Assembly: GCF_000732625.1 (NCBI RefSeq)
Contig: NZ_JPJI01000026.1
Coordinates: forward strand, 310,001 to 374,000
Direction of reading: 5' to 3'
Origin: Nonlabens ulvanivorans
GTDB lineage: Bacteria; Bacteroidota; Bacteroidia; Flavobacteriales; Flavobacteriaceae
DNA: 64,000 bases
Part shown: positions 1-64,000 of the stretch, one piece after another
Layout of the letters: each line of letters begins with the position of its first letter
Position numbering within the stretch: the stretch's first letter is position 1
The notes under the pieces: model-generated
What the model saw: only the letters and a program-made list of their open reading frames with translations
The model's database searches: none
Told to the model about the DNA's origin: nothing
Position numbers and translations under genes: made by a program

Positions 1-87
1 CAACACAAAGTAGAAAAAGGTGATGTAGTCATGTTTGCAAGTGTTGGTGCTGGTATGAATATTAACGCCATTGTATATCGTTACTAA
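1..87 (+). CDS. 3-oxoacyl-ACP synthase III (FabH-like), C-terminal end only
   Basis: Only the last 28 codons lie in the window, read in frame 1 from the first base to TAA at 85-87. The peptide contains ASVGAGMNINAIVY, which matches the closing strand of FabH/KAS III-type condensing enzymes, where the glycine-rich turn lies near the active site. These enzymes condense an acyl-CoA with malonyl-ACP in fatty acid or related biosynthesis. The catalytic Cys and His lie upstream of the window, so FabH cannot be separated from a KAS III paralogue. A hairpin terminator follows 28 bp downstream. Confidence 0.7.
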   Translation, partial: QHKVEKGDVVMFASVGAGMNINAIVYRY

Positions 88-114
88 AAACGACCTTTAA
101 TAATAATTTAAAAG

Positions 115-148
115 ACACCTTATCTACTATTGAAAAGGTGTTTTTTTT
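115..148 (+). terminator. Rho-independent terminator after the FabH-like gene
   Basis: A 7-bp stem (acacctt / aaggtgt) with a 13-nt loop is followed by a run of seven T. It lies just after the stop at 87. Confidence 0.7.
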
Positions 149-220
149 ATGTTCTATTTTTAAAACTACTACCCTATAATATAACTTTTATCGCATTCAA
201 AATCAAAGTATTAAAAACAT

Positions 221-961
221 TTACTCCATCACACTCATCTCAATATAAATATCCGTTTTAGGCCAGTCTCTTGAATCGGTTTCAACTTTTGAAATCGCTT
301 CGGCGACATCCATGCCTTTAGTAACACGACCAAAAATAGTGTGCTCACCATCCAGATGTTTTGTAGCACGTAGTGAAATAAAAAAGTCAAAAGGATTATG
401 CCAGTTTTCTGGGTTATTCTCCCAATACTTTGCACTACTCAAAGTACCATAAGAATGTTTTACGTCGGGTAAAATATGCATAGGTAATTGATAATTTCCT
501 GCACTACCCTTTTTCTGTGCAGTAATCATATTATCACTATTCCCAGCTTGAACTATAAATCCCTTAACTGCTCGATGTACTACGGTCTCATCAAAATATC
601 CATTATTAATCAAAAACAGAAAACTAGCTCGATATAAAGGTGTTTCTTCAAACAATTCCATTTCTATATCACCATACGTCGTTGTCATTAGCACCTTAGT
701 CTCGGGATGTTCTTGAGCATATCTAGTAAAAAAAACCTCTACAGAATCTTGAGGAATATATGGTAATAAACTATCTCCTTTTCTATTAACACTGCGCTTA
801 TAGAACCTAGCAATTTCTTTTTCCTTACGTTCTTTTAAGACCTGTTCTTTAGTACGTGTCTCTTCTATTTTAACATGTACCGGCGTTTCTTTTTGTGAAC
901 TATCTTTACAACTTAAAGTAAAGAGTATCACTAATATAAAAAACAGACCATTTGATTTCAT
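221..961 (-). CDS. cyclophilin-type peptidyl-prolyl cis-trans isomerase lipoprotein
   Basis: The 246-residue product has a lipoprotein signal ending in a lipobox (TLSC, Cys18), so it should be anchored in the cell envelope. After a charged linker, a cyclophilin domain fills residues 90-246. It contains TTYGDIEMELFEETP, HRAVKGFIVQAGN (129-141, with the catalytic Arg at 130) and HLDGEHTIFGRV. Cyclophilins catalyse proline cis-trans isomerisation and help fold exported proteins. A TATTTTTG -7 element on the same strand (986-993) supports the ATG at 961. The start overlaps the 5' end of the divergent NUDIX gene by 10 bp if that gene begins at its TTG. Family assignment is secure; the particular clients are unknown. 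Confidence 0.88.
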   Translation of the reverse strand: MKSNGLFFILVILFTLSCKDSSQKETPVHVKIEETRTKEQVLKERKEKEIARFYKRSVNRKGDSLLPYIPQDSVEVFFTRYAQEHPETKVLMTTTYGDIEMELFEETPLYRASFLFLINNGYFDETVVHRAVKGFIVQAGNSDNMITAQKKGSAGNYQLPMHILPDVKHSYGTLSSAKYWENNPENWHNPFDFFISLRATKHLDGEHTIFGRVTKGMDVAEAISKVETDSRDWPKTDIYIEMSVME

Positions 962-1608
962 TTAACGCATTTAAAGATTCGGTTTCAAAAATAAAGAAAA
1001 TGCCTTTACCAGGTTTTGAAGCGCAACTTAAAATGGCTGCAGTAGAACGACTAGAAGAATTGCAACGCGAGTCGCTACGTAAAAAAACACCTCGCAAGGC
1101 AGCTGTTATGATGCTAGTATATCCCGTAAAAGATATCGCTCATTTTGTTCTCATCGAACGCATGATTTCTAAAGGTGCTCATAGTGGTCAGATAGCATTT
1201 CCTGGCGGCCGTAAGGAAGAAGAAGATCAAGATGATGCTGTTACCGCTATAAGAGAGACTCATGAAGAAGTAGGCATAATGCCAGAACATCAAGAAATTA
1301 TCACTGCAGGCACTCCTATCTATATTCCTCCTAGTAATTATATGGTAGCTCCTTTTCTCGCTTTCGCGAAAGCGGAATTAAAATTCACAAGACAGCCTAG
1401 CGAGGTTAAATCTATCATAGAGGTACCATTACATGAGTTAATGGACCCTACAAACGTGAGCCAACATACACTCTCTACTAGCTATGCAACAGATATAACA
1501 GTACCATGTTATTATCTACAAAACCAAGTCGTTTGGGGTGCTACTGCAATGATGCTCTCAGAATTTAAAACTATGTTACAAGAAAGTTTATCTTTAAGGC
1601 ATGACTAA
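952..1608 (+). CDS. NUDIX hydrolase, CoA pyrophosphatase type
   Basis: The 218-residue protein has the CoA-pyrophosphatase signature HSGQIAFPGGR (77-87), which runs into the Nudix box with GGR and RETHEEVG (101-108), the Mg2+-binding and catalytic segment. This NudL/CoAse group cleaves CoA or related nucleotide diphosphates to phosphopantetheine and adenosine diphosphate. The TTG at 952 is preferred over the internal ATG at 1000 because the preceding residues (FNAFKDSVSKIKK) resemble the N-terminus usual in the family. The 16-bp palindrome at 1359-1374 lies inside the gene and is read as AFAKA. The stop overlaps the start of the next gene by 8 bp, so the two are probably co-transcribed. Confidence 0.88.
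   Translation: MISFNAFKDSVSKIKKMPLPGFEAQLKMAAVERLEELQRESLRKKTPRKAAVMMLVYPVKDIAHFVLIERMISKGAHSGQIAFPGGRKEEEDQDDAVTAIRETHEEVGIMPEHQEIITAGTPIYIPPSNYMVAPFLAFAKAELKFTRQPSEVKSIIEVPLHELMDPTNVSQHTLSTSYATDITVPCYYLQNQVVWGATAMMLSEFKTMLQESLSLRHD
986..993 (-). promoter_or_regulatory. putative -7 promoter element for the cyclophilin gene
   Basis: TATTTTTG on the minus strand matches the Bacteroidota TAnnTTTG consensus and would give a leader of about 18 nt. It lies inside the first codons of the divergent NUDIX gene. No clear -33 element was identified. Confidence 0.45.
1359..1374. repeat. palindromic repeat CGCTTTCGCGAAAGCG, coding
   Basis: Exact 16-bp palindrome inside the NUDIX gene, read as AFAKA. 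Member of the family described in the findings. Confidence 0.9.
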
Positions 1609-3427
1609 AAAGGCTTTTTTTATAACAGTGCTACTGGGACTACTTTCAATTGTGGCACTGGCTCAAGAACGTGTATTTATAGACTTTGGCTCTACTAATG
1701 AAGATCTAGCAAGTCGGGAATACATCAACAATATTTCAACCAGTTATCAAGCTGGCTATTCAAACGGTGTATTATTATATAATCATTTAGGTGTTTCATC
1801 AGGAATTAACCTCAAAGTGCATGACGCTTGGTTAAATATTAACCTATCAGGTTCATTAGACCCTTCATATCAGGTGAACGTTGCTCAATCTGCAAGTAGA
1901 GATAGTTTTTTTGGTGCCACAAGTTCATTTAATGGCGGCACTCAGGTGACAGGTGGATTTAAATTAAGACAGTTAGATCCTAATAAATTTTACAGCTTTT
2001 CATTTTTTGCTTCTAGAATGAATGTAACTGATAATCGTGAAACTTCGTATACAGTTAATGGTAACACAACTCAAGTCGTAAACCTAAACGCTTCAAATAA
2101 CACAACTCAAAAGATTGAGGTTTATAATATGCAACCAGACAGTAATGGCGAGATAGAGATTACTGCAACAGCTGGTGCAAACAATACAAACAGTTATGGA
2201 TTTTATTATCTCAACGCTCTTGAAATACAAATCGATAACACACCTATCTCTCAATTTATTACACAACAAAATTTGCTACTCACCTATCCCATACAACAAT
2301 CAACTTGGGAAGTAGGTAAAACGGTTCCATTATCGTGGATTAGTGAAGGTATCGATCAGGTTACCTTAGAATACTCTATCGATGGTGGAAATACCTTCAA
2401 CAATATAGCAACAGTTCCTTCCACAGATCGGAGCTATGATTTTACCGTTCCCAATTCCCTTTCTAGTAATGTGATTATAAGATTAAGTGATGGAAGCCAA
2501 GTAATAGACAGTGTACCTGTTACAATTATACCAAATGACAATACCGTTTATCGTATAATTGTGCTAGGCTCTTCTACAGCTGCTGGAAGTGGTCCTTCAA
2601 ACCAGTATAACGCTTGGGTATGGAAATACCGCCGTTACTTAGAACAATTAGACACACGTTATGAGGTTATAAATCTGGCACAAGGTGGATTTGTTACCTA
2701 TAATATTTTACCTACTGGAACCACAATACCTGCAGGTGTTAATAAAACCATTAATATAGATAAGAATATAACTAAGGCTGTCAACCTTAATGCACATGGA
2801 ATTATCATCAATCTACCATCTAATGATGCAGCTGGCAACTATCCTGTAACAGATCAATTGCATAATTATAGTTTAATCTCTCAAACGGCTTCTCAAAATC
2901 AAATACCATTATGGGTGGCAACACCACAACCACGTAACTTTCCAGCAAACGGAAGTCAAGTCGCTATACAAACACAAATGGTCACAGAAACATATAACAC
3001 TTTTGGAACTTTTGCTGTAGATTTTTGGACAGGTATAGGTAACACTGCCGGAAATCAAATATTACCAGCATATAATAGTGGTGATGGTGTGCACGCTACA
3101 AACGAGGCTCATCAAATATTTTATGAAAGACTATTATTAAAAGATATACACGGCACTGTTAAAACACAGGTGGACGCAGCACTATCTATACCTGATGAAC
3201 AACAGATTGAGCTAGCCTTATACCCTAATCCGGTTAAACATTTACTATTCTTAGAATCTACGAGTCCTATTTCAACAGTAAAAATTTATAATCAACTAGG
3301 TCAATTAGTATTAGAAAATCACCATACTGTAAACATGATTAACTTACAAGATTTACAATCAGGTTATTATGTTGCTCACATCTACATAAATGATAAAATT
3401 TACTATAGAAAAGTGTTAAAAAATTAA
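1601..3427 (+). CDS. T9SS-secreted SGNH/GDSL-type hydrolase
   Basis: The 608-residue protein starts with a Sec signal peptide (residues 1-21, ending ALAQ). A beta-rich N-terminal half is followed by an SGNH hydrolase domain. This has GSSTAAGSG with the nucleophile Ser near residue 323, a conserved Gly (AQGGFVTYN), an Asn block (INLPSND) and the catalytic DGVH near 495. The C-terminus from about residue 539 (LYPNPV...) is a type A T9SS sorting domain, so the enzyme is exported across the outer membrane and probably surface-attached or released. SGNH enzymes are esterases or lipases, often acting on acylated polysaccharides; the substrate is not visible. The gene overlaps the upstream NUDIX gene by 8 bp. 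Confidence 0.82.
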   Translation: MTKKAFFITVLLGLLSIVALAQERVFIDFGSTNEDLASREYINNISTSYQAGYSNGVLLYNHLGVSSGINLKVHDAWLNINLSGSLDPSYQVNVAQSASRDSFFGATSSFNGGTQVTGGFKLRQLDPNKFYSFSFFASRMNVTDNRETSYTVNGNTTQVVNLNASNNTTQKIEVYNMQPDSNGEIEITATAGANNTNSYGFYYLNALEIQIDNTPISQFITQQNLLLTYPIQQSTWEVGKTVPLSWISEGIDQVTLEYSIDGGNTFNNIATVPSTDRSYDFTVPNSLSSNVIIRLSDGSQVIDSVPVTIIPNDNTVYRIIVLGSSTAAGSGPSNQYNAWVWKYRRYLEQLDTRYEVINLAQGGFVTYNILPTGTTIPAGVNKTINIDKNITKAVNLNAHGIIINLPSNDAAGNYPVTDQLHNYSLISQTASQNQIPLWVATPQPRNFPANGSQVAIQTQMVTETYNTFGTFAVDFWTGIGNTAGNQILPAYNSGDGVHATNEAHQIFYERLLLKDIHGTVKTQVDAALSIPDEQQIELALYPNPVKHLLFLESTSPISTVKIYNQLGQLVLENHHTVNMINLQDLQSGYYVAHIYINDKIYYRKVLKN

Positions 3428-3502
3428 ACGATTTTAAATGTGATTAACAGCTAGTATCCTTACAATCCCTATCTTAGCCGTCCCTTAAACTTAAATGACT
3501 CT

Positions 3503-4306
3503 ATGGGATTATTCAAAAAAAATCCTTTCGGACATATACTATGGATTAAACGTTTTTTAATACGCTTTTTAGGTGTGTTATCTCACAGACGTTTTAGAGG
3601 TTTTAATGAATTACAGATTGAAGGAAGTGAGATTTTGAGAAACCTACCAGAACAAGGTGTTCTTTTCATTTCAAATCATCAGACCTATTTTGCAGACGTG
3701 GTAAGCATGTTTCATGTATTTAATGCTGCCTTATCTGGCAGACAAGATTCTATTAAAAACGTAGGTTATCTGTGGAACCCTAAACTTAATATCTATTATG
3801 TAGCCGCAAAGGAAACCATGACCAGTGGATTTTTACCGAAAGTGTTTGCTTACGTAGGCGCGATTACCGTAGAACGTACCTGGCGTGCAAAAGGAGAAGA
3901 AGTAAATAGATCTGTTAATCCAGATGACACTAAGAATATAGGTGTCGCCTTAAATGATGGCTGGGTTATTACATTTCCTCAGGGAACTACAAAACCATTT
4001 AAACCTATTAGAAAAGGTACTGCCCATATCATTAAACAATATAAACCTATTGTTGTTCCTATTGTAATTGATGGTTTCCGTAGAAGTTTTGATAAAAAAG
4101 GACTACGTATTAAAAAACGTAATATTCTACAATCTATGGTCATTAAAGAACCACTAGATATCGATTATGAAAATGAAAGCGTAGAATCCATCGTAGAAAA
4201 AATTGAATATGCTATAGAACAGCACTCATCATTTTTAAAAGTGATTCCACAAGAAGCATTAGAAGAAATGGAAGAGTTGAATCAAAAACGTAAATGGGAT
4301 TACTAG
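3503..4306 (+). CDS. PlsC-like 1-acyl-glycerol-3-phosphate acyltransferase family protein
   Basis: The 267-residue product belongs to the PlsC/LPLAT acyltransferase fold. These enzymes transfer fatty acyl groups to lysophosphatidic acid or a similar acceptor in membrane lipid synthesis. Motif I appears as NHQTYFAD (58-65), in which six rather than five positions separate the His from the Asp, so it is HX5D and not the canonical HX4D. Motif III appears as FPQGTT in place of FPEGTR. Both changes are seen directly, and the surrounding fold is well kept, so this may be a distinct lineage rather than a dead enzyme. An N-terminal hydrophobic helix (10-26) is consistent with membrane association. 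The acceptor substrate is uncertain. Confidence 0.78.
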   Translation: MGLFKKNPFGHILWIKRFLIRFLGVLSHRRFRGFNELQIEGSEILRNLPEQGVLFISNHQTYFADVVSMFHVFNAALSGRQDSIKNVGYLWNPKLNIYYVAAKETMTSGFLPKVFAYVGAITVERTWRAKGEEVNRSVNPDDTKNIGVALNDGWVITFPQGTTKPFKPIRKGTAHIIKQYKPIVVPIVIDGFRRSFDKKGLRIKKRNILQSMVIKEPLDIDYENESVESIVEKIEYAIEQHSSFLKVIPQEALEEMEELNQKRKWDY

Positions 4307-4332
4307 AAACATTTCTTTAAATACTTTTCAGA

Positions 4333-5100
4333 TTGGAAACTTTCATCTTTCTTACTTTTCTACTGACTGCACTAGCCATGATAGGCTTTGTAGTAGGAAT
4401 GTTTTTTTTAATAAGATGGTTTGCAAGAAAAGCCAATAAAGAAAAGTCACCACAGCAGACTCAAAATGAAAAGCAGCAGTTGCTGGCACGTGTTGATTAT
4501 ATGAAAAAGTCCCTTGTTCCTTGGGGTGATCGTAGTTTTACAGATATATCTTCATGGATGACTTATCAATTTTCTAAAGGAATGACGAGACGGCTAGTAG
4601 GAACCGTTTATGCAACAGATCAAAAACCTATCATGGCTTTCAGTCGTATAGAGCGAGGTTTTAGATCTGATGGACAATTCTATGTGGGCTCAACGATTTT
4701 TAACTTGGGCTATGAAGTGAAAGAAGATACCATATACATTACTCTCAATAATCAATATTTAGGTAGTATTACAAATTCAGGTGGTCTCTTTAACTCACAA
4801 GGAAATTATATAGGTAATGCCGTTCACCCGACAAAGATTTCTATAAATTCGGGTAACTTCAGGTATCGCTTTGGTGATTCTAGCTATGAGGTTATTATCA
4901 ATGACAAGAAATTAGCGACCGTTTATGTTGCACCTAATTATGCAGATTTTGAAGAAGGCCTTTTCAAAAACAACTTTAATGAAAACGCTATTGGACAACC
5001 TATAATGTCATTACTCAACACACCATCACCAGAAGAGGAAAAATGGTTACTCGCCATTGCTGTTTTAGAAATAGTACATCATGGTCATTGGATGATATAA
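4333..5100 (+). CDS. hypothetical protein with one N-terminal membrane helix
   Basis: I do not recognise this 255-residue protein. Residues 4-26 form a hydrophobic membrane helix followed by basic residues (RWFARKANKEK), so the rest probably faces the cytoplasm. The remainder looks like a mixed alpha/beta soluble domain with several aromatic-rich strands (YVGSTIFNLGYEV, NFRYRFGDSSYEVI) and ends in a hydrophobic helix (WLLAIAVLEIVHHGHWMI). The reading frame opens with TTG at 4333; the next in-frame ATG lies inside the membrane helix, which favours the TTG. It starts 26 bp after the acyltransferase stop and is probably in the same transcript. Confidence 0.6.
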   Translation: METFIFLTFLLTALAMIGFVVGMFFLIRWFARKANKEKSPQQTQNEKQQLLARVDYMKKSLVPWGDRSFTDISSWMTYQFSKGMTRRLVGTVYATDQKPIMAFSRIERGFRSDGQFYVGSTIFNLGYEVKEDTIYITLNNQYLGSITNSGGLFNSQGNYIGNAVHPTKISINSGNFRYRFGDSSYEVIINDKKLATVYVAPNYADFEEGLFKNNFNENAIGQPIMSLLNTPSPEEEKWLLAIAVLEIVHHGHWMI

Positions 5101-5123
5101 ACCTAATGTGATTATATGGGATA

Positions 5124-5139
5124 CGCTTTCGCGAAAGCG
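5124..5139. repeat. palindromic repeat CGCTTTCGCGAAAGCG, intergenic
   Basis: Exact 16-bp palindrome between the hypothetical membrane protein gene and pheT. Confidence 0.9.
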
Positions 5140-5180
5140 CCATTAATACTATCTTTACTGCCTTAAAAAACTACAATTAT

Positions 5181-7604
5181 ATGAAGGTTTCTTACAACTG
5201 GATACGTCAATTTATAACTGTTCCTGAATCAATTGAAGAGCACGCAGCTTTGCTCACTTCTCTAGGTTTAGAAGTAGAAGGTATTGAGAAATTTGAAAGC
5301 GTAAAAGGAGGATTGCAAGGTATTGTAGTAGGTCACGTACTGGAATGTGTGAAACATCCCAATGCTGATAAACTTAAACTTACCAAAGTAAATATAGGCA
5401 CTGAAACAGTGCAGATTGTATGTGGCGCACCTAACGTAGCTGCTGGGCAAAAAGTACCGGTAGCCACCATAGGCACTACACTATACACAGAAACTGGTGA
5501 GGCATGGAAAATCAAAAAAGGAAAAATACGTGGTGAAGAAAGCCATGGTATGATCTGTGCCGAAGATGAACTGAACATAGGTACATCACATGATGGTATC
5601 ATGGTTCTAGACGCATCATTAGAACCAGGAACATTATTTAGTGAAGTAATAAATATAGAAAATGACTATACTATAGAGATTGGACTGACGCCTAATAGAT
5701 CTGATGCGATGTCACACCTAGGTGTTGCACGTGATTTAAGAGCAGGACTTGCGATTGAAGGAGATTTATTAGAGTTTATCACGCCATCTGTAAGTAGTTT
5801 TCATGTAGACAACCGTTCACACAGAGTTGATATAGCAATTGATCAACCAGAACTTGCACCTAGATATTGTGGTGTTACACTTACAGGTTTAACTATAAAA
5901 GATTCTCCAGATTGGATTCAAAATAGATTAAAAGCCATAGGTATTGCTCCTAAAAATAATGTCGTTGATATAACTAACTATGTGATGCATGAGTTAGGTC
6001 AACCACTGCATGCTTTTGATTTAAGCGCCATTGAAGGAAATAAGATTGTTGTAAAAACATTACCGGCTGGAACTAAGTTCACTACTCTAGATGAGGTAGA
6101 ACATGACTTACATGAAGAGGATTTAATGATTTGTGATGGTGTAAAACCATTATGTATTGCAGGTGTTTATGGTGGATTAAATAGTGGTGTTAAAAAAGGG
6201 ACTAATTCTATCTTTTTAGAATCTGCATATTTCAATCCAGTAAGCGTACGTAAAACGGCAAAACGTCATGGTTTTAACACAGATGCTTCTTTTAGATTTG
6301 AACGTGGCATAGACCCTAATATTACAGAATATGCACTTAAGCGTGCTGCCTTATTAATAATAGAAACTGCTGGTGGAGAAATAAGTAGTGATATCACTGA
6401 TGTTTATTCTCATAAAATTGAGGACCAACAGGTTTTTCTTCCCTTTTCTAAAGTCAATTCTTTAATAGGAAAGGAAATACCTAAAGAAGAAATCAAGAGT
6501 ATTCTTAGAACATTAGATATTCACGTTAATAATGTAACAGAAACAGGATTAGGTCTGACAATTCCTGCATATCGCAATGATGTTACTAGACCAGCAGATG
6601 TCATTGAAGAGATTTTACGTGTTTATGGATATGATCGCATAGAAACTAGCGATAAACTAAATGCTAGTATTGCAAAAAGTTCGAGGTTAGACAATCATAA
6701 ACTACAAAACCTAGTAGCACAGCAACTTGCTGGTCAAGGCTTTTATGAAATGATGGCAAATAGCCTTACCTCTGATAAATACCATACACTTACAGAGCAA
6801 ATATCTCCAAAGAATGAAGTGCGCATGTTAAATCCTTTAAGTAGTGATTTATCTGTTATGCGTCAAAGCATGATCTATGGGGCTCTAGAGGCTGTTTCTC
6901 ATAATATTAACCGTAGACAAGAGAATTTAAGATTGTTTGAATTCGGTAATACTTATCATCAATATCAAGAAAGACAATTTACAGAGCAAAAGCATTTAAG
7001 TTTAATAACTACCGGTGCTATACATGAACAAAGTTGGAATAATACATCTCGCACGGCTGACTTCTTTTACTTAAAAGGTGCCGTAATAAGTGCTCTTAAA
7101 AGATTAGGTATTACTAAAATAAATGAGAAACCTACTAAGATGGATTTCTTAAGTGAAGGAATATCATTGAATAGCGGTACTAAAATCGCAGATCTTGGAG
7201 TTGTTAAAAAGAAGGTATGTAAATCATTTGATATAGATGCAACTGTGCATTATGCAAATATCTATTGGGATGAAGTATTGAAATTAGTAAAAGAAGATCG
7301 CAAATCGGTAACTGCAATACCTAAATTTCCTGCTGTTAAAAGAGATCTAGCTTTATTAGTTAACGATGAGACTAGCTTTAAGGAATTACATGATATTGCC
7401 TTACAAACTGAGAAAAAACTCCTCAAAGAGGTTCAACTATTCGATGTTTATGAAGGTAAAAATCTTGCAAAAGGTAAAAAATCCTATGCATTAAGTTTTT
7501 TATTACAAGATGAAGTAAAAACACTTACTGATAAACAAATCGATAAAGCGATGCAAAAAATACAACAGCAACTAGAAAAACAAGCTGGAGTAGAACTACG
7601 TTAA
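5181..7604 (+). CDS. pheT: phenylalanine--tRNA ligase beta subunit
   Basis: The 807-residue product has the full bacterial PheT architecture. The N-terminus MKVSYNWIRQF is typical. It is followed by an EMAP-like tRNA-binding OB fold (about 40-150), a B3/B4 editing domain (about 210-370, with NNVVDITNYVMHELGQPLHAFD), a B5 domain (about 400-475), the catalytic-like core (480-690) and a C-terminal FDX-ACB anticodon-binding domain (from about 710, IPKFPAVKRDLALLV). With PheS it forms the (alpha-beta)2 enzyme that charges tRNA-Phe. pheS is not adjacent, so the subunits are encoded separately here. A terminator follows directly. Confidence 0.97.
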   Translation: MKVSYNWIRQFITVPESIEEHAALLTSLGLEVEGIEKFESVKGGLQGIVVGHVLECVKHPNADKLKLTKVNIGTETVQIVCGAPNVAAGQKVPVATIGTTLYTETGEAWKIKKGKIRGEESHGMICAEDELNIGTSHDGIMVLDASLEPGTLFSEVINIENDYTIEIGLTPNRSDAMSHLGVARDLRAGLAIEGDLLEFITPSVSSFHVDNRSHRVDIAIDQPELAPRYCGVTLTGLTIKDSPDWIQNRLKAIGIAPKNNVVDITNYVMHELGQPLHAFDLSAIEGNKIVVKTLPAGTKFTTLDEVEHDLHEEDLMICDGVKPLCIAGVYGGLNSGVKKGTNSIFLESAYFNPVSVRKTAKRHGFNTDASFRFERGIDPNITEYALKRAALLIIETAGGEISSDITDVYSHKIEDQQVFLPFSKVNSLIGKEIPKEEIKSILRTLDIHVNNVTETGLGLTIPAYRNDVTRPADVIEEILRVYGYDRIETSDKLNASIAKSSRLDNHKLQNLVAQQLAGQGFYEMMANSLTSDKYHTLTEQISPKNEVRMLNPLSSDLSVMRQSMIYGALEAVSHNINRRQENLRLFEFGNTYHQYQERQFTEQKHLSLITTGAIHEQSWNNTSRTADFFYLKGAVISALKRLGITKINEKPTKMDFLSEGISLNSGTKIADLGVVKKKVCKSFDIDATVHYANIYWDEVLKLVKEDRKSVTAIPKFPAVKRDLALLVNDETSFKELHDIALQTEKKLLKEVQLFDVYEGKNLAKGKKSYALSFLLQDEVKTLTDKQIDKAMQKIQQQLEKQAGVELR

Positions 7605-7629
7605 AATATATCTTTAACTGATAGCTTTT

Positions 7630-7665
7630 AAACTCCTTTACGACATAGTTTGTGAAGGAGTTTTT
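7630..7665 (+). terminator. terminator after pheT
   Basis: A 9-bp perfect stem (aaactcctt / aaggagttt) with a 16-nt loop, followed by T residues, 26 bp after the pheT stop. Confidence 0.75.
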
Positions 7666-7713
7666 AAATTTAAAAAATTCCTCATATTTTTAAATATCTA
7701 ATTATAGGAATTT

Positions 7714-8433
7714 ATGTTTGAGCGCACAGATATTGAACAACAACTACAGAAAGCTAGAGATAAAAAGTATCAAGAGGTTGATATTCTAGAACAAGTATCT
7801 CAAATTCTCAAAGATGATCAGTTGAAAGAGGATGCTATTATGGCTCGCATGAAAAGCCCTCAAAAACCAACTCCTCGCAATCAATTTAACCTTGATTTAC
7901 TAGAGACCAATCGCATATATCATATTGATCAAATAAGGGACATATGTGTGGATTATAGATTGAGATTTCTAGATACTAAGTATTTTAAAAACGAGATTCC
8001 TCAAGAAGCCGTGAGCATTATTAAGCAAATGGAAAAGAGACATCATATCACTATGAAAGGTTTTAAGATAGTCGCTCCTTCAAAAATGTTTAAATTAGAA
8101 AATGCTGATGACCCATTACTTTTTGCTCCTATAGGAAATGGATACTTTTATTTGATTCATAAATGGGGAAATGATTTAAGTCCGATGAGAAAAATATGGG
8201 CTTGGTCCTTTAAATGTTTTGAAAACTTAATAGTCTCAACTTTATTAGTGAGTTTATTGATAAGTGCACTTGTACCTGGAGGCGTTTTCTCACCAGAAAC
8301 TAGCGGGATTCAATTCGTATTAATTTTCTTTTTTATGTTCAAATCAGTTGCGGCAATAGTTCTCTACTATTCTTTTGCAAAAGGTAAAAATTTTAATACC
8401 GCCATATGGAATTCAAAATATTTTAACGCCTAA
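7714..8433 (+). CDS. hypothetical membrane protein
   Basis: I do not recognise this 239-residue protein. The first 60 residues are highly charged and helical, consistent with a coiled coil. A middle soluble part follows (65-160). Two hydrophobic helices (about 168-190, ENLIVSTLLVSLLISALVPG, and 197-220, IQFVLIFFFMFKSVAAIVLYY) form a C-terminal membrane hairpin with a short polar tail. It stands as a single gene, bounded by the pheT terminator upstream and a 12-bp hairpin terminator downstream. Confidence 0.65.
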   Translation: MFERTDIEQQLQKARDKKYQEVDILEQVSQILKDDQLKEDAIMARMKSPQKPTPRNQFNLDLLETNRIYHIDQIRDICVDYRLRFLDTKYFKNEIPQEAVSIIKQMEKRHHITMKGFKIVAPSKMFKLENADDPLLFAPIGNGYFYLIHKWGNDLSPMRKIWAWSFKCFENLIVSTLLVSLLISALVPGGVFSPETSGIQFVLIFFFMFKSVAAIVLYYSFAKGKNFNTAIWNSKYFNA

Positions 8434-8458
8434 TTGCTTATTCAAAAACAAGGCAATG

Positions 8459-8490
8459 AAACGCTCCTATTTTTTAATAGGAGCGTTTTT
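8459..8490 (+). terminator. strong hairpin terminator
   Basis: A perfect 12-bp stem (aaacgctcctat / ataggagcgttt) with a 6-nt loop and a T run. It lies after the stop at 8433 and before the next start at 8519, which argues against any longer upstream start for the next gene. Confidence 0.85.
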
Positions 8491-8518
8491 TTATTATCTT
8501 GCTTTCATATATTTAAAT

Positions 8519-8710
8519 ATGAAAACTAGAAACCCATTTTTAGGAGGTATCATTGCCGCAGTAATGATTGGATTTGGTTCTTGGAGACTATACAATCATT
8601 TTATTCTAGGACAAGAAATGCCCACATGGCGAGTAGTCTTATCAGTAGCAATAGTAGTTTACGGGCTTGTCGTGGCCTATAATGCTTTGATTAATAAAAA
8701 TGCAGAATAA
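8519..8710 (+). CDS. small two-helix membrane protein, copy 1
   Basis: The 63-residue product starts at the ATG at 8519 (MKTRNPFLGG). Longer in-frame starts upstream are rejected because they would cross the 8459-8490 terminator and overlap the preceding gene. It has two hydrophobic helices (about 7-25 and 36-56) separated by a loop. The motif GFGSWRLYNHF recurs as GLGAWKIYERF in the next gene, so the two are tandem paralogues. They overlap by 11 bp and are probably translationally coupled. The function is unknown; the size and shape suggest a small membrane subunit or modulator. Confidence 0.65.
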   Translation: MKTRNPFLGGIIAAVMIGFGSWRLYNHFILGQEMPTWRVVLSVAIVVYGLVVAYNALINKNAE

Positions 8711-8894
8711 AGAGTCCATCAAATTTTTTCTAGGACTCGCTTTTTTAGGATTAGGAGCTTGGAAGATTTATGAGCGATTTATGTTAAATAAAGACGTCTC
8801 TAATTTTCAACTAGTAGGTTCAATTTTCTTAGTAGGTTTAGGGTTATACCGAGGATTTGAGTATTTTAAAAATAAAAAAACTAAGTCTGAATAG
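8700..8894 (+). CDS. small two-helix membrane protein, copy 2
   Basis: The 64-residue product has two hydrophobic segments (about 8-22 and 39-52) and a lysine-rich tail (FKNKKTKSE). It shares with its upstream neighbour the pattern G-hydrophobic-G-aromatic-basic-hydrophobic-Y-x-x-F and a matching loop (MLNKDVSNFQ versus ILGQEMPTWR). The genes overlap by 11 bp. No function can be assigned. A bidirectional terminator closes the unit. Confidence 0.65.
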   Translation: MQNKESIKFFLGLAFLGLGAWKIYERFMLNKDVSNFQLVGSIFLVGLGLYRGFEYFKNKKTKSE

Positions 8895-8913
8895 ACTTAA
8901 AATATACCCTACT

Positions 8914-8949
8914 AAAAAACCCATTTCTAAAAACAGAAATGGGTTTTTT
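8914..8949. terminator. bidirectional terminator
   Basis: A perfect 15-bp stem (aaaaaacccatttct and its complement) with a 6-nt loop, A-rich on the left and T-rich on the right, between convergent genes. Confidence 0.85.
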
Positions 8950-8969
8950 AATTTTATAACATTGGAAGT

Positions 8970-10622
<1,653 letters not shown>

Positions 10623-10727
10623 TTATTAGGTATTTACCACATTGATTTTGTTGTTTTTAACAGCTCATTAACTAGTTATCGCACATATAAATGTTTCTTT
10701 TGCTATTAGCCCAAATGAGTACCGTTA

Positions 10728-12182
10728 ATGATTTTTTATAGTCTGCTTTCGCGAAAGCGTAATTATCTTCTTATTAGCTCCTTAATTACTGGAGTACTAT
10801 TACTATTTACCTCATGTAAGGAAGATAATTCTAATGCTGTTACTCATATTTCAGGTAAAATTATCAATGCTCATAAAGAATTTGTAACCTTAAAAGATTT
10901 TAATGGCTTAACAGATACAATTCCTTTAGCGGCAGATGGTTCTTTTTCAAAATCGTATAACTCACTTAAACCTGGTCTATATACATTTGCACATCCTGGA
11001 GAATATCAGTCTGTATATCTTTCACCTGGAGACAGCACTGTTTTAAGGCTTAATACTAAGGCCTTTGATGAAACTCTAGCTTTCTCTGGAACACATTCAA
11101 AAGAAAATAATTATCTTATTAATCTTTTTGTGCAAATTGAAAAAGATGATCGTGAATTTCTTAATAATTATAAGTTATCACATACAGAATTTAAAAAAGT
11201 GTTAGATAGCATTACCGAGGCTAGAATATTAAATCTAGAATCTATTGCTGAAGAACATTCACTAGATCCAGATTTTTTGTGCCATGCAGATAAGGTTTTT
11301 AAATTTTCAATGTGGTCAAAAATAGAGCGCTTTCCTTTTGTACACTATGGTAAAAATGATTTTTTAGAAAGTAAAGAATTGCCGCCTTCATTTTATTCTT
11401 ACAGAAAAGATTTTGACATAGATGACAAATCACTACTTAATAATATAGCCTTCAGACCTTATGTAAATTCCCTGATTTCTAACCTTGCATTTACTAGCCT
11501 GGCAAAAGAATTAGGATCAGGTGTGCTGGTAGACCGATCTAGTTTAAAATATCAAAAGAAGAGACTGGCTGTAATTGATAGTTTATTTTCACGTGGAATA
11601 GTTAAAGATATTTTTGCTTCTAACATTACGCAACATTTCATAATGAATCGTAAAAATGCTAATGAGATTAATGAATTAGTTGACTTATTCACAAGCATGA
11701 CTGACGATGCTGAGTTAAAAAACAGAATTACTACTACAGCATCTACCTACATTAAACTGGATCCTGGTAATGAAATGCCTAACATTAAGATCCAAAACAC
11801 TAATAGGGATAAAATGGAATTATCTGAGCGTGTAAAGAAACTGACGGTCTTATTCTTCTGGTCTGATGATGAGCGTGAATATGCAATAAGAGTACACGAT
11901 AAAATTAAAGATTTAAGACTTAAGTATCCTGAGATTGATTTTATAGGTATTAATCTAGATGATTCTGAAGGTAATCAATGGGAAGAAGCTTATGAGCGTT
12001 ATAGTTTTAACTCTAACATGGAGTATCAAATCCTAAACACCTCACCGGTGACCGCACAATTAGCATTGCGCAATGATAATCGCAGCATGGTAATTGATAA
12101 AAATCTCACGATAATAGACCCTAGTATTAATCTATTTCATTATCAAATAGAAACAACGCTGTTGGGTTATATTAACAGATAA
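10728..12182 (+). CDS. thioredoxin-fold (TlpA-like) lipoprotein without CXXC
   Basis: The 484-residue protein begins with a lipoprotein signal ending LLFTSC, whose basic n-region (LSRKRN) is encoded by the palindromic repeat at 10744-10759. Residues about 35-130 resemble the DUF4369-like beta domain common in Bacteroidota thioredoxin lipoproteins (ISGKIINAHKEFVTLKD). A helical middle follows. From about residue 350 there is an AhpC/TlpA-type thioredoxin fold (DPGNEMPNIKIQN... LTVLFFWSDDEREYAIRVHDK). The usual WCXXC is absent: the position reads WSDDERE, so it should not act as a disulfide oxidoreductase in the normal way. A binding or structural role in the periplasm is possible. Confidence 0.75.
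   Translation: MIFYSLLSRKRNYLLISSLITGVLLLFTSCKEDNSNAVTHISGKIINAHKEFVTLKDFNGLTDTIPLAADGSFSKSYNSLKPGLYTFAHPGEYQSVYLSPGDSTVLRLNTKAFDETLAFSGTHSKENNYLINLFVQIEKDDREFLNNYKLSHTEFKKVLDSITEARILNLESIAEEHSLDPDFLCHADKVFKFSMWSKIERFPFVHYGKNDFLESKELPPSFYSYRKDFDIDDKSLLNNIAFRPYVNSLISNLAFTSLAKELGSGVLVDRSSLKYQKKRLAVIDSLFSRGIVKDIFASNITQHFIMNRKNANEINELVDLFTSMTDDAELKNRITTTASTYIKLDPGNEMPNIKIQNTNRDKMELSERVKKLTVLFFWSDDEREYAIRVHDKIKDLRLKYPEIDFIGINLDDSEGNQWEEAYERYSFNSNMEYQILNTSPVTAQLALRNDNRSMVIDKNLTIIDPSINLFHYQIETTLLGYINR
10744..10759. repeat. palindromic repeat, one mismatch, coding
   Basis: TGCTTTCGCGAAAGCG, differing from the core at its first base. It is read as LSRKR in the signal peptide of the thioredoxin-fold lipoprotein. 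Confidence 0.85.
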
Positions 12183-12187
12183 AGATT

Positions 12188-12224
12188 AAATAAAAAAGGC
12201 TCGCAATGCGAGCCTTTTTTATTT
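12188..12224. terminator. bidirectional terminator between convergent genes
   Basis: A perfect 17-bp stem around a 3-nt loop (core ggctcgc-aat-gcgagcc) with A and T runs on the two arms. Confidence 0.9.
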
Positions 12225-12241
12225 AATAACTGAGCTATCTC

Positions 12242-12895
12242 TTAATTCCCTTTCTTATAATCTGCAAGAAATTTTGCAAGACCTATATCTGTTAATGGAT
12301 GTTTTAATAAACCTTCAATCGAACTTAATGGTCCTGTCATAACGTCTGCCCCTAATTTTGCACAGTCAATCACATGCATGGTATGTCTTACAGATGCAGC
12401 CAGAATTTCTGTATCAAAACCATAGTTATCATAAATCATTCTGATTTCAGCAATTAGGTTTAAACCATCTGTAGATATATCGTCTAATCTACCTATGAAT
12501 GGAGATACATAAGTGGCACCTGCTTTTGCTGCAAGTAATGCCTGTCCTGGACTAAAAACTAAAGTGACATTAGTCTTAATACCTTTATCACTAAAATACT
12601 TACAAGCTCTTACACCATCCTTAATCATAGGTAACTTTACAACGATCTGGTCATTCATTGCAGCTAGTGCTTCTCCTTCTTTAACCATCCCTTCAAAATC
12701 TGTTGAAATCACCTCGGCACTTACGTGTCCATCAACAATATCACATATCTTCTTGTAGTGATTTAAAATATTCTCGCTACCTGTTATACCTTCTTTTGCC
12801 ATAAGAGAAGGATTAGTGGTTACTCCATCTAGGACACCCATCGATTGGGCTTCGGCAATTTGATCTAGGTTTGCGGTGTCAATAAAAAATTTCAT
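12242..12895 (-). CDS. fsa: fructose-6-phosphate aldolase / transaldolase-like
   Basis: The 217-residue product matches the short transaldolase (FSA/TalC) subfamily. It opens with [10 protein letters not shown] and its conserved Asp6, followed by [13 protein letters not shown]. The Schiff-base lysine is Lys87 in IVVKLPM, and the phosphate-binding loop is [10 protein letters not shown]. The family forms class I aldolase adducts and works either as fructose-6-phosphate aldolase or as transaldolase in the pentose phosphate pathway. The length fits the short subfamily rather than the 300-residue transaldolases. Sequence alone does not decide between the two activities. Confidence 0.9.
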
Positions 12896-12958
12896 AGTTG
12901 TGATGTGTTATTATAAAAGTTGATGTTAAGTAGTTGCAAAAGTCGTCAATGTAATGTC

Positions 12959-12966
12959 TAAATTTG
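12959..12966 (+). promoter_or_regulatory. putative promoter for the FGE-fold lipoprotein gene
   Basis: TAAATTTG matches TAnnTTTG, with TTG at 12934-12936 placed 22 bp upstream as a -33 element. Confidence 0.5.
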
Positions 12967-13019
12967 TAACCTTGTAGTCTTAAGATATTAAATGTTTTTA
13001 ACAGCTAAGTTTTACTTAA

Positions 13020-13820
13020 ATGAGTTTATTAAAAAAATTACCATTACCATTATTTATCCTTATTATTTTAACCATCAGCTGTGGACCTAAACCTAGCAAT
13101 ACTGAGGTTGCGATTGAGTTAGAAGACACATCAATCCCACCTGGAACCATTAAACTTACCGACAAGTTGTATATTGATAGAGTACCTGTTACTAACCTTA
13201 TGTATTCTGAATTTTTAGATCATTTAGGCAACTACTGGTCTGAGAAGAAACATGAGAAAATGAAATCTTACCCATCCTATGGATTAGAAGCAGACTCTGT
13301 TTTCCAACCATATAACGGTAGTACAAGATTAATGATAGGAGCTACATTAGACCCTAGATTAATGGTAACTCCTAAACTCACACTAGGAAACTATACCAGC
13401 CACCCATATTACCAATGGCATCCTGTAGTTCACGTATCACAAGAAAAAGCTGAGCTATTCTGTAAATGGCGCACAGATATGGTAAACGCAGTTTATGGTA
13501 TACGCAGTAAGAATGAGAATCAAAGATCCCAATATCCAACAAAAGTTTCTTATCGACTACCTAGTGAGAAAGAGATGATTGCTGCTCAAAACTTACTAGA
13601 CAAGCAATTAAAACTACTTACCTATCAAGATGAGATCTATAGCTATGCTGGAGATTTTTACAAATTCAGAAGAATTCAAGACGACTATCACATGGCTGTT
13701 TTTGAAATGAAAGAATTGTCTAAAAACGGACCTTACTTACCTTTATATAAATCACTATCTTATTATGAGGCTAAAGAACTGAATACAGGTTTCCGTTGTA
13801 TATGTGAGGTTACCCCATAA
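13020..13820 (+). CDS. FGE-sulfatase-fold (SUMF1-type) lipoprotein
   Basis: The 266-residue protein has a lipoprotein signal ending LTISC (Cys21). The rest carries the formylglycine-generating-enzyme fold. Landmarks are PPGTIKLTDKLYIDRVPVTNLMYSEFL, then HPVVHVSQEKAELFCKW, then YRLPSEKEMIAA and a closing GFRCICE. Bacteroidota use this fold widely in non-catalytic envelope lipoproteins, including the gliding/T9SS proteins GldJ and GldK. This one is shorter than those. I cannot see the catalytic Cys pair expected of a true FGE, so a structural or binding role in the envelope is more likely. It is followed 48 bp later by the cation exchanger gene. Confidence 0.7.
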   Translation: MSLLKKLPLPLFILIILTISCGPKPSNTEVAIELEDTSIPPGTIKLTDKLYIDRVPVTNLMYSEFLDHLGNYWSEKKHEKMKSYPSYGLEADSVFQPYNGSTRLMIGATLDPRLMVTPKLTLGNYTSHPYYQWHPVVHVSQEKAELFCKWRTDMVNAVYGIRSKNENQRSQYPTKVSYRLPSEKEMIAAQNLLDKQLKLLTYQDEIYSYAGDFYKFRRIQDDYHMAVFEMKELSKNGPYLPLYKSLSYYEAKELNTGFRCICEVTP

Positions 13821-13868
13821 TTAAACCATCCTAGTTATTCTATAAATCATTCTATACCTTCTTCTCTT

Positions 13869-14822
13869 ATGAGTTTATTTTATTTATTAATAGGTTTAGT
13901 TCTTTTAGTCATAGGTGGTGAATTTCTAGTAAGATCATCTGTGGGATTATCTTTAAAGTTAAAACTATCTAGAATGATCATTGGGCTCACAGTAGTATCA
14001 TTTGCTACTAGTGCTCCAGAATTAATTGTCAGTATTCAATCTGCATTAGATGGACTTTCTGGATTAGCTTTAGGTAATGTTATAGGTTCTAACATTGCAA
14101 ATATCGCTTTGGTATTAGGAGCAACAGCACTCATCGCACCACTAGCCATTGACAAAGATTTCTTTAAATTTAACTGGCCATGGATGATGGCTTTTAGTAT
14201 CGTATTATATATTCTTTTATTATCTGACAACAACTTAGTGCGATGGGAAGGTGGCGTTTTATTAGGTGGAATAGTCATTTTCTTGGTTTTACTTATAAGA
14301 CGAGCTCGCAAGAATCCAGAAGCTGTTAATGTTGAAGAGGAATTACAAGAAACTAAATGGTGGAAGATTTTCATGTTTTTAGTCTTAGGAGGACTCGCAT
14401 TATGGCAAGGAAGTGAGTTACTAGTTAAAGGTGCTGTTGATATTGCAGCTAGTCTAGGAATTCCCGAAAGTATCATTGCAGTTTCCATGGTAGCCTTAGG
14501 AACATCTGTTCCTGAACTAGCAGCTTCTATAATAGCCGCATTAAAAAAAGAGAAGGCAATTTCATTAGGAAACCTTATAGGGTCAAACATCTTTAATATA
14601 GGATCAGTTCTCGGTATCACCGCTTTAATCCAACCTATACAGATCAACCCAGAAGGAATGGGATTATTAAATAATGATATCTACTGGATGTTAGGCATCT
14701 CGTTTGCTTTATTACCACTAGCGTTTTTACCTAAAGCTTATAATATTTCAAGATATAAAGGTATACTATATCTAGCAGCCTACCTGCTATTCATTTACCT
14801 CGCCTTCGCCACCCTATCATAA
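13869..14822 (+). CDS. calcium/sodium antiporter (CaCA family, YrbG-like)
   Basis: The 317-residue integral membrane protein has about ten hydrophobic helices and the two inverted alpha repeats of the Ca2+/cation antiporter superfamily. The first repeat has SFATSAPELIVS and GNVIGSNIANIALVLG; the second has ALGTSVPELAASI and GNLIGSNIFNIGSVLG. The acidic residues in these repeats form the ion site. Such proteins exchange Ca2+ for Na+ or H+ across the inner membrane. A charged loop (about 140-162) divides the halves. The length is normal for bacterial YrbG-type members. Confidence 0.9.
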   Translation: MSLFYLLIGLVLLVIGGEFLVRSSVGLSLKLKLSRMIIGLTVVSFATSAPELIVSIQSALDGLSGLALGNVIGSNIANIALVLGATALIAPLAIDKDFFKFNWPWMMAFSIVLYILLLSDNNLVRWEGGVLLGGIVIFLVLLIRRARKNPEAVNVEEELQETKWWKIFMFLVLGGLALWQGSELLVKGAVDIAASLGIPESIIAVSMVALGTSVPELAASIIAALKKEKAISLGNLIGSNIFNIGSVLGITALIQPIQINPEGMGLLNNDIYWMLGISFALLPLAFLPKAYNISRYKGILYLAAYLLFIYLAFATLS

Positions 14823-14883
14823 CTAAGGGGTTATTCACATATTTTAATGTTTTGTTGATATTACATCCCTAAAAAAACAAGGG

Positions 14884-14909
14884 TTGATTTATAAAAAGTG
14901 TTACTTTTG
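14884..14909 (+). promoter_or_regulatory. putative promoter of glnN
   Basis: TTG at 14884-14886 and TACTTTTG at 14902-14909 resemble the Bacteroidota -33/-7 elements, though the spacing is a little short. The predicted leader is about 25 nt. Confidence 0.5.
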
Positions 14910-14940
14910 CGGTGTATTATTATAAAAATAACACCACATC

Positions 14941-17127
14941 ATGTCTACATTAAGATTTAATGCTTTAAAAGAAACACTCAATCGCCAGCCTATTGAAGTG
15001 AATGAACCTAAACGTCGTAGTGAAATATTCGGTAAGAATGTTTTCAATAAGCACGCGATGCGTCAGCATTTGACGAAGCAAGCTTATAAAAGTGTCATAG
15101 ACGCTATGGAAAACGGCACAAAAATAAGTCGTGAAGTAGCAGATCATATTTCAACAGGTATGAAAGAATGGTCTATCCAAAATGGCGCAACACACTACAC
15201 GCACTGGTTTCAACCTCTTACTGGTGGAACTGCAGAGAAACATGATGCTTTCTTTGAACTAGAAATGGATGGTGAAGTGATTGAGAAATTTGGTGGCGGA
15301 CAATTAGTTCAACAAGAGCCAGATGCCTCTTCTTTCCCTAATGGTGGAATAAGAAACACATTTGAAGCTCGTGGATACACTGCTTGGGATCCTACATCTC
15401 CAGCTTTTATAATGGGAACTACCCTATGTATTCCTACTGTATTTATCGCTTACACAGGAGAAGCCCTAGATAATAAAACTCCACTTTTAAGATCATTACA
15501 AGTGGTAGATCAAGCAGCAACTGATGTTTGTAAATATTTTGACAAAAACGTTTCTAAAGTAATCGCCACTTTAGGATGGGAACAAGAATACTTTTTAATA
15601 GACGCTGCACTTGCTGACTCACGTCCAGATTTACAACTAGCTGGTCGTACATTATTAGGTCACTCATCTGCTAAAGGACAACAACTAGATGATCATTACT
15701 TTGGATCTATACCTTCTAGAGTATTGAACTATATGCGTGACATGGAAACAGAATGTATGCTATTAGGTATACCTGTTAAAACACGTCATAATGAGGTGGC
15801 TCCTAATCAGTTTGAGCTTGCTCCTATTTTTGAAGAAGCAAATCTAGCGGTAGATCATAACTCTTTATTAATGGATGTGATGCGCAAAGTAGCTTCACGT
15901 CACAATTTTAAAGTATTATTCCATGAAAAGCCATTTGCAGGAGTAAATGGTTCTGGAAAACACAACAACTGGTCTCTAGCTACTAATACTGGTGTGAATT
16001 TACTATCTCCAGGTAGCACACCTATGAAGAATTTACAATTCTTGACATTCTTTGTAAATACGATTAAAGCCGTACATGATAATGAAGAATTAATTAGAGC
16101 TACCATCGCTAGTGCATCAAATGACCACCGTTTAGGAGCAAATGAAGCGCCACCGGCTATTATTTCTGTATTCATCGGTTCGCAATTAACTAAAGTTCTT
16201 GACGAACTTGAAAAAGTAACTGATGGAAAGCTTTCTCCAGAAGAGAAGACAGACCTTAAACTTAACGTTGTTGGTAAAATTCCAGAAGTAATTTTAGATA
16301 ATACAGACCGTAACCGCACATCACCATTTGCGTTTACAGGAAATAAATTTGAATTACGCGCCGTAGGTTCTACAGCAAACTGTGCAAACCCAATGACCGT
16401 TTTAAACGCGATTGTTGCACAACAATTAATTGAGTTCAAATCTGAAGTAGATGCTCTAATTAAAGACAAAAAGCTTAAGAAGGACGAAGCTATCTTTAAT
16501 GTATTACGTGAGTACATTAAGCAATCTAAAAAGATACGTTTTGAAGGTGATGGATATGGGGAAGCATGGGAAAAAGAAGCTAAAAAACGTGGCTTAAGTA
16601 ATAATAAAACGACGCCTACAGCTCTTAAAGCAAAAGTTTCTAAGAAAACTATAAAGCTTTTTGAAGACTTAAACATCATGAGTAAGATCGAGACAGAATC
16701 TCGTTATGAAATTGAAGTTGAAGAATATGCAATGCGCATCCAGATTGAAGGACGTATCCTAGGTGATATCGCACGTAATCATGTGATTCCTACAGCAGTT
16801 AAATATCAAAACAGATTGATAGAAAACGTAGTAGGATTAAAAGAAATCTATGGTAAAGAATTCAAGAAAGTAGCAAAAGAGCAAATGATTCTTATTGAAG
16901 AAATCTCAGAGCATATTGAGAAGATCAATAAAGGAATTACAGAAATGACTGAAGCTCGTAAAAAAGCAAATAACGCAAAAAGTGCTGAAGATACTGCAGC
17001 TCAATACTGTGATAAAGTAAAACCTTACTTTGACGTGATTCGTTATAGCTGTGATAAACTAGAATTATTAGTAGACGATGAATTATGGCCACTGACTAAG
17101 TACCGTGAATTATTATTTACACGTTAG
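14941..17127 (+). CDS. glnN: glutamine synthetase type III
   Basis: The 728-residue product has the length and sequence of GSIII, the large glutamine synthetase typical of Bacteroidota and cyanobacteria. Visible landmarks are the N-terminal block with VFNKHAMRQHL, the ATP/glutamate-site region with LGWEQEYFLID and GVNGSGKHNNWSL, the KTRHNEVAPNQFELAPIFEE segment, and NRTSPFAFTGNKFE. It makes glutamine from glutamate, ammonia and ATP and is central to nitrogen assimilation. The last 44 codons with stop, the trailer and the terminator are repeated 971 bp downstream. This copy is full length and apparently intact. Confidence 0.97.
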   Translation: MSTLRFNALKETLNRQPIEVNEPKRRSEIFGKNVFNKHAMRQHLTKQAYKSVIDAMENGTKISREVADHISTGMKEWSIQNGATHYTHWFQPLTGGTAEKHDAFFELEMDGEVIEKFGGGQLVQQEPDASSFPNGGIRNTFEARGYTAWDPTSPAFIMGTTLCIPTVFIAYTGEALDNKTPLLRSLQVVDQAATDVCKYFDKNVSKVIATLGWEQEYFLIDAALADSRPDLQLAGRTLLGHSSAKGQQLDDHYFGSIPSRVLNYMRDMETECMLLGIPVKTRHNEVAPNQFELAPIFEEANLAVDHNSLLMDVMRKVASRHNFKVLFHEKPFAGVNGSGKHNNWSLATNTGVNLLSPGSTPMKNLQFLTFFVNTIKAVHDNEELIRATIASASNDHRLGANEAPPAIISVFIGSQLTKVLDELEKVTDGKLSPEEKTDLKLNVVGKIPEVILDNTDRNRTSPFAFTGNKFELRAVGSTANCANPMTVLNAIVAQQLIEFKSEVDALIKDKKLKKDEAIFNVLREYIKQSKKIRFEGDGYGEAWEKEAKKRGLSNNKTTPTALKAKVSKKTIKLFEDLNIMSKIETESRYEIEVEEYAMRIQIEGRILGDIARNHVIPTAVKYQNRLIENVVGLKEIYGKEFKKVAKEQMILIEEISEHIEKINKGITEMTEARKKANNAKSAEDTAAQYCDKVKPYFDVIRYSCDKLELLVDDELWPLTKYRELLFTR

Positions 17128-17183
17128 TATTACTAAAACATAAATGATATAAAAGCCTCTAATTTAATTATTAGAGGCTTTTC
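16996..17183 (+). repeat. direct repeat copy 1: 3' end of glnN plus terminator
   Basis: This segment and 17967-18154 align without gaps at an offset of 971 bp, with four substitutions over about 187 bp up to the end of the terminator. The two changes inside the coding part are both silent (GCA/GCC, ATT/ATA). Beyond 17183 the copies diverge, although both continue into a palindrome of the CTTTCG-CGAAAG type. Confidence 0.93.
17151..17182 (+). terminator. glnN terminator
   Basis: A 13-bp stem (aaaagcctctaat and its complement) with a 6-nt loop and a T-rich tail. It is duplicated at 18122-18153. Confidence 0.85.
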
Positions 17184-17191
17184 TTATATTT

Positions 17192-17207
17192 ATACTTTCG
17201 AGAAAGT
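17192..17207. repeat. degenerate palindromic repeat
   Basis: The core ctttcgagaaag is a degraded form of the 16-bp palindrome, at the place where the second glnN end copy has the intact element (18163-18178). Confidence 0.55.
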
Positions 17208-17222
17208 CATTAAAAAAATAGA

Positions 17223-17912
17223 ATGCTCAAAAACTATATACCATTATTATTAATACTTCTTATCGCTCTTAATGCGAACAGTCAAAGACTAGACTCACTC
17301 ACTTTTCATTTTGATACTGTTATTGAATATGACGAAATTCGCAAACACGATAAGAAAATTTTTAAACGATATATCTATATTAATCCTGAAAATCCTGATG
17401 TTCATTTAATTTCATACGAAAAAGACAACTTACGAATCTATAAGCTAAAAGGGAAAGCACCTAAAGTATCAATCTCTCACCAAAAAGATAGCTTATTATT
17501 TTTTAATGAAATAATAATTGATGTAAACGGCGACTTGAGCAATCACCGCGAACCATTTTCAATTAAATTTAACACCAATAAATTTAGAACAAAATGTAAA
17601 ACTAAAACAATAGTTAATAACGATTCAATAATAAAATCTGAATCTAAAATAAAAGTTTACTCCAGTTTTGGAGGTGTTAAGAATCAACTTGCTGTTAATC
17701 AAGAAATACACATAGATTATAACAGAAATCAAATACCTATCAAAATTTTCACTTGGTATTCTGGAGAAATAGCAAAACATACAGACTCATTAACTCAAGG
17801 ATTAATGACTTATTTTAAAGACAGCTACGATGGTGATGCTAAAGATGGAATTGAGCTAAAATTAGTAAGTATTAACAAATATGATCTAAAATTGAAACTC
17901 AGAAAATTATAA
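17223..17912 (+). CDS. secreted orphan protein between duplicated glnN ends
   Basis: I do not recognise this 229-residue protein. It begins with a clear Sec signal peptide (residues 1-20, ending NANSQ), so it is periplasmic or secreted; there is no lipobox Cys and no C-terminal sorting domain. The mature part is rich in Lys, Asp, Asn and Ile, with alternating strand-like segments and no cysteine pair or catalytic motif I can name. Base composition is more AT-rich than the flanking housekeeping genes. It lies exactly between two copies of the 3' end of glnN, which implies that it arrived with the duplication. Confidence 0.65.
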   Translation: MLKNYIPLLLILLIALNANSQRLDSLTFHFDTVIEYDEIRKHDKKIFKRYIYINPENPDVHLISYEKDNLRIYKLKGKAPKVSISHQKDSLLFFNEIIIDVNGDLSNHREPFSIKFNTNKFRTKCKTKTIVNNDSIIKSESKIKVYSSFGGVKNQLAVNQEIHIDYNRNQIPIKIFTWYSGEIAKHTDSLTQGLMTYFKDSYDGDAKDGIELKLVSINKYDLKLKLRKL

Positions 17913-17966
17913 AAACAAAAATACACTTAAGGTTATATTACTCTATTTTAAAAACCAATTCTACTT

Positions 17967-18154
17967 GCCGCTCAATACTGTGATAAAGTAAAACCTTACT
18001 TTGACGTGATACGTTATAGCTGTGATAAACTAGAATTATTAGTAGACGATGAATTATGGCCACTGACTAAGTACCGTGAATTATTATTTACACGTTAGTC
18101 TAACTAAAACATAAATGATATAAAAGCCTCTAATTTAATTATTAGAGGCTTTTT
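17967..18154 (+). repeat. direct repeat copy 2: orphan 3' fragment of glnN plus terminator
   Basis: It repeats the last 44 codons (stop included), trailer and terminator of glnN without the rest of the gene. It has no start codon of its own in frame and is a remnant. It occupies most of the 407-bp stretch between the orphan gene and purM; the remainder (about 18179-18306) is AT-rich with nothing else recognised. Confidence 0.93.
18122..18153 (+). terminator. duplicated glnN terminator
   Basis: The same 13-bp stem as at 17151-17182. It now terminates transcription from the orphan gene upstream of purM. Confidence 0.8.
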
Positions 18155-18162
18155 TTAATAAA

Positions 18163-18178
18163 CGCTTTCGCGAAAGCG
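18163..18178. repeat. palindromic repeat CGCTTTCGCGAAAGCG, intergenic
   Basis: Exact 16-bp palindrome directly after the duplicated glnN terminator. Confidence 0.9.
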
Positions 18179-18306
18179 TGGTTATAAGAAACAGGAACCA
18201 CATTTTAAAAAACAGAATGGTTTTATTTAAATTCATTTCTTAACAACCTATTCATACTTTTTACTTAATACTTAGAACTTCATACCTCATAATTATATGT
18301 AAATAG

Positions 18307-18314
18307 TAAATTTG
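18307..18314 (+). promoter_or_regulatory. putative -7 element for purM, nearly leaderless
   Basis: TAAATTTG ends only 4 bp before the purM ATG (18319). If used, transcription would begin at or next to the start codon. Confidence 0.4.
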
Positions 18315-18318
18315 CCAT

Positions 18319-19497
18319 ATGAGCCAAGACATTTCCAAAAGATATGCGCAGCGTGGTGTAAGCGCTGGCAAAGAAGACGTACATAACGCGATAAAAAATG
18401 TAGACAAAGGACTGTTTCCACAAGCCTTTTGTAAAATCGTTCCTGATTCGTTGACCGGTTCGCAAGATCATTGTCTTATCATGCATGCAGACGGCGCCGG
18501 TACTAAAAGTAGTCTAGCATACATGTACTGGAAAGAAACAGGAGACATTGCAGTCTGGAAAGGTATTGCTCAAGACGCACTTATCATGAATGTAGACGAC
18601 TTGCTTTGTGTAGGCGCGACAGATAATATCTTACTTTCTAGCACGATAGGTAGAAATAAAAACTTAATTCCTGGTGAGGTGATCAGTGCGATTATTAATG
18701 GTACTGAAGAGCTTATTGCAGATCTTAAAAAACATGGTGTAGAAATCATTTCTACAGGTGGAGAAACAGCAGATGTTGGTGATCTAGTAAGAACTATTAT
18801 CGTAGATTCTACAGTAACGGCACGTATGAAACGTAGCGATGTAGTGGATAATGCAAACATTAAAGCTGGTGATGTTATCGTAGGACTTTCTAGTTCTGGT
18901 CAGGCTACTTACGAAATAGAATACAATGGCGGTATGGGATCAAATGGTCTCACTAGCGCTAGACATGATGTATTTAATAAAACACTAGCTCAAAAATTTC
19001 CAGAGAGTTTTGACGCAGCCGTACCAGAAGACTTAGTGTATTCTGGATCTCAAAATTTGACTAATCCAGTTGAAGGTAGTCCTCTAGATGCAGGTAAACT
19101 AGTCCTTTCTCCTACTCGAACTTATGCTCCTATTATTAAAAAGATTTTGAGCGATGTAAATCGTGCAGATCTACACGGTATGGTACACTGTTCTGGTGGC
19201 GCACAGACTAAAATTTTACACTTTGTAAATGACTTGCATATCATCAAGGATAACATGTTTGAATTACCACCACTTTTCAAAATGATTCAAGAAGAATCTG
19301 GTACAGATTGGAAAGAAATGTACCAAGTTTTCAATATGGGACATCGTATGGAACTCTATGTAAATGAATCTATTGCACAGCAAATCATTGATATCTCAAA
19401 ATCCTTTAATGTCGATGCACAAATCATAGGTCGTGTAGAAGCTGCAAGCTCTAAAAAGTTGACTATTGATAGTGAATTTGGAGTTTTTGAATATTAA
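18319..19497 (+). CDS. purM: phosphoribosylformylglycinamidine cyclo-ligase (AIR synthetase)
   Basis: The 392-residue product fits the PurM family in the somewhat longer Bacteroidota form. The N-terminal region has YAQRGVSAGKEDVHNAI, then HADGAGTKSSLAY and DALIMNVDDLLCVGA in the ATP/FGAM site. ISTGGETADVGDLVRTIIVD follows, then the glycine-rich GLSSSGQATYEIEYNGGMGSNGLTSAR. It closes the imidazole ring in the fifth step of purine synthesis, using ATP. It stands alone here, apart from other pur genes, with its own likely promoter. Confidence 0.93.
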   Translation: MSQDISKRYAQRGVSAGKEDVHNAIKNVDKGLFPQAFCKIVPDSLTGSQDHCLIMHADGAGTKSSLAYMYWKETGDIAVWKGIAQDALIMNVDDLLCVGATDNILLSSTIGRNKNLIPGEVISAIINGTEELIADLKKHGVEIISTGGETADVGDLVRTIIVDSTVTARMKRSDVVDNANIKAGDVIVGLSSSGQATYEIEYNGGMGSNGLTSARHDVFNKTLAQKFPESFDAAVPEDLVYSGSQNLTNPVEGSPLDAGKLVLSPTRTYAPIIKKILSDVNRADLHGMVHCSGGAQTKILHFVNDLHIIKDNMFELPPLFKMIQEESGTDWKEMYQVFNMGHRMELYVNESIAQQIIDISKSFNVDAQIIGRVEAASSKKLTIDSEFGVFEY

Positions 19498-19575
19498 GAT
19501 CTAAAGAGTCACACCGGGCTTGTCAAGGCACATTGGTTTATAATAAAAGCCTCGTCGACTACCTGAGACAGACGT

Positions 19576-20052
19576 TTAACTTTTAAGTATTTCGCTAACT
19601 AATTTTAACTTCGGTTCGATATATCTTTTACAAAATGGCGCGTCTGGTCTGGTTTTATAGTAATTCTGGATGGACTCGCGAGATGGTTCAAATGCTACAA
19701 AAGGTAACACTGCAGTGATGTATTTTTTATTACGCTTACGCGAAAGCGTATTTATAATAGACTTCACCTTTTTTTCAGTCTCTACATCAAAGAAATATAC
19801 CACACTACGATAGTCTTCTCTCCTACTATGTTGTTGTGTTGAAGCATGTGTTTCTAAATGAACGTCAATAAGTTGCTCTAGATCAACTAGAGTAGAGAAA
19901 TGAACGATAACAGCTTCACTCATAGAATCATAAGGTGTCTCACTAGAAATGTATCCTTGCTCTACTTTTACCACACCAGTCACTGCTTGAAAAACAGCCT
20001 CAGTACACCAGTGACAGCCGCCACCTAATCCTATTTTGAGAATTGTTTTCAT
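19576..20052 (-). CDS. msrA: peptide-methionine (S)-S-oxide reductase, variant active site
   Basis: The 158-residue protein has the MsrA fold, with the catalytic cysteine at Cys13 in GGGCHWCTEAVF. The usual family motif is GCFWG, so the Phe and Gly are replaced by His and Cys. Further family landmarks are VVKVEQGYIS, the TPYDSMSEAVIVHF segment, HSRREDYRSVVYF and a late Cys in PFCKRYIEPKL that could resolve the disulfide. MsrA repairs methionine-S-sulfoxide in proteins. The sequence LSRKRN within the gene is encoded by the palindromic repeat at 19733-19748. It is divergent from prfA. Confidence 0.85.
   Translation of the reverse strand: MKTILKIGLGGGCHWCTEAVFQAVTGVVKVEQGYISSETPYDSMSEAVIVHFSTLVDLEQLIDVHLETHASTQQHSRREDYRSVVYFFDVETEKKVKSIINTLSRKRNKKYITAVLPFVAFEPSRESIQNYYKTRPDAPFCKRYIEPKLKLVSEILKS
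19733..19748. repeat. palindromic repeat, one mismatch, coding
   Basis: CGCTTACGCGAAAGCG on the plus strand. It is read as LSRKR in msrA on the minus strand. Confidence 0.8.
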
Positions 20053-20114
20053 AGAGATTAATATAGTAAAAAATTGGGCCGAATTTTGTATTTTCGCAGG
20101 ACTTGATATAGACC

Positions 20115-21191
20115 ATGATAGATAAATTAAATATAGTAAAAAATCGTTTTGACGAGGTTAATGATTTAATCATCCAACCTGATATTATTTCTGATCAAAA
20201 GCGATATGTTCAACTTACTAAAGAATATAAAGACCTTAAAGCTTTAATGGAAGTACGTGAAGAGTACATGACTCTTACGGCAAATCTTGATGAAGCAAAA
20301 GAAATCATAGCAGATGGTAGCGATGCAGACATGGTTGAAATGGCGCAGATGCAGTATGATGAAGCTAAAGAAGCTATACCTGAATTAGAAGAAAAAATAC
20401 GCATGATGCTGGTGCCTAAAGACCCAGAAGATGCTAAGAATGCTGTAATGGAAATACGTGCTGGTGCTGGTGGTGATGAGGCGAGTATTTTTGCTGGAGA
20501 TCTTTTTAGAATGTATGAAAAATACTGCTCTAGTAAAGGATGGAGCACGAGTGTAGTTGATACCAGTCATGGTACTAGTGGTGGTTATAAAGAGATCATT
20601 CTAGAAGTAAATGGAGAAGATGTTTATGGAACACTTAAATTTGAAGCTGGAGTGCACCGTGTACAACGTGTACCACAAACTGAAACTCAAGGTCGTGTTC
20701 ACACGAGTGCAGCAACAGTTATGGTTCTTCCAGAGGCAGAAGAATTTGACGTAGAACTAGATATGACTGAAGTACGTATAGAACGTACAACTTCTACTGG
20801 TCCTGGTGGACAGTCTGTAAACACAACTTATAGTGCTATAAAATTACACCACGAGCCTACCGGAATGATCGTGAGTTGTCAAGATCAAAAATCATCTCAT
20901 AAAAACCTGGAAAAAGCTTTAAAAGTTTTACGTTCTCGTTTATATGAAATGGAACTTGCAAAGAAAATGGAAGCCGATTCTGAGAAGCGTAAGAGCATGG
21001 TAAGTTCTGGTGACCGTAGTGCCAAAATTAGAACTTATAACTACTCACAAGGTCGTGTTACAGATCACCGTATCAACCTGACTTTATATGACCTAGACAA
21101 TATCATTAATGGTGATATTCAAAAGATTATAGATGAACTTCAACTGGTGGATAATACCGAGAAGTTAAAAATGACAGATGAAGGTTTGTAA
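20115..21191 (+). CDS. prfA: peptide chain release factor 1
   Basis: The 358-residue protein is a class I release factor with the catalytic GGQ in [16 protein letters not shown] (near residue 232), followed by [11 protein letters not shown]. The N-terminal helical domain (1-100) and domain 3 ([19 protein letters not shown]) are present. RF1 recognises UAA and UAG and hydrolyses peptidyl-tRNA. The absence of the in-frame programmed frameshift that is typical of prfB agrees with RF1. pyrF follows after an 84-bp spacer containing a hairpin. Confidence 0.96.
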
Positions 21192-21241
21192 CCTCGCATG
21201 CAATGAGCGGAAACTAGAAACGAAGTAGCCTAACCAGTAAG

Positions 21242-21258
21242 GGCGGATTGCATCCGCC
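21242..21258 (+). other. GC-rich hairpin in the prfA-pyrF spacer
   Basis: ggcgga-ttgca-tccgcc forms a perfect 6-bp stem in an AT-rich genome, 17 bp before the pyrF start. No T run follows, so it is not a simple terminator. It could shape the pyrF leader. Confidence 0.4.
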
Positions 21259-21275
21259 GAGACAATGCAACCACG

Positions 21276-22085
21276 ATGACTTTATCCCAACTCACCCAGC
21301 AAATTCACGATAAGAAATCCTTCCTATGCGTAGGCTTAGATGTTGATCTTGAAAAAATACCAGCTCATTTGTTGCAGGAAGAAGATCCTATTTTTGCATT
21401 TGCAAAGGCGATTATAGACGCTACTCATGATTTGTGTGTGGCTTATAAACCTAATACGGCTTTCTTTGAAGCTTATGGTGTGAAAGGCTGGCAGGCACTG
21501 GAAAAAACTATTAATTACCTTAACGAGAATTATCCGGACCACTTTACCATCGCCGATGCTAAACGTGGTGATATAGGCAATACCTCTACTAGATATGCAA
21601 AGGCTTTTTATGAAGACCTAAGTTTTGATAGTGTAACTATTGCCCCATATATGGGTAAGGATTCTGTAGAACCCTTTCTAGATTTTGAGGATAAGTTTGC
21701 GATTCTTCTGGCACTTACTTCAAATGGCGGCAGCACAGATTTCCAAACTAAATCAGTTGACGGAAAACCTCTATACCAAGAGGTTCTTAAAACAGCTTCA
21801 CAATATAAAAATAGTGATCGCTTGATGTATGTAGTAGGTGCTACAAAAGCTGAGTATTTAAGTGACATTAGAGCTATTGTACCAGATGCTTTTTTATTAG
21901 TTCCTGGTGTAGGAGCTCAAGGTGGTTCTTTAAGTGAGGTTGTAAAATACGGTAAGAATGATCAGGTAGGTTTATTAGTAAATTCCTCTAGAGGTATTAT
22001 TTATGCATCTCAAGGAAAAGACTTTGCTCAAGCTGCACGTGCTAAAGCGTTAGAATTACAGCAGCAAATGGCTGGATTATTGTAA
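21276..22085 (+). CDS. pyrF: orotidine 5'-phosphate decarboxylase
   Basis: The 269-residue length and motifs fit the longer (type 2) OMP decarboxylase group. The N-terminus has [14 protein letters not shown], the catalytic segment is [19 protein letters not shown] with the Lys-Asp charge network, and the phosphate-binding end reads [11 protein letters not shown] and [11 protein letters not shown]. It converts OMP to UMP, the last step of pyrimidine nucleotide synthesis. Downstream lies a small inverted-repeat element (22086-22200). Confidence 0.94.
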
Positions 22086-22200
22086 TCTGTCATTCTGAAC
22101 TTGATTTAAAATCTGCCGTTAATGAAATTCTATGGCTGGTGGTAGCAATACACTAGCGTCGTTGTAAAGTGAGATGTTGAAATAAATTCAGCGTGACAGA
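22086..22200. repeat. 115-bp element with terminal inverted repeats (MITE-like)
   Basis: The ends, TCTGTCATTCTGAA and TTCAGCGTGACAGA, are inverted repeats matching at 12 of 14 positions. No coding capacity is seen between them. It fills the space between convergent pyrF and the DUF3352-like gene, beginning one base after the pyrF stop. It may be a non-autonomous element or a large hairpin acting at transcript ends. No flanking target duplication was resolved. Confidence 0.5.
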
Positions 22201-22210
22201 TTTAGCTTTA

Positions 22211-24196
22211 CTAAAACTTCTTTTTATGATATAATTTACCATCTCTTGTATAAGCTCGCCAGGTTCCTGTTTTTTCTCCTTTATTAAAACGACCAGAAAT
22301 CTTTAATTCACCATTAAAGTAGTAGAGTTTATAGCGTCCATGTGGTATACCGTCTTTTAGGTATACTTTCATTTCTGTTTTACCGGTATTAAATTTAGTT
22401 ACATAACTGTTCGCTGTAAAATCGTTAGGGAAAATCTCAGGAATATCAAAAATCGTTTCCTTGCTAATTTCCTCCTTTTCAATTTCTAAAACCGAAAACG
22501 GTATGCCTTCAGATTTTTTTTCAAGACGTTGTGCCTCTACATCATAATCTGTATCAAAATGAATTACGGCTTTAGTCTTAAAATGGTTCCCATCTGCTTT
22601 AAGCTCTAGTCCTAACTGTGTGAATTGCGAGAAGAAATTCTCATTATCTTGAAGCTCCTTCTTAGAATCAGCATTTAAATATGATTGTGAAGCGTGCGCT
22701 AGCTTGTTGGTGTCTACATATAAAAACACATTGCTAGAATTACTAAATTCATCTATAAAATCACGATAATACTCGTCTGTAAACAAGGTTTTTTGAGATT
22801 CATAAGCATCTATATATAGTTTCAAGGTTATAGGTGAATTACTAAAAACTACGTACTCATTAATCGTGGTGTAATATGGTTTTTCTATGTTTTCAAATAA
22901 CGAACCCAATATTAATTTAAAAAAGCCTTTGATATTTAAATAGTGAATATCATATCCTTTGTACTCTACCGTTTGGAACTTTACTGGCGTTGTTTTTCTA
23001 ATCTGATTTTCTATGTGCTGTAAATGCTTATTACTATCATCTACGTCTTTAGTTTTAAAGGCAATGGCAAGTCCGTCCTTATCGTTGAGTTGTGGGAAGT
23101 CCGCTTTCGCGAAAGCGATCTCATCATCAATCCAGCTATAAAAATCATTTTCTAAATCGATGTCTATGAACTCTTCTACTCTAGTTTTTCCATCTTCATA
23201 CTGCTTCGCCATATCAGGCTGTTTTTCACCCAATAAATTGTAAAAAGACTCGTGTAGTGTGATAAAGTCTTCAAAGCCAAAACTCATGTACAGCGCTGTT
23301 TCTTGAGGCAAAACACCTATAGCATCTATAGAACCAGTGCCCGAATCATCAAGCGCTTTTACCAGCGCATCCATTACCTCATTACCGCTAGAATAACCTG
23401 TTGCGGTTAACAAACGATCATCATCTTCATCTATATTAAATCCAGAGAAATTAAAATTGGTTTCTAGTGTTTCAACAATTGCACTAGGTTCATTTGAGAA
23501 TACTTTGTAGTAGCTGGTAAGTTGCTTATGATTAAGATATAAACGAAATAAACCTTTCTTTTTGAGCTCTTTTTGGATCTCTAAGAATTGTAAATCTCTA
23601 CCGATTTGTGGATTTTCATATTCATCTATGGACTTCTCCACTAGAGAATGTGTGTATGAGGCAATCATTTGGTTTTTTACAAATGCAATGGAAAGAGTTT
23701 CAAAGGACTCTAGATCAGTGATTTCTGTAATTTCAACTTCTTTAAAATTTCTTTTAGTTACTTTAAAATCCTTATTGAGTAATTGATTAATATTATTTTT
23801 AATAACGCCTAATCGCGATAACTTATCCATATCCACTACATAGAGAAAAGCATAATCATCACGCTTAATCATATGGGCAGATAGTAGGACATCGCGTTCT
23901 CCTATCATATTAAAGAGATCACTTTTTTGCTGAAACAAAGAGTCTAGCGCATTAACTTTGGCAGACATCTCATGAATTTGATCATTAGTCTGTAAATGAT
24001 CCCATAGAGCACTCGTGGAGAGTGTTTCAATATTCTCTAGCGGCTCATCAAATTCCATGATGAAGATAGCGTCACTTGGTATTAAATATACCGAGTTAAT
24101 TTTATCTTCTTCTATTGCAAAAAAGCTTATCGCCTGATAGCCTAAAAACGCAATCATCGCAATAATGATAATGTAAATGATTTTTTTTAAAGTCAA
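22211..24196 (-). CDS. DUF3352-like envelope protein with C-terminal MORN-type repeats
   Basis: The 661-residue product has an N-terminal membrane anchor (residues 5-27, a signal-anchor without lipobox). A long extracytoplasmic region follows that resembles DUF3352 (SVYLIPSDAIFIMEFDEP at the start, repeated alpha/beta halves). The last 60 residues, with DGIPHGRYKLYYFNGELKIS, GRFNKGEKTGTW and RDGKLY, are MORN/YwqK-like repeats of the type G-x-W/Y-x-x-Y-x-x-x-G. A palindromic repeat is read in frame at 23102-23117 (AFAKA). Cellular role unknown; MORN-like tails often mediate membrane or protein contact. It stands as a single gene. Confidence 0.65.
   Translation of the reverse strand: MTLKKIIYIIIIAMIAFLGYQAISFFAIEEDKINSVYLIPSDAIFIMEFDEPLENIETLSTSALWDHLQTNDQIHEMSAKVNALDSLFQQKSDLFNMIGERDVLLSAHMIKRDDYAFLYVVDMDKLSRLGVIKNNINQLLNKDFKVTKRNFKEVEITEITDLESFETLSIAFVKNQMIASYTHSLVEKSIDEYENPQIGRDLQFLEIQKELKKKGLFRLYLNHKQLTSYYKVFSNEPSAIVETLETNFNFSGFNIDEDDDRLLTATGYSSGNEVMDALVKALDDSGTGSIDAIGVLPQETALYMSFGFEDFITLHESFYNLLGEKQPDMAKQYEDGKTRVEEFIDIDLENDFYSWIDDEIAFAKADFPQLNDKDGLAIAFKTKDVDDSNKHLQHIENQIRKTTPVKFQTVEYKGYDIHYLNIKGFFKLILGSLFENIEKPYYTTINEYVVFSNSPITLKLYIDAYESQKTLFTDEYYRDFIDEFSNSSNVFLYVDTNKLAHASQSYLNADSKKELQDNENFFSQFTQLGLELKADGNHFKTKAVIHFDTDYDVEAQRLEKKSEGIPFSVLEIEKEEISKETIFDIPEIFPNDFTANSYVTKFNTGKTEMKVYLKDGIPHGRYKLYYFNGELKISGRFNKGEKTGTWRAYTRDGKLYHKKKF
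23102..23117. repeat. palindromic repeat CGCTTTCGCGAAAGCG, coding
   Basis: Exact core inside the DUF3352-like gene, read as AFAKA on the minus strand. Confidence 0.9.
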
Positions 24197-24269
24197 AATA
24201 TTATAAATTAAGAGATTGACTAAAATTAATCAATCGGTTTCTTTTGTAAGAAAATTAAATTGATTTAAT

Positions 24270-25061
24270 TTGAGTAACCTACATTTTATGAAAAGTACAT
24301 TTATCAGCTCAGATGAAGAAAACATCATCGTTTTACTTCACGGAAACTCATCTTCATCTAAAGTTTTTAAAGATTTAAGGTTAAATAACTCAGTTTTAAT
24401 CCCTACGCTTTCTGGGCACGAAATTAACGAGAATCCAGATGATAATATTGATTTTAGTTTACAGTTTTACAAACAAGAGTTAACATCCCTTATTAATAGT
24501 TATGACCAACCTATATTACTGGTAGGCAACAGTTTAGGCGGTCATCTTGCTATGGAAATCGCAAATCAAATAAAGAAACTTAAAGGGTTGATTATTTTTA
24601 GTGCGCCACCTGTTAAGAAGCCTATTAATTTTGAAGAAGCTTTTATACCTGTAGAAGCATTACAGACCTTTTTAAAAGAAAAATCTACTGATGAAGAAAT
24701 AGCAAGTGCAGCATCTGTAACGGTGTATGAGCAAAAATTTACAGAACAAATAGTCAGTGATTTTAAAAATTCTAATCCCAAGGTAAGATCTGCGACAGCT
24801 GAAGACTTATTTAATGGTAATTGGTCAGATCAATATAAGTCTTTTACAAATCTAAAGTGTCCTAAAGTTATAGTAAGTGGCTCGCATGACCCATCAGTAA
24901 ACAAAGAATATCTGAAAAAGGTAGTTAAAGAATCATCGCATAACACCAGTTATATTGAGCTAGAAAACTGCGGCCATTATCCAACTTTAGAGCGACCTGA
25001 AGAGATGTCTACTATTATCAACCATCTTGCCGGTGACGTTTTTAAGCTTCATTTAAAATAG
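24270..25061 (+). CDS. alpha/beta hydrolase
   Basis: The 263-residue protein has an alpha/beta-hydrolase fold. The oxyanion strand is IIVLLHGNSSSS, the nucleophile elbow is GNSLGG, the acid is in VSGSHDPSVN and the catalytic His is in NCGHYPTLERPEE. No signal peptide is seen, so it is cytoplasmic. The frame opens with TTG at 24270; an ATG at 24288 is an equally good start, so the first six residues are uncertain. Its stop lies 4 bp before a LuxR-type regulator, which strongly suggests co-transcription and a shared function. The substrate (ester, lactone or thioester) cannot be read from the sequence. Confidence 0.8.
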   Translation: MSNLHFMKSTFISSDEENIIVLLHGNSSSSKVFKDLRLNNSVLIPTLSGHEINENPDDNIDFSLQFYKQELTSLINSYDQPILLVGNSLGGHLAMEIANQIKKLKGLIIFSAPPVKKPINFEEAFIPVEALQTFLKEKSTDEEIASAASVTVYEQKFTEQIVSDFKNSNPKVRSATAEDLFNGNWSDQYKSFTNLKCPKVIVSGSHDPSVNKEYLKKVVKESSHNTSYIELENCGHYPTLERPEEMSTIINHLAGDVFKLHLK

Positions 25062-25065
25062 AGAA

Positions 25066-25758
25066 ATGAATCTATTTACCGAGAAAGAGTACCGCATTCA
25101 ATCACAACATCTTGCCTTTAGGTTAAAACACTTATTTCAAAATGATAGAAATAGTTTTAACTCGATAGTAGATTTTCTACCTCAACCGGTTTATGTAAAT
25201 GATAGAGAAACCTTAGAGTATGAAGTTTTTGCCGATGTATTTTTTAGTTATGGTCAAGAAATGGAATTGCTTTATGAAATTGGGATCGAATATTTACCAT
25301 CCATATCAAATCCTCATTTATACCAAAATGCTATCAACAAAGCTAAAATTCTAAATTTAAAAAATGACTTTGATGAAGTTAGTGACTATTTACAATGTGT
25401 GTCAATGAATGGTAAAATGGTTACTTATTTCACAAATAAGATATTATTGAATGAAACTTTAAGCCTCAACACTACTTTTTTTCCACACCAACAAAGTGGA
25501 TTAGAAAAAGTATTGAAGCAAATAATTCCATGGGGAGAAAAATCTCTTCTACAATGGCAACGATTTCAAACCTTAACTAAAAGGGAAAAAGAAATCATAA
25601 AGCTTATCGCAAAAGGAAAATCTAATCAAGAGATAAGCGAAATTCTTATTATTTCTAAGCATAGTGTCCATACCCATAGAAAAAATATTTATAGAAAACT
25701 TGATGTATCAAAAAATGCTGAAATTGTTAAAATTTCTTTAGCTCTTGAACTGTTGTAA
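25066..25758 (+). CDS. LuxR/NarL-type HTH transcriptional regulator
   Basis: The 230-residue protein ends in a LuxR-type helix-turn-helix (about 168-228: LTKREKEIIKLIAKGKSNQEISEIL, then SKHSVHTHRKNIYRKLDV). The N-terminal 160 residues match no sensor domain I recognise: there is no receiver Asp pocket and no acyl-homoserine-lactone motif. They are helical with several aromatic residues, and may bind a ligand. The gene starts 5 bp after the hydrolase, so the regulator may sense a substrate or product of that enzyme. A small hairpin follows the stop. Confidence 0.8.
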   Translation: MNLFTEKEYRIQSQHLAFRLKHLFQNDRNSFNSIVDFLPQPVYVNDRETLEYEVFADVFFSYGQEMELLYEIGIEYLPSISNPHLYQNAINKAKILNLKNDFDEVSDYLQCVSMNGKMVTYFTNKILLNETLSLNTTFFPHQQSGLEKVLKQIIPWGEKSLLQWQRFQTLTKREKEIIKLIAKGKSNQEISEILIISKHSVHTHRKNIYRKLDVSKNAEIVKISLALELL

Positions 25759-25801
25759 AATATACCCCAAATAGGGTATTTTAAACTCTATGCTATGATT
25801 G

Positions 25802-25809
25802 TAGTTTTG
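25802..25809 (+). promoter_or_regulatory. putative -7 element for the LRR T9SS protein gene
   Basis: TAGTTTTG matches TAnnTTTG. It lies downstream of the first possible ATG of the frame (25795) and 15 bp before the ATG at 25825, which supports the latter as the start. Confidence 0.5.
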
Positions 25810-25824
25810 ACCAAACTACATATT

Positions 25825-27756
25825 ATGAAAATTAAATTACTTATTATCATTGGGTTTGTGCTCAATATTTCATTAATGACAGCTCAACCTAATGATTTTA
25901 TGGTTGGCTTATACCAACTTACTAACGGGACTACCGGAGTAGGTTCTGCTTTTACCGCTTCTAATTTTAATGAAACAGATGTTTTTATTTCAGTCGGAAA
26001 CACACCTAGTGAGAGAGTATTTACGATTCAATTACTTCCTGAGTTTAATGGTGCAACAGTTTCGGTAGTTTTAGACTTATCAAATAATGAAATAGCTGTT
26101 CCCTTATTAGACACAACCCTACAATGTACCACGGCTCCTAATATCATCTATGATGAGGCTAGTGCCGGTAACAACTCTTTATGGAGTATTACTAGTGGTG
26201 ATAATAATTTTACTATAAATTATACAGAAAATACCATGGCTGCTTGTGGGATTCCAACCGCTCAAGCCACGTTTAATCTATCCAAAATAAATGTTCCAGC
26301 AGGACAAACTATAATTCCTGATGATAATTTTGAACAAGAACTAATCGCTTTAGGTTATGATACGGTATTAGATAATTTAATAGATAGTGCAAATGTAAGT
26401 GCCGTAAACACTTTAGACATATCTAATAAAGGTATAAGTGACTTAACTGGTTTAGAGGCATTTGTTGCTCTAGACACATTAAGAGCAAATGATAATTCCA
26501 TAGCTACATTTAACTCTCAACTAGTTAATAACGCTCGCTTTGTAAATCTAGGTAATAACTCTATTACTACAGTGGACATGAGTTCAACAAATTCAATAAC
26601 ATATGCCAGCTTTATCTTTAATTTTAGCTTACAGAATATCGACATTTCTGGAGCTATCAATCTTGACTTTCTAGATGCCATAGGCGGAACCTTCTCAAGT
26701 ATAAACACCAATAATAACCCCAGTTTAAGAACCTTAAGACTTGCATTTGCAAGTCAATTAACATCCATTGATGTTACTCAAAATCCTTTATTAGAACGAC
26801 TAGAATTACTATCCTGTCCATTATTAACAGGTATTAATATTTCTCAAAATCCGCAGTTAGAATACTTAAGATTTGGTTCAAATAATTTTGATCGCACCAG
26901 TACTGACTATCCCATATCATCAATTGATTTTACTAACAACCCAAACCTTATAGATCTAATCAACATTGGTAGTAGAATAACAAATCCAGATTTCAGCCTT
27001 TTGGGTAGTGTAGAATCTCTTTTTTGGGAAAATAGCGAACTTACCGCAGTAAATATTAATAGTAACGTTAACTTGATTGAGGTTGGTTTCGCAAACAATC
27101 TTTTGAGCACAATAAACTTCAGTCAGAATGTTTTATTAGAAGGCGCTTATTTCAATAATAACAATTTAAGCAATTTAGACCTTTCTATGAATAGTGCTCT
27201 ACAATTTCTAAGAGCAGGAGACAATAACCTAGGTCAATTAGATTTATCTTCAAATGCTTTACTCACATTTATCGACGTAAACAACAATCAATTAACACAA
27301 CTTAATTTAAATAACGGTGCAAACGGTCTGCTTGCTGCAAATGACCCTATAGATCCTACCAATCAAAACTTTTGGAGTTTTAATGCTCTTAACAATCCAG
27401 CTCTTACTTGTATTGAGGTATCTGATATAACCTACATGAATAGTAATTTTGTAAATAACATCGATCCTACAGCTTCATTTAATATGAATTGTGCAACAGC
27501 CAGTATAGTCGACATAGAAGTCGATTTGGAACTATTTCCTAATCCTTCACATGATTTAGTAAATATCAACACAATGAACTCATCTATAGAAGCTATTAGT
27601 ATATATGATATCACTGGTAAAAACATCAAACGTATACAGTTGAAAAACCAGAGTAACAAGTATGCACTTAATATTGAAAACCTAAGTAAAGGACAATATT
27701 TACTTGTAATTGATACCAACAATGGTAGAAGTGCTGAAAACTTCATTAAGAACTAG
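25825..27756 (+). CDS. T9SS-secreted leucine-rich-repeat protein
   Basis: From the ATG at 25825 the product is about 643 residues with a Sec signal peptide (MKIKLLIIIGFVLNISLMTAQ). A short beta domain is followed by leucine-rich repeats of the type seen in Bacteroidota surface proteins (LDTLRANDNSIATFN, LRTLRLAFASQLTSIDVTQNP, LEYLRFGSNNF and many more). The end (LELFPNPSHDLVNINTMNSS...) is a type A T9SS sorting domain. The protein should be exposed on or released from the cell surface, where LRRs usually mediate adhesion or protein binding. It is a single gene with its own promoter and a strong terminator. The ligand is unknown. Confidence 0.82.
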   Translation: MKIKLLIIIGFVLNISLMTAQPNDFMVGLYQLTNGTTGVGSAFTASNFNETDVFISVGNTPSERVFTIQLLPEFNGATVSVVLDLSNNEIAVPLLDTTLQCTTAPNIIYDEASAGNNSLWSITSGDNNFTINYTENTMAACGIPTAQATFNLSKINVPAGQTIIPDDNFEQELIALGYDTVLDNLIDSANVSAVNTLDISNKGISDLTGLEAFVALDTLRANDNSIATFNSQLVNNARFVNLGNNSITTVDMSSTNSITYASFIFNFSLQNIDISGAINLDFLDAIGGTFSSINTNNNPSLRTLRLAFASQLTSIDVTQNPLLERLELLSCPLLTGINISQNPQLEYLRFGSNNFDRTSTDYPISSIDFTNNPNLIDLINIGSRITNPDFSLLGSVESLFWENSELTAVNINSNVNLIEVGFANNLLSTINFSQNVLLEGAYFNNNNLSNLDLSMNSALQFLRAGDNNLGQLDLSSNALLTFIDVNNNQLTQLNLNNGANGLLAANDPIDPTNQNFWSFNALNNPALTCIEVSDITYMNSNFVNNIDPTASFNMNCATASIVDIEVDLELFPNPSHDLVNINTMNSSIEAISIYDITGKNIKRIQLKNQSNKYALNIENLSKGQYLLVIDTNNGRSAENFIKN

Positions 27757-27776
27757 CAACTATAATTTTTCTTTAA

Positions 27777-27822
27777 AAAAATAAAGCTCCAAAATCAAGA
27801 ATGATTTTGGAGCTTTATTTTT
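27777..27822. terminator. bidirectional terminator
   Basis: A perfect stem of about 20 bp (core gctccaaaatca and its complement) with a 4-nt loop and A/T runs, between convergent genes. Confidence 0.92.
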
Positions 27823-27840
27823 GTTGTGTTATTAATTTAA

Positions 27841-29469
27841 TTATGTCTGTATAACGCCTAAGTTAAAATCCTTTGTTATAGGCGCATGATCTGCTGCTTC
27901 AATTCCCATAGAGATCCACTTACGTGTATCTCGTGGATCGATAACACCATCAGTCCATATGCGTGATGCAGCATAGTATGGAGATACTTGCTCATCATAA
28001 CGATCTTTTGTTTTTGCAAATAATGCTTTCTCTTCCTCTTCAGTCAGTTTTTTACCTGACTTTTCTAGCGATGCTTTTTCAATTTGCATCAGTACTTTTG
28101 CGGCACTATTACCGCTCATCACAGCAAGCTCTGCACTAGGCCATGCTGCTATTAATCTAGGATCATAAGCTTTTCCACACATCGCATAGTTTCCAGCTCC
28201 ATAACTATTTCCGATCACGATAGTAAATTTAGGAACAACAGAATTGGAAACAGCATTTACCATCTTAGCACCATCTTTTATGATGCCGCCATGTTCTGAC
28301 TTAGAACCTACCATAAAACCAGTTACATCTTGTAAAAACACTAGCGGTATTTTCTTCTGATTACAGTTAGCTATAAAGCGTGTAGACTTATCTGCACTAT
28401 CGCTATAAATCACACCACCAAATTGCATCTCACCTTTCTTGGTCTTTACAATTTTACGTTGATTTGCTACAATTCCTACCGCCCAACCATCAATACGAGC
28501 ATAACCTGTAATAATAGTCTGTCCATAGCCATCCTTATAAGGTTCAAAAGTATCTGCATCTACCACTCTATTGATGATTTCCATCATATCATATTGTGCA
28601 GATCGTTCTCTAGGAAGTACTCCAAATAATTCTTCAGGATCTAGAGCTGGTTTCACAGCCTCTACTCTACTAAATCCTGCACGATCATAGTCACCTATTT
28701 TATCTATGATGTTTTTGATTTTATCAAGTGCATCTTTATCGTCTGCAGCTTTATAATCAGTCACACCGCTAATCTCGCAATGTGTAGTTGCTCCACCTAG
28801 GGTTTCATTATCAATACTTTCCCCTATTGCAGCTTTTACTAAATAAGAGCCAGCAAGAAAAATACTTCCTGTTTTATCAACGATAAGTGCCTCATCACTC
28901 ATTATAGGTAAGTAAGCACCACCAGCGACACAACTACCCATAACCGCAGCAATTTGAGTAATTCCCATACTGCTCATCACGGCATTATTTCTAAATATGC
29001 GTCCAAAGTGTTCTTTATCTGGAAAAATCTCATCCTGCATTGGTAAATAAACACCAGCGCTATCTACTAGATAGATAATAGGCAATCTATTTTCCATAGC
29101 AATTTCTTGTGCTCTCAGGTTCTTTTTACCAGTAATAGGAAACCAGGCTCCAGCTTTTACAGTAGCATCATTTGCCACCACCATTACTTGTCTACCTTTT
29201 ACATAACCTATTTTAATAACCACGCCACCACTAGGGCAACCACCGTGTTCTTTATACATTCCATCACCTGCAAATGCCGCTATCTCAATACAATCTTCTG
29301 GATTATCAACCAGATAATCAATACGTTCTCTCGCCGTCATCTTGCCTTTAGAATGCAATTTTTCAATGCGTTTCTTTCCGCCACCTAGATGAACTTCACC
29401 TAGCCTACGCTTTAAATCTGAAAGTAGTAACTTATTATGATCTTCGTTTTTATTGAAGTTGATGTCCAT
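27841..29469 (-). CDS. acyl-CoA carboxylase beta (carboxyltransferase) subunit
   Basis: The 542-residue protein belongs to the biotin-dependent carboxyltransferase family (AccD5/PccB/MccB type). Landmarks are MTARERIDYL, GGCPSGGVVIKIGYVKGRQVMVVANDATVKAG, VDSAGVYLPMQ, GSCVAGGAYLPIMSDE and the C-terminal DVTGFMVGS, IGNSYGAGNYAMCGKAYDPR. It transfers the carboxyl group from carboxybiotin to an acyl-CoA. The sequence looks closest to methylcrotonyl-CoA or propionyl-CoA carboxylases, but the substrate is not certain. No biotin carboxylase or biotin carrier gene is adjacent, so the partner lies elsewhere. TATTTTTG (29486-29493) gives a short-leader promoter. Confidence 0.88.
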   Translation of the reverse strand: MDINFNKNEDHNKLLLSDLKRRLGEVHLGGGKKRIEKLHSKGKMTARERIDYLVDNPEDCIEIAAFAGDGMYKEHGGCPSGGVVIKIGYVKGRQVMVVANDATVKAGAWFPITGKKNLRAQEIAMENRLPIIYLVDSAGVYLPMQDEIFPDKEHFGRIFRNNAVMSSMGITQIAAVMGSCVAGGAYLPIMSDEALIVDKTGSIFLAGSYLVKAAIGESIDNETLGGATTHCEISGVTDYKAADDKDALDKIKNIIDKIGDYDRAGFSRVEAVKPALDPEELFGVLPRERSAQYDMMEIINRVVDADTFEPYKDGYGQTIITGYARIDGWAVGIVANQRKIVKTKKGEMQFGGVIYSDSADKSTRFIANCNQKKIPLVFLQDVTGFMVGSKSEHGGIIKDGAKMVNAVSNSVVPKFTIVIGNSYGAGNYAMCGKAYDPRLIAAWPSAELAVMSGNSAAKVLMQIEKASLEKSGKKLTEEEEKALFAKTKDRYDEQVSPYYAASRIWTDGVIDPRDTRKWISMGIEAADHAPITKDFNLGVIQT

Positions 29470-29485
29470 GTATAGAATGTTTGCT

Positions 29486-29493
29486 CAAAAATA
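29486..29493 (-). promoter_or_regulatory. putative -7 element for the carboxyltransferase gene
   Basis: TATTTTTG on the minus strand, 17 bp before the ATG at 29469. Confidence 0.45.
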
Positions 29494-29527
29494 GCGATTT
29501 TAGATGTTAGAAAAATGTGAATTATTA

Positions 29528-29543
29528 CGCTTTCGCGAAAGCG
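29528..29543. repeat. palindromic repeat CGCTTTCGCGAAAGCG, intergenic
   Basis: Exact core, flanked by TTA on the left and TA on the right, between divergent genes. Confidence 0.9.
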
Positions 29544-29585
29544 TACCCATCTTAACCTCTATCTTTAAAAGTTAAATTATTGATT

Positions 29586-30749
29586 ATGAAAAAACTGGTC
29601 TACTTAATATTAATCCTAACTATTATAGGTTGTAATAGTCTTTCTAAAACACTCAATGGTGGCAAGGTGGCAAAGGATGATTATATGGAAACTATAAAAT
29701 TTAATTATGATTATAATTTTGCATTAATAGATGTAGTGATCAATCAAAAAACCTATACTTTTTTAGTAGATACCGGTGCTCCTACCGTTATTTCTAACCA
29801 GATTTATAAGGATCTTAATATTAATCCGGCAAATAGTACGAACGTAACAGATTCCCAAGGACAGTCCAATAATCAAGAGGTCGTTATTATACCAGAAGTA
29901 AGGATAGGAAATCTAATTTACAATGATATAGGAGCTATAGTTGCAGACCTGCGCGATGTTTTTGAATTCAACTGTATGGGAATCGATGGAATTATAGGCG
30001 CTAATCAGATGGCAAAATCATTTTGGAAATTTGATTATCAAAATCATGAAATAACAATAACAGACCAGCTTGCTAATTTTGATATTACCAGTTATGAGGA
30101 TCGTCTTAACTTCTTTACTAGCAATCAAAAAACTCCATATGTAGTCGGATTTGTAAATGGTGTTTCTACGACATACACTTTTGATACAGGATTTGCTGGG
30201 CATCTAGATGTTGATAGTGACATCGCAGATTTTGATGATGCCATAGGTTTTGTAAAATACGGCAGTTCTAGTGTCGGGCTGTACGATGTAAAAGACTCTA
30301 TTTCTACTAGAACAATAAAAATAGATAGTTTAAGAATAGGCGATATAGATATGGGACAACAAATTGTAGAACTGGATCATGGTAGTTTGATAGGTAATGA
30401 CTTTATGAATAAACATGACATGATTATGGATTGGTCTTCTAACCTTATTTATCTCAAAAAAATAAAAGAATATGAAAAAGGAGAGAAAAGTGTTTTTGGA
30501 TTCCAAACAAGATTTAAAGAAAACAAAGCTATTGTAGTTGCTGTGATTAAAGAGGTAGATTTAGATTTACAAATAGGCGATCAACTATTATGTATCAACG
30601 ACTATAATTTAAGAGAACTTAATGATCAAACGTCTTGTGACATTTATAACGATCTTGATTTAGAAAAATTAGAAACGATAGATATCATCTATTTACGTGA
30701 TGGTAAAGAGTACAACACCACATTAAAACGGGTAAAACTCATAGAATAA
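29586..30749 (+). CDS. retropepsin-like aspartyl protease lipoprotein
   Basis: The ATG at 29586 is chosen over the TTG two codons upstream. The product is about 387 residues with a lipobox (IIGC). Two aspartyl-protease half-domains are visible, with FLVDTGAPTVIS near residue 60 and FDTGFAGHLDV near 200, so the active-site Asp pair is supplied within one chain. The last 80 residues (VIKEVDLDLQIGDQLLCINDYNL) look like a PDZ-type module. Lipid anchoring places it in the envelope. Substrates are unknown. The gene is monocistronic and divergent from the carboxyltransferase. Confidence 0.75.
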   Translation: MKKLVYLILILTIIGCNSLSKTLNGGKVAKDDYMETIKFNYDYNFALIDVVINQKTYTFLVDTGAPTVISNQIYKDLNINPANSTNVTDSQGQSNNQEVVIIPEVRIGNLIYNDIGAIVADLRDVFEFNCMGIDGIIGANQMAKSFWKFDYQNHEITITDQLANFDITSYEDRLNFFTSNQKTPYVVGFVNGVSTTYTFDTGFAGHLDVDSDIADFDDAIGFVKYGSSSVGLYDVKDSISTRTIKIDSLRIGDIDMGQQIVELDHGSLIGNDFMNKHDMIMDWSSNLIYLKKIKEYEKGEKSVFGFQTRFKENKAIVVAVIKEVDLDLQIGDQLLCINDYNLRELNDQTSCDIYNDLDLEKLETIDIIYLRDGKEYNTTLKRVKLIE

Positions 30750-30826
30750 AATAGCGATACATTAATTCCTCCATTATATTTTCTTAACTTAGGCAAGACA
30801 TTGAAAACTAACCATTAACATAAGTC

Positions 30827-32221
30827 ATGTTAAGCAGCCTATATAAAAAACAAACAGCCCAAAAACCCACTTTACTACATGATACATATTTTAACGATTT
30901 AAGACGCAAAGAGTACTCGCGTCTATGTCAACAGCAACATACGTATCTAGACTTTACTGGTGGTAACTTATATGCTCAATCACAACTTGATGAGCATCAA
31001 TCTTTATTGCGCAATAATGTATTAGGTAATCCACATTCTGGAAACCCTTCTAGTTTATTAGCTACACAATTAGTTCAAGAAGCCCGAGATGAGGTTCTTA
31101 CTTTTTTTAATGCTAGTGAAGACTATCAATGCGTTTTTACACAAAATGCCAGTGGTGCCTTAAAGATTGTAGGAGAATGTTATCCTCATAATAAGGATAG
31201 TCACTTACTTATGCTTGCAGATAATCATAACAGCGTGCATGGCATGCGAGAGTATTGCAGCAAGCAAGGTGGCAGCTATAGTTATGCACCACTTAACTAT
31301 GAAGATCTTATGATAAGCGATCAAGATCTGGAGGAAAGTCTTCAACAACATGCATATAAAAAGAATAAATTATTTACTTATCCGGCACAATCTAATGTAT
31401 CTGGAGTAAAACATGATCTAGAATGGATTAACAAAGCACAAAGTAATGGATGGGATGTATGTCTAGATGCCGCAGCTTATGTACCGAGCAGCCCTTTAGA
31501 TTTAAAAAAATATCAACCAGAATTTGTTGCTGTTTCATTTTATAAAATATTTGGATATCCTACAGGTCTAGGTTGTTTATTAATAAAAAAATCTGCTTTT
31601 CATAAACTAGAAAAAAAATGGTTTGCTGGCGGCACAGTTCAGTACGCGAGTGTAAGCAATCCTTTTTATTTTCTGGCAGATGACTATGAACGTTTTGAAA
31701 ATGGCACCATAAGTTATCTAGATATTCCTGCGGTCACCATAGGCCTTAACTACATCAGTAAAATAGGTATGCAACGTATTAATGAACGCATCACATCTAT
31801 GACTAAGTACTTATATCAATCTCTTAAGGACATACGTTATAACGATGGCTCTAGGTTTATACATTTATTTGGTCCATCATGTCGTGAGACTACTGGTGGG
31901 ACAATTATTATGAACTTTTTTAATCCTGATGGAGCATTAATATCTGTTTATGATGTTGAAGAAAAAGCAAACCTTATGAATATCTCTTTAAGGTCTGGAT
32001 GTTTCTGTAATCCTGGAATTGATGAACTTAATAATCACATTACAAATGACGGTATCGAGAATGAATTTTATACCTCTGATAATAGTAATCGCAAAGATTT
32101 AGTTCGTAAATTAAAAAATATGCGTGGTGCAACTCGTGTTTCTGTAGGCATTGCTACCACACAAAAGGATCTAGATTACTATGTGGAGTTTGTGAAATCC
32201 GTAAGAGCTGAATTTTCTTAA
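30827..32221 (+). CDS. class V aminotransferase-fold PLP enzyme (NifS/MOCO-sulfurase N-domain type)
   Basis: The 464-residue protein has the class V aminotransferase fold. It has YLDFTGGNLYAQSQL near the start, a PLP-binding region with LDAAAYVPSSPLDL, the Schiff-base Lys in AVSFYKIFGYPTGLG (near residue 240), and a late cysteine cluster SLRSGCFCNPG. The combination of SFYKIFGYPTGLG and SGCFCNPG is typical of molybdenum-cofactor-sulfurase-like proteins rather than of SufS or IscS. It lacks a C-terminal MOSC domain, so the acceptor of the sulfur, if it is a desulfurase, is unknown. No molybdenum-enzyme gene is adjacent. Confidence 0.75.
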   Translation: MLSSLYKKQTAQKPTLLHDTYFNDLRRKEYSRLCQQQHTYLDFTGGNLYAQSQLDEHQSLLRNNVLGNPHSGNPSSLLATQLVQEARDEVLTFFNASEDYQCVFTQNASGALKIVGECYPHNKDSHLLMLADNHNSVHGMREYCSKQGGSYSYAPLNYEDLMISDQDLEESLQQHAYKKNKLFTYPAQSNVSGVKHDLEWINKAQSNGWDVCLDAAAYVPSSPLDLKKYQPEFVAVSFYKIFGYPTGLGCLLIKKSAFHKLEKKWFAGGTVQYASVSNPFYFLADDYERFENGTISYLDIPAVTIGLNYISKIGMQRINERITSMTKYLYQSLKDIRYNDGSRFIHLFGPSCRETTGGTIIMNFFNPDGALISVYDVEEKANLMNISLRSGCFCNPGIDELNNHITNDGIENEFYTSDNSNRKDLVRKLKNMRGATRVSVGIATTQKDLDYYVEFVKSVRAEFS

Positions 32222-32362
32222 TTCAATATTTATAAATTATAATCAAAATATATTGATTTTTATTAAGTGATAGTTTTTACTTATATCAATGTAACTATAA
32301 GAAATTAACATTCTTAAAACGAAACCTATCTTATACCTAATTTTAACCATAATCTAATTTAA

Positions 32363-34615
<2,253 letters not shown>

Positions 34616-34634
34616 TAACTTAATAGAATGAAAT

Positions 34635-34667
34635 AAAAAAGGTGGACTTAATCAGTCCACCTTTTTT
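34635..34667. terminator. bidirectional terminator between katG and the SulP gene
   Basis: A 14-bp stem (aaaaaaggtggact and its complement) with a 5-nt loop and a T run. Confidence 0.9.
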
Positions 34668-34686
34668 GTGTATTATAATTGTAATA

Positions 34687-36330
34687 TTAAACCTCAGCAT
34701 CTAGTAAATCTGTTGCGATGTGATATCTCGGGTCTTCGATACTACTTTCTATGATAGTATCAAACTCTGGACTATTCTTAATTAATAACTGCTTACATTC
34801 TGGGCTCAGGTGTGTTAACTTAATTTCTTTACCTAGGTCTAAGTATTTATTAGCTACACCTCTTAATGCTTCTATACCAGAATGATCTTGTACACGAGCC
34901 TCTATAAAATCAATTTCTATTTTATCTGGATCATTTTTAGGATCAAATTTCATATTGAAATCTGTTACAGAGCCAAAAAATAATGGTCCCCATATTTCAT
35001 AAACTTTAGTCCCGTCATCTTTAATACTTTTACGAGCTCTAATGCGTTTTGCACTTTCCCATGCAAACACTAAGGCTGAAATAATTACACCTACAAATAC
35101 AGCAATCGCAAGGTCAAATATTACTGTTACTACAGACACAATAATTAAAACTACAGCATCAGACTTAGGTATTTTACCCAGTATTCTAAAACTAGACCAT
35201 GCAAAGGTCTCTATTACCATCATAAACATAACACCTACTAGAGCTGCAATAGGAACTTGCTCAATATATTGATCTGTAAAAAGTAAGAAAACTAGCAATG
35301 TTAGGGACATCATAACACCACTTAAGCGTCCTCGTCCACCAGCATTAATATTAATAACGGTCTGACCTATCATACCACAACCACCTGTTCCACCAAAGAG
35401 TCCACTAACGATATTACCAGCACCTTGAGCAACACACTCACGATTACCACTACCTCGTGTTTCTGTCAGTTCATCAACTAGATTCATGGTCATTAAGGAT
35501 TCAATTAATCCTACGGCTGCTGCGAGAAATGCATAAGGCAGTATGAATTTAAAAGTCTCTAGACCTAGTGGTAGTTTTTCCCATAACTCTGTATTAAAAG
35601 TTGGTAATTCACCTTTTAAACCAGTACCACCACCATCTCTTATGTAAGAACCTACTGTGCTTACTCCTTCCATGTCACCCAATATAACAATTGCAGTAAC
35701 AACAATAATAGCGGTCAACGCAGCAGGGATTTTTTTTGTAAGTTTCGGAAGAAAGAAGACTATCGCCATTGTAAGCGCCACTAACCCTATCATGATATAG
35801 AGCTGGGATCCTTCCATATAGCTCGCAACATAATCCGTGACACCATTCTCATCAACAACAGCCGTTCTGTTTCTAAACATTTTTACTTGTGCCCAGAAGA
35901 TGACTATAGCTAGACCATTCACAAATCCCATCATCACAGGATGTGGAATCAATCGCACAAACTTCCCTACCTTAAAAACACCAGCTAATACTTGAATAAT
36001 ACCCATTAAAATAACTGCAGCAAACAGGTAGATGTACTGCATGTTATCCACAGGCACTTCCATAGCAAGGCCTTTTTCATGACCTTCTATAATTAGATCT
36101 GCAAAAATTACAGCAACAGCACCAGCCGCACCAGATATCAATCCTGGTCTACCGCCAAAAAGAGCTGTAATCAAACCGATCATAAAGGCTCCAGAGAGCG
36201 CTACTAAAGGATCAATCCCGATAACAAAAGCAAATGCTACTACCTCTGGAATCATCGCGAGAGAAACAGTGATACCTGAAAGAATATCGTCTTTAGGGTT
36301 CTTTGTAAAATTATTGAAGATCTTGCGCAT
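34687..36330 (-). CDS. SulP family anion transporter with STAS domain
   Basis: The 547-residue membrane protein has the SulP/SLC26 fold with about 12-14 hydrophobic helices. Conserved blocks are SGITVSLAMIPEVVAFAFV, GRPGLISGAAGAVAVI and GLFGGTGGCGMIGQTVIN. The cytoplasmic C-terminus from about residue 430 is a STAS domain (IDFIEARVQDHSGIEALRGV). Members carry sulfate, bicarbonate or other anions; several marine members are Na+-coupled bicarbonate importers, but the substrate cannot be read here. TATTTTTG (36352-36359) provides a likely promoter, and an extended palindromic repeat lies further upstream. Confidence 0.9.
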   Translation of the reverse strand: MRKIFNNFTKNPKDDILSGITVSLAMIPEVVAFAFVIGIDPLVALSGAFMIGLITALFGGRPGLISGAAGAVAVIFADLIIEGHEKGLAMEVPVDNMQYIYLFAAVILMGIIQVLAGVFKVGKFVRLIPHPVMMGFVNGLAIVIFWAQVKMFRNRTAVVDENGVTDYVASYMEGSQLYIMIGLVALTMAIVFFLPKLTKKIPAALTAIIVVTAIVILGDMEGVSTVGSYIRDGGGTGLKGELPTFNTELWEKLPLGLETFKFILPYAFLAAAVGLIESLMTMNLVDELTETRGSGNRECVAQGAGNIVSGLFGGTGGCGMIGQTVININAGGRGRLSGVMMSLTLLVFLLFTDQYIEQVPIAALVGVMFMMVIETFAWSSFRILGKIPKSDAVVLIIVSVVTVIFDLAIAVFVGVIISALVFAWESAKRIRARKSIKDDGTKVYEIWGPLFFGSVTDFNMKFDPKNDPDKIEIDFIEARVQDHSGIEALRGVANKYLDLGKEIKLTHLSPECKQLLIKNSPEFDTIIESSIEDPRYHIATDLLDAEV

Positions 36331-36351
36331 GCTGCTTGATTTTTAAGCGTG

Positions 36352-36359
36352 CAAAAATA
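36352..36359 (-). promoter_or_regulatory. putative -7 element for the SulP gene
   Basis: TATTTTTG on the minus strand, 22 bp upstream of the ATG at 36330. Confidence 0.45.
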
Positions 36360-36382
36360 CGTCTTTAAAAAGAATAATGTGA

Positions 36383-36406
36383 ATTACGCTTTCGCGAAAG
36401 CGTAAT
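36383..36406. repeat. extended palindromic repeat, intergenic
   Basis: The exact 16-bp core at 36387-36402 is extended by ATTA on the left and TAAT on the right, giving a perfect 24-bp palindrome. It is the longest member in the window. Confidence 0.92.
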
Positions 36407-36460
36407 CAATAAATGATAAGGCATATCCATCAACACTTGCCATACCGTAAAGGCTTAATG

Positions 36461-36610
36461 TTAAATACCCAAGTGATCTTGATCACAGTAGTAATCGTGT
36501 AGGCTTAGGTTTTCACAATGTTTCTCTGCAATAAGAGGTGATTGATTTTTGTAAGCGCCTTTTCTAAATATTTCAATAAGATTGAATAATGATTTTACGG
36601 GATTTTTCAT
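36461..36610 (-). CDS. small ORF, 49 residues, possible real gene
   Basis: An ATG at 36610 opens a 49-residue frame. It begins MKNPVKSLFNLIEIFRKGAY, continues through EKHCENLSLHDYYCD and ends DHLGI. It is basic at the N-terminus and acidic at the C-terminus, with two cysteines and no membrane helix. It sits in a 445-bp gap that otherwise has only the palindromic repeat. A near-consensus -7 element (CATCTTTG, 36640-36647) lies upstream on the same strand. The function is unknown; the composition looks protein-like rather than random, but short length keeps confidence moderate. Confidence 0.5.
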   Translation of the reverse strand: MKNPVKSLFNLIEIFRKGAYKNQSPLIAEKHCENLSLHDYYCDQDHLGI

Positions 36611-36715
36611 GATGTATCGTTTTATGATTAATGATGATACAAAGATGAAAAGACTTTAAGGTTTTGAGAAGATGTGTTGTTCCCTATCAATGATTGATTA
36701 TTCCCTTAAATAGTG

Positions 36716-36750
36716 AAAGCCACGATTCAATGGTTTAAATCGTGGCTTTT
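36716..36750. terminator. hairpin terminator downstream of the helicase gene
   Basis: A perfect 12-bp stem (aaagccacgatt / aatcgtggcttt) with a 10-nt loop, 25 bp beyond the helicase stop. T content is higher on the plus strand. Confidence 0.65.
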
Positions 36751-36774
36751 ATATATGGAATTAGAAAATCGTTA

Positions 36775-38052
36775 TTAATATCTTCTTCTCGGCTTATTAC
36801 CACCAGTATTTTTTGATCCGCCAGATTTAGGCTTCCCATTACCTGATCCCGTTTTACGTTGTGGTCTACGACCACGTTGACCTTGCTTTTTCAAACTAGG
36901 CTCTGCAGCGTCTTCCATTTTAAAAGGGTACTCATGATCCTCTATTACAGGAATTTGTTGCTGTATCAATTTCTCAATATCTTTTAGAAATGGTCGCTCT
37001 TCAAGCATACAGAAAGAGACTGCTAGACCACTAGCACCTGCTCTACCGGTACGACCTATACGGTGTACATATGATTCTGCAACGTTAGGCAAGTCATAAT
37101 TCACTACATAGCTCAACTCATCAATATCGATACCACGTGCCGCAATATCTGTAGCTACTAATGTTTGAATTTTCCCGTCTTTAAAATCACCTAGAGCTCT
37201 TTGTCGAGCTGCTTGAGATTTATTACCGTGAATGGCTGCACTACCGATTCCTGCTTTTTCTAGATCTTTTACTATCTTATTAGCACCATGTTTTGTACGT
37301 GAGAACACGAGTGTAGAATCTAACAACTTAGTTTCTAAAAGCTCGATTAATAATGCTGTCTTGTGCTTTTTATTAACATGATAGATTTGTTGCTCTACTT
37401 TCTCTGCAGTTGTTTTTTCAGGTGCGATAGTCACACGCTCAAAATCACCTAAGATTTGTCTAGATAACTCTACAATAGTTTTAGGCATGGTAGCACTAAA
37501 GAAAAGCGACTGTCTCTCATGAGGCAATAATTTCAGTAGTTTTTTAATATCATGGATAAAACCCATATCCAGCATTTGATCTGCTTCATCTAGGACAAAG
37601 TATTCAATATGCTTTAAGGTAATAAAACCTTGATTAATTAAATCTAGTAATCTACCAGGTGTTGCGACTAGAACATCGATACCACTTTTAAGTCTATTGA
37701 CTTGTTGTGCTTGTTTAACACCACCGTAAATAACCGTATTTCTAATATCAGTATACTTTGCATAGGCCTTGAAATTCTCATCAATTTGTATAGCAAGTTC
37801 TCGTGTAGGTGTTACTACTAGTGCTTTAATAGGTCTGCGCCCTTTAGGCGGTGCACCGTTATATAAATGTTGTAAAATTGGAATTGAAAACGCGGCTGTT
37901 TTACCGGTACCTGTCTGTGCAACTCCTAATAAATCTTTCCCTTTTAATAAAACAGGAATGGATTGCGCTTGAATAGGTGTAGGATTTTCATATCCTTGGT
38001 CTTGCAGCGCACGCAAGATAGGCTCTACGAGCCCTAGTTCTTTAAATGTCAT
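36775..38052 (-). CDS. rhlE: DEAD-box ATP-dependent RNA helicase (RhlE-like)
   Basis: The 425-residue protein has all DEAD-box motifs: the Q motif ([11 protein letters not shown]), motif I AQTGTGKT (45-52), [24 protein letters not shown], the motif V region [11 protein letters not shown] and [10 protein letters not shown]. The tail after about residue 370 is basic and Gly/Arg/Lys-rich ([18 protein letters not shown]), as in RhlE-type helicases that bind structured RNA. Likely roles are rRNA processing or RNA turnover, often at low temperature. A TACCTTTG promoter element is present just upstream. Within the DEAD-box group the RhlE label is a best fit. Confidence 0.9.
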
Positions 38053-38068
38053 GAATTGTATTAAGCTA

Positions 38069-38076
38069 CAAAGGTA
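38069..38076 (-). promoter_or_regulatory. putative -7 element for the helicase gene
   Basis: TACCTTTG on the minus strand, 17 bp upstream of the ATG at 38052. Confidence 0.5.
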
Positions 38077-38083
38077 AACTAAT

Positions 38084-38109
38084 TAAGCTGGGCAAACGTG
38101 CCCAGCTTA
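38084..38109. terminator. hairpin after the small lipoprotein gene
   Basis: A perfect 10-bp stem (taagctgggc / gcccagctta) with a 6-nt loop, abutting the stop codon of the 38110-38535 gene. The T tract is weak. Confidence 0.5.
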
Positions 38110-38535
38110 TTATTGTATTTGCAATGAGTAAAAACGCTCATCGGTATAAGAGCATAAAGAATCTCCATCTTCTAATGGACCGTCATCATCATCAAACACT
38201 AGATATTGTGGTTCTACTTCTAGAAAAACTTCTATACTGTATCTACCAGGTGACTGTGGTGTACCAAAAATATACAAGTCCTGTCCTACAAATTCATAAT
38301 CCATTCCAGCGGGCAAACCAGTTACTGTAAAATAATACCAGTAATCGCGGTCTCTAGGTTCGTTTCTAATTTCGGCTCTAATAAAGTCTTCATAGTAAAC
38401 GCCTTCTCTACCATCTACAAAGTCCGTATGTGGTAAGTGTGGACGTGTGTTAACAATACAGTCTGTGACAGGATCACAGCTCATCATTACCGTAGTCGTA
38501 AATATCAATAAAATAAGTCTCGTAAAATTTTTCAT
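38110..38535 (-). CDS. small lipoprotein, putative Ig-like fold
   Basis: The 141-residue product has a lipoprotein signal with the lipobox MMSC. The mature part includes TVTGLPAGMDYEFVGQDLYIFGTPQSPGRYSIEVFLEV, which has the pattern of an Ig-like putative-domain strand series (G-L-P-x-G then I-x-G-T-P). It ends in an acidic patch (DDDDGPLEDGD) that could bind a divalent cation. Three cysteines follow the anchor Cys. The function is not known. It lies 66 bp from another lipoprotein gene on the same strand, so the two may form an operon. Confidence 0.65.
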   Translation of the reverse strand: MKNFTRLILLIFTTTVMMSCDPVTDCIVNTRPHLPHTDFVDGREGVYYEDFIRAEIRNEPRDRDYWYYFTVTGLPAGMDYEFVGQDLYIFGTPQSPGRYSIEVFLEVEPQYLVFDDDDGPLEDGDSLCSYTDERFYSLQIQ

Positions 38536-38601
38536 AATCCTGGCTTTAATTAGCTATATCAAAACCTTTGCCAGAATGATTTTACTCATCTCAAGATTTA
38601 C

Positions 38602-39261
38602 TTACTCACCAGCGCTTTGCTCTAACTCTTTAAGCAACTCATCATAATCGATTTGTAAACCACTATCATCACTCTCTACGTCATATTCTAACTGCTGGAT
38701 CGTTTCAACCGATTGATAAAAAGCTGGAAAATAACGATCTCTTCTATCTGTTAAAGTCCAGCAAGTAATATAAAATATATCGTGATCACTTTCAATAGTT
38801 GTGATTATGTAGGATACATTAAGACCATCAATAGAAGCGTTTGCCTCTACGATCATAGCAGGCATATCATTAATAACCGTTGTAGTTTTTTCTTTTACTA
38901 TATCATAAGTAAAAGCCTCAGTCATGGACTCTAATTGCATGTCCATATAATTCTCTGCATAAGAAAGACTATCATTTCCCATACCTAAGATTTCACTAGC
39001 AAAATCAAAATCAGTCTTCGACTCTGCCATGACGATCATGTAGGTCTCACGGAACATGTTTTGCATTTGCATCTCTGCATCTTCATTTAAGTCTGCTGTT
39101 TCTGTTAAGTAATCCGGCACTTTAATGCTGAATTTTTTACTTTCAAAAAGCTTAAAGTCTTTTTCTACATCTAGTTTTTCAGGTGCATTAGATCCACCTA
39201 GACAGCTAGATAAAGTTGTTAATAATACAAAAATGAAGGATGCTTTTAATAGAATTTTCAT
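38602..39261 (-). CDS. hypothetical lipoprotein, PsbP/DUF1795-like
   Basis: The 219-residue protein has a lipobox (LSSC). The mature part (FKLFESKKFSIKVPDYLTETADLNEDAEMQMQN...) resembles the PsbP/DUF1795-type alpha/beta sandwich, in which a strand with F-S-I-x-x-P-x-x-L opens the fold and a segment like YIITTIESDHDIFYITCWT closes it. No catalytic residues are apparent. It is probably a periplasm-facing membrane-anchored protein of unknown role. TACATTTG at 39319-39326 offers a promoter. Confidence 0.6.
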   Translation of the reverse strand: MKILLKASFIFVLLTTLSSCLGGSNAPEKLDVEKDFKLFESKKFSIKVPDYLTETADLNEDAEMQMQNMFRETYMIVMAESKTDFDFASEILGMGNDSLSYAENYMDMQLESMTEAFTYDIVKEKTTTVINDMPAMIVEANASIDGLNVSYIITTIESDHDIFYITCWTLTDRRDRYFPAFYQSVETIQQLEYDVESDDSGLQIDYDELLKELEQSAGE

Positions 39262-39318
39262 GAAATGAGGTAAAAGGTTGGTTAAAGGTTTCGCTTATGC
39301 GAAAAAGAAATTACAACA

Positions 39319-39326
39319 CAAATGTA
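39319..39326 (-). promoter_or_regulatory. putative -7 element for the PsbP-like lipoprotein gene
   Basis: TACATTTG on the minus strand, matching TAnnTTTG, 58 bp upstream of the ATG at 39261. Confidence 0.4.
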
Positions 39327-39370
39327 CTATTATTTGAGCCCTTTTATACAACCGCACACTACTACTCTAT

Positions 39371-39928
39371 TTACATCTCAAAATACTTCACAAACAAAAT
39401 AGATGGTATCATCAATACGCCATTATACAAAGCATGAAACAGCATAGAATAAAGTAAGCCTACTTTTACACGTATCAATCCTAGAAATAAACCAGTCACG
39501 ATTTGTGGTCCAGTGATGATAGGCAATAGTAGTATGGTCGTTAAACTAACTCCATAGTTTGAGATATGTACAGCACCAAAGGCTAAGGCAAACAAATAAA
39601 ATATCCATCTAAAATCACTGCGATCTACCGTACGGAAAAGTGTTATAGGTGCTCTAAAAATTAATTCTTCTAGCAATGGCGCTAGCACAACAGCAGCCAT
39701 CAAAATAAAATAGACAGACTCGTTCTTTACCATGTCCATGACCGCATGATTATCGGTATCAATAAGACCTAGAGCTTCAATACCATAAATAAGAATGGAA
39801 AAAGCGATGTTACCAACCATGATCATCCAGAACGATGTCCAGAATAATTTTACCTTTTGAGTATTGAAAACGTTATCACCTTTAAGGCAATCGGGATTTT
39901 TAAAGTAATCGAGAATATCTTGAACCAT
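39371..39928 (-). CDS. CPBP family intramembrane metalloprotease
   Basis: The 185-residue membrane protein carries the CPBP (Abi/CAAX-like) motifs: the glutamate pair in LEELIFRAP, FGAVHISN with the metal-binding His, and a second His in LFHALYNG. About five hydrophobic helices are visible. Members cleave or bind membrane substrates; in bacteria they are linked to bacteriocin self-immunity and envelope functions. No bacteriocin gene is adjacent, so the partner is unknown. The length is slightly short for the family. Confidence 0.82.
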   Translation of the reverse strand: MVQDILDYFKNPDCLKGDNVFNTQKVKLFWTSFWMIMVGNIAFSILIYGIEALGLIDTDNHAVMDMVKNESVYFILMAAVVLAPLLEELIFRAPITLFRTVDRSDFRWIFYLFALAFGAVHISNYGVSLTTILLLPIITGPQIVTGLFLGLIRVKVGLLYSMLFHALYNGVLMIPSILFVKYFEM

Positions 39929-40158
39929 CTAACTTATTTTAAAAGTTAGTATGGGATAAAGCAGATTTGTTACAGTTGCGTTATTGGAGAATAACAAATC
40001 TGAAATTAAAATATCACTATCATAACTTATCGCGTTGAAATAAGAATAGATACTTGTTTTTAACACATTAGCAAGGAAGTAAATTACAATTAGTAAGTCA
40101 GCGAGAAAACTCTTAGTAACTGAAAAGATCAATTATTTTATAAAGTCTTAGTTATTTT

Positions 40159-40527
40159 CTATTGATAGTAATCATGAATATCAACAACTGTGTCATTACC
40201 TTTTTTATAAAAGCTATATTCTCTAATTATCCCAATCCCATTTTCATCCACATCTACTCTTTTTTTAATTAATCCGGAACTCAAATCTTGGTTAGTTGTA
40301 AACTCTATTGAGTAAATTCCGCTCGCATTGAAATAATCGAAAAAAGTGTTAATCGGTTTTACTGTCAAATCAAAAGTTTCAGGTATTTCAGTAAGTCCTA
40401 ATTTTTTTCTCTCACTATTATATTCTATTCCGTATTTACTCTGATTCACATTAGTATATCCAGTTATAAATCCATAAACTAAGTATGCTATTATGATAAT
40501 TGAAGTAATAAGTATAATTTTTTTCAT
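40159..40527 (-). CDS. small membrane-anchored hypothetical protein
   Basis: The 122-residue product has one N-terminal membrane helix (residues 3-23, KIILITSIIIIAYLVYGFI) without a lipobox, then a soluble domain of about 95 residues with strand-like segments (IYSIEFTTNQDL, KRVDVDENGIGIIREYSFY). I do not recognise the family. It lies 89 bp after the TPM operon on the same strand. Nothing else is recognised in the 230 bp between it and the CPBP gene. Confidence 0.55.
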   Translation of the reverse strand: MKKIILITSIIIIAYLVYGFITGYTNVNQSKYGIEYNSERKKLGLTEIPETFDLTVKPINTFFDYFNASGIYSIEFTTNQDLSSGLIKKRVDVDENGIGIIREYSFYKKGNDTVVDIHDYYQ

Positions 40528-40615
40528 CTTCAGAATCTAATTGTCAATTGGTACCAAACTTCTATTAACGGTTTCTATGCTTGCAATAGAGTCTTTATAA
40601 ATTGTAGTCCATCCA

Positions 40616-40745
40616 CTACCAGCCACCGCTAGCACCACCACCACCAAAGCCGCCGCCGCCAAAGCCACCACCGAAGCCGCCGCCAGACGATCCACCACCA
40701 AAACCACCACCGCCAAAGCCGCCGCCCATACTGCCACGACCCATA
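40616..40745 (-). repeat. low-complexity glycine-rich coding repeat
   Basis: Tandem codons for GGGFGGGGFGGG-type units make a GC-rich (gcc/acc) block in an AT-rich region, which is prone to length change. Confidence 0.75.
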
Positions 40746-41404
40746 TTGCTCAGGATGATAATATCAAGTAAAGATGGATTACCACCACCACGACCACCAT
40801 TATTGCCGTTGATTTTACTAGCGCTTAAAATGATGAAAAAGAGAAAAATCCCAAAAATGATCAAAGAACTCCATGGAAAATCTTCTTTAGTAAAATCTCG
40901 TGATTCTGTAAATTCTCCAATTAATACTTTAAAAATAGCATCTACACCATCGTTAAGACCAGCGTAATAATCGCCTGTCTTAAAACGTGGTATCATAACG
41001 CCATTAATAATGCGCTCAGACAATAAGTCTGTCATGCGGTATTCTATACCATAACCAGTTGATATATCGACTTTACGATCTTCTACAGCCAGTAAAATAA
41101 CGATTCCATTATCTTCTTTTTCCTGACCTACACCCCATTTTTGTCCCCATTTTGTGGACACCATAGAGATATCATCGCCTTTAGTAGATGTAACGATAAA
41201 GACCACAATTTGTGTAGATGTAGAGTCTGCATAGCGCAGTAATTTATTTTCTAGCGATACACGTTGTGACTGGTCCAACAAACTGGCATAATCATACAGT
41301 GATGTCTGTAAATTATCTACCGGTTTTGGCGGAATTATAAATTGCCCATATACCTGTAAAGTAACCAGCAACAACAATCCTATAACAAAATGGAGCTTCT
41401 TCAT
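40616..41404 (-). CDS. TPM-domain protein with glycine-rich tail (YgcG-like)
   Basis: The 262-residue protein has a signal peptide (ending VYGQ), then a TPM_phosphatase domain (about 30-165, with NLQTSLYDYASLLDQSQR, STQIVVFIVTS, DNGIVILLAVEDRKVDISTGYG). A membrane helix follows (about 178-196), then a tail made almost wholly of Gly, Phe and Ser. The TPM domain is topologically extracytoplasmic here. Such proteins in lemA operons are envelope proteins of poorly known role. It is the last gene of a three-gene lemA-TPM-TPM operon and overlaps the preceding gene by 1 bp. Confidence 0.85.
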   Translation of the reverse strand: MKKLHFVIGLLLLVTLQVYGQFIIPPKPVDNLQTSLYDYASLLDQSQRVSLENKLLRYADSTSTQIVVFIVTSTKGDDISMVSTKWGQKWGVGQEKEDNGIVILLAVEDRKVDISTGYGIEYRMTDLLSERIINGVMIPRFKTGDYYAGLNDGVDAIFKVLIGEFTESRDFTKEDFPWSSLIIFGIFLFFIILSASKINGNNGGRGGGNPSLLDIIILSNMGRGSMGGGFGGGGFGGGSSGGGFGGGFGGGGFGGGGASGGW

Positions 41405-41856
41405 TAACTGGTCGTTATCTCATCTGGTAGTTCATTGACATCATCTACATCCCATGGGAAATAGCACGCTAACTGTTCACCGGTAAGGTGTATGGCATCT
41501 ATAAGGCCTTTGTGAAATACGCTTTCGCGAAAGCGTGATACCAACAACTCTTTAATACTTACCCAAAAATCGTCTCCTACATGCTGGTGTATCCCATGAT
41601 CACCGATAATGGCAAATTTGCGATCTGTAACGGCGATATAAAATAGGATACCGTTTTCATCCTTTGTATTATCCATTTTAAGTAGATGAAAAATCTCTTG
41701 CGCACGTACATAAGCGTCACCAGCGCAGTGAGATTCGAGATGTACTCTTATCTCACCACTTGTGGTACGTTCTGCCTTTCTAATGGCGGCAATGATTTGC
41801 TGCTCTTGTGCGGCAGTGAGAAAATTTTCTACTTTAGAACCCATGGTATTAGTCAA
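41404..41856 (-). CDS. TPM-domain protein, short
   Basis: The 150-residue protein consists of one TPM domain without signal peptide or membrane helix. Landmarks are FLTAAQEQQIIAAIRKAERTTSGEIRVHLE, DENGILFYIAVTDRKFAIIGDHGIHQHVG and VSRFRESVFHKGLIDAI. It differs from its neighbour in lacking export and membrane elements, so it may stay in the cytoplasm. The RFRES within it is encoded by the palindromic repeat (41520-41535). It overlaps lemA upstream by 8 bp and the next TPM gene by 1 bp, which indicates translational coupling. Confidence 0.85.
   Translation of the reverse strand: MTNTMGSKVENFLTAAQEQQIIAAIRKAERTTSGEIRVHLESHCAGDAYVRAQEIFHLLKMDNTKDENGILFYIAVTDRKFAIIGDHGIHQHVGDDFWVSIKELLVSRFRESVFHKGLIDAIHLTGEQLACYFPWDVDDVNELPDEITTS
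41520..41535. repeat. palindromic repeat CGCTTTCGCGAAAGCG, coding
   Basis: Exact core, read as RFRES in the short TPM gene. It is the last copy before a 12-kb stretch without any. Confidence 0.9.
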
Positions 41857-42472
41857 ATAAGTCTTCTACAACAGGTGCGGTTTCTGATCCAGCCTCTGCC
41901 TGGAAATATGGCGAACCAGTAAAGCCAAACCATGATGCATAGAATCTACCTGGTATCATACCTATGTGTGCGTTATATGCTTTAACGTCACCATTGTAAC
42001 GGTTACGCTCTGTATTGATACGATTTTCTGTACGTTCTAGTTCGTTGATGAGTTCTAGGAAATTCTCGTTGGCTTTAAGGTCTGGATAGTTCTCATAGGT
42101 AGCAAGTAAACGTCCTAGCCCAGAACTTACCGCACCTTGTGCCTGAGAGAATTCTTGAATTTGCTCACTGGTTAAGTTTGATGCATCGACGTTAATAGAA
42201 GTTGCTTTGGCACGAGCCTCTATCACTTGCGTCAGTGTTTCTTGTTCAAACTCTGCATATTTTTTGGCCGTTGCGACTATATTAGGTATAAGATCTGCAC
42301 GACGTTGATAACTACTTTCTACGTTTGCCCATTGCGCTTGTACATTTTCTTTAAGTCCTATCGCGTTGTTATACCAGCTGTATGCGTTAATCGCGATAAT
42401 AATGGCGATAACCACTACACCTATTAATCCTAATCCTGCGCAGCCTAAGCCCGCAAATTTTGCTTTACTCAT
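41849..42472 (-). CDS. lemA: LemA family protein
   Basis: The 207-residue protein has an N-terminal membrane helix (about 12-32), then the helical LemA domain: YNNAIGLKENVQAQWANVESSYQRRADLIPNIV, AQGAVSSGLGRLLATYENYPDLKANENF and LERTENRINTERNRYN. These are the most conserved blocks of the family. LemA proteins are cytoplasmic-membrane proteins of unknown biochemical function, repeatedly paired with TPM proteins as here. It is the first gene of the operon. Confidence 0.93.
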   Translation of the reverse strand: MSKAKFAGLGCAGLGLIGVVVIAIIIAINAYSWYNNAIGLKENVQAQWANVESSYQRRADLIPNIVATAKKYAEFEQETLTQVIEARAKATSINVDASNLTSEQIQEFSQAQGAVSSGLGRLLATYENYPDLKANENFLELINELERTENRINTERNRYNGDVKAYNAHIGMIPGRFYASWFGFTGSPYFQAEAGSETAPVVEDLFD

Positions 42473-42691
42473 AATCTTTTATTTAATGTAATTTATTGGT
42501 ATCTAATTAAGGTCTAAAGTTACAAAAAAGAATGGTGGACTATTAAAAGGAATCGGGATGTTGCATGCTATCCGACTAAGGTGAGTTTTGTATCTGTTAA
42601 ACGCTTTTTTGCGATCTTAATGCTGTAGATTTATTATTTTAAAGAATACTATATTCCTGTTGAAACAGCAGATATCTTTCCTATGGATTCA

Positions 42692-42722
42692 TAAAAAAAG
42701 ACCTGATTGCTCAGGTCTTTTT
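42692..42722. terminator. terminator downstream of ssb
   Basis: A 12-bp stem (aaaaagacctga / tcaggtcttttt) with a 4-nt loop and A/T runs, 22 bp past the ssb stop on the minus strand. Confidence 0.85.
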
Positions 42723-42743
42723 AAATATAAAATGGATAGTGGT

Positions 42744-43082
42744 TTAAGCTTTATTTCCCATAAGAAGTAGCTCGCTGCATACAATCTCTGTAACGTATCT
42801 TTTGATACCATCTTTATCTTCATAAGATCTAGAGGTCAGTTTTCCCTCAACACCTATTTGGTTCCCTTTTTGAACGTACTGCTCTACAATGTCTGCGGTT
42901 TTTCCCCAGGCGATAATGTTGTGCCATTGGGTATCGTTTACTAGCTCGCCTTGCTTATTTTTATAACGATCTGTTGTTGCGATAGAGAATTTTGCCAGTT
43001 TATTACCAGAGTCTAAAACTTTGATTTCTGGAGTCTGACCTAGGTTACCGATTAACTGTACTTTGTTTCTTAATGTGCTCAT
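42744..43082 (-). CDS. ssb: single-stranded DNA-binding protein, short form without acidic tip
   Basis: The 112-residue protein is one OB fold of the SSB family: NKVQLIGNLGQTPEIKVLDSGNKLAKFSIAT, NDTQWHNIIAWGKTADIVEQYVQKGNQIGVEGKL, then YVTEIVCSELLLM. It ends at LLLMGNKA and lacks both the flexible linker and the acidic C-terminal tip (DDIPF type) by which SSB recruits replication and repair proteins. It may therefore be an accessory SSB beside a full-length one encoded elsewhere. It is monocistronic. Confidence 0.9.
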   Translation of the reverse strand: MSTLRNKVQLIGNLGQTPEIKVLDSGNKLAKFSIATTDRYKNKQGELVNDTQWHNIIAWGKTADIVEQYVQKGNQIGVEGKLTSRSYEDKDGIKRYVTEIVCSELLLMGNKA

Positions 43083-43357
43083 AATTAAATTGTTTTTGTA
43101 TGGATTAAATTAGTTTATATATCGTGACATCATTGTTTGTTTGTTGATGACGGTGCAAATATGTGACGAGTTAAAAGTTGTATAAGTATTTTAAACGTTT
43201 GTTTACGTTTATTTACGTTTGTAATGGTTTAAATCGCTTTTAAGTCATTAAAACACTATGTAATAGCATTTTAATAATTAAGATGAGATTTTAATAAAAA
43301 CTAATTGATAAAGTTGTAAAATTGATTTTAGAACATGTTGTATATCATTTAATTAAG

Positions 43358-43870
43358 ATGAGAAACTGGAATAACAATAAATGGATTTTTAAAAGTGACG
43401 GAGCATTAAGAGATATTTATGTCCAAAACACAATAGTTTCTGATTGAGAAAAAGTGATAGACTTGCTAAATTCTAAATACCAAATCACATTCGGAGTTTA
43501 TCAAGATGATCTAAAAAACAAGATTGACTTTGATTTCGTCAGAACGATGTTTAAAGATGAAACTGGCGAATTCGAAACTAAAACTGCTACGATTGATCTA
43601 AATGTGATTGTTATTAAATGTTACTTTTTTATTGAAAACCAAATCGAATTTGATATAACCCCAACAGATATCAAAAGCGTACAAGAACTAAACAATCTTA
43701 TTAATTTTATGAAATCGATTAGTCTAAGATTGGGTAAACAGGTAACTCTTTGTGGTCAAAACCAACCTGAATTTCCATTAATAAAAATTGATCATAAAAA
43801 TGGAATTGAGAAAATATTGACTAAAAAAGATGCTGAAAACTTATGGAATGAATTTATTAAATCAAACTAA
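43358..43870 (+). pseudogene. nonsense-interrupted gene, possible immunity-type protein
   Basis: An ATG at 43358 opens a frame that reads 29 residues (start MRNWNNNKWIFKSDGALRDI) and meets TGA at 43445-43447. The same frame then continues open to the stop at 43870 (138 residues counted from the GTG at 43454). The context SD-stop-EKVIDLLNSKY fits a former Trp codon (TGG to TGA). Restored, the protein would be about 170 residues, small and soluble. The opening pattern K-W-I-F-K-x-D-G-x-L-R-D-I-Y resembles small immunity-like proteins of Bacteroidota, which is inference from memory. Alternatively the GTG is a true start. The region is very AT-rich. The 276 bp back to ssb contain nothing recognised. 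Confidence 0.55.
43445..43447 (+). other. in-frame TGA interrupting the 43358-43870 frame
   Basis: The TGA falls between two open segments of the same frame, with no frameshift. A single G-to-A change from TGG would explain it. Confidence 0.55.
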
Positions 43871-43880
43871 AAGGAGTTAA

Positions 43881-44345
43881 ATGGGAATATTTGACAAAAT
43901 TTTTGGAAGCAAAAAAGAGAAGTCTTCTGAAAACTCAACAAATCAAGACATGAGATTAGAGTATAATGTCATGAAAAATATCTCAATAGGTAAAAGTCTT
44001 AAATATGAGAATTCTGAACAATTCAAACCAATTGAAAATGGTATTTATCAAGATTTAAAAGATAATGATGATACAAAATACCGAATGACTATTTGTTATG
44101 AATTAGAACCTGATAATGAAACCAACAACCAATATCCGCTAGAAGATATATTAGATAAGTATTATCTATATGTTGCTGACTTTTTAGAAACTGAAAACCA
44201 TACAGGACCTAATAAATTTAAGCTTGAACTGGCCGGAGAATTAACAGACATTAAAAATGGTCAAAAAATAATAGGTAAGAAAGTATATAATCAAGAATTT
44301 GAAGATGATGATGGACAGATAAGAGTACATCTAAAAATTGAGTAA
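43881..44345 (+). CDS. hypothetical small protein
   Basis: I do not recognise this 154-residue protein. It starts MGIFDKIFGSKKEKSSENS, an amphipathic N-terminus followed by a polar linker. The rest is an acidic alpha/beta domain with TKYRMTICYELEPDNE, PLEDILDKYYLYVADFLE and GQIRVHLKIE. No signal or membrane segment is seen. A good ribosome site (aaggagtt) lies 5 bp before the ATG. It begins 10 bp after the interrupted gene, so the two belong to one small operon in an AT-rich island. Confidence 0.6.
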   Translation: MGIFDKIFGSKKEKSSENSTNQDMRLEYNVMKNISIGKSLKYENSEQFKPIENGIYQDLKDNDDTKYRMTICYELEPDNETNNQYPLEDILDKYYLYVADFLETENHTGPNKFKLELAGELTDIKNGQKIIGKKVYNQEFEDDDGQIRVHLKIE

Positions 44346-44472
44346 AACTATATATAAATTCAATCTTACAATTTGAAAACAGACTTATGCTAAATTGAAA
44401 GGTTATTAATTTGTCAATGTACGATATGTCATAAACTATACGGTAAGCATATCACTCAAGCACATCTAGTCC

Positions 44473-45069
44473 CTATAATTTATCTTTTAAGTGATTTAAA
44501 AATTCACTGTAATGATCTAATTCTAAAGGGACATCGGCATTTTTTTCCATATCGTGAAAGTGATGTGTTGCTAATAATTGCATTCCTGTAAAAGCATTCA
44601 TTTTGTGAAACCCAAACATGACTCCATTGTCAACACTTCTTTGATCAAAAAATTCATTTTCTAATGTAAAAGCCGTTTTAGGAGCATTCCAACTAGTGGT
44701 CAGCACATATTTTTTTCCATGCATTAAACCACCAGTTCCGTAATTGATGTTTGGATTTTTTCTACTTCTTCCATCGCTGGTATAAATACCATTTTGGTGA
44801 CCTTCTGTAAAAACTTCATCTATGTATTTTTTGAAACCAAAGGGAATTTGAAACCACCATATAGGTGTATGATAAATGACTAGGTCTGCCCATTTAAACT
44901 TTTCGACCTCATCTTTGGCATTATATGAATCACCTACTTGGGTACATTTAATTTCAAAACCATCTAAAGATTCAAAAAACGAAATAGTGGTATTAAAAAG
45001 GGTTTCATTAAATCGTCCTCCAGAATGTGCAAATGGATGACTTCCATTAATTATAAATATGTTTTTCAT
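44473..45069 (-). CDS. mdaB: NAD(P)H quinone oxidoreductase (MdaB family)
   Basis: The 198-residue protein has the flavodoxin-like fold of the MdaB/KefF group: IFIINGSHPFAHSGGRFNETL at the FMN/FAD phosphate loop, WADLVIYHTPIWWFQIPFGFKKYIDEVFTEGH, TSDGRSRKNPNINYGTGGLMHGKKY and LTTSWNAPKTAF. These enzymes carry out two-electron reduction of quinones and related electrophiles. It is transcribed away from a LysR gene, with a shared control region, which suggests that the regulator controls it. Confidence 0.92.
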   Translation of the reverse strand: MKNIFIINGSHPFAHSGGRFNETLFNTTISFFESLDGFEIKCTQVGDSYNAKDEVEKFKWADLVIYHTPIWWFQIPFGFKKYIDEVFTEGHQNGIYTSDGRSRKNPNINYGTGGLMHGKKYVLTTSWNAPKTAFTLENEFFDQRSVDNGVMFGFHKMNAFTGMQLLATHHFHDMEKNADVPLELDHYSEFLNHLKDKL

Positions 45070-45092
45070 AGATCTCTTATTTTATTTTGGGA

Positions 45093-45100
45093 CAAAATTA
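45093..45100 (-). promoter_or_regulatory. putative -7 element for mdaB
   Basis: TAATTTTG on the minus strand, 24 bp upstream of the mdaB ATG. Confidence 0.5.
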
Positions 45101-45113
45101 AGTCGACACTATT

Positions 45114-45129
45114 TATTATAAAAATAATA
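45114..45129. promoter_or_regulatory. candidate LysR operator
   Basis: TATTATAAAAATAATA is a perfect inverted repeat with 6-bp arms and a 4-bp centre and includes a T-N11-A LysR box. It sits between the two divergent -7 elements. A shorter copy (TATTATAATA) occurs at 45151-45160. Confidence 0.55.
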
Positions 45130-45136
45130 CAAATCA

Positions 45137-45144
45137 TACCTTTG
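45137..45144 (+). promoter_or_regulatory. putative -7 element for the LysR gene
   Basis: TACCTTTG, matching TAnnTTTG, 19 bp before the ATG at 45164. Confidence 0.5.
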
Positions 45145-45163
45145 TATAAATATTATAATAGTT

Positions 45164-46075
45164 ATGGTAAATTTGGAGTGGTATAGAACTTTTAAAGAAA
45201 TATATGAAAATGGAACCTTGACCAAAGCTTCTGTTGCCTTATATGCATCACAACCAGGAGTTAGTGTACACTTAAATGCTTTAGAAGCGTATGTAGGTAA
45301 GAAGTTATTTGAAAGAACATCAAGAAAAATGATTCCAACAGAAGACGGGAAATTTTTATATGAATATATTATTGAGTCTTTAAATAAACTAGAGATAGCA
45401 GAGCAACATTTTAAAAAAACGACTCAAGAAAAAAATCCTTCTTTAAATATTGGGATGTGTTCAGAAATGTTTCAGCTTATTATTGAACCTGAAATTCCAA
45501 ACCTAAACTTTGATCTAGTCGCTAGGTTTGGAGCACATACAGATTTAATAAAAGATCTTAATAATGGAATATTAGATTTGGTTATCACACCTAATAAACA
45601 GAATGAAAAAAGATCTTTGGTGGAATACCTTCCTTTTTCAAAAGAAAGAATTGTCTTGATCGCAGGAAATAAAACAAATACTGATGACATTCAAAGTCTT
45701 ATCAATGCTAATCAATTTGATGAATTAGAAGAAGAACTACTCAAAAATGTATGGTATAGCTCATCAAACGAAATGGAACATTTCAGACGTTTTTGGTTTG
45801 AGAATTTCAATAAAAAGCCTGCCTTCAAACCCAACTATATTTTACCCAATATCACTTCCATTATTCGATGTTTAAACAATGGAAAAGGATTAGCTTTAGT
45901 TCCAGATTTCTTATGTCAAGAAGAAATTCGAAGAAACGAAATTGAATTGGTTTGGAATGGAAAAGTTAAAACAGAAAACACCTTATATTTTGCATCTAGA
46001 ACAGATTTGAAGTACAAAAAAGAACTTGATACCATACAGAATATTTTTAAATCAAAAATGAAGTCTATGTCCTAA
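45164..46075 (+). CDS. LysR family transcriptional regulator
   Basis: The 303-residue protein has the LysR winged HTH at its N-terminus (about 1-60: TFKEIYENGTLTKASVALYASQPGVSVHLNALEAYVGKKLFERT), then a substrate-binding domain of type 2 periplasmic-protein fold (90-300). LysR proteins usually control a divergent neighbour, here mdaB, in response to a small ligand, for example a quinone or electrophile. The ligand is inferred only from the target enzyme. The two genes are 94 bp apart with palindromic candidate sites between. Confidence 0.92.
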   Translation: MVNLEWYRTFKEIYENGTLTKASVALYASQPGVSVHLNALEAYVGKKLFERTSRKMIPTEDGKFLYEYIIESLNKLEIAEQHFKKTTQEKNPSLNIGMCSEMFQLIIEPEIPNLNFDLVARFGAHTDLIKDLNNGILDLVITPNKQNEKRSLVEYLPFSKERIVLIAGNKTNTDDIQSLINANQFDELEEELLKNVWYSSSNEMEHFRRFWFENFNKKPAFKPNYILPNITSIIRCLNNGKGLALVPDFLCQEEIRRNEIELVWNGKVKTENTLYFASRTDLKYKKELDTIQNIFKSKMKSMS

Positions 46076-46191
46076 ACTAAAGACCTGAGAAGAAATAATT
46101 TATCAAAACGAAACTAGAGTACAACACTTACCAACGATACTTCAAGCTTTTTTATCTTTACCATTCCATAATTTTTAGATTTCTAATACCA

Positions 46192-47643
46192 TTGAGTAAC
46201 GAGCAGCAACATCATTCTTGCTGGACCAGCTGTCCAGATTGTCAAGGTCGAGGCAAGAAAAGTGGCCGCTTGCGCAAAAAAGATAAGTTGGCTTATCAAA
46301 AAGCTTTAGAGCAATTTGAAAACAGTGATCAGAAAGGCATTGCGCCTACTCGACCTAAAGCGCATTTACACATTTGTAAAATATGCCATGGAAAAGGTAT
46401 TATTCCTTCTACAAATTTCCCAACACCTGACGCAGAGGACTATCCGCACGTGGCTATTATCGGCGGCGGAATCGGTGGCGTGGCACTTGCAGTAGCTTGT
46501 TTACATCGTGGTATACCGTTTACTTTATATGAACGCGACAGTAGTTTTGATGCAAGATCACAAGGTTATGGATTAACCTTACAACAGGCCAGCAAAGCTA
46601 TTGAAGGCTTAGGAATCGAAACACTTAAAGATGGACTGATATCCACAAAACATGTAGTACATACACCTGAAGGTAATGTTGTAGGTGAATGGGGAATTAG
46701 AAAATGGTTGCCATCAGAAAACAAACCATATCCAAAACGAACCAATATTCATATTGCGAGACAATCCCTTAGATTAGAATTAATCAACCAATTAGGTGGA
46801 CCTCAACATATTCAATGGAATCATCAATTAATCGATGTCCAAACTGCCCTAGAAAACGGTGGAGCATTGACTTTTAATGTCAACGGAGAAAAGAAAACCG
46901 TTCAAGCAGATTTAATTGTAGGTGCAGATGGTATACGCAGTACGGTGCGCAAACAACTTATAGGAGAAGAACGCACACCTTTAAGATACTTAGACTGTAT
47001 TGTGATTTTAGGTATTTGCCCTTTGGACCAACTTAAGAATGTGGAAAGTTCTTTATTAGATTCGGCAACGGTTTTTCAAACTGCTAATGGAAATGAGAGA
47101 ATCTATATGATGCCATATGATGCTCATTCTGTAATGTGGCAACTCAGTTTCCCGATTTCAGAACAAGAAGCTAAAGATTTAAGTTTAAAAGGTGCTCAAG
47201 CCCTAAAGACTGAAGCCCAATTAAGAACTCCATGGCATGATCCTATTCCGCAAATTCTCGAAGCTACTAAAGAATCAGATATTACCGGTTATCCTGTTTA
47301 TGATCGTGAATTGTTAAATCCAGACTTATTAAGTCATAGTAAAGTGGTGACCTTAATAGGTGATGCGGCGCATCCTATGAGTCCATTTAAAGGACAAGGC
47401 GCAAATCAAGCTTTACTGGATGCTTTATCCTTAGCTCGCTGTATCACTATGGGTTGCAGACCACAATCCAACTGGCGAGAAGTAGGATTAAAGAAAAGTG
47501 TCTTAAAAGACTTTGAAACTGAAATGCTTCAACGTACCGCTACTAAAGTGAAAGATTCGGCTGCCGCAGCACAATTTCTACATTCTGATGTTGTACTTCA
47601 TGAAGGAGATGAACCTAGAGGTCGTTGTCTAAAACGTAGATAA
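46192..47643 (+). CDS. FAD-dependent monooxygenase with N-terminal zinc-ribbon
   Basis: The 483-residue protein opens with a cysteine module (CWTSCPDCQGRGKKSGR, then HLHICKICHGKGI; Cys10, 14, 17, 62 and 65), resembling the CxxCxGxG zinc-binding modules of DnaJ. It continues into a class A flavin monooxygenase: dinucleotide fold GGGIGGVALAV (91 onward) and TLYERD, GADGIRSTVRKQL, and the flavin-ribose motif GDAAHPMSPFKGQGANQALLDA near residue 390. Such enzymes hydroxylate aromatic or polyketide substrates using NAD(P)H and O2. The TTG at 46192 is the likely start, because the cysteine module begins within ten codons. It lies next to the TetR cluster and may belong to the same detoxification programme. 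Confidence 0.85.
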   Translation: MSNEQQHHSCWTSCPDCQGRGKKSGRLRKKDKLAYQKALEQFENSDQKGIAPTRPKAHLHICKICHGKGIIPSTNFPTPDAEDYPHVAIIGGGIGGVALAVACLHRGIPFTLYERDSSFDARSQGYGLTLQQASKAIEGLGIETLKDGLISTKHVVHTPEGNVVGEWGIRKWLPSENKPYPKRTNIHIARQSLRLELINQLGGPQHIQWNHQLIDVQTALENGGALTFNVNGEKKTVQADLIVGADGIRSTVRKQLIGEERTPLRYLDCIVILGICPLDQLKNVESSLLDSATVFQTANGNERIYMMPYDAHSVMWQLSFPISEQEAKDLSLKGAQALKTEAQLRTPWHDPIPQILEATKESDITGYPVYDRELLNPDLLSHSKVVTLIGDAAHPMSPFKGQGANQALLDALSLARCITMGCRPQSNWREVGLKKSVLKDFETEMLQRTATKVKDSAAAAQFLHSDVVLHEGDEPRGRCLKRR

Positions 47644-47731
47644 TTGTACCAGCCCAAATCCATTAATATTAATGTTTTACTTAAACTGAAATAAGGTTAT
47701 TGATAATTATTAGTTAAAAGCTTTTTTAATA

Positions 47732-47747
47732 CTAAACGGTTGGTTAG
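47732..47747. promoter_or_regulatory. TetR operator candidate 1
   Basis: CTAAACGGTTGGTTAG, an imperfect inverted repeat. It matches the site at 48356-48371 at 14 of 16 positions and overlaps the -7 element at 47745-47752, so binding would block the promoter. Confidence 0.7.
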
Positions 47748-47752
47748 TTTTG
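47745..47752 (+). promoter_or_regulatory. putative -7 element for the TetR gene
   Basis: TAGTTTTG, matching TAnnTTTG, 16 bp before the ATG and overlapping the candidate operator. Confidence 0.55.
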
Positions 47753-47768
47753 TATTGTATTAGAAATA

Positions 47769-48335
47769 ATGGCTAGAAAAAAGGAATATATCGAGAGTGA
47801 AGTCATTGAAAAAGCGATGACTCTTTTTTGGCGTAATGGCTATGAAAATACCTCTATGCAAATGCTAGAGAAAGAAATGGGCATTAATAAATTCTCTATT
47901 TATTCAAGTTTTGGCAGCAAACATGGCGTTTTTGTAGAAAGCCTAAAAAGCTACAAAAATAAGGTCAAAGATGTATTTGATAAACTGAAAAATGCTTCAA
48001 ATGGTGTTGAGGATATCAAACAATTCTTCTATGATTCTGTTCAGTTAGGTCGCGGTGATGAAAAGTCAGCAAAGGGTTGTTTAATCACAAACACCTATAA
48101 TGAATTTTCACAAAGTCCTGATGAATTAATTAAAGAACAGATGAATACTTTTATGAATGACCTTAAAGAAGTATTTATAGAAAAATTGAGAATGGATTCA
48201 TCTAAGGATGAAGAAACCATTCAAAAACAAGCTAATTTTTTATTGTTAGCAAAGCATGGTCTAGCCGCTGCTTCTAGAGTAAACAGCACCAAAGAAATTG
48301 AAGATTACATCGAGATGACATTCGATAGATTGTAA
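47769..48335 (+). CDS. TetR/AcrR family transcriptional regulator
   Basis: The 188-residue protein has an N-terminal TetR HTH (about 10-56: VIEKAMTLFWRNGYENTSMQMLEKEMGINKFSIYSSFGSKHGVFVESL), then a helical ligand domain. Its best cue for function is DNA: near-identical operators precede it and the next gene, so it should repress itself and the CMD-family gene downstream. The inducer is unknown, but the flanking enzymes point to an electrophile, peroxide or thiol stress signal (inference). Confidence 0.92.
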   Translation: MARKKEYIESEVIEKAMTLFWRNGYENTSMQMLEKEMGINKFSIYSSFGSKHGVFVESLKSYKNKVKDVFDKLKNASNGVEDIKQFFYDSVQLGRGDEKSAKGCLITNTYNEFSQSPDELIKEQMNTFMNDLKEVFIEKLRMDSSKDEETIQKQANFLLLAKHGLAAASRVNSTKEIEDYIEMTFDRL

Positions 48336-48355
48336 TATATTTTTTACCCTATAAC

Positions 48356-48371
48356 TAAACGATTGTTTAGC
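48356..48371. promoter_or_regulatory. TetR operator candidate 2
   Basis: CTAAACGATTGTTTAG, a perfect inverted repeat with 6-bp arms and a 4-bp centre, 31 bp before the carboxymuconolactone decarboxylase-family gene. Confidence 0.72.
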
Positions 48372-48401
48372 TAAAATTAACATAAATTAAAAATTGAAAT
48401 T

Positions 48402-48950
48402 ATGACCACTTTAAAAGTTCACAACATTGAGAGCGCACCAGAAGAAAGCAAAGCTTTACTAGAGAATTCTCAAAAAGCATATGGAATGATACCAGGTTTA
48501 CACGGTGTACTAGCAGCTTCTCCACAATTATTAACGGCATACCAGCAATTACATGAACTGTTTGTAAACTCATCATTTAATGAAGATGAATTAACTGTTG
48601 TATGGCAAACTATTAATGTAGAGCATGCCTGTCATTACTGTGTACCAGCACACACTGGTATTGCAAAAATGATGAAAGTAGACGATGGCATCACAGATGC
48701 TTTACGTAATGAGACTCCATTAGAAGACTCAAAATTAGAAGCCCTACGCAACATGACTTTATCTGTAGTACGCAATCGTGGTAATGTATCTCAAGAAGAC
48801 TTAGACGCTTTTTATACTGCAGGTTATGGAGAAAGACAAGTATTGGACATCATTCTAGGAATGTCACAAAAAGTAATCAGTAATTACACAAATCACATCG
48901 CTCATACTCCAGTAGATGCTGCATTTGAAAAATTTGCTTGGAAAAAATAA
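48402..48950 (+). CDS. carboxymuconolactone decarboxylase/AhpD-family protein
   Basis: The 182-residue protein is all-helical and has the AhpD-type redox centre EHACHYCVPAHTGIAK, with Cys77, Cys80 and His84. In this family the CXXC plus His reduces partners or peroxides, rather than decarboxylating carboxymuconolactone. No signal is seen. It is the first gene behind the second TetR operator and ends before a hairpin (48982-49015), so much transcription may stop here, with some read-through into the redox genes that follow. Confidence 0.85.
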   Translation: MTTLKVHNIESAPEESKALLENSQKAYGMIPGLHGVLAASPQLLTAYQQLHELFVNSSFNEDELTVVWQTINVEHACHYCVPAHTGIAKMMKVDDGITDALRNETPLEDSKLEALRNMTLSVVRNRGNVSQEDLDAFYTAGYGERQVLDIILGMSQKVISNYTNHIAHTPVDAAFEKFAWKK

Positions 48951-48981
48951 ATTGTTGATTCCCTAAATCTCAATTTATAAC

Positions 48982-49015
48982 AATAAGCCTTCCGTTTAAG
49001 TGCGGAAGGTTTATT
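48982..49015 (+). terminator. hairpin between the CMD and EthD-like genes
   Basis: A 13-bp stem with one G-T pair (core ccttccg / cggaagg) and an 8-nt loop, with a T-rich 3' arm. It could partly terminate the cluster transcript. Confidence 0.65.
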
Positions 49016-49041
49016 AACTTACTAAAATAAATATCATTATT

Positions 49042-49359
49042 ATGATTAAAGTATCTGTAATGTATCCTAACGGCAAAGACGTTCAGTTTGATACAGATTA
49101 TTACAAAAACAGTCATTTACCGATGATTTCTAAATCATTAGGTAAAGATTTAAAAGGACTAGAATTTGAAGTAGGAATTGCAGGAAGACAGCCTGGTGAA
49201 CTAGCTCCTTATGTTGCAATCGCGCATTTACTGTTTGACGATGTCGCTAGTTTTAAATCTTCTTTTGCTCCGCATGCTGCAACATTTGCCGCAGATGTAA
49301 AAAACTATAGCAATGTCGATGGTGAATTACAAATTAGCGAACTTATAACTCTATCCTAA
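49042..49359 (+). CDS. EthD-like (dimeric alpha/beta barrel) protein
   Basis: The 105-residue protein matches the EthD family: it opens MIKVSVMYPNGKD with the conserved DYYKNSHLPM block and continues through AHLLFDDVASFKSSF. EthD-type proteins are ferredoxin-like dimeric barrels that accompany oxidative degradation genes; some are monooxygenase or enzyme-stabilising subunits. Its stop codon overlaps the ATG of the FrnE gene by 1 bp, so it is coupled to it. Confidence 0.82.
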   Translation: MIKVSVMYPNGKDVQFDTDYYKNSHLPMISKSLGKDLKGLEFEVGIAGRQPGELAPYVAIAHLLFDDVASFKSSFAPHAATFAADVKNYSNVDGELQISELITLS

Positions 49360-50003
49360 TGGCTGATAAACTAAAAATAGATATTGTATCTGATGTTGTT
49401 TGCCCTTGGTGTACGATAGGCTTTAAGAGATTAGAAAAGGCTATTAATGAACTAGGTATTCAAGATCAAGTCGAAATAGAGTGGCAACCATTTGAATTGA
49501 ATCCTAATATGCCCGTTGAAGGTCAAAACCTTAATGACCATATCACTGAAAAGTATGGTTCCACTATAGAACAGCAGCAAGCATCTAAACAACATATGAT
49601 AGAGGCTGGAGCACAACTAGGTTTCACCTTTGATTACTTTGATGAGATGCGCATGGTCAACACCTTTGATGCCCATATCTTACTTGAGTATGCAAAAGAT
49701 TTTGGAAAGCAAACCGAGTTAAAAATGCAGATTACCAAAGCCTTTTTTAGTGATCGTAAAGATGTTTCTCAACGCGATGTTTTAAAAGAAGCATTGATTT
49801 CAGTAGGTCTTAATGCTACAGAAGCTTTAGCACTAATCGATCAACCTGAAGCACAACAAGAAGTTAGAAAAAAGGAACAATTCTGGCAAAACTTAGGAGT
49901 AAGTTCAGTTCCTACAATAGTATTTAATAGAAAAAGCGCTGTTTCTGGTGCTCAACCTGTAGATATTTTTAAACAAGTACTATCTGAAATCATTGCAGAA
50001 TAA
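49359..50003 (+). CDS. DsbA-family oxidoreductase (FrnE-like)
   Basis: The 214-residue protein has the FrnE/DsbA fold, with active-site DVVCPWCTIG (Cys15-Pro-Trp-Cys18) at the N-terminus and the cis-Pro loop GVSSVPTIVFN near the end. An inserted helical domain between contains EMRMVNTFDAH. No signal peptide is present, so it acts in the cytoplasm, as FrnE-type proteins do in oxidative stress or polyketide pathways. It overlaps the EthD-like gene by 1 bp and is followed by a peroxiredoxin 30 bp on. Confidence 0.9.
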   Translation: MADKLKIDIVSDVVCPWCTIGFKRLEKAINELGIQDQVEIEWQPFELNPNMPVEGQNLNDHITEKYGSTIEQQQASKQHMIEAGAQLGFTFDYFDEMRMVNTFDAHILLEYAKDFGKQTELKMQITKAFFSDRKDVSQRDVLKEALISVGLNATEALALIDQPEAQQEVRKKEQFWQNLGVSSVPTIVFNRKSAVSGAQPVDIFKQVLSEIIAE

Positions 50004-50032
50004 TATCCAATCTCAACTATAAAAAAAGAAAA

Positions 50033-50695
50033 ATGGAAACCAAAAATGGAGCATTAGACCGTATACTAGAGCCACAGCGCAAGGCAGGAATTGCAAAATT
50101 TACAGCCGAAAAGAATAAAATCTATAATGATGGTATTGAAAGTGTTGCTAATTCAGGTGTTTTAGAAAATGCATTAAACATAGGTGATAAAGCCCCAAAT
50201 TTTGAACTTAAAAATGCTTTAAATCAGTCCATTTCTCTGTATAATGAGCTAGAAAAAGGTCCTATTGTTTTAACCTGGTATAGAGGTGGATGGTGTCCAT
50301 ATTGTAATATTACATTGCACTATTTACAAGAAATATTACCTGAGTTTGAAAAGTTTAATGCCCAATTAATTGCTCTAACACCAGAACTACCTGACAATTC
50401 ATTGAACACAGCTGAGAAGAATAATTTGAAATTCAACGTTTTAAGCGATATAGGAAATACCGTAGGTAAAGCATATGGTGTAGTTTATCAATTAACTGAT
50501 GATGTTGCTGCGATATATGAAGCTGGGTTTAAATTAAGTGAGAAAAATGGTGATCATAGTAATGAATTACCACTTGCTGCAACTTATGTCATCGATCAAA
50601 AAGGAATTATTCAATATGCTTTTTTAGATGCAGATTATAAAGAAAGAGCAGAAGGAACAGATATACTATCTACATTAAAACATTTGAAAGCATAG
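50033..50695 (+). CDS. peroxiredoxin-like (AhpC/TSA family) protein
   Basis: The 220-residue protein has a thioredoxin fold with GDKAPNFELKNAL and the segment TWYRGGWCPYCNIT (Cys88 and Cys91), in which a CPYC pair replaces the usual peroxiredoxin TxxC. Extra helices fill the first 50 residues. Such proteins reduce peroxides or act as thiol reductases in the cytoplasm. It lies in the middle of the redox series, with short gaps (29 bp before, 9 bp after), so it is co-transcribed with its neighbours. Confidence 0.86.
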   Translation: METKNGALDRILEPQRKAGIAKFTAEKNKIYNDGIESVANSGVLENALNIGDKAPNFELKNALNQSISLYNELEKGPIVLTWYRGGWCPYCNITLHYLQEILPEFEKFNAQLIALTPELPDNSLNTAEKNNLKFNVLSDIGNTVGKAYGVVYQLTDDVAAIYEAGFKLSEKNGDHSNELPLAATYVIDQKGIIQYAFLDADYKERAEGTDILSTLKHLKA

Positions 50696-50704
50696 ATAAA
50701 TCAT

Positions 50705-51400
50705 TTGAACATGGAACCTAAAATCAAGCCTAAAGTATTATTCTTTGACGTTAACGAGACTTTGTTGGACCTTACACAAATGAAAAAACAGGTTGCAGAG
50801 GCCTTAGGAGGTAATGATCATTTATTACCGCTGTGGTTTACAACCATGTTACAATATTCATTAGTAATGTCTGCGAGTGGTCGATATGAACCTTTCGGTC
50901 ATATAGGTGCGGCAGCTTTACAAATGGTCGCTGCAAACCACGATATTAAGATGACCGAAGAAGATGCTAGAAATCTTGTCATTAATGGATTGCGCAACTT
51001 ACCACCACATCCCGAAGTTAAAGAAGCCTTATCAAAATTAAAAGAAGCTGGATACACATTAGTTTCTCTTACTAACTCATCTGATGAAGGTGTACAACAT
51101 CAATTTGAAAACGCTGGATTGAATAGCTATTTTGATCGCAGACTAAGTATTGAACCCGTAAAAAAGTTTAAGCCTTTTACCGATTCTTATGATTGGGCTG
51201 CAAATCAACTTCACGTACAGCCAAAAGACTGTATGTTAATTGCTGCTCATGGTTGGGATGTTGCTGGTGCTTTATGGGCTGGATGGCGTGCCGCATTTGT
51301 AAGTAGACCAGGACAACAACTTTTTCCACTAGCTCCACAAACGGAAATCAATGCTCCAGATTTACTGAAAGTGGCAGATTTATTAGTAGCATACCATTAA
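50705..51400 (+). CDS. haloacid dehalogenase type II family hydrolase
   Basis: The 231-residue protein is a HAD-fold hydrolase of the type II (2-haloacid dehalogenase) subgroup. The nucleophile Asp15 is in VLFFDVNETLLDL, the Ser/Thr motif is in LVSLTNSSDEG, the Lys is in SIEPVKKFKP and the acidic end is LIAAHGWDVAGALWAG. It may remove halogen from short haloacids by forming an ester with the Asp, but related proteins are phosphatases, so the substrate is not proven. In a marine strain haloacid detoxification is plausible. Confidence 0.83.
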   Translation: MNMEPKIKPKVLFFDVNETLLDLTQMKKQVAEALGGNDHLLPLWFTTMLQYSLVMSASGRYEPFGHIGAAALQMVAANHDIKMTEEDARNLVINGLRNLPPHPEVKEALSKLKEAGYTLVSLTNSSDEGVQHQFENAGLNSYFDRRLSIEPVKKFKPFTDSYDWAANQLHVQPKDCMLIAAHGWDVAGALWAGWRAAFVSRPGQQLFPLAPQTEINAPDLLKVADLLVAYH

Positions 51401-51536
51401 ACTTTTTTATTTCAGTGATTTACGATGTTGACAGTTCTTATTATTTGAAAGAAGGCAGATAAATGTAAAAGTTAAAACATGTATTAATTCTTATATTTAG
51501 CCTTGTTATACCTTACTCATTTTTCAAAATCCTTAT

Positions 51537-51899
51537 ATGCAGATTCTCATTTCCATTTTAATAGGTTTTATTGCTTTAATTCACGTCTATATTTTATGGT
51601 TTGAAATGTTTGCTTGGGAAACTAAAGGAAGAAAAGTATTTAAAAGCTTCCCCAAAGAATTATTTGCTCCTACTAAATCCATGGCTGCAAATCAAGGCTT
51701 ATACAATGGTTTTCTAGCCGCAGGATTAATATGGAGTTTATTGATCACTGATGATATATGGCAATCATATGTTGCCCTATTTTTTCTAGCATGTGTCGCC
51801 ATCGCTGGTATTTATGGTGCTTTAACAGTGGAACGTAAAATACTTTTTGTTCAAACCATTCCTGCTGCGATTACTATCTTATTAATATTGATATTTTAA
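51537..51899 (+). CDS. DUF1304 family membrane protein
   Basis: The 120-residue protein has four membrane helices and fits DUF1304: FIALIHVYILWFEMFAW, then KSMAANQGLYNGFLAAGLIW, a third helix (YVALFFLACVAIAGIYGAL) and a last helix (IPAAITILLILIF). The NQGLYNGFLAAGL block is the family's hallmark. Function is unknown. It lies 136 bp after the dehalogenase, with no recognised promoter or other feature between, and 10 bp before the DUF4870 gene. Confidence 0.85.
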   Translation: MQILISILIGFIALIHVYILWFEMFAWETKGRKVFKSFPKELFAPTKSMAANQGLYNGFLAAGLIWSLLITDDIWQSYVALFFLACVAIAGIYGALTVERKILFVQTIPAAITILLILIF

Positions 51900-51909
51900 A
51901 AAGAGATCA

Positions 51910-52278
51910 ATGAATCAGAATTACCCAGAATTCAGGCCTTGGGGAATGGAACTCAACCAATTTTGTATGCTGATGCATCTTTCACAATTTGCAGGATATA
52001 TCGTTCCCTTAATAGGCATTGTATTACCTATCGTGATGTGGTTAACTAATAAAGATCAATCCTATGTAGTTGATCAACATGGTAAACAGATTGTTAACTG
52101 GATGATTAGTTCTTTTATATATGGTATTCTAGGTTTGATTTTAACTTGTGCCATTATAGGCGTACCATTATTGATAGGATTAGCAATATTAACCATCGTT
52201 TTCCCTATCATAGGAGCTGTTAAAGCTGCTGAAGGTAATTTTTACAAATATCCAATCAACATAAAGTTTATTGCTTAA
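51910..52278 (+). CDS. DUF4870 family membrane protein
   Basis: The 122-residue protein fits DUF4870: MLMHLSQFAGYIVPLIGIVLPIVMWLTNKDQSYVVDQHGKQIVNWMIS, followed by two more helices. The DxHGKQxxNW pattern is diagnostic. Three to four membrane helices are visible. Role unknown. It is paired with the DUF1304 gene and is the last gene of the accessory block. Confidence 0.85.
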   Translation: MNQNYPEFRPWGMELNQFCMLMHLSQFAGYIVPLIGIVLPIVMWLTNKDQSYVVDQHGKQIVNWMISSFIYGILGLILTCAIIGVPLLIGLAILTIVFPIIGAVKAAEGNFYKYPINIKFIA

Positions 52279-52328
52279 TTACTGGTTAAGGTAAAACGGT
52301 ATTCCCTAAAAAACCTCAATATCGGATC

Positions 52329-52655
52329 TTATAATTGATCCTTTATTTTTAACAGTTCTGCCTTGACATGCTCTAGTTTCTTGATGATCTCTAGATTAGA
52401 TAATTCGTTTTTATGAGACTTCATATATTCTCTTGCACCTTCTAGAGTAAATCCACGTTCTTTTACCAGATGATAGATGGTCTGTAAATTCTTTACGTCT
52501 TCTTTAGTAAACTTGCGATTACCTCTCGAGTTCTTTTTGGGCTGTAGAATATCAAACTCCTTTTCCCAGAATCTAATTAATGATGCATTTACCTGAAAAG
52601 CTTTAGTAAGCTCTCCCATAGAATAATACAACTTATCGGGCAGGTCTATATACAT
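52329..52655 (-). CDS. MerR family transcriptional regulator
   Basis: The 108-residue protein is a MerR-type winged helix: KLYYSMGELTKAFQVNASLIRFWEKEFDILQPKKNSRGNRKFTKEDVKNLQTIYHLVKERGFTLEGAREYM. There is only a short coiled-coil tail and no metal-binding cysteines, so it is not a metal sensor. It overlaps the peptidase gene upstream by 1 bp and is probably made from the same mRNA. Its targets are unknown. Confidence 0.9.
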   Translation of the reverse strand: MYIDLPDKLYYSMGELTKAFQVNASLIRFWEKEFDILQPKKNSRGNRKFTKEDVKNLQTIYHLVKERGFTLEGAREYMKSHKNELSNLEIIKKLEHVKAELLKIKDQL

Positions 52656-53635
52656 TAGTCTAACGAGATATTTTCTTGTTGAGAAGCTTTCAATAGTAAG
52701 TTAAACTCTTCTGGAGTTAAATTACCATAATAGAAGTTAATAGGGTTGATACGCTCCTTATCCTTAAACACTTCATAATGTAAATGCGGTGCTTGAGAAC
52801 GGCCTGTACTACCTACATAGCCTATGATATCACCACGCTTTACACGTTGACCTACTCTTACATTATAGGGTTTATTCTCTCTTAAGTGAGCATATAGCGA
52901 CACATAGCCAAAACCATGGTCAATACGTATGTGATTACCATATCCAGCACTGTTTGCATCTGCTCTATCCACTACTCCATCACCAGTCGCAAACACAGGT
53001 GTACCACGCGGTGCTGTAAAGTCCATACCATAATGGAATTTACGGGTCTTATTAAATGGATCTGTACGATAACCATAACCACTCGCCATGCGCGTTAAAT
53101 CTTCATTACGCACTGGTTGTATTGCAGGAATAGAAACTAAAAGTTCTTCCTTACTCTTTGCTAATTCTTCAATCTCATCCAGTGATTTAGACTGTATAGC
53201 AACACGCTTTTTCAATTTATCAATAGACTCTTTAAGACCTACAACCTTTTTAGAACTATCATAACCTTCAAAATCCTTATAGCGATTCACACCACCAAAA
53301 CCCGACTGTCGCTGCTCATCAGATATAGGTGCCGCATCAAAATAGATACGATATATTGAATTATCTCGCTCTTCTACATTTTTAATCACCTTTGCAAGAT
53401 CATTGACATCTTCTTGCGACTCTTTAAGGCTTAATTTAAGAAACTCGTTCTCACGTTTCAACTTACGTGCTTGCGGTGATTCATAAAACTGTGATGCCAG
53501 ATTAAAAAACAAAAAACCAAACAATGCACTGGCCACTGTAAACAGAGCTATTTTTCTAAAAGTATTGCGTTTGCGCTTCTCTACTTTGCGGTAAGAAAGC
53601 GTTTCTGCATCATAGTAATACTTGACCTTTGACAT
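52655..53635 (-). CDS. M23 family metallopeptidase (LytM-like)
   Basis: The 326-residue protein has an N-terminal membrane helix (about 28-48), a coiled coil (55-90 and 130-160) and a C-terminal M23 peptidase domain. Zinc ligands are seen as His201 and Asp205 (HYGMDF), and His286 in PHLHYEVF (His284 also present), with His250 in SLYAH. It is anchored in the inner membrane with the enzyme domain in the periplasm, where it cuts peptidoglycan cross-links. Because all zinc ligands are present it should be active, unlike the degenerate EnvC/NlpD type. Confidence 0.92.
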   Translation of the reverse strand: MSKVKYYYDAETLSYRKVEKRKRNTFRKIALFTVASALFGFLFFNLASQFYESPQARKLKRENEFLKLSLKESQEDVNDLAKVIKNVEERDNSIYRIYFDAAPISDEQRQSGFGGVNRYKDFEGYDSSKKVVGLKESIDKLKKRVAIQSKSLDEIEELAKSKEELLVSIPAIQPVRNEDLTRMASGYGYRTDPFNKTRKFHYGMDFTAPRGTPVFATGDGVVDRADANSAGYGNHIRIDHGFGYVSLYAHLRENKPYNVRVGQRVKRGDIIGYVGSTGRSQAPHLHYEVFKDKERINPINFYYGNLTPEEFNLLLKASQQENISLD

Positions 53636-53657
53636 ATGGTATAAAGTGCTATTTTTG
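53628..53657 (+). promoter_or_regulatory. putative promoter of alaS
   Basis: TTTG at 53628-53631 and TATTTTTG at 53650-53657 are separated by 18 bp, the expected Bacteroidota spacing. The leader would be about 130 nt and includes the palindromic repeat at 53706. Confidence 0.5.
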
Positions 53658-53705
53658 TCTCGTTAAATGGATTGTTTTAATAACGCATAAAAGTGGTAAT
53701 TGTTA

Positions 53706-53721
53706 CGCTTTCGCGAAAGCG
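53706..53721. repeat. palindromic repeat CGCTTTCGCGAAAGCG, intergenic
   Basis: Exact core in the alaS leader, flanked by TTA on the left. Confidence 0.9.
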
Positions 53722-53793
53722 AGTTCTCAACAACCCAACTACTCCATTTCAACAAAAATAACAAATTACCATTAACCGCTTTTAAAGCTGCAC

Positions 53794-56415
53794 ATGAAAT
53801 CACAACAGATACGACAAACGTTCCTAGACTTTTATAAATCCAAGCAACATGAGATTGTGGCCAGCGCGCCTATGGTGATTAAAAATGATCCAACGTTAAT
53901 GTTTGTAAACGCTGGAATGAACCCTTTTAAAGAATACTTTTTAGGCATAAATGAATCTAAATTTAGCCGTATTTCAGATTCTCAAAAATGTCTACGTGTA
54001 AGCGGTAAGCATAATGATCTTGAAGAAGTAGGCGTTGACACCTATCATCACACAATGTTTGAGATGTTAGGGAACTGGAGTTTTGGCGATTACTTTAAAA
54101 AAGAAGCGATTGCTTGGGCCTGGGAATTGCTTACCGAGGTATATAAAATTGATAAAGACTGTTTATACGTCACCATTTTTGAAGGTGACACCAGTGAAAA
54201 CTTAGAACGTGACACTGAAGCCTACGATTATTGGAAAGAATTTATCGCAGAGGATCGAATCCTAAATGGTAATAAGAAAGATAACTTCTGGGAAATGGGT
54301 GATCAAGGTCCTTGTGGTCCATGTTCTGAAATACACGTAGACATAAGAACGGCTGAAGAAAAAGCTGCTGTTGATGGCGCTAGTCTTGTAAATGCTGACC
54401 ATCCACAGGTAGTAGAAATATGGAATCTCGTTTTCATGCAATTCAACCGCATGGCAGACGGTTCTCTTAAAAATCTACCGGCACAACATGTCGATACAGG
54501 AATGGGATTTGAACGTCTTGCTATGGTAATGCAAGGTGTGCAATCTAATTATGACACAGATGTATTTACACCATTAATACGTGAAATAGAAACGATCACT
54601 GGTCATGCTTATGGTAAGACAGAACAAGAAGATATCGCCATACGTGTAATTGCAGATCATGTACGCGCTGTAGCCTTCTCTATTGCAGATGGGCAACTAC
54701 CGTCTAATAATGGTGCTGGATATGTGATACGTAGAATCTTGAGACGTGCGATACGTTACGGATTTACCTATTTAAATAAAAAAGAACCATTTATATACAT
54801 GCTCGTTAATACGTTGTCTAAACAAATGGGCGATGCTTTTCCTGAGCTTAAATCACAAAAGAATTTGATTCTTAACGTGATTAAAGAAGAAGAACAATCA
54901 TTTTTGCGTGCACTGGATCAAGGGCTAGTCCTTCTAGACTCCATGATTACTGCGGCAAAAAGTAACTCACAAAATATCATTGACGGAAATAAAGCATTTG
55001 AGCTCTATGACACCTATGGTTTCCCTATCGATCTAACGGCATTAATCCTGCGTGAAAAAGGGATGGAACTCGATGAAGCGGGATTTGAGAAAGCAATGGC
55101 TGCTCAAAAACAACGATCACGTGCTGCTAGTGAAACCACAACTACAGACTGGACAGAATTGCGCAGCGATGACACTCAAGAGTTTATAGGATATGATAAA
55201 CTTGAGGCAGATGTACGCATCTCTCGTTACCGTAAAGTGACTACTAAAAAAGATGGTGATTTATATCAACTGGTTTTTAACATGACTCCATTTTATGGAG
55301 AAAGTGGTGGACAGACTGGTGATAAAGGATATCTAGAAAGCACCAGTGGTGATACCGTTTATATCATAGATACTAAGAAAGAAAACGGACAAACCGTACA
55401 TCTTACTAAGAATCTACCTAAAGATTTAGAAGGCTCTCATAAAGCAGCCGTGGACGCAAATCAACGTCATAGAACAAGCTCTAACCATACAGCTACTCAC
55501 CTATTACATCAAGCATTGCGCAAGGTATTAGGAGATCATGTAGAACAAAAAGGTTCTATGGTACGTAGTGCGAGTTTGCGATTTGACTTTTCTCATTTTG
55601 CAAAGGTGACACCAGAACAATTACAAGAAGTAGAAAACTTTGTAAATGCCCGTATCCGAGAGCAATTACCACTTGAAGAAAATAGAACCAACACCTATGA
55701 CGCCGCTGTTGAGGATGGTGCAATGGCCTTATTTGGTGAAAAATATGGGGACGTGGTACGTACTATAAAGTTTGGTAAGAGTTATGAACTTTGTGGTGGA
55801 ACGCATGTGGCTAACACTGCCGATGTGTGGCATTTTAAAATCATGAGTGAAGGAGCTGTTGCGGCAGGAATACGTCGTATTGAGGCTATATCTAGTGATG
55901 CCGTTAAAGATTTCTTTGCAGAACAATCTAGACATTTTGATGAGATTAAAACCATCTTAAAATCTAATACTAAAAACCCTGCAGAGGCAATTGCTCAACT
56001 ACAAGATGAGAACACAGCACTTAAAAAGGAAATAGAACAACTTTTAAAAGCCAAAGCCGGTAATTTAAAAGGTGATTTAATGGCAAGTGCACAAGATATC
56101 AATGGTGTCAACTTTATCGCGACACAAACAGATCTTGATGCTAAATCTGTAAAAGAACTAGCTTTTGAAATTGAACGCGAGATGGAAAACCTTTTCCTTA
56201 TTATAGGAGCAAGCGATGGAGAGAAAGCGACTTTAACCGTTATGATTTCTAAAAATCTAGTAGAAGAAAAAGATCTGAATGCTGGAACTATGGTGCGCGA
56301 ACTAGGAAAGCACATTCAAGGCGGCGGCGGCGGACAAGCACATTTTGCAACTGCTGGAGGAAAGAATCCTGCTGGAATTAGTGCAGCGCTTGATGCCGCT
56401 AAGAAGATGGTTTAA
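53794..56415 (+). CDS. alaS: alanine--tRNA ligase
   Basis: The 873-residue protein is a full-length AlaRS. The catalytic domain (1-450) has [34 protein letters not shown] and [13 protein letters not shown]. The editing domain has the metal-site [16 protein letters not shown] and CGGTHV. The C-terminal C-Ala/DHHA1 part ends in the glycine-rich [19 protein letters not shown]. It charges tRNA-Ala and clears mischarged Ser- and Gly-tRNA-Ala. Its stop is followed immediately by the next gene's ATG. Confidence 0.98.
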
Positions 56416-56961
56416 ATGGATATCGTTAAGGAGAAGTTTACTTTAGAAGATAATTTAATAGGGCTTTTTTATAAAGCACAGCATTCTAAGGAGTATCAAG
56501 CAAAACTTCTAAAAACAAGACTTACTTTTCCATTAATTTGGTCAGCTTTAGTAATTGTTCTTTTTATAATAAATGATACCATAAGTTGGTTTGGAATTAT
56601 ACTATTGATATTTAGCATATTGTGGTTTTTCTTTTACCCATTAAGGTATAAACGTTTAAACATCAAACATTATAGAAAATATCTTGAAAACAAGAAAAAG
56701 GAATTAGGCGACAGCTATACCGAAGAAGATATATTTTATCTAAATCACACTGATTTTAAAATCTATAGTGATGGAGTTGAATTAAGTATCCCTATTTCTC
56801 GCATCGAAAAATTAGTTGAATTAAATACCCATCTCATTCTATTTATAAAAGCTGGAGGATTGATTGCTTTCAATAAAACCTCTGATAATTACGATAGATT
56901 CGATGAATATTTTAAATATATAAATATTCCTACAGAACAGGATTTAAACTGGTCGATGTAG
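56416..56961 (+). CDS. YcxB-like membrane protein
   Basis: The 181-residue protein has two membrane helices (about 32-52 and 57-75), then a C-terminal YcxB-like domain (YLNHTDFKIYSDGVELSIPISRIEKLVELNTHLILFIKAGGLIAFNK). The opening VKEKFTLEDNLIGLFYKAQHSKEYQAKL is also typical. Function is unknown. It begins at the base after the alaS stop and is co-transcribed with it; a terminator closes the pair. Confidence 0.8.
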   Translation: MDIVKEKFTLEDNLIGLFYKAQHSKEYQAKLLKTRLTFPLIWSALVIVLFIINDTISWFGIILLIFSILWFFFYPLRYKRLNIKHYRKYLENKKKELGDSYTEEDIFYLNHTDFKIYSDGVELSIPISRIEKLVELNTHLILFIKAGGLIAFNKTSDNYDRFDEYFKYINIPTEQDLNWSM

Positions 56962-56974
56962 TTCATTAAAATAT

Positions 56975-57008
56975 AAAAGGTGTAGAAAAAAAGTTTGCAC
57001 CTTTTTTT
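56975..57008 (+). terminator. terminator of the alaS operon
   Basis: An 8-bp stem with one T-G pair (aaaaggtgt / gcacctttt) followed by a T run. Confidence 0.75.
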
Positions 57009-57063
57009 CTGGACCTCAAAAATTTTGTAACGTTTCATTGACTTATCAGACTGATTAAGTAAT

Positions 57064-57372
57064 ATGGGTTCAGGCGGCAGTATATCATCTATGGTAACTA
57101 TTATGAGAAACAACAAGAAATTGTTTCTCGAGAGAAAAGAACGTCGTAAAAAAAGAAAACAATCTCAAGCTACTTATTCTCAAGGTGTAGAAAGAAAAGA
57201 TTACACATTACAAGAAGTAGAAAACGCAAAACGCAAGATACGCAAGCAGGCAGATAAGGATAAGAGAAAATCACTTCTTATCATCATTATAACGGTTATC
57301 GCGGCACCTATCGTTTTTTATGGAATTGGCACCTTGCTATATGAAATAATGAAGTTTCAGTCTAATTCTTAA
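57064..57372 (+). CDS. small basic membrane protein, copy 1
   Basis: The 102-residue protein starts MGSGGSISSMVTIMRNNKKL, continues with a strongly basic region (RKERRKKRKQ) and ends in one membrane helix (about 76-96). Its segment VENAKRKIRKQADKDKRKSLL recurs in the next gene. The MGSGGS start with a Lys/Arg-rich stretch is a pattern I associate with a conserved small Flavobacteriia protein, by recollection only. Function unknown. The next gene begins 5 bp after its stop. Confidence 0.68.
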   Translation: MGSGGSISSMVTIMRNNKKLFLERKERRKKRKQSQATYSQGVERKDYTLQEVENAKRKIRKQADKDKRKSLLIIIITVIAAPIVFYGIGTLLYEIMKFQSNS

Positions 57373-57377
57373 GCTGT

Positions 57378-57659
57378 ATGTATTATAACAATCATCTCTA
57401 TAAAAAAATACAGGCTATTCAAAATAAAGCGGCGCAACGTAGAACCAACAGAATAAATGATGCACGTGATTCAGTTTACAATGAGCAGACGAGTTCAAAA
57501 ATGAGTCTGCAGTTTACACCAGAACAAGTCGCAAGTACTAAAAGAAAAATAATAGCAAAGGCACTTAAAGACCAGCGTGACAACAAACGCTTCTGGTACC
57601 TCAAATTAATACTCACCATCGTTTTATTACTCTTAATTTATTGGTGGTTATTTTTATAA
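57378..57659 (+). CDS. small basic membrane protein, copy 2
   Basis: The 93-residue protein shares with its neighbour the block VASTKRKIIAKALKDQRDNKR and a C-terminal membrane helix (about 74-92), so the two are likely diverged tandem paralogues with the charged part in the cytoplasm. It begins 5 bp after the first gene. Function unknown. The start at 57378 has a Met-Tyr-Tyr N-terminus that differs from the other copy. Confidence 0.66.
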   Translation: MYYNNHLYKKIQAIQNKAAQRRTNRINDARDSVYNEQTSSKMSLQFTPEQVASTKRKIIAKALKDQRDNKRFWYLKLILTIVLLLLIYWWLFL

Positions 57660-57673
57660 CTACAGCATTGCTA

Positions 57674-57681
57674 TACCTTTG
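57674..57681 (+). promoter_or_regulatory. putative -7 element for the GSCFA gene
   Basis: TACCTTTG, matching TAnnTTTG. Transcription would start near 57688, so the upstream in-frame TTG (57679) and ATG (57682) cannot serve as starts, and the ATG at 57706 is used. Confidence 0.5.
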
Positions 57682-57705
57682 ATGTTATTAAATGTGAAGA
57701 TAACA

Positions 57706-58623
57706 ATGCAACTTACCACACCAGTTCCTATTACTCCATTACAACCTGCCATTAACTATGACAGTTCTCTGGTATTTTTAGGTAGTTGTTTTACAGAAAA
57801 TATAGGTAGCAAAATGGCTTATCACGGCTTTAAGACTTGCGTAAATCCATTTGGGATCATATTTAATCCTCATAGTTTACTGGTATTACTCGAGCGTTCT
57901 TTGAGTGGCGACTTGTTTACTCTAGAGGATGTAGAAACTCATTTTTCTTACCTCGCGCATTCTGATTTAAATGGTTCTACTAGAGATGCGGTTTTAAATA
58001 ACCTGAATATTGCTGGAACATTACTTACTCAACAGATTAAAAAAGCCTCACATGTGTTTATCACGCTAGGCACGGCTTGGGTATATGAGCATATTGAACA
58101 ACAATCGATTGTCGCAAATTGTCATAAACAACCGCAAGGATTATTTGTCAAGAAACTATTATCTATAAATGAAATTTCAAAAAAATTAAGCGACATTATC
58201 TCCATCATAAAAAATGCAAAACATGATGTTACCGTAACTTTCACATTATCACCAGTACGTCACATTAAAGATGGATTTACAGAAAACCAACGCAGTAAAG
58301 CAAGACTTTTCGAGGCCATTCAAGCGGTAGTAGAAACGCAAAAAGCGCAGTATTTCCCAGCATATGAGATTGTGATGGATGAACTGCGTGATTACAGATT
58401 CTATGGCCGTGATATGATTCATTTAAATGAAACGGGCATTGAGTTGGTCTGGGAACGCTTCCGCGAAAGCGTGATTTCTACAACTTGCTCACCTATAATG
58501 AAAGCGGTAGATAAACATCGTAAGCTAATGGCGCATCGACCTTCAAATGTTGATTTGCATTTGGAACAGATTGAAAAATCTCTGATAAGCCTGCAACAAA
58601 AATTTCCTCAAGTTGAATTATGA
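57706..58623 (+). CDS. GSCFA domain protein
   Basis: From the ATG at 57706 the protein is 305 residues. The hallmark GSCFTENIG is followed by VNPFGIIFNPHSL and LGTAWVYEH, as in GSCFA proteins, which have an SGNH-like hydrolase fold. Further landmarks are TLSPVRHIKDGFTENQRSKA and YFPAYEIVMDELRDYRFYGRDMIHLNETG. The DxxH near the end is typical of the catalytic acid-base pair. No signal peptide. Substrate unknown. It overlaps the next gene by 4 bp. The palindromic repeat at 58456-58471 is read as RFRES. Confidence 0.85.
   Translation: MQLTTPVPITPLQPAINYDSSLVFLGSCFTENIGSKMAYHGFKTCVNPFGIIFNPHSLLVLLERSLSGDLFTLEDVETHFSYLAHSDLNGSTRDAVLNNLNIAGTLLTQQIKKASHVFITLGTAWVYEHIEQQSIVANCHKQPQGLFVKKLLSINEISKKLSDIISIIKNAKHDVTVTFTLSPVRHIKDGFTENQRSKARLFEAIQAVVETQKAQYFPAYEIVMDELRDYRFYGRDMIHLNETGIELVWERFRESVISTTCSPIMKAVDKHRKLMAHRPSNVDLHLEQIEKSLISLQQKFPQVEL
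58456..58471. repeat. palindromic repeat, one mismatch, coding
   Basis: CGCTTCCGCGAAAGCG, read as RFRES in the GSCFA gene. Confidence 0.8.
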
Positions 58624-59243
58624 AAAATTTAAAAACACTAATTCTAGGTGCTTTGATGATGCTTGCCATCGTTTTGATTTATGACTACATAAAAGGCTAT
58701 CGCACAGAGCAAGCAAACCTTATTGCGCAAACAGAACTTATTGAAAAAGAAGTGCAAAGTGTGAGTAAATTAATCGTCACTGAGGCTAGCTATGGTAAGA
58801 TCTATACCTATGAAAACACAAAGTCCTATGGCTGGGATTATTTCTCTAGCCAGAAAACAGCCGTTGTGATTTCAAATGCAAAAGCACAAGTAATCTATGA
58901 TTTAAAAAATCTAGAGTATTCTATTGATAGCGAGCGTAAAGAAATTGTTTTTTCAAAATTACCTGATGCTACCATTAACATCAACCCTAATTTAAACTTC
59001 TATCAATTAGATAACGGAATACTCAACACCTTTGAGGCTAAGGATTTCAATAGCATGAAGCAAAAAATATCTAAAGATATTGAGCGCCAAATTAGAAATA
59101 GTGATATCCTCAAAAACGCAGACGAGAGACTATTAATAGAACTGACACGTATTTTTGTGTTGAGTAATTCTATGGGATGGACCGTTGTTTATGATGGTAA
59201 ATCTGTAGAAAACGCGACTGAAATAACCGAATTTAAAGATTAG
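58620..59243 (+). CDS. DUF4230 family protein
   Basis: The 207-residue protein has an N-terminal membrane anchor (about 7-24), then DUF4230: LIVTEASYGKIYTYENTKSYGWDYFSSQKTAVVISNAKAQVIYDLKNLEYSI, SKLPDATININPNLNFYQLD and the C-terminal helix. It lies on the outer face of the inner membrane or in the periplasm. Function is unknown. It overlaps the GSCFA gene by 4 bp (ATGA), so the two are translationally coupled and probably work together. Confidence 0.82.
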   Translation: MKNLKTLILGALMMLAIVLIYDYIKGYRTEQANLIAQTELIEKEVQSVSKLIVTEASYGKIYTYENTKSYGWDYFSSQKTAVVISNAKAQVIYDLKNLEYSIDSERKEIVFSKLPDATININPNLNFYQLDNGILNTFEAKDFNSMKQKISKDIERQIRNSDILKNADERLLIELTRIFVLSNSMGWTVVYDGKSVENATEITEFKD

Positions 59244-59578
59244 TCTGCTTTGATTTGATATTCTTCAGACAGTTTATCATATTCAGTCTGTAACATTTGC
59301 CATCTTGTATTAAAGATTTGTTTTTTAAGAGCACACATTTTAGCATTCTTCTCTAGCGCTTTTTCAAACTCTGGTGCTGTAAGCTCTTTATTCATGTAGG
59401 CATTGGTTATTCCTGGACGCTCTTCTTTGCAAGCTTGATATTCATTAAAGGCTACTACATAATCTTGATAAGCTTGACTGCTTTTGATGCCGTCTGTCGC
59501 CTCGATAGTAGCTGTAGAATCCTGTTGATTGCACGATGCTAATCCTATTACTAAAAAGATTAAAAAGAACTTTTTCAT
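59240..59578 (-). CDS. small hypothetical lipoprotein
   Basis: The 112-residue product has a lipobox (GLASC, Cys16). The mature part is helical and charged, with three cysteines (one in EYQACKEERPG, one in AKMCALKKQ plus the anchor). I do not recognise it. It overlaps the convergent DUF4230 gene by 4 bp at their 3' ends. TAAATTTG at 59596-59603 offers a promoter, so it is a single gene. Confidence 0.6.
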   Translation of the reverse strand: MKKFFLIFLVIGLASCNQQDSTATIEATDGIKSSQAYQDYVVAFNEYQACKEERPGITNAYMNKELTAPEFEKALEKNAKMCALKKQIFNTRWQMLQTEYDKLSEEYQIKAD

Positions 59579-59595
59579 GATTATTAATTTTGATT

Positions 59596-59603
59596 CAAAT
59601 TTA
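59596..59603 (-). promoter_or_regulatory. putative -7 element for the small lipoprotein gene
   Basis: TAAATTTG on the minus strand, 18 bp upstream of the ATG at 59578. Confidence 0.5.
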
Positions 59604-59632
59604 AGCTTTGATATTAAATTTTAAAAACTAAG

Positions 59633-59666
59633 AAAGCCTTTTCAATTGCTTTTTGAAAAGGCTTTT
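59633..59666. terminator. terminator of the ECF sigma operon
   Basis: A perfect 13-bp stem (aaagccttttcaa / ttgaaaaggcttt) with a short loop, 35 bp beyond the stop of the Spy-like gene. Confidence 0.8.
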
Positions 59667-59700
59667 ATCCATTAATAAATCAAATAAACCGACAGTTGTT

Positions 59701-60174
59701 TTAAGGTCTGCCTCTACCTCTGCGTTCTTTGTATTCTTTCAACATCTTTTTTCTGAAATCCATTTCGGCTTTCATTAATTTCAAGAACCTTTTTGCTCCT
59801 ATAATTTTTATGATCTCAGCATTGTTTTGCTCATAGCTAGAAGCATGAATTTGATTATCTAAATCTGTAATTTCACTTACATAATTTGTCGCTTCACTAT
59901 TTGACATGGTGTCAATTTTAGCTTCCATTTCACGAATCAAAGCTTTCTTTTTACGTTCTAAATCATGACGCTTTTCTCTTAATTTATTGAAAACAGGCCA
60001 AAATTTACCGGCTTCATCAGGCGTCAATTCTAATTGCTCTGTGATATAAGCTACAGCTAGTGCTTCAATTTTCTCTTTATTCATACGACGATGATCATCT
60101 CGATCACCTTCTGGTCCTTGAGCCATACCTATAGTACTTATAAGAACAGCTATTATTAATATATACTTTTTCAT
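59701..60174 (-). CDS. Spy/CpxP-like periplasmic helical protein
   Basis: The 157-residue product has a signal peptide (ending GMAQ). The mature part is a long charged helical protein with repeated features of the LTxxQ/Spy group (ALAVAYITEQLELTPDEAGKFWPVFNKLREKRHDLERKKKAL). Spy and CpxP chaperone or sense misfolded envelope proteins. It is the third gene of an ECF sigma/anti-sigma operon and overlaps the anti-sigma gene by 4 bp, so it could feed the envelope signal to the regulator. The exact role is inferred. Confidence 0.75.
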   Translation of the reverse strand: MKKYILIIAVLISTIGMAQGPEGDRDDHRRMNKEKIEALAVAYITEQLELTPDEAGKFWPVFNKLREKRHDLERKKKALIREMEAKIDTMSNSEATNYVSEITDLDNQIHASSYEQNNAEIIKIIGAKRFLKLMKAEMDFRKKMLKEYKERRGRGRP

Positions 60175-60674
60175 TCTGTAATAATTTCGTTTAAATCCAT
60201 TTCATCTTCTAGATAGTCATACAACACATCTGTGTCAACACTTTCAGTAAGACTAATATTGTCTAATATATCGTTATCTGCAAATAATATATCTACTGTA
60301 GCGTCATCATATAAAAAAGATTCTTCAATGAGATAATCTTCTAGTACTGACGTATCTACACTTGCTATATCTACTGACTCATTTCCACTATTTAAAGTTA
60401 GAACAATAGCAAGCATTGCCGCTATTGCAAGGACTGGATATAAGAAAGTAGTGACATTAGACTTCTTAGGTAATTGTCTTACCTTATCATCAACTACCGG
60501 TAATAATTGTTCTTCTAGAGTTTCAAAATAACCATCAGGCACTTCAAAACCAGTTTCTTTACCTAGCTTATCTTCAAGATTCAATTGTGTCATCATGTCC
60601 TCTTCAAAATTTTTGAAGAAGTCTTGAGGCACTTGAAAACCTAAATCCTTATTATGTTTATTTTCTTTTTCCAT
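60171..60674 (-). CDS. anti-sigma-like single-pass membrane protein
   Basis: The 167-residue protein has a cytoplasmic N-terminal half with two copies of a short motif, GFQVPQDFFKNFEEDM and GFEVPDGYFETLEEQL, and one membrane helix (about 98-113). The acidic periplasmic part ends in several Asp/Glu-rich repeats (DTSVLEDYLIEE, DTDVLYDYLEDE). Its place between an ECF sigma factor and a Spy-like protein supports an anti-sigma role, although no classical zinc anti-sigma motif is present. It starts 36 bp after the sigma gene. Confidence 0.75.
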   Translation of the reverse strand: MEKENKHNKDLGFQVPQDFFKNFEEDMMTQLNLEDKLGKETGFEVPDGYFETLEEQLLPVVDDKVRQLPKKSNVTTFLYPVLAIAAMLAIVLTLNSGNESVDIASVDTSVLEDYLIEESFLYDDATVDILFADNDILDNISLTESVDTDVLYDYLEDEMDLNEIITE

Positions 60675-60709
60675 GTTCTGATTTTAAGACTCTTAAGTTC
60701 TCAAATAGT

Positions 60710-61258
60710 TTAATCTTCTTTAATAAATTGTTCAATTTTTTTTGCAGCAATATGGTAACTAGACTTAACAGCGCCTTCACTTAACTCTAACAAATTTGCA
60801 ATATCCTTAAATTTAACCTCATCATAATAACGCATCTTAAAGATTTCGCTTTGTCTTTTAGGCAATTGAGCGAGTGCTTTCTGTAGTGCTAATTGGATTT
60901 CGTCACCAGTAAAATATACATCTGCTTCAATTTGTTCTACTAAATGAGCTTGTAGCTCTGCGTCACTTATTTGTAGCTGTTTCTTTTTTTTAGTAAGAAA
61001 GGTCATGCTTTCATTATATGCGATACGATATAACCATGATGAAAGTTTACTATCGCCTTTAAAATTTTTAATTCCTTTAAAAACTTTTACAAATACATTT
61101 TGCAACACATCATGTGCATCATCATGATCTATAACTAACTTTCTAATTTGCCAGTATAATTGCTCTTGAAACTCCTTTAAAAGCATGCGGTAGCCAGCCT
61201 CTGTGGAATGAGGCACTTTCAAAAGTTCCAGAATCTCGTATTCTTTATCTGCTATCAT
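60710..61258 (-). CDS. ECF RNA polymerase sigma factor (sigma-70 family)
   Basis: The 182-residue protein has region 2 (about 20-90: DHDDAHDVLQNVFVKVFKGIKNFKGDSKLSSWLYRIAYN) and region 4 (about 120-178: LAQLPKRQSEIFKMRYYDEVKFKDIANLLELSEGAVKSSYHIAAKKIE). There is no region 1 or 3. It would direct RNA polymerase to stress promoters when released from the membrane protein encoded next to it. It is the first gene of the operon and divergent from the Bax inhibitor gene. Confidence 0.94.
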   Translation of the reverse strand: MIADKEYEILELLKVPHSTEAGYRMLLKEFQEQLYWQIRKLVIDHDDAHDVLQNVFVKVFKGIKNFKGDSKLSSWLYRIAYNESMTFLTKKKKQLQISDAELQAHLVEQIEADVYFTGDEIQLALQKALAQLPKRQSEIFKMRYYDEVKFKDIANLLELSEGAVKSSYHIAAKKIEQFIKED

Positions 61259-61380
61259 AGTCTACCTTATGACTCAAAAAGAAAGATAAGGTTTAATTCA
61301 ATTGCAGAAAATTTTATTAATGTTTTAGCGTTGTAAAAAAGTAGTTTAATTATCTTCACTAATTGTAATATAAACTAACC

Positions 61381-62100
61381 ATGGATCAAAATAATATTTC
61401 TTCTTATCAACCACTTATTGCCGCTAGCGATGATACTAGAGTAGCATTTTATAAACGCACCTATGCGCACGTTGCACTAGCCGTTTTATTATTTATAATA
61501 GTAGAGTCTATATTTTTACGCATTGAGCCATTGGTAGAGTTTGCGTTATCCATGACACAAGGATGGAGATGGTTATTAATGTTGGGAGGATTTATGCTAG
61601 CAACAAACTATGCAGAAAATATTGCGCATAAATCACACGATAAAACCAAACAATATCTCGCATTATTACTTTATGTGATTGCAGAGGCATTTATTTTTCT
61701 TCCCATGATATGGATTGCCATTGCTTATTCTGGTGGAAGCATGAATATCTTTGACAATTCCATCATTAATCAAGCAGCTGTAATGACTCTAGCTTTATTT
61801 ACAGGCTTGAGTGCGATTGTATTATTCACTAAAAAGGATTTTAGTTTCCTGCGCAACATACTGATGGTAGGCTTTTTTATAGCTATAGGTTTAATTATCG
61901 CAGGTATGATATTTGGTTTTAATCTAGGGCTTGCTTTTAGTGCAGGTATGGTAGTTCTTGCTGCAGGTTCTATACTTTATCAAACCTCTAACTTAGTACA
62001 TAAATATAGTACAGATCAACATGTAGGAGCTTCACTAGGTCTATTTGCATCATTGATGTTATTATTCTGGTATTTACTGAGTATATTCTCTAGAGATTAG
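61381..62100 (+). CDS. Bax inhibitor-1/YccA family membrane protein
   Basis: The 239-residue protein has seven hydrophobic helices and the BI-1 pattern (FYKRTYAHVALAVLLFI, YVIAEAFIFLPMIWIA, LALFTGLSAIVLFTKKDFSFL, GMVVLAAGSILYQTSNL). Bacterial BI-1 relatives are inner membrane proteins linked to Ca2+ leak or to FtsH-dependent control; the precise function here is unknown. The length is typical. It is divergent from the sigma factor operon. Confidence 0.88.
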   Translation: MDQNNISSYQPLIAASDDTRVAFYKRTYAHVALAVLLFIIVESIFLRIEPLVEFALSMTQGWRWLLMLGGFMLATNYAENIAHKSHDKTKQYLALLLYVIAEAFIFLPMIWIAIAYSGGSMNIFDNSIINQAAVMTLALFTGLSAIVLFTKKDFSFLRNILMVGFFIAIGLIIAGMIFGFNLGLAFSAGMVVLAAGSILYQTSNLVHKYSTDQHVGASLGLFASLMLLFWYLLSIFSRD

Positions 62101-62143
62101 ATTTCTCTCTCACATACTTGTTCTTAATCCAGAGACTGAATGG

Positions 62144-62947
62144 ATGGCGCCATATGCATTTGCGGCTGTAGCCATCGGATTTTTATTTTTCTTTGGACAC
62201 CTCATTTTGCGCAAATTACAGCACAAGAACGATTTTGTATGGAATAGACAACCCGTAACGTATCGCAAGTTAACGCTTTCGCGAAAGCGTATTCTAGAAA
62301 CATATCCTTTCTACCAACAGCTCTCTAAAAAATACCAACGACAGTTTGAACATCGTATGGTGGCTTTTATAAAAGATAAAGACTTCAGACATCGTTATGA
62401 AAATGAAGTATCTGATGCACAAGTTACTTATAGCGCTGCTGTGGCTATACAATTAAGTTTTGGTAGAGCAAACTATTTGTATAGTATGATGAATACGGTA
62501 TTGTTTTTCCCACAGGCATTTCAAAGCCCTACCAATGAGGCAATGCATAAAGGTGAATACAATCCACGAGCTAAAGTACTTGCTCTATCCTGGGAAGACT
62601 TCTTAACAGGTATGGCTATTGATAACGATAATCTTCATTTAGGACTACATGAATTTATGCACGTTATGCATTTTGAAAGTAAGCATAGTACAGATGTAGA
62701 TTCTGCTAGATTCCATAAATACGAGCAAAAGATATTACATCATATCATGCAACCTGAAGTAAGAGAACGACTAGATAACACTAAATACTTCAGAGAATAT
62801 GCATTTACAAATGAATATGAATTTCTATCTGTACTTACAGAATACTTCTTTGAATCGCCAGCCGACTTTAAATCGGGTTTCCCAGTATTGTTCAATTATT
62901 TAAAAACTGCCTTACTTTATAAGGACGAATGGATTTTTGAAAATTAA
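62144..62947 (+). CDS. zinc-dependent peptidase of the M90 (MtfA) family
   Basis: The 267-residue protein has an N-terminal membrane helix (about 4-22), unlike soluble E. coli MtfA. The peptidase domain has the metal motif HEFMH (His169 to His173) in LGLHEFMHVMHFESK, then a downstream Glu in NEYEFLSVLTEYFFESP. NPRAKVLALSWEDFLTG is also conserved. MtfA-type peptidases act in the cytoplasm and affect carbohydrate uptake regulation in enterics; the flavobacterial target is unknown. The N-terminal LSRKR (45-49) is encoded by the palindromic repeat at 62274-62289. Confidence 0.86.
   Translation: MAPYAFAAVAIGFLFFFGHLILRKLQHKNDFVWNRQPVTYRKLTLSRKRILETYPFYQQLSKKYQRQFEHRMVAFIKDKDFRHRYENEVSDAQVTYSAAVAIQLSFGRANYLYSMMNTVLFFPQAFQSPTNEAMHKGEYNPRAKVLALSWEDFLTGMAIDNDNLHLGLHEFMHVMHFESKHSTDVDSARFHKYEQKILHHIMQPEVRERLDNTKYFREYAFTNEYEFLSVLTEYFFESPADFKSGFPVLFNYLKTALLYKDEWIFEN
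62274..62289. repeat. palindromic repeat CGCTTTCGCGAAAGCG, coding
   Basis: Exact core, read as LSRKR in the M90 peptidase gene. Confidence 0.9.
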
Positions 62948-63312
62948 TACCGAGCCATATCATTGCGACCATTCCATATCAAATATAGTCCCAGCACAAA
63001 TGGAAATGTATAAACAGCAACCACAAATTTATTTAAGGTGACCACATTATAAATGAACGGGAAAACACAACCAAAAAATACCAAAGCAATACCTATCCAT
63101 AGCTTCGTTTTTCCACTTTGATGAATCCCTTTTAATTCTGTTAATCTAGCAGCTCTTTTATCAACTCTATGAACCGTATACTTTACGTCCTCTAGGTCCA
63201 TCATTTGATTTTTAAGCTTGTTACGTACAGCACTTAAATCCATCTTACCACTGCTCACTTCTTGTGCATAATATTCTATTTGAGCTCTTAAGTCTGCCGT
63301 ATGGGGAATCAT
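62944..63312 (-). CDS. hypothetical membrane protein
   Basis: The 122-residue protein has a charged helical N-terminus (1-70), then two membrane helices (about 73-92 and 95-114). It is not a family I recognise. It overlaps the convergent M90 peptidase gene by 4 bp at their 3' ends. The start lies 24 bp before the terminator of the ettA gene, so it is probably transcribed separately. Confidence 0.6.
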   Translation of the reverse strand: MIPHTADLRAQIEYYAQEVSSGKMDLSAVRNKLKNQMMDLEDVKYTVHRVDKRAARLTELKGIHQSGKTKLWIGIALVFFGCVFPFIYNVVTLNKFVVAVYTFPFVLGLYLIWNGRNDMARY

Positions 63313-63335
63313 ATATTATATTTTTTCAAATTAAA

Positions 63336-63372
63336 TAAAAAAAGTCCGTAATTCAAGTTTGAACTACGGACT
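63336..63372 (-). terminator. terminator of the ettA gene
   Basis: A stem agtccgta / tacggact extended past one mismatch by ttcaa / ttgaa. On the minus strand it is followed by a run of T. Confidence 0.75.
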
Positions 63373-63400
63373 CTATGTTTAAAACCTTAAGATCTCAATC

Positions 63401-64000
63401 CTAGTCTCTAATTAATTTCTTATAACGGATTCTCTTAGGCGTTACATCACCTAATCGTTTACGTTTATTCTCTTCATATTCTGTAAAACTACCTTCAAAA
63501 GAATAGATTTGAGAATCTCCTTCAAATGCGATGATGTGTGTACAAACTCTATCTAAAAACCATCTATCATGCGATATGATAACGGCACAACCTGCAAAGT
63601 TATCTAGCCCTTCTTCTAGTGCACGTAATGTATTTACATCTAGATCGTTAGTAGGCTCATCAAGTAATAAAACGTTTCCTTCCTCTTTAAGCGTCATCGC
63701 TAGGTGTAAACGGTTACGTTCACCACCTGAAAGTGTAGATACTTTCTTATTTTGTTCAGAACCTGAGAAATTAAAACGACTTAAGTAAGCTCTAGAGTTG
63801 ACCATCTTACCTGCCATCATCACCATATCTTGCCCATCGGCAAAGTTTTCCCAAATCGATTTATCTGGGTCGATATCACTATGCGATTGATCTACATAAG
63901 CTAGTTTTACCGTTTCTCCTACTGTAAATGATCCTTTATCTGGTTGCTCTTGTCCCATGATCATTTTGAAAATGGTTGTTTTACCAGCACCGTTGGGACC
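63401..64000 (-). CDS. ettA: energy-dependent translational throttle protein EttA, 3' part
   Basis: The frame runs open to the window edge, so only the last 199 residues are present. They include the second-cassette Walker A (GPNGAGKTT at the truncated edge), [25 protein letters not shown] and the switch His in VIISHDRWFLDRVCTHII, and end GDVTPKRIRYKKLIRD. Both the sequence and the closing KRIRYKKL are typical of EttA, an ABC-F protein that binds the ribosomal E site and couples translation initiation to the ATP/ADP ratio. The Walker A of this cassette is intact, unlike that of the ABC-F at 8970. Confidence 0.9.
   Translation of the reverse strand, partial: GPNGAGKTTIFKMIMGQEQPDKGSFTVGETVKLAYVDQSHSDIDPDKSIWENFADGQDMVMMAGKMVNSRAYLSRFNFSGSEQNKKVSTLSGGERNRLHLAMTLKEEGNVLLLDEPTNDLDVNTLRALEEGLDNFAGCAVIISHDRWFLDRVCTHIIAFEGDSQIYSFEGSFTEYEENKRKRLGDVTPKRIRYKKLIRD

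What the first reader, a model, noticed from the sequence alone, without database searches (positions are those of the whole stretch)
1359..62289. A 16-bp palindrome CGCTTTCGCGAAAGCG scattered through the window
About thirteen copies with at most one mismatch were found by eye: 1359, 5124, 10744, 18163, 19733, 23102, 29528, 36387, 41520, 53706, 58456, 62274 and a doubtful one in katG at 33610. A 16-mer is expected essentially zero times in 64 kb. Five copies are intergenic and the rest lie in genes. The intergenic one at 36383-36406 extends to a perfect 24-bp palindrome (ATTA on the left, TAAT on the right). The dispersal resembles highly iterated palindromes of cyanobacteria and could mark a binding site for a chromosome-organising or repair protein.
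Basis: seen in the sequence. Interest (0 to 1): 0.8.

Follow-up and report, generated by a model that had tools for sequence, protein, structure and literature searches.

The report
Evenly spaced genome-wide 16-bp palindrome
The chromosomes of some marine bacteria carry hundreds of copies of one exact 16-letter mirror-image DNA word, spread evenly and kept in the same places in related species, which looks like a self-DNA signal read by a protein not yet identified.

Summary
The window holds 9 exact and 4 one-mismatch copies of CGCTTTCGCGAAAGCG (0.02 expected). Its genome holds 436 exact copies (about 1e-4 expected). All 23 genomes examined of its genus, Nonlabens, hold 180-737. Among 397 family genomes, counts above 21 occur only in Nonlabens, Dokdonia sinensis and G234.

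New facts: in two Nonlabens sampled, exact neighbours stay at least 1 kb apart. Sites are 6-9 times denser between genes (less in G234), yet 88 of 151 in G002 lie inside ORFs. Half-sites show little enrichment. Positions are conserved (12 of 12 upstream of alaS). About 30 bp on each side is C-poor and T-rich on the 5' side with a 3-base period. Sites are missing from a restriction/recombinase island and two phages, but present in another phage contig. No ori-ter pattern; parS separate; pilus-type ATPase in 1 of 12 Nonlabens; ComEC in all 27 genomes tested.

Best reading, unproven: a self-DNA (uptake or recombination) signal read as dsDNA by a symmetric protein, perhaps for the pilus-less transformation known in this family. 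Chromosome organisation is the main rival.

The parts
1359..1374 (.). exact palindrome, inside ORF 952-1608 (CoA pyrophosphatase/NUDIX-like, below the family cut-off)
5124..5139 (.). exact palindrome, intergenic upstream of pheT (5181-7604)
10744..10759 (.). one-mismatch copy (outermost base), 16 bp into ORF 10728-12182
18163..18178 (.). exact palindrome, intergenic
19733..19748 (.). one-mismatch copy, inside ORF 19576-20052 (MsrA-like, below the family cut-off)
23102..23117 (.). exact palindrome, inside ORF 22211-24196 (-); same position exact in 10 and one-mismatch in 1 of 15 Nonlabens loci aligned (own included)
29528..29543 (.). exact palindrome, intergenic between divergent ORFs
33610..33625 (.). 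one-mismatch copy in the peroxidase (katG) gene 32375-34615; perhaps forced by a conserved peptide, doubtful member
   Evidence: peptide motif recalled
36383..36406 (.). exact palindrome extended to a perfect 24-bp palindrome, intergenic
41520..41535 (.). exact palindrome, inside ORF 41404-41856 (-); exact at the homologous place in G002
53676..53751 (.). exact palindrome (53706-53721) drawn with 30 bp on each side, the extent of biased flanks measured in G002; 88 bp before alaS; conserved in 12 of 12 Nonlabens (9 exact, 3 one-mismatch)
58456..58471 (.). one-mismatch copy, inside ORF 57679-58623
62274..62289 (.). exact palindrome, inside ORF 62144-62947; exact at the homologous place in G002

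Best explanation
The palindrome is the core of a symmetric self-DNA signal of about 76 bp: 16 bp plus about 30 bp of biased composition on each side. A dimeric or otherwise symmetric protein reads it as double-stranded DNA. The signal makes DNA that carries it more likely to be taken up or recombined, so it spreads by molecular drive and settles at about one copy per taken-up or converted tract. In Nonlabens and Dokdonia this could serve a pilus-less ComEC-dependent natural transformation like that known in Riemerella of the same family. Shown here: the counts, the deficit of short gaps, the need for the full palindrome, the extended flanks, positional conservation, absence from one island and two phages, presence in some mobile DNA. 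Speculative: C-poor, T-rich flanks with a 3-base period may favour RecA loading on the strand whose 3' end would lie at the palindrome (three nucleotides per RecA monomer, recalled).
For: Copy number: 436 exact in the own genome, 0 for the reversed control; 180-737 in all 23 Nonlabens examined. Few near-misses: 151 exact, 28 one-mismatch (18 at the outermost base), 6 two-mismatch in 800 kb of G002. Spacing: smallest of 112 gaps in G002 1,125 bp (23.5 expected under 1 kb; CV 0.52 against 0.88); own genome smallest of 64 gaps 1,001 bp (8.5 expected under 1 kb). Intergenic enrichment 5.6x (own), 7.9x (G002), 9.2x (D. sinensis). Half-site CGAAAGCG occurs 14 times outside palindromes against a mean of 14.7 for its letter permutations. 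Extended flanks, alike in genes and between genes, without left-right covariation; T power highest at period 3 among 13 periods tried. Absent from a restriction/recombinase island and two related Nonlabens phages (0 hits at up to 3 mismatches in 71 kb). Papers report for uptake sequences a relatively even distribution, under-representation in new segments and coding sequence, and flanking preferences (PMC7811141, passages), and spacing equal to conversion-fragment size (PMC2397512, passages). ComEC is in 27 of 27 genomes tested. Transformation without detected pilus homologues, and self-preference in R. columbina, are reported in this family (PMC8459023, PMC7965970; passages and one section each).
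Against: No competence is documented here for Nonlabens or Dokdonia. PF00437 (type IV pilus/T2S ATPase) passes its cut-off in only 1 of 27 genomes (G007); the others give only sub-threshold matches, so a Neisseria/Haemophilus-type machine is not seen in 11 of 12 Nonlabens. I know of no uptake sequence that is a 16-bp palindrome (recalled). Positions are conserved deeply (12 of 12 at alaS), which suits a site with a local function as well. G234 shows little regularity (exact CV 0.957 against 0.908) and only 1.7x intergenic enrichment; in D. sinensis exact copies alone are no more regular than random by CV (0.973 against 0.966), and gaps of 602 and 945 bp occur; in the own genome two gaps of 487 and 489 bp appear once one-mismatch copies are counted. 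A tailed-phage contig carries 6 exact copies. GCGAAAGC outside palindromes is about twofold over Markov expectation in G002 (16 against 7.2) and D. sinensis (8 against 4.0). No reader was identified.
Confidence: 0.4

Rival explanations
1. Chromosome-organising site: a nucleoid-associated or segregation protein binds each palindrome as a dimer and spaces its loops or foci along the chromosome.
For: Regular spacing with few short gaps, full-palindrome preference, positional conservation, even cover of the G002 chromosome.
Against: No ori-ter gradient or wide excluded zone at 20-kb samples every 98 kb in G002 (Spearman -0.18, p 0.26; one of 40 samples has no copy), unlike Noc, SlmA or MatP sites (recalled). 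No extra ParB paralogue tracks it, and 12 of 12 Nonlabens tested keep an exact parS. Copies sit in a phage contig and in metal-resistance genes of other genera.
Confidence: 0.22
2. Recombination hot spot (Chi-like, or a programmed break site): ends processed at the palindrome give 3' strands whose C-poor, T-rich, 3-periodic flank loads RecA.
For: On each strand the flank 5' of the palindrome is C-poor and T-rich for about 30 nt with T at -3, -6, -9, -12; this strand would become the 3' single-stranded tail after a cut at the site.
Against: CGAAAGCG alone is not enriched and GCGAAAGC at most about twofold, which argues against an 8-base Chi read on one strand. Break sites tend to be lost by conversion (recalled), whereas these are kept. 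The link of the flank to RecA is recalled, not tested.
Confidence: 0.15
3. HIP1-like site: a methyltransferase plus mismatch repair creates and keeps the palindrome without any site function.
For: Same outward look as HIP1: a GC-rich palindrome with one-base deviations biased to the first and last positions (PMC4390886, abstract and passages; here 18 of 28 in G002, and 13 of 28 in the own genome). Elhai's model predicts accumulation up to about one per 1000 nt.
Against: A 14-16 bp core with about 30-bp biased flanks is longer than methyltransferase sites I know of (recalled). A deficit of short gaps and conserved positions are not obvious products of substitution bias. Own-genome near-misses have a second peak at the sixth base (11 of 28). 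Methyltransferases were not searched.
Confidence: 0.1
4. Mobile miniature repeat (REP type) copied into the genome.
For: Hundreds of copies; palindromic; denser between genes.
Against: 88 of 151 copies lie inside ORFs in all three frames, although 16 bp is not a multiple of 3; outside the core only composition, not sequence, is shared. In the one gene aligned the site keeps its position over the genus.
Confidence: 0.03

Closest known systems
HIP1 (GCGATCGC) of cyanobacteria
   Same: Highly iterated perfect palindrome, lineage-restricted; near-misses biased to the outer bases.
   Different: 16 bp instead of 8; about one per 4-7 kb in Nonlabens; few gaps under 1 kb; long biased flanks; no methyltransferase link shown (not searched).
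DNA uptake sequences (DUS, Neisseria; USS, Haemophilus)
   Same: Hundreds of exact copies, even spacing, intergenic bias, flanking preferences, small differences between genera.
   Different: Palindromic and longer; several-fold sparser (about one per kb in those genera); pilus ATPase over cut-off in only 1 of 12 Nonlabens; no uptake data.
parS / Noc-binding sites (ParB family)
   Same: 14-16 bp palindromes read by a dimer (recalled).
   Different: Hundreds of copies over the whole chromosome; a separate parS is kept; no extra ParB tracks it.
Chi sites
   Same: Many copies along the chromosome and a strand-biased flank that could suit RecA.
   Different: Palindromic, so without orientation; half-sites little or not enriched.

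Membership tests
Highly iterated palindromes (HIP class) | Perfect palindrome at a genome-wide frequency far above composition | tested here: met
   436 against about 1e-4
Highly iterated palindromes (HIP class) | A methyltransferase that recognises the repeat (Elhai's association) | not tested
   No methyltransferase search was made
DNA uptake sequence (DUS/USS) | Overrepresented, evenly spaced, permissive positions | tested here: met
   Met in own genome and G002; partly in D. sinensis; weak in G234
DNA uptake sequence (DUS/USS) | Scarce in recently acquired DNA | tested here: inconclusive
   Absent from one island and two related phages, but 6 exact copies on one phage contig
DNA uptake sequence (DUS/USS) | Enhances DNA uptake in a competent strain | not testable with these tools
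   Needs an experiment
DNA uptake sequence (DUS/USS), type IV pilus kind | Type IV pilus machinery with PilB/PilT-type ATPase | tested here: not met
   PF00437 over its cut-off in 1 of 27 genomes, one Nonlabens of 12
ParB/Noc site | A ParB-family reader present where the sites are abundant and not elsewhere | tested here: not met
   ParB in 28 of 28; second, about 600-aa copies only in G014, G019, G033, G352; a changed specificity of the ordinary ParB is unlikely as parS is kept
SlmA/Noc/MatP sites | Excluded from or confined to the terminus region | tested here: not met
   3.3 to 4.2 exact per 20 kb in the four distance quarters from parS, G002 only
Chi site | Short non-palindromic word, enriched alone and oriented | tested here: not met
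   CGAAAGCG not enriched; GCGAAAGC at most about twofold
REP/RAYT repeats | Inserted repeat, outside genes, with conserved foot sequence | tested here: not met
   88 of 151 in ORFs; flanks share composition, not sequence; RAYT genes not searched

The most novel reading that the evidence does not exclude
A palindromic DNA uptake (self-recognition) signal for a pilus-less natural transformation machine of Bacteroidota, with each half-site read in dsDNA and a RecA-friendly flank, so that one 76-bp element would serve uptake and strand invasion in both directions.
Probability: 0.25. Interest if true: 0.92.

Novelty: new variant of a known kind. Interest (0 to 1): 0.74.

Why it matters
Genome-wide signals of this density are known from few lineages (recalled), and several led to a basic process such as uptake specificity, segregation or recombination. 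It can also mark transferred DNA: several of the rare copies in other genera share positions, and in one annotated locus they lie in metal-resistance genes.

Tried and rejected
Chance or composition: rejected. Selection for an extended hairpin: rejected, because left and right flanks do not covary in 151 sites and the 16-mer alone folds little better than shuffles (z -0.94; the 24-mer z -2.78). Half-site function: not supported, with a mild excess of GCGAAAGC told above. Codon periodicity as the whole cause of the 3-base pattern: rejected, because intergenic sites show it too. ParB: no tracking paralogue, parS kept. Pilus ATPase: over the cut-off in 1 of 27. Transcription terminator: not supported; convergent gaps are not enriched (7 against 9.8 expected in G002), although in G002 co-directional gaps are (41 against 32.6) and sites there lean to the upstream stop (KS p 1.5e-4; own genome p 0.71). 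An apparent depletion of TCGCGA is an artefact: the palindrome was counted once, its sub-words on both strands. One clade for all three genera: borderline rejected on alaS alone (p-AU 0.046); Nonlabens with D. sinensis is weakly joined, 73/77. Own genome against G002: only 6 of 65 own sites could be mapped, and 0 of 65 to 14 other Nonlabens stretches. Paper searches for the 16-mer, for HIP with Flavobacteria, for overrepresented palindromes with Bacteroidetes, and for Nonlabens or Dokdonia with palindrome showed no report of this repeat in the listings; the papers listed there were not opened, except the HIP1 paper (no mention of Nonlabens, Dokdonia, Flavobacteri or Bacteroidetes). The ten hits for TTTCGCGAAA looked unrelated from listing and abstract starts alone.
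Full report
Observation. The palindrome CGCTTTCGCGAAAGCG occurs in the window 9 times exactly and 4 times with one mismatch; shuffles give 0.02. The genome in which the window lies (3,211,390 bases, 45 contigs) has 436 exact copies and none of the reversed control word. Markov models fitted on 464 kb of it, palindromes left in, expect about 1e-4 (orders 0-2), 3e-4 (order 4) or 0.11 (order 5) copies. The copy at 33610 lies in a peroxidase gene and encodes [14 protein letters not shown], a motif I recall as conserved, so that one may be a coincidence.

Where it occurs. All 23 genomes examined of the genus have 180 to 737 exact copies. The genus is Nonlabens: contig 1 of G009 has 1,027,445 bases, as has a record titled uncultured Nonlabens sp.. 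The identity of G002 (3,914,632 bases) with N. dokdonensis is recalled from the length. Of the 36 other genomes (32 genera) only G033 has any (4). In a survey of 397 family genomes, the own one included, besides 4 of Nonlabens only G250 (630) and G234 (153) have hundreds; G120, G330 and G095 have 11 to 13 and the rest 0 to 6. With the 12-bp core CTTTCGCGAAAG the counts are 574-685 in the four Nonlabens, 917 in G250, 445 in G234 and at most 21 elsewhere, so no other genus in this sample has a genome-wide version with other outer bases. On an alaS tree Nonlabens and D. sinensis are weakly joined (73/77) and a clade of all three is borderline rejected (p-AU 0.046). Other orders and phyla were not surveyed beyond the 23 genomes of other families.

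Copies outside the rich genera. Several family genomes carry a few copies at recurring spacings (2446, 933, 3460 bp), with matching flanks. In L059 four copies lie in a CusA/AcrB-type gene, an outer-membrane efflux gene (two copies) and a heavy-metal P-type ATPase gene, with multicopper-oxidase genes beside them; in L063 one lies in the CusA/AcrB-type gene. They look like DNA transferred from a palindrome-rich donor. G033 and G352 have a second, about 600-aa ParB-domain protein within 7 kb of such copies. Many single copies elsewhere were not annotated.

How exact it is. In 40 evenly spaced 20-kb stretches of G002 (800 kb) there are 151 exact, 28 one-mismatch and 6 two-mismatch copies; 18 of the 28 mismatches are at the outermost base. 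In 464 contiguous kb of the own genome there are 65, 28 and 8; 13 of the 28 are at the outermost base and 11 at the sixth. In 220 kb of G234 there are 16 exact and 14 one-mismatch copies, all 14 at the outermost base. CGAAAGCG occurs 14 times outside palindromes in own plus G002 sequence, against a mean of 14.7 for the 560 permutations of its letters; GCGAAAGC is about twofold over its Markov expectation in G002 (16 against 7.2) and D. sinensis (8 against 4.0) but not in own (2 against 1.7). The whole palindrome is the main unit, as expected for symmetric recognition of double-stranded DNA.

Spacing. In G002, 112 gaps within stretches average 4.3 kb, the smallest is 1,125 bp and the CV is 0.52; random placement gives 23.5 gaps under 1 kb and CV 0.88, and 0 of 1000 simulations match. 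Own genome: smallest of 64 gaps 1,001 bp, 8.5 expected under 1 kb, CV 0.74 against 0.98 (p 0.0055); with one-mismatch copies, 2 gaps under 1 kb (487 and 489 bp) against 16.8 expected. D. sinensis: 2 under 1 kb (602, 945) against 7.4 (p 0.0065); exact copies alone are not more regular by CV (0.973 against 0.966), exact plus one-mismatch are (0.612 against 0.972). G234: no significant regularity for 16 exact copies; with one-mismatch copies no gap under 1 kb against 3.7 (p 0.013), CV not reduced (all).

Place relative to genes and chromosome. G002: 63 of 151 copies lie between ORFs, which make up 8% of the sequence; the 88 in ORFs use all frames, most often the one that reads AFAKA (50, 21, 17). 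Intergenic enrichment is 5.6x (own), 7.9x (G002), 9.2x (D. sinensis) and 1.7x (G234). Gene calls are my own longest-ORF calls, not an annotation. Density does not depend on distance from parS in G002 (Spearman -0.18, p 0.26; 4.2, 3.8, 3.8, 3.3 exact per 20 kb in the four quarters).

The extended site. Around the 151 G002 sites the 30 bp on the 5' side are poor in C and rich in T, and on the 3' side poor in G and rich in A; the local GC skew of 0.28-0.40 falls to 0.1 or less beyond 30 bp, 0.11 in one bin. C at position -3 is found in 1 of 302 half-sites. The pattern is alike between and inside genes. Pooled with own and D. sinensis sites (516 half-sites), T peaks at -3, -6, -9 and -12, and among 13 periods tried the power of T in -5 to -30 is highest at 3 (31, next 11.6 at 12). 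Left and right flanks vary independently, so the half-sites seem to be read separately. D. sinensis shows the same skew with A preferred at -1; G234 shows it weakly.

Conservation. The 661-aa gene with the copy at 23102 was found in full length or nearly so in 15 of 23 Nonlabens (own included). Of these 15, 10 have the exact palindrome at that position, 1 has it with one mismatch, 2 have it interrupted by a 20-bp palindrome, 1 has an exact copy about 96 bp away, and 1 has none in the gene. In G002 this gene has stops inside, yet the palindrome is exact. Upstream of alaS, 12 of 12 Nonlabens have the site at -78 to -101 (9 exact, 3 one-mismatch); D. sinensis has it there interrupted by the same 20-mer; the 15 other genomes shown, G234 included, have none there. 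G001 and G030, whose alaS matches were in pieces, were left out. Own against random G002 stretches: 6 of 65 sites could be mapped, all in genes: 4 exact, 1 one-mismatch, 1 two-mismatch; genic control 16-mers are exact in 2 of 39, intergenic ones in 0 of 10.

Foreign DNA. The longest gap in the own 464 kb (32.6 kb, GC 0.32, one two-mismatch copy near its end) holds genes for HsdM-, HsdS- and HsdR-like proteins, two serine recombinases and a STAND-type NTPase. Two related Nonlabens phages (35.7 kb each) have no hit with up to 3 mismatches. Against this, a 37-kb IMG/VR contig with terminase, portal and tail-sheath genes has 6 exact copies in three non-overlapping stretches; its host is unknown.

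Candidate readers. ParB_N: 28 of 28 genomes, no paralogue that tracks the palindrome. An exact parS is present in 12 of 12 Nonlabens tested. Type IV pilus/T2S ATPase: 1 of 27 over the cut-off. ComEC: 27 of 27.

Interpretation. Even spacing, permissive positions, scarcity in new DNA and flanking preferences are what papers report or model for uptake sequences under molecular drive (PMC7811141 passages; PMC2397512 passages). In this family Riemerella transforms without detected pilus homologues (PMC8459023, passages and section 20), and R. columbina prefers its own DNA; its authors listed only A/T-rich words as putative signals and left function open (PMC7965970, passages and section 16). That makes a self-DNA signal the best single reading (0.4), ahead of a chromosome-organising site (0.22), a recombination hot spot (0.15) and a HIP1-like methylation or repair product (0.1; PMC4390886, abstract and passages). 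None is proven. The deep positional conservation is the main point that drive alone does not demand.

Noticed in passing
L168:2585, L169:2389 (Nonlabens G004, G020); L339:4167, L179:4208, L181:4674, L186:367, L096:11454 (D. sinensis): A second, 20-bp palindrome CCTGCCTGCCGGCAGGCAGG (one-mismatch in L179 and L096; remnant of the site decayed in L181 and L096) sits inside the 16-bp site, between the As of CGAAAG. Genome-wide, 8 of 14 copies in D. sinensis and 4 of 8 in G004 plus G020 are joined to the site. It looks like a targeted invasion.
   Followed up: partly
own genome G000:C26:168010-191815: A low-GC, palindrome-free island with type I restriction-modification (HsdM, HsdS, HsdR), two serine-recombinase and one STAND NTPase gene.
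   Followed up: yes
L059:5641-18606, L063:6033-9848 and loci with the same spacings in other genera: Metal-resistance genes that carry the palindrome into genera otherwise nearly without it: a footprint of horizontal transfer.
   Followed up: partly
IMGVR_UViG_3300040781_000495 (L036, L053, L056): A tailed-phage contig (terminase, portal, tail sheath) with 6 exact palindromes in 37 kb; host unknown.
   Followed up: partly
G007:C8:126205-127296: The only match over the cut-off to the type IV pilus/T2S ATPase family among 27 genomes, in one Nonlabens.
   Followed up: no
Nonlabens parS (e.g. G000:C32:561801 and 563693): In 10 of 12 Nonlabens tested an exact parS and a one-mismatch parS lie about 1.89 kb apart.
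   Followed up: no
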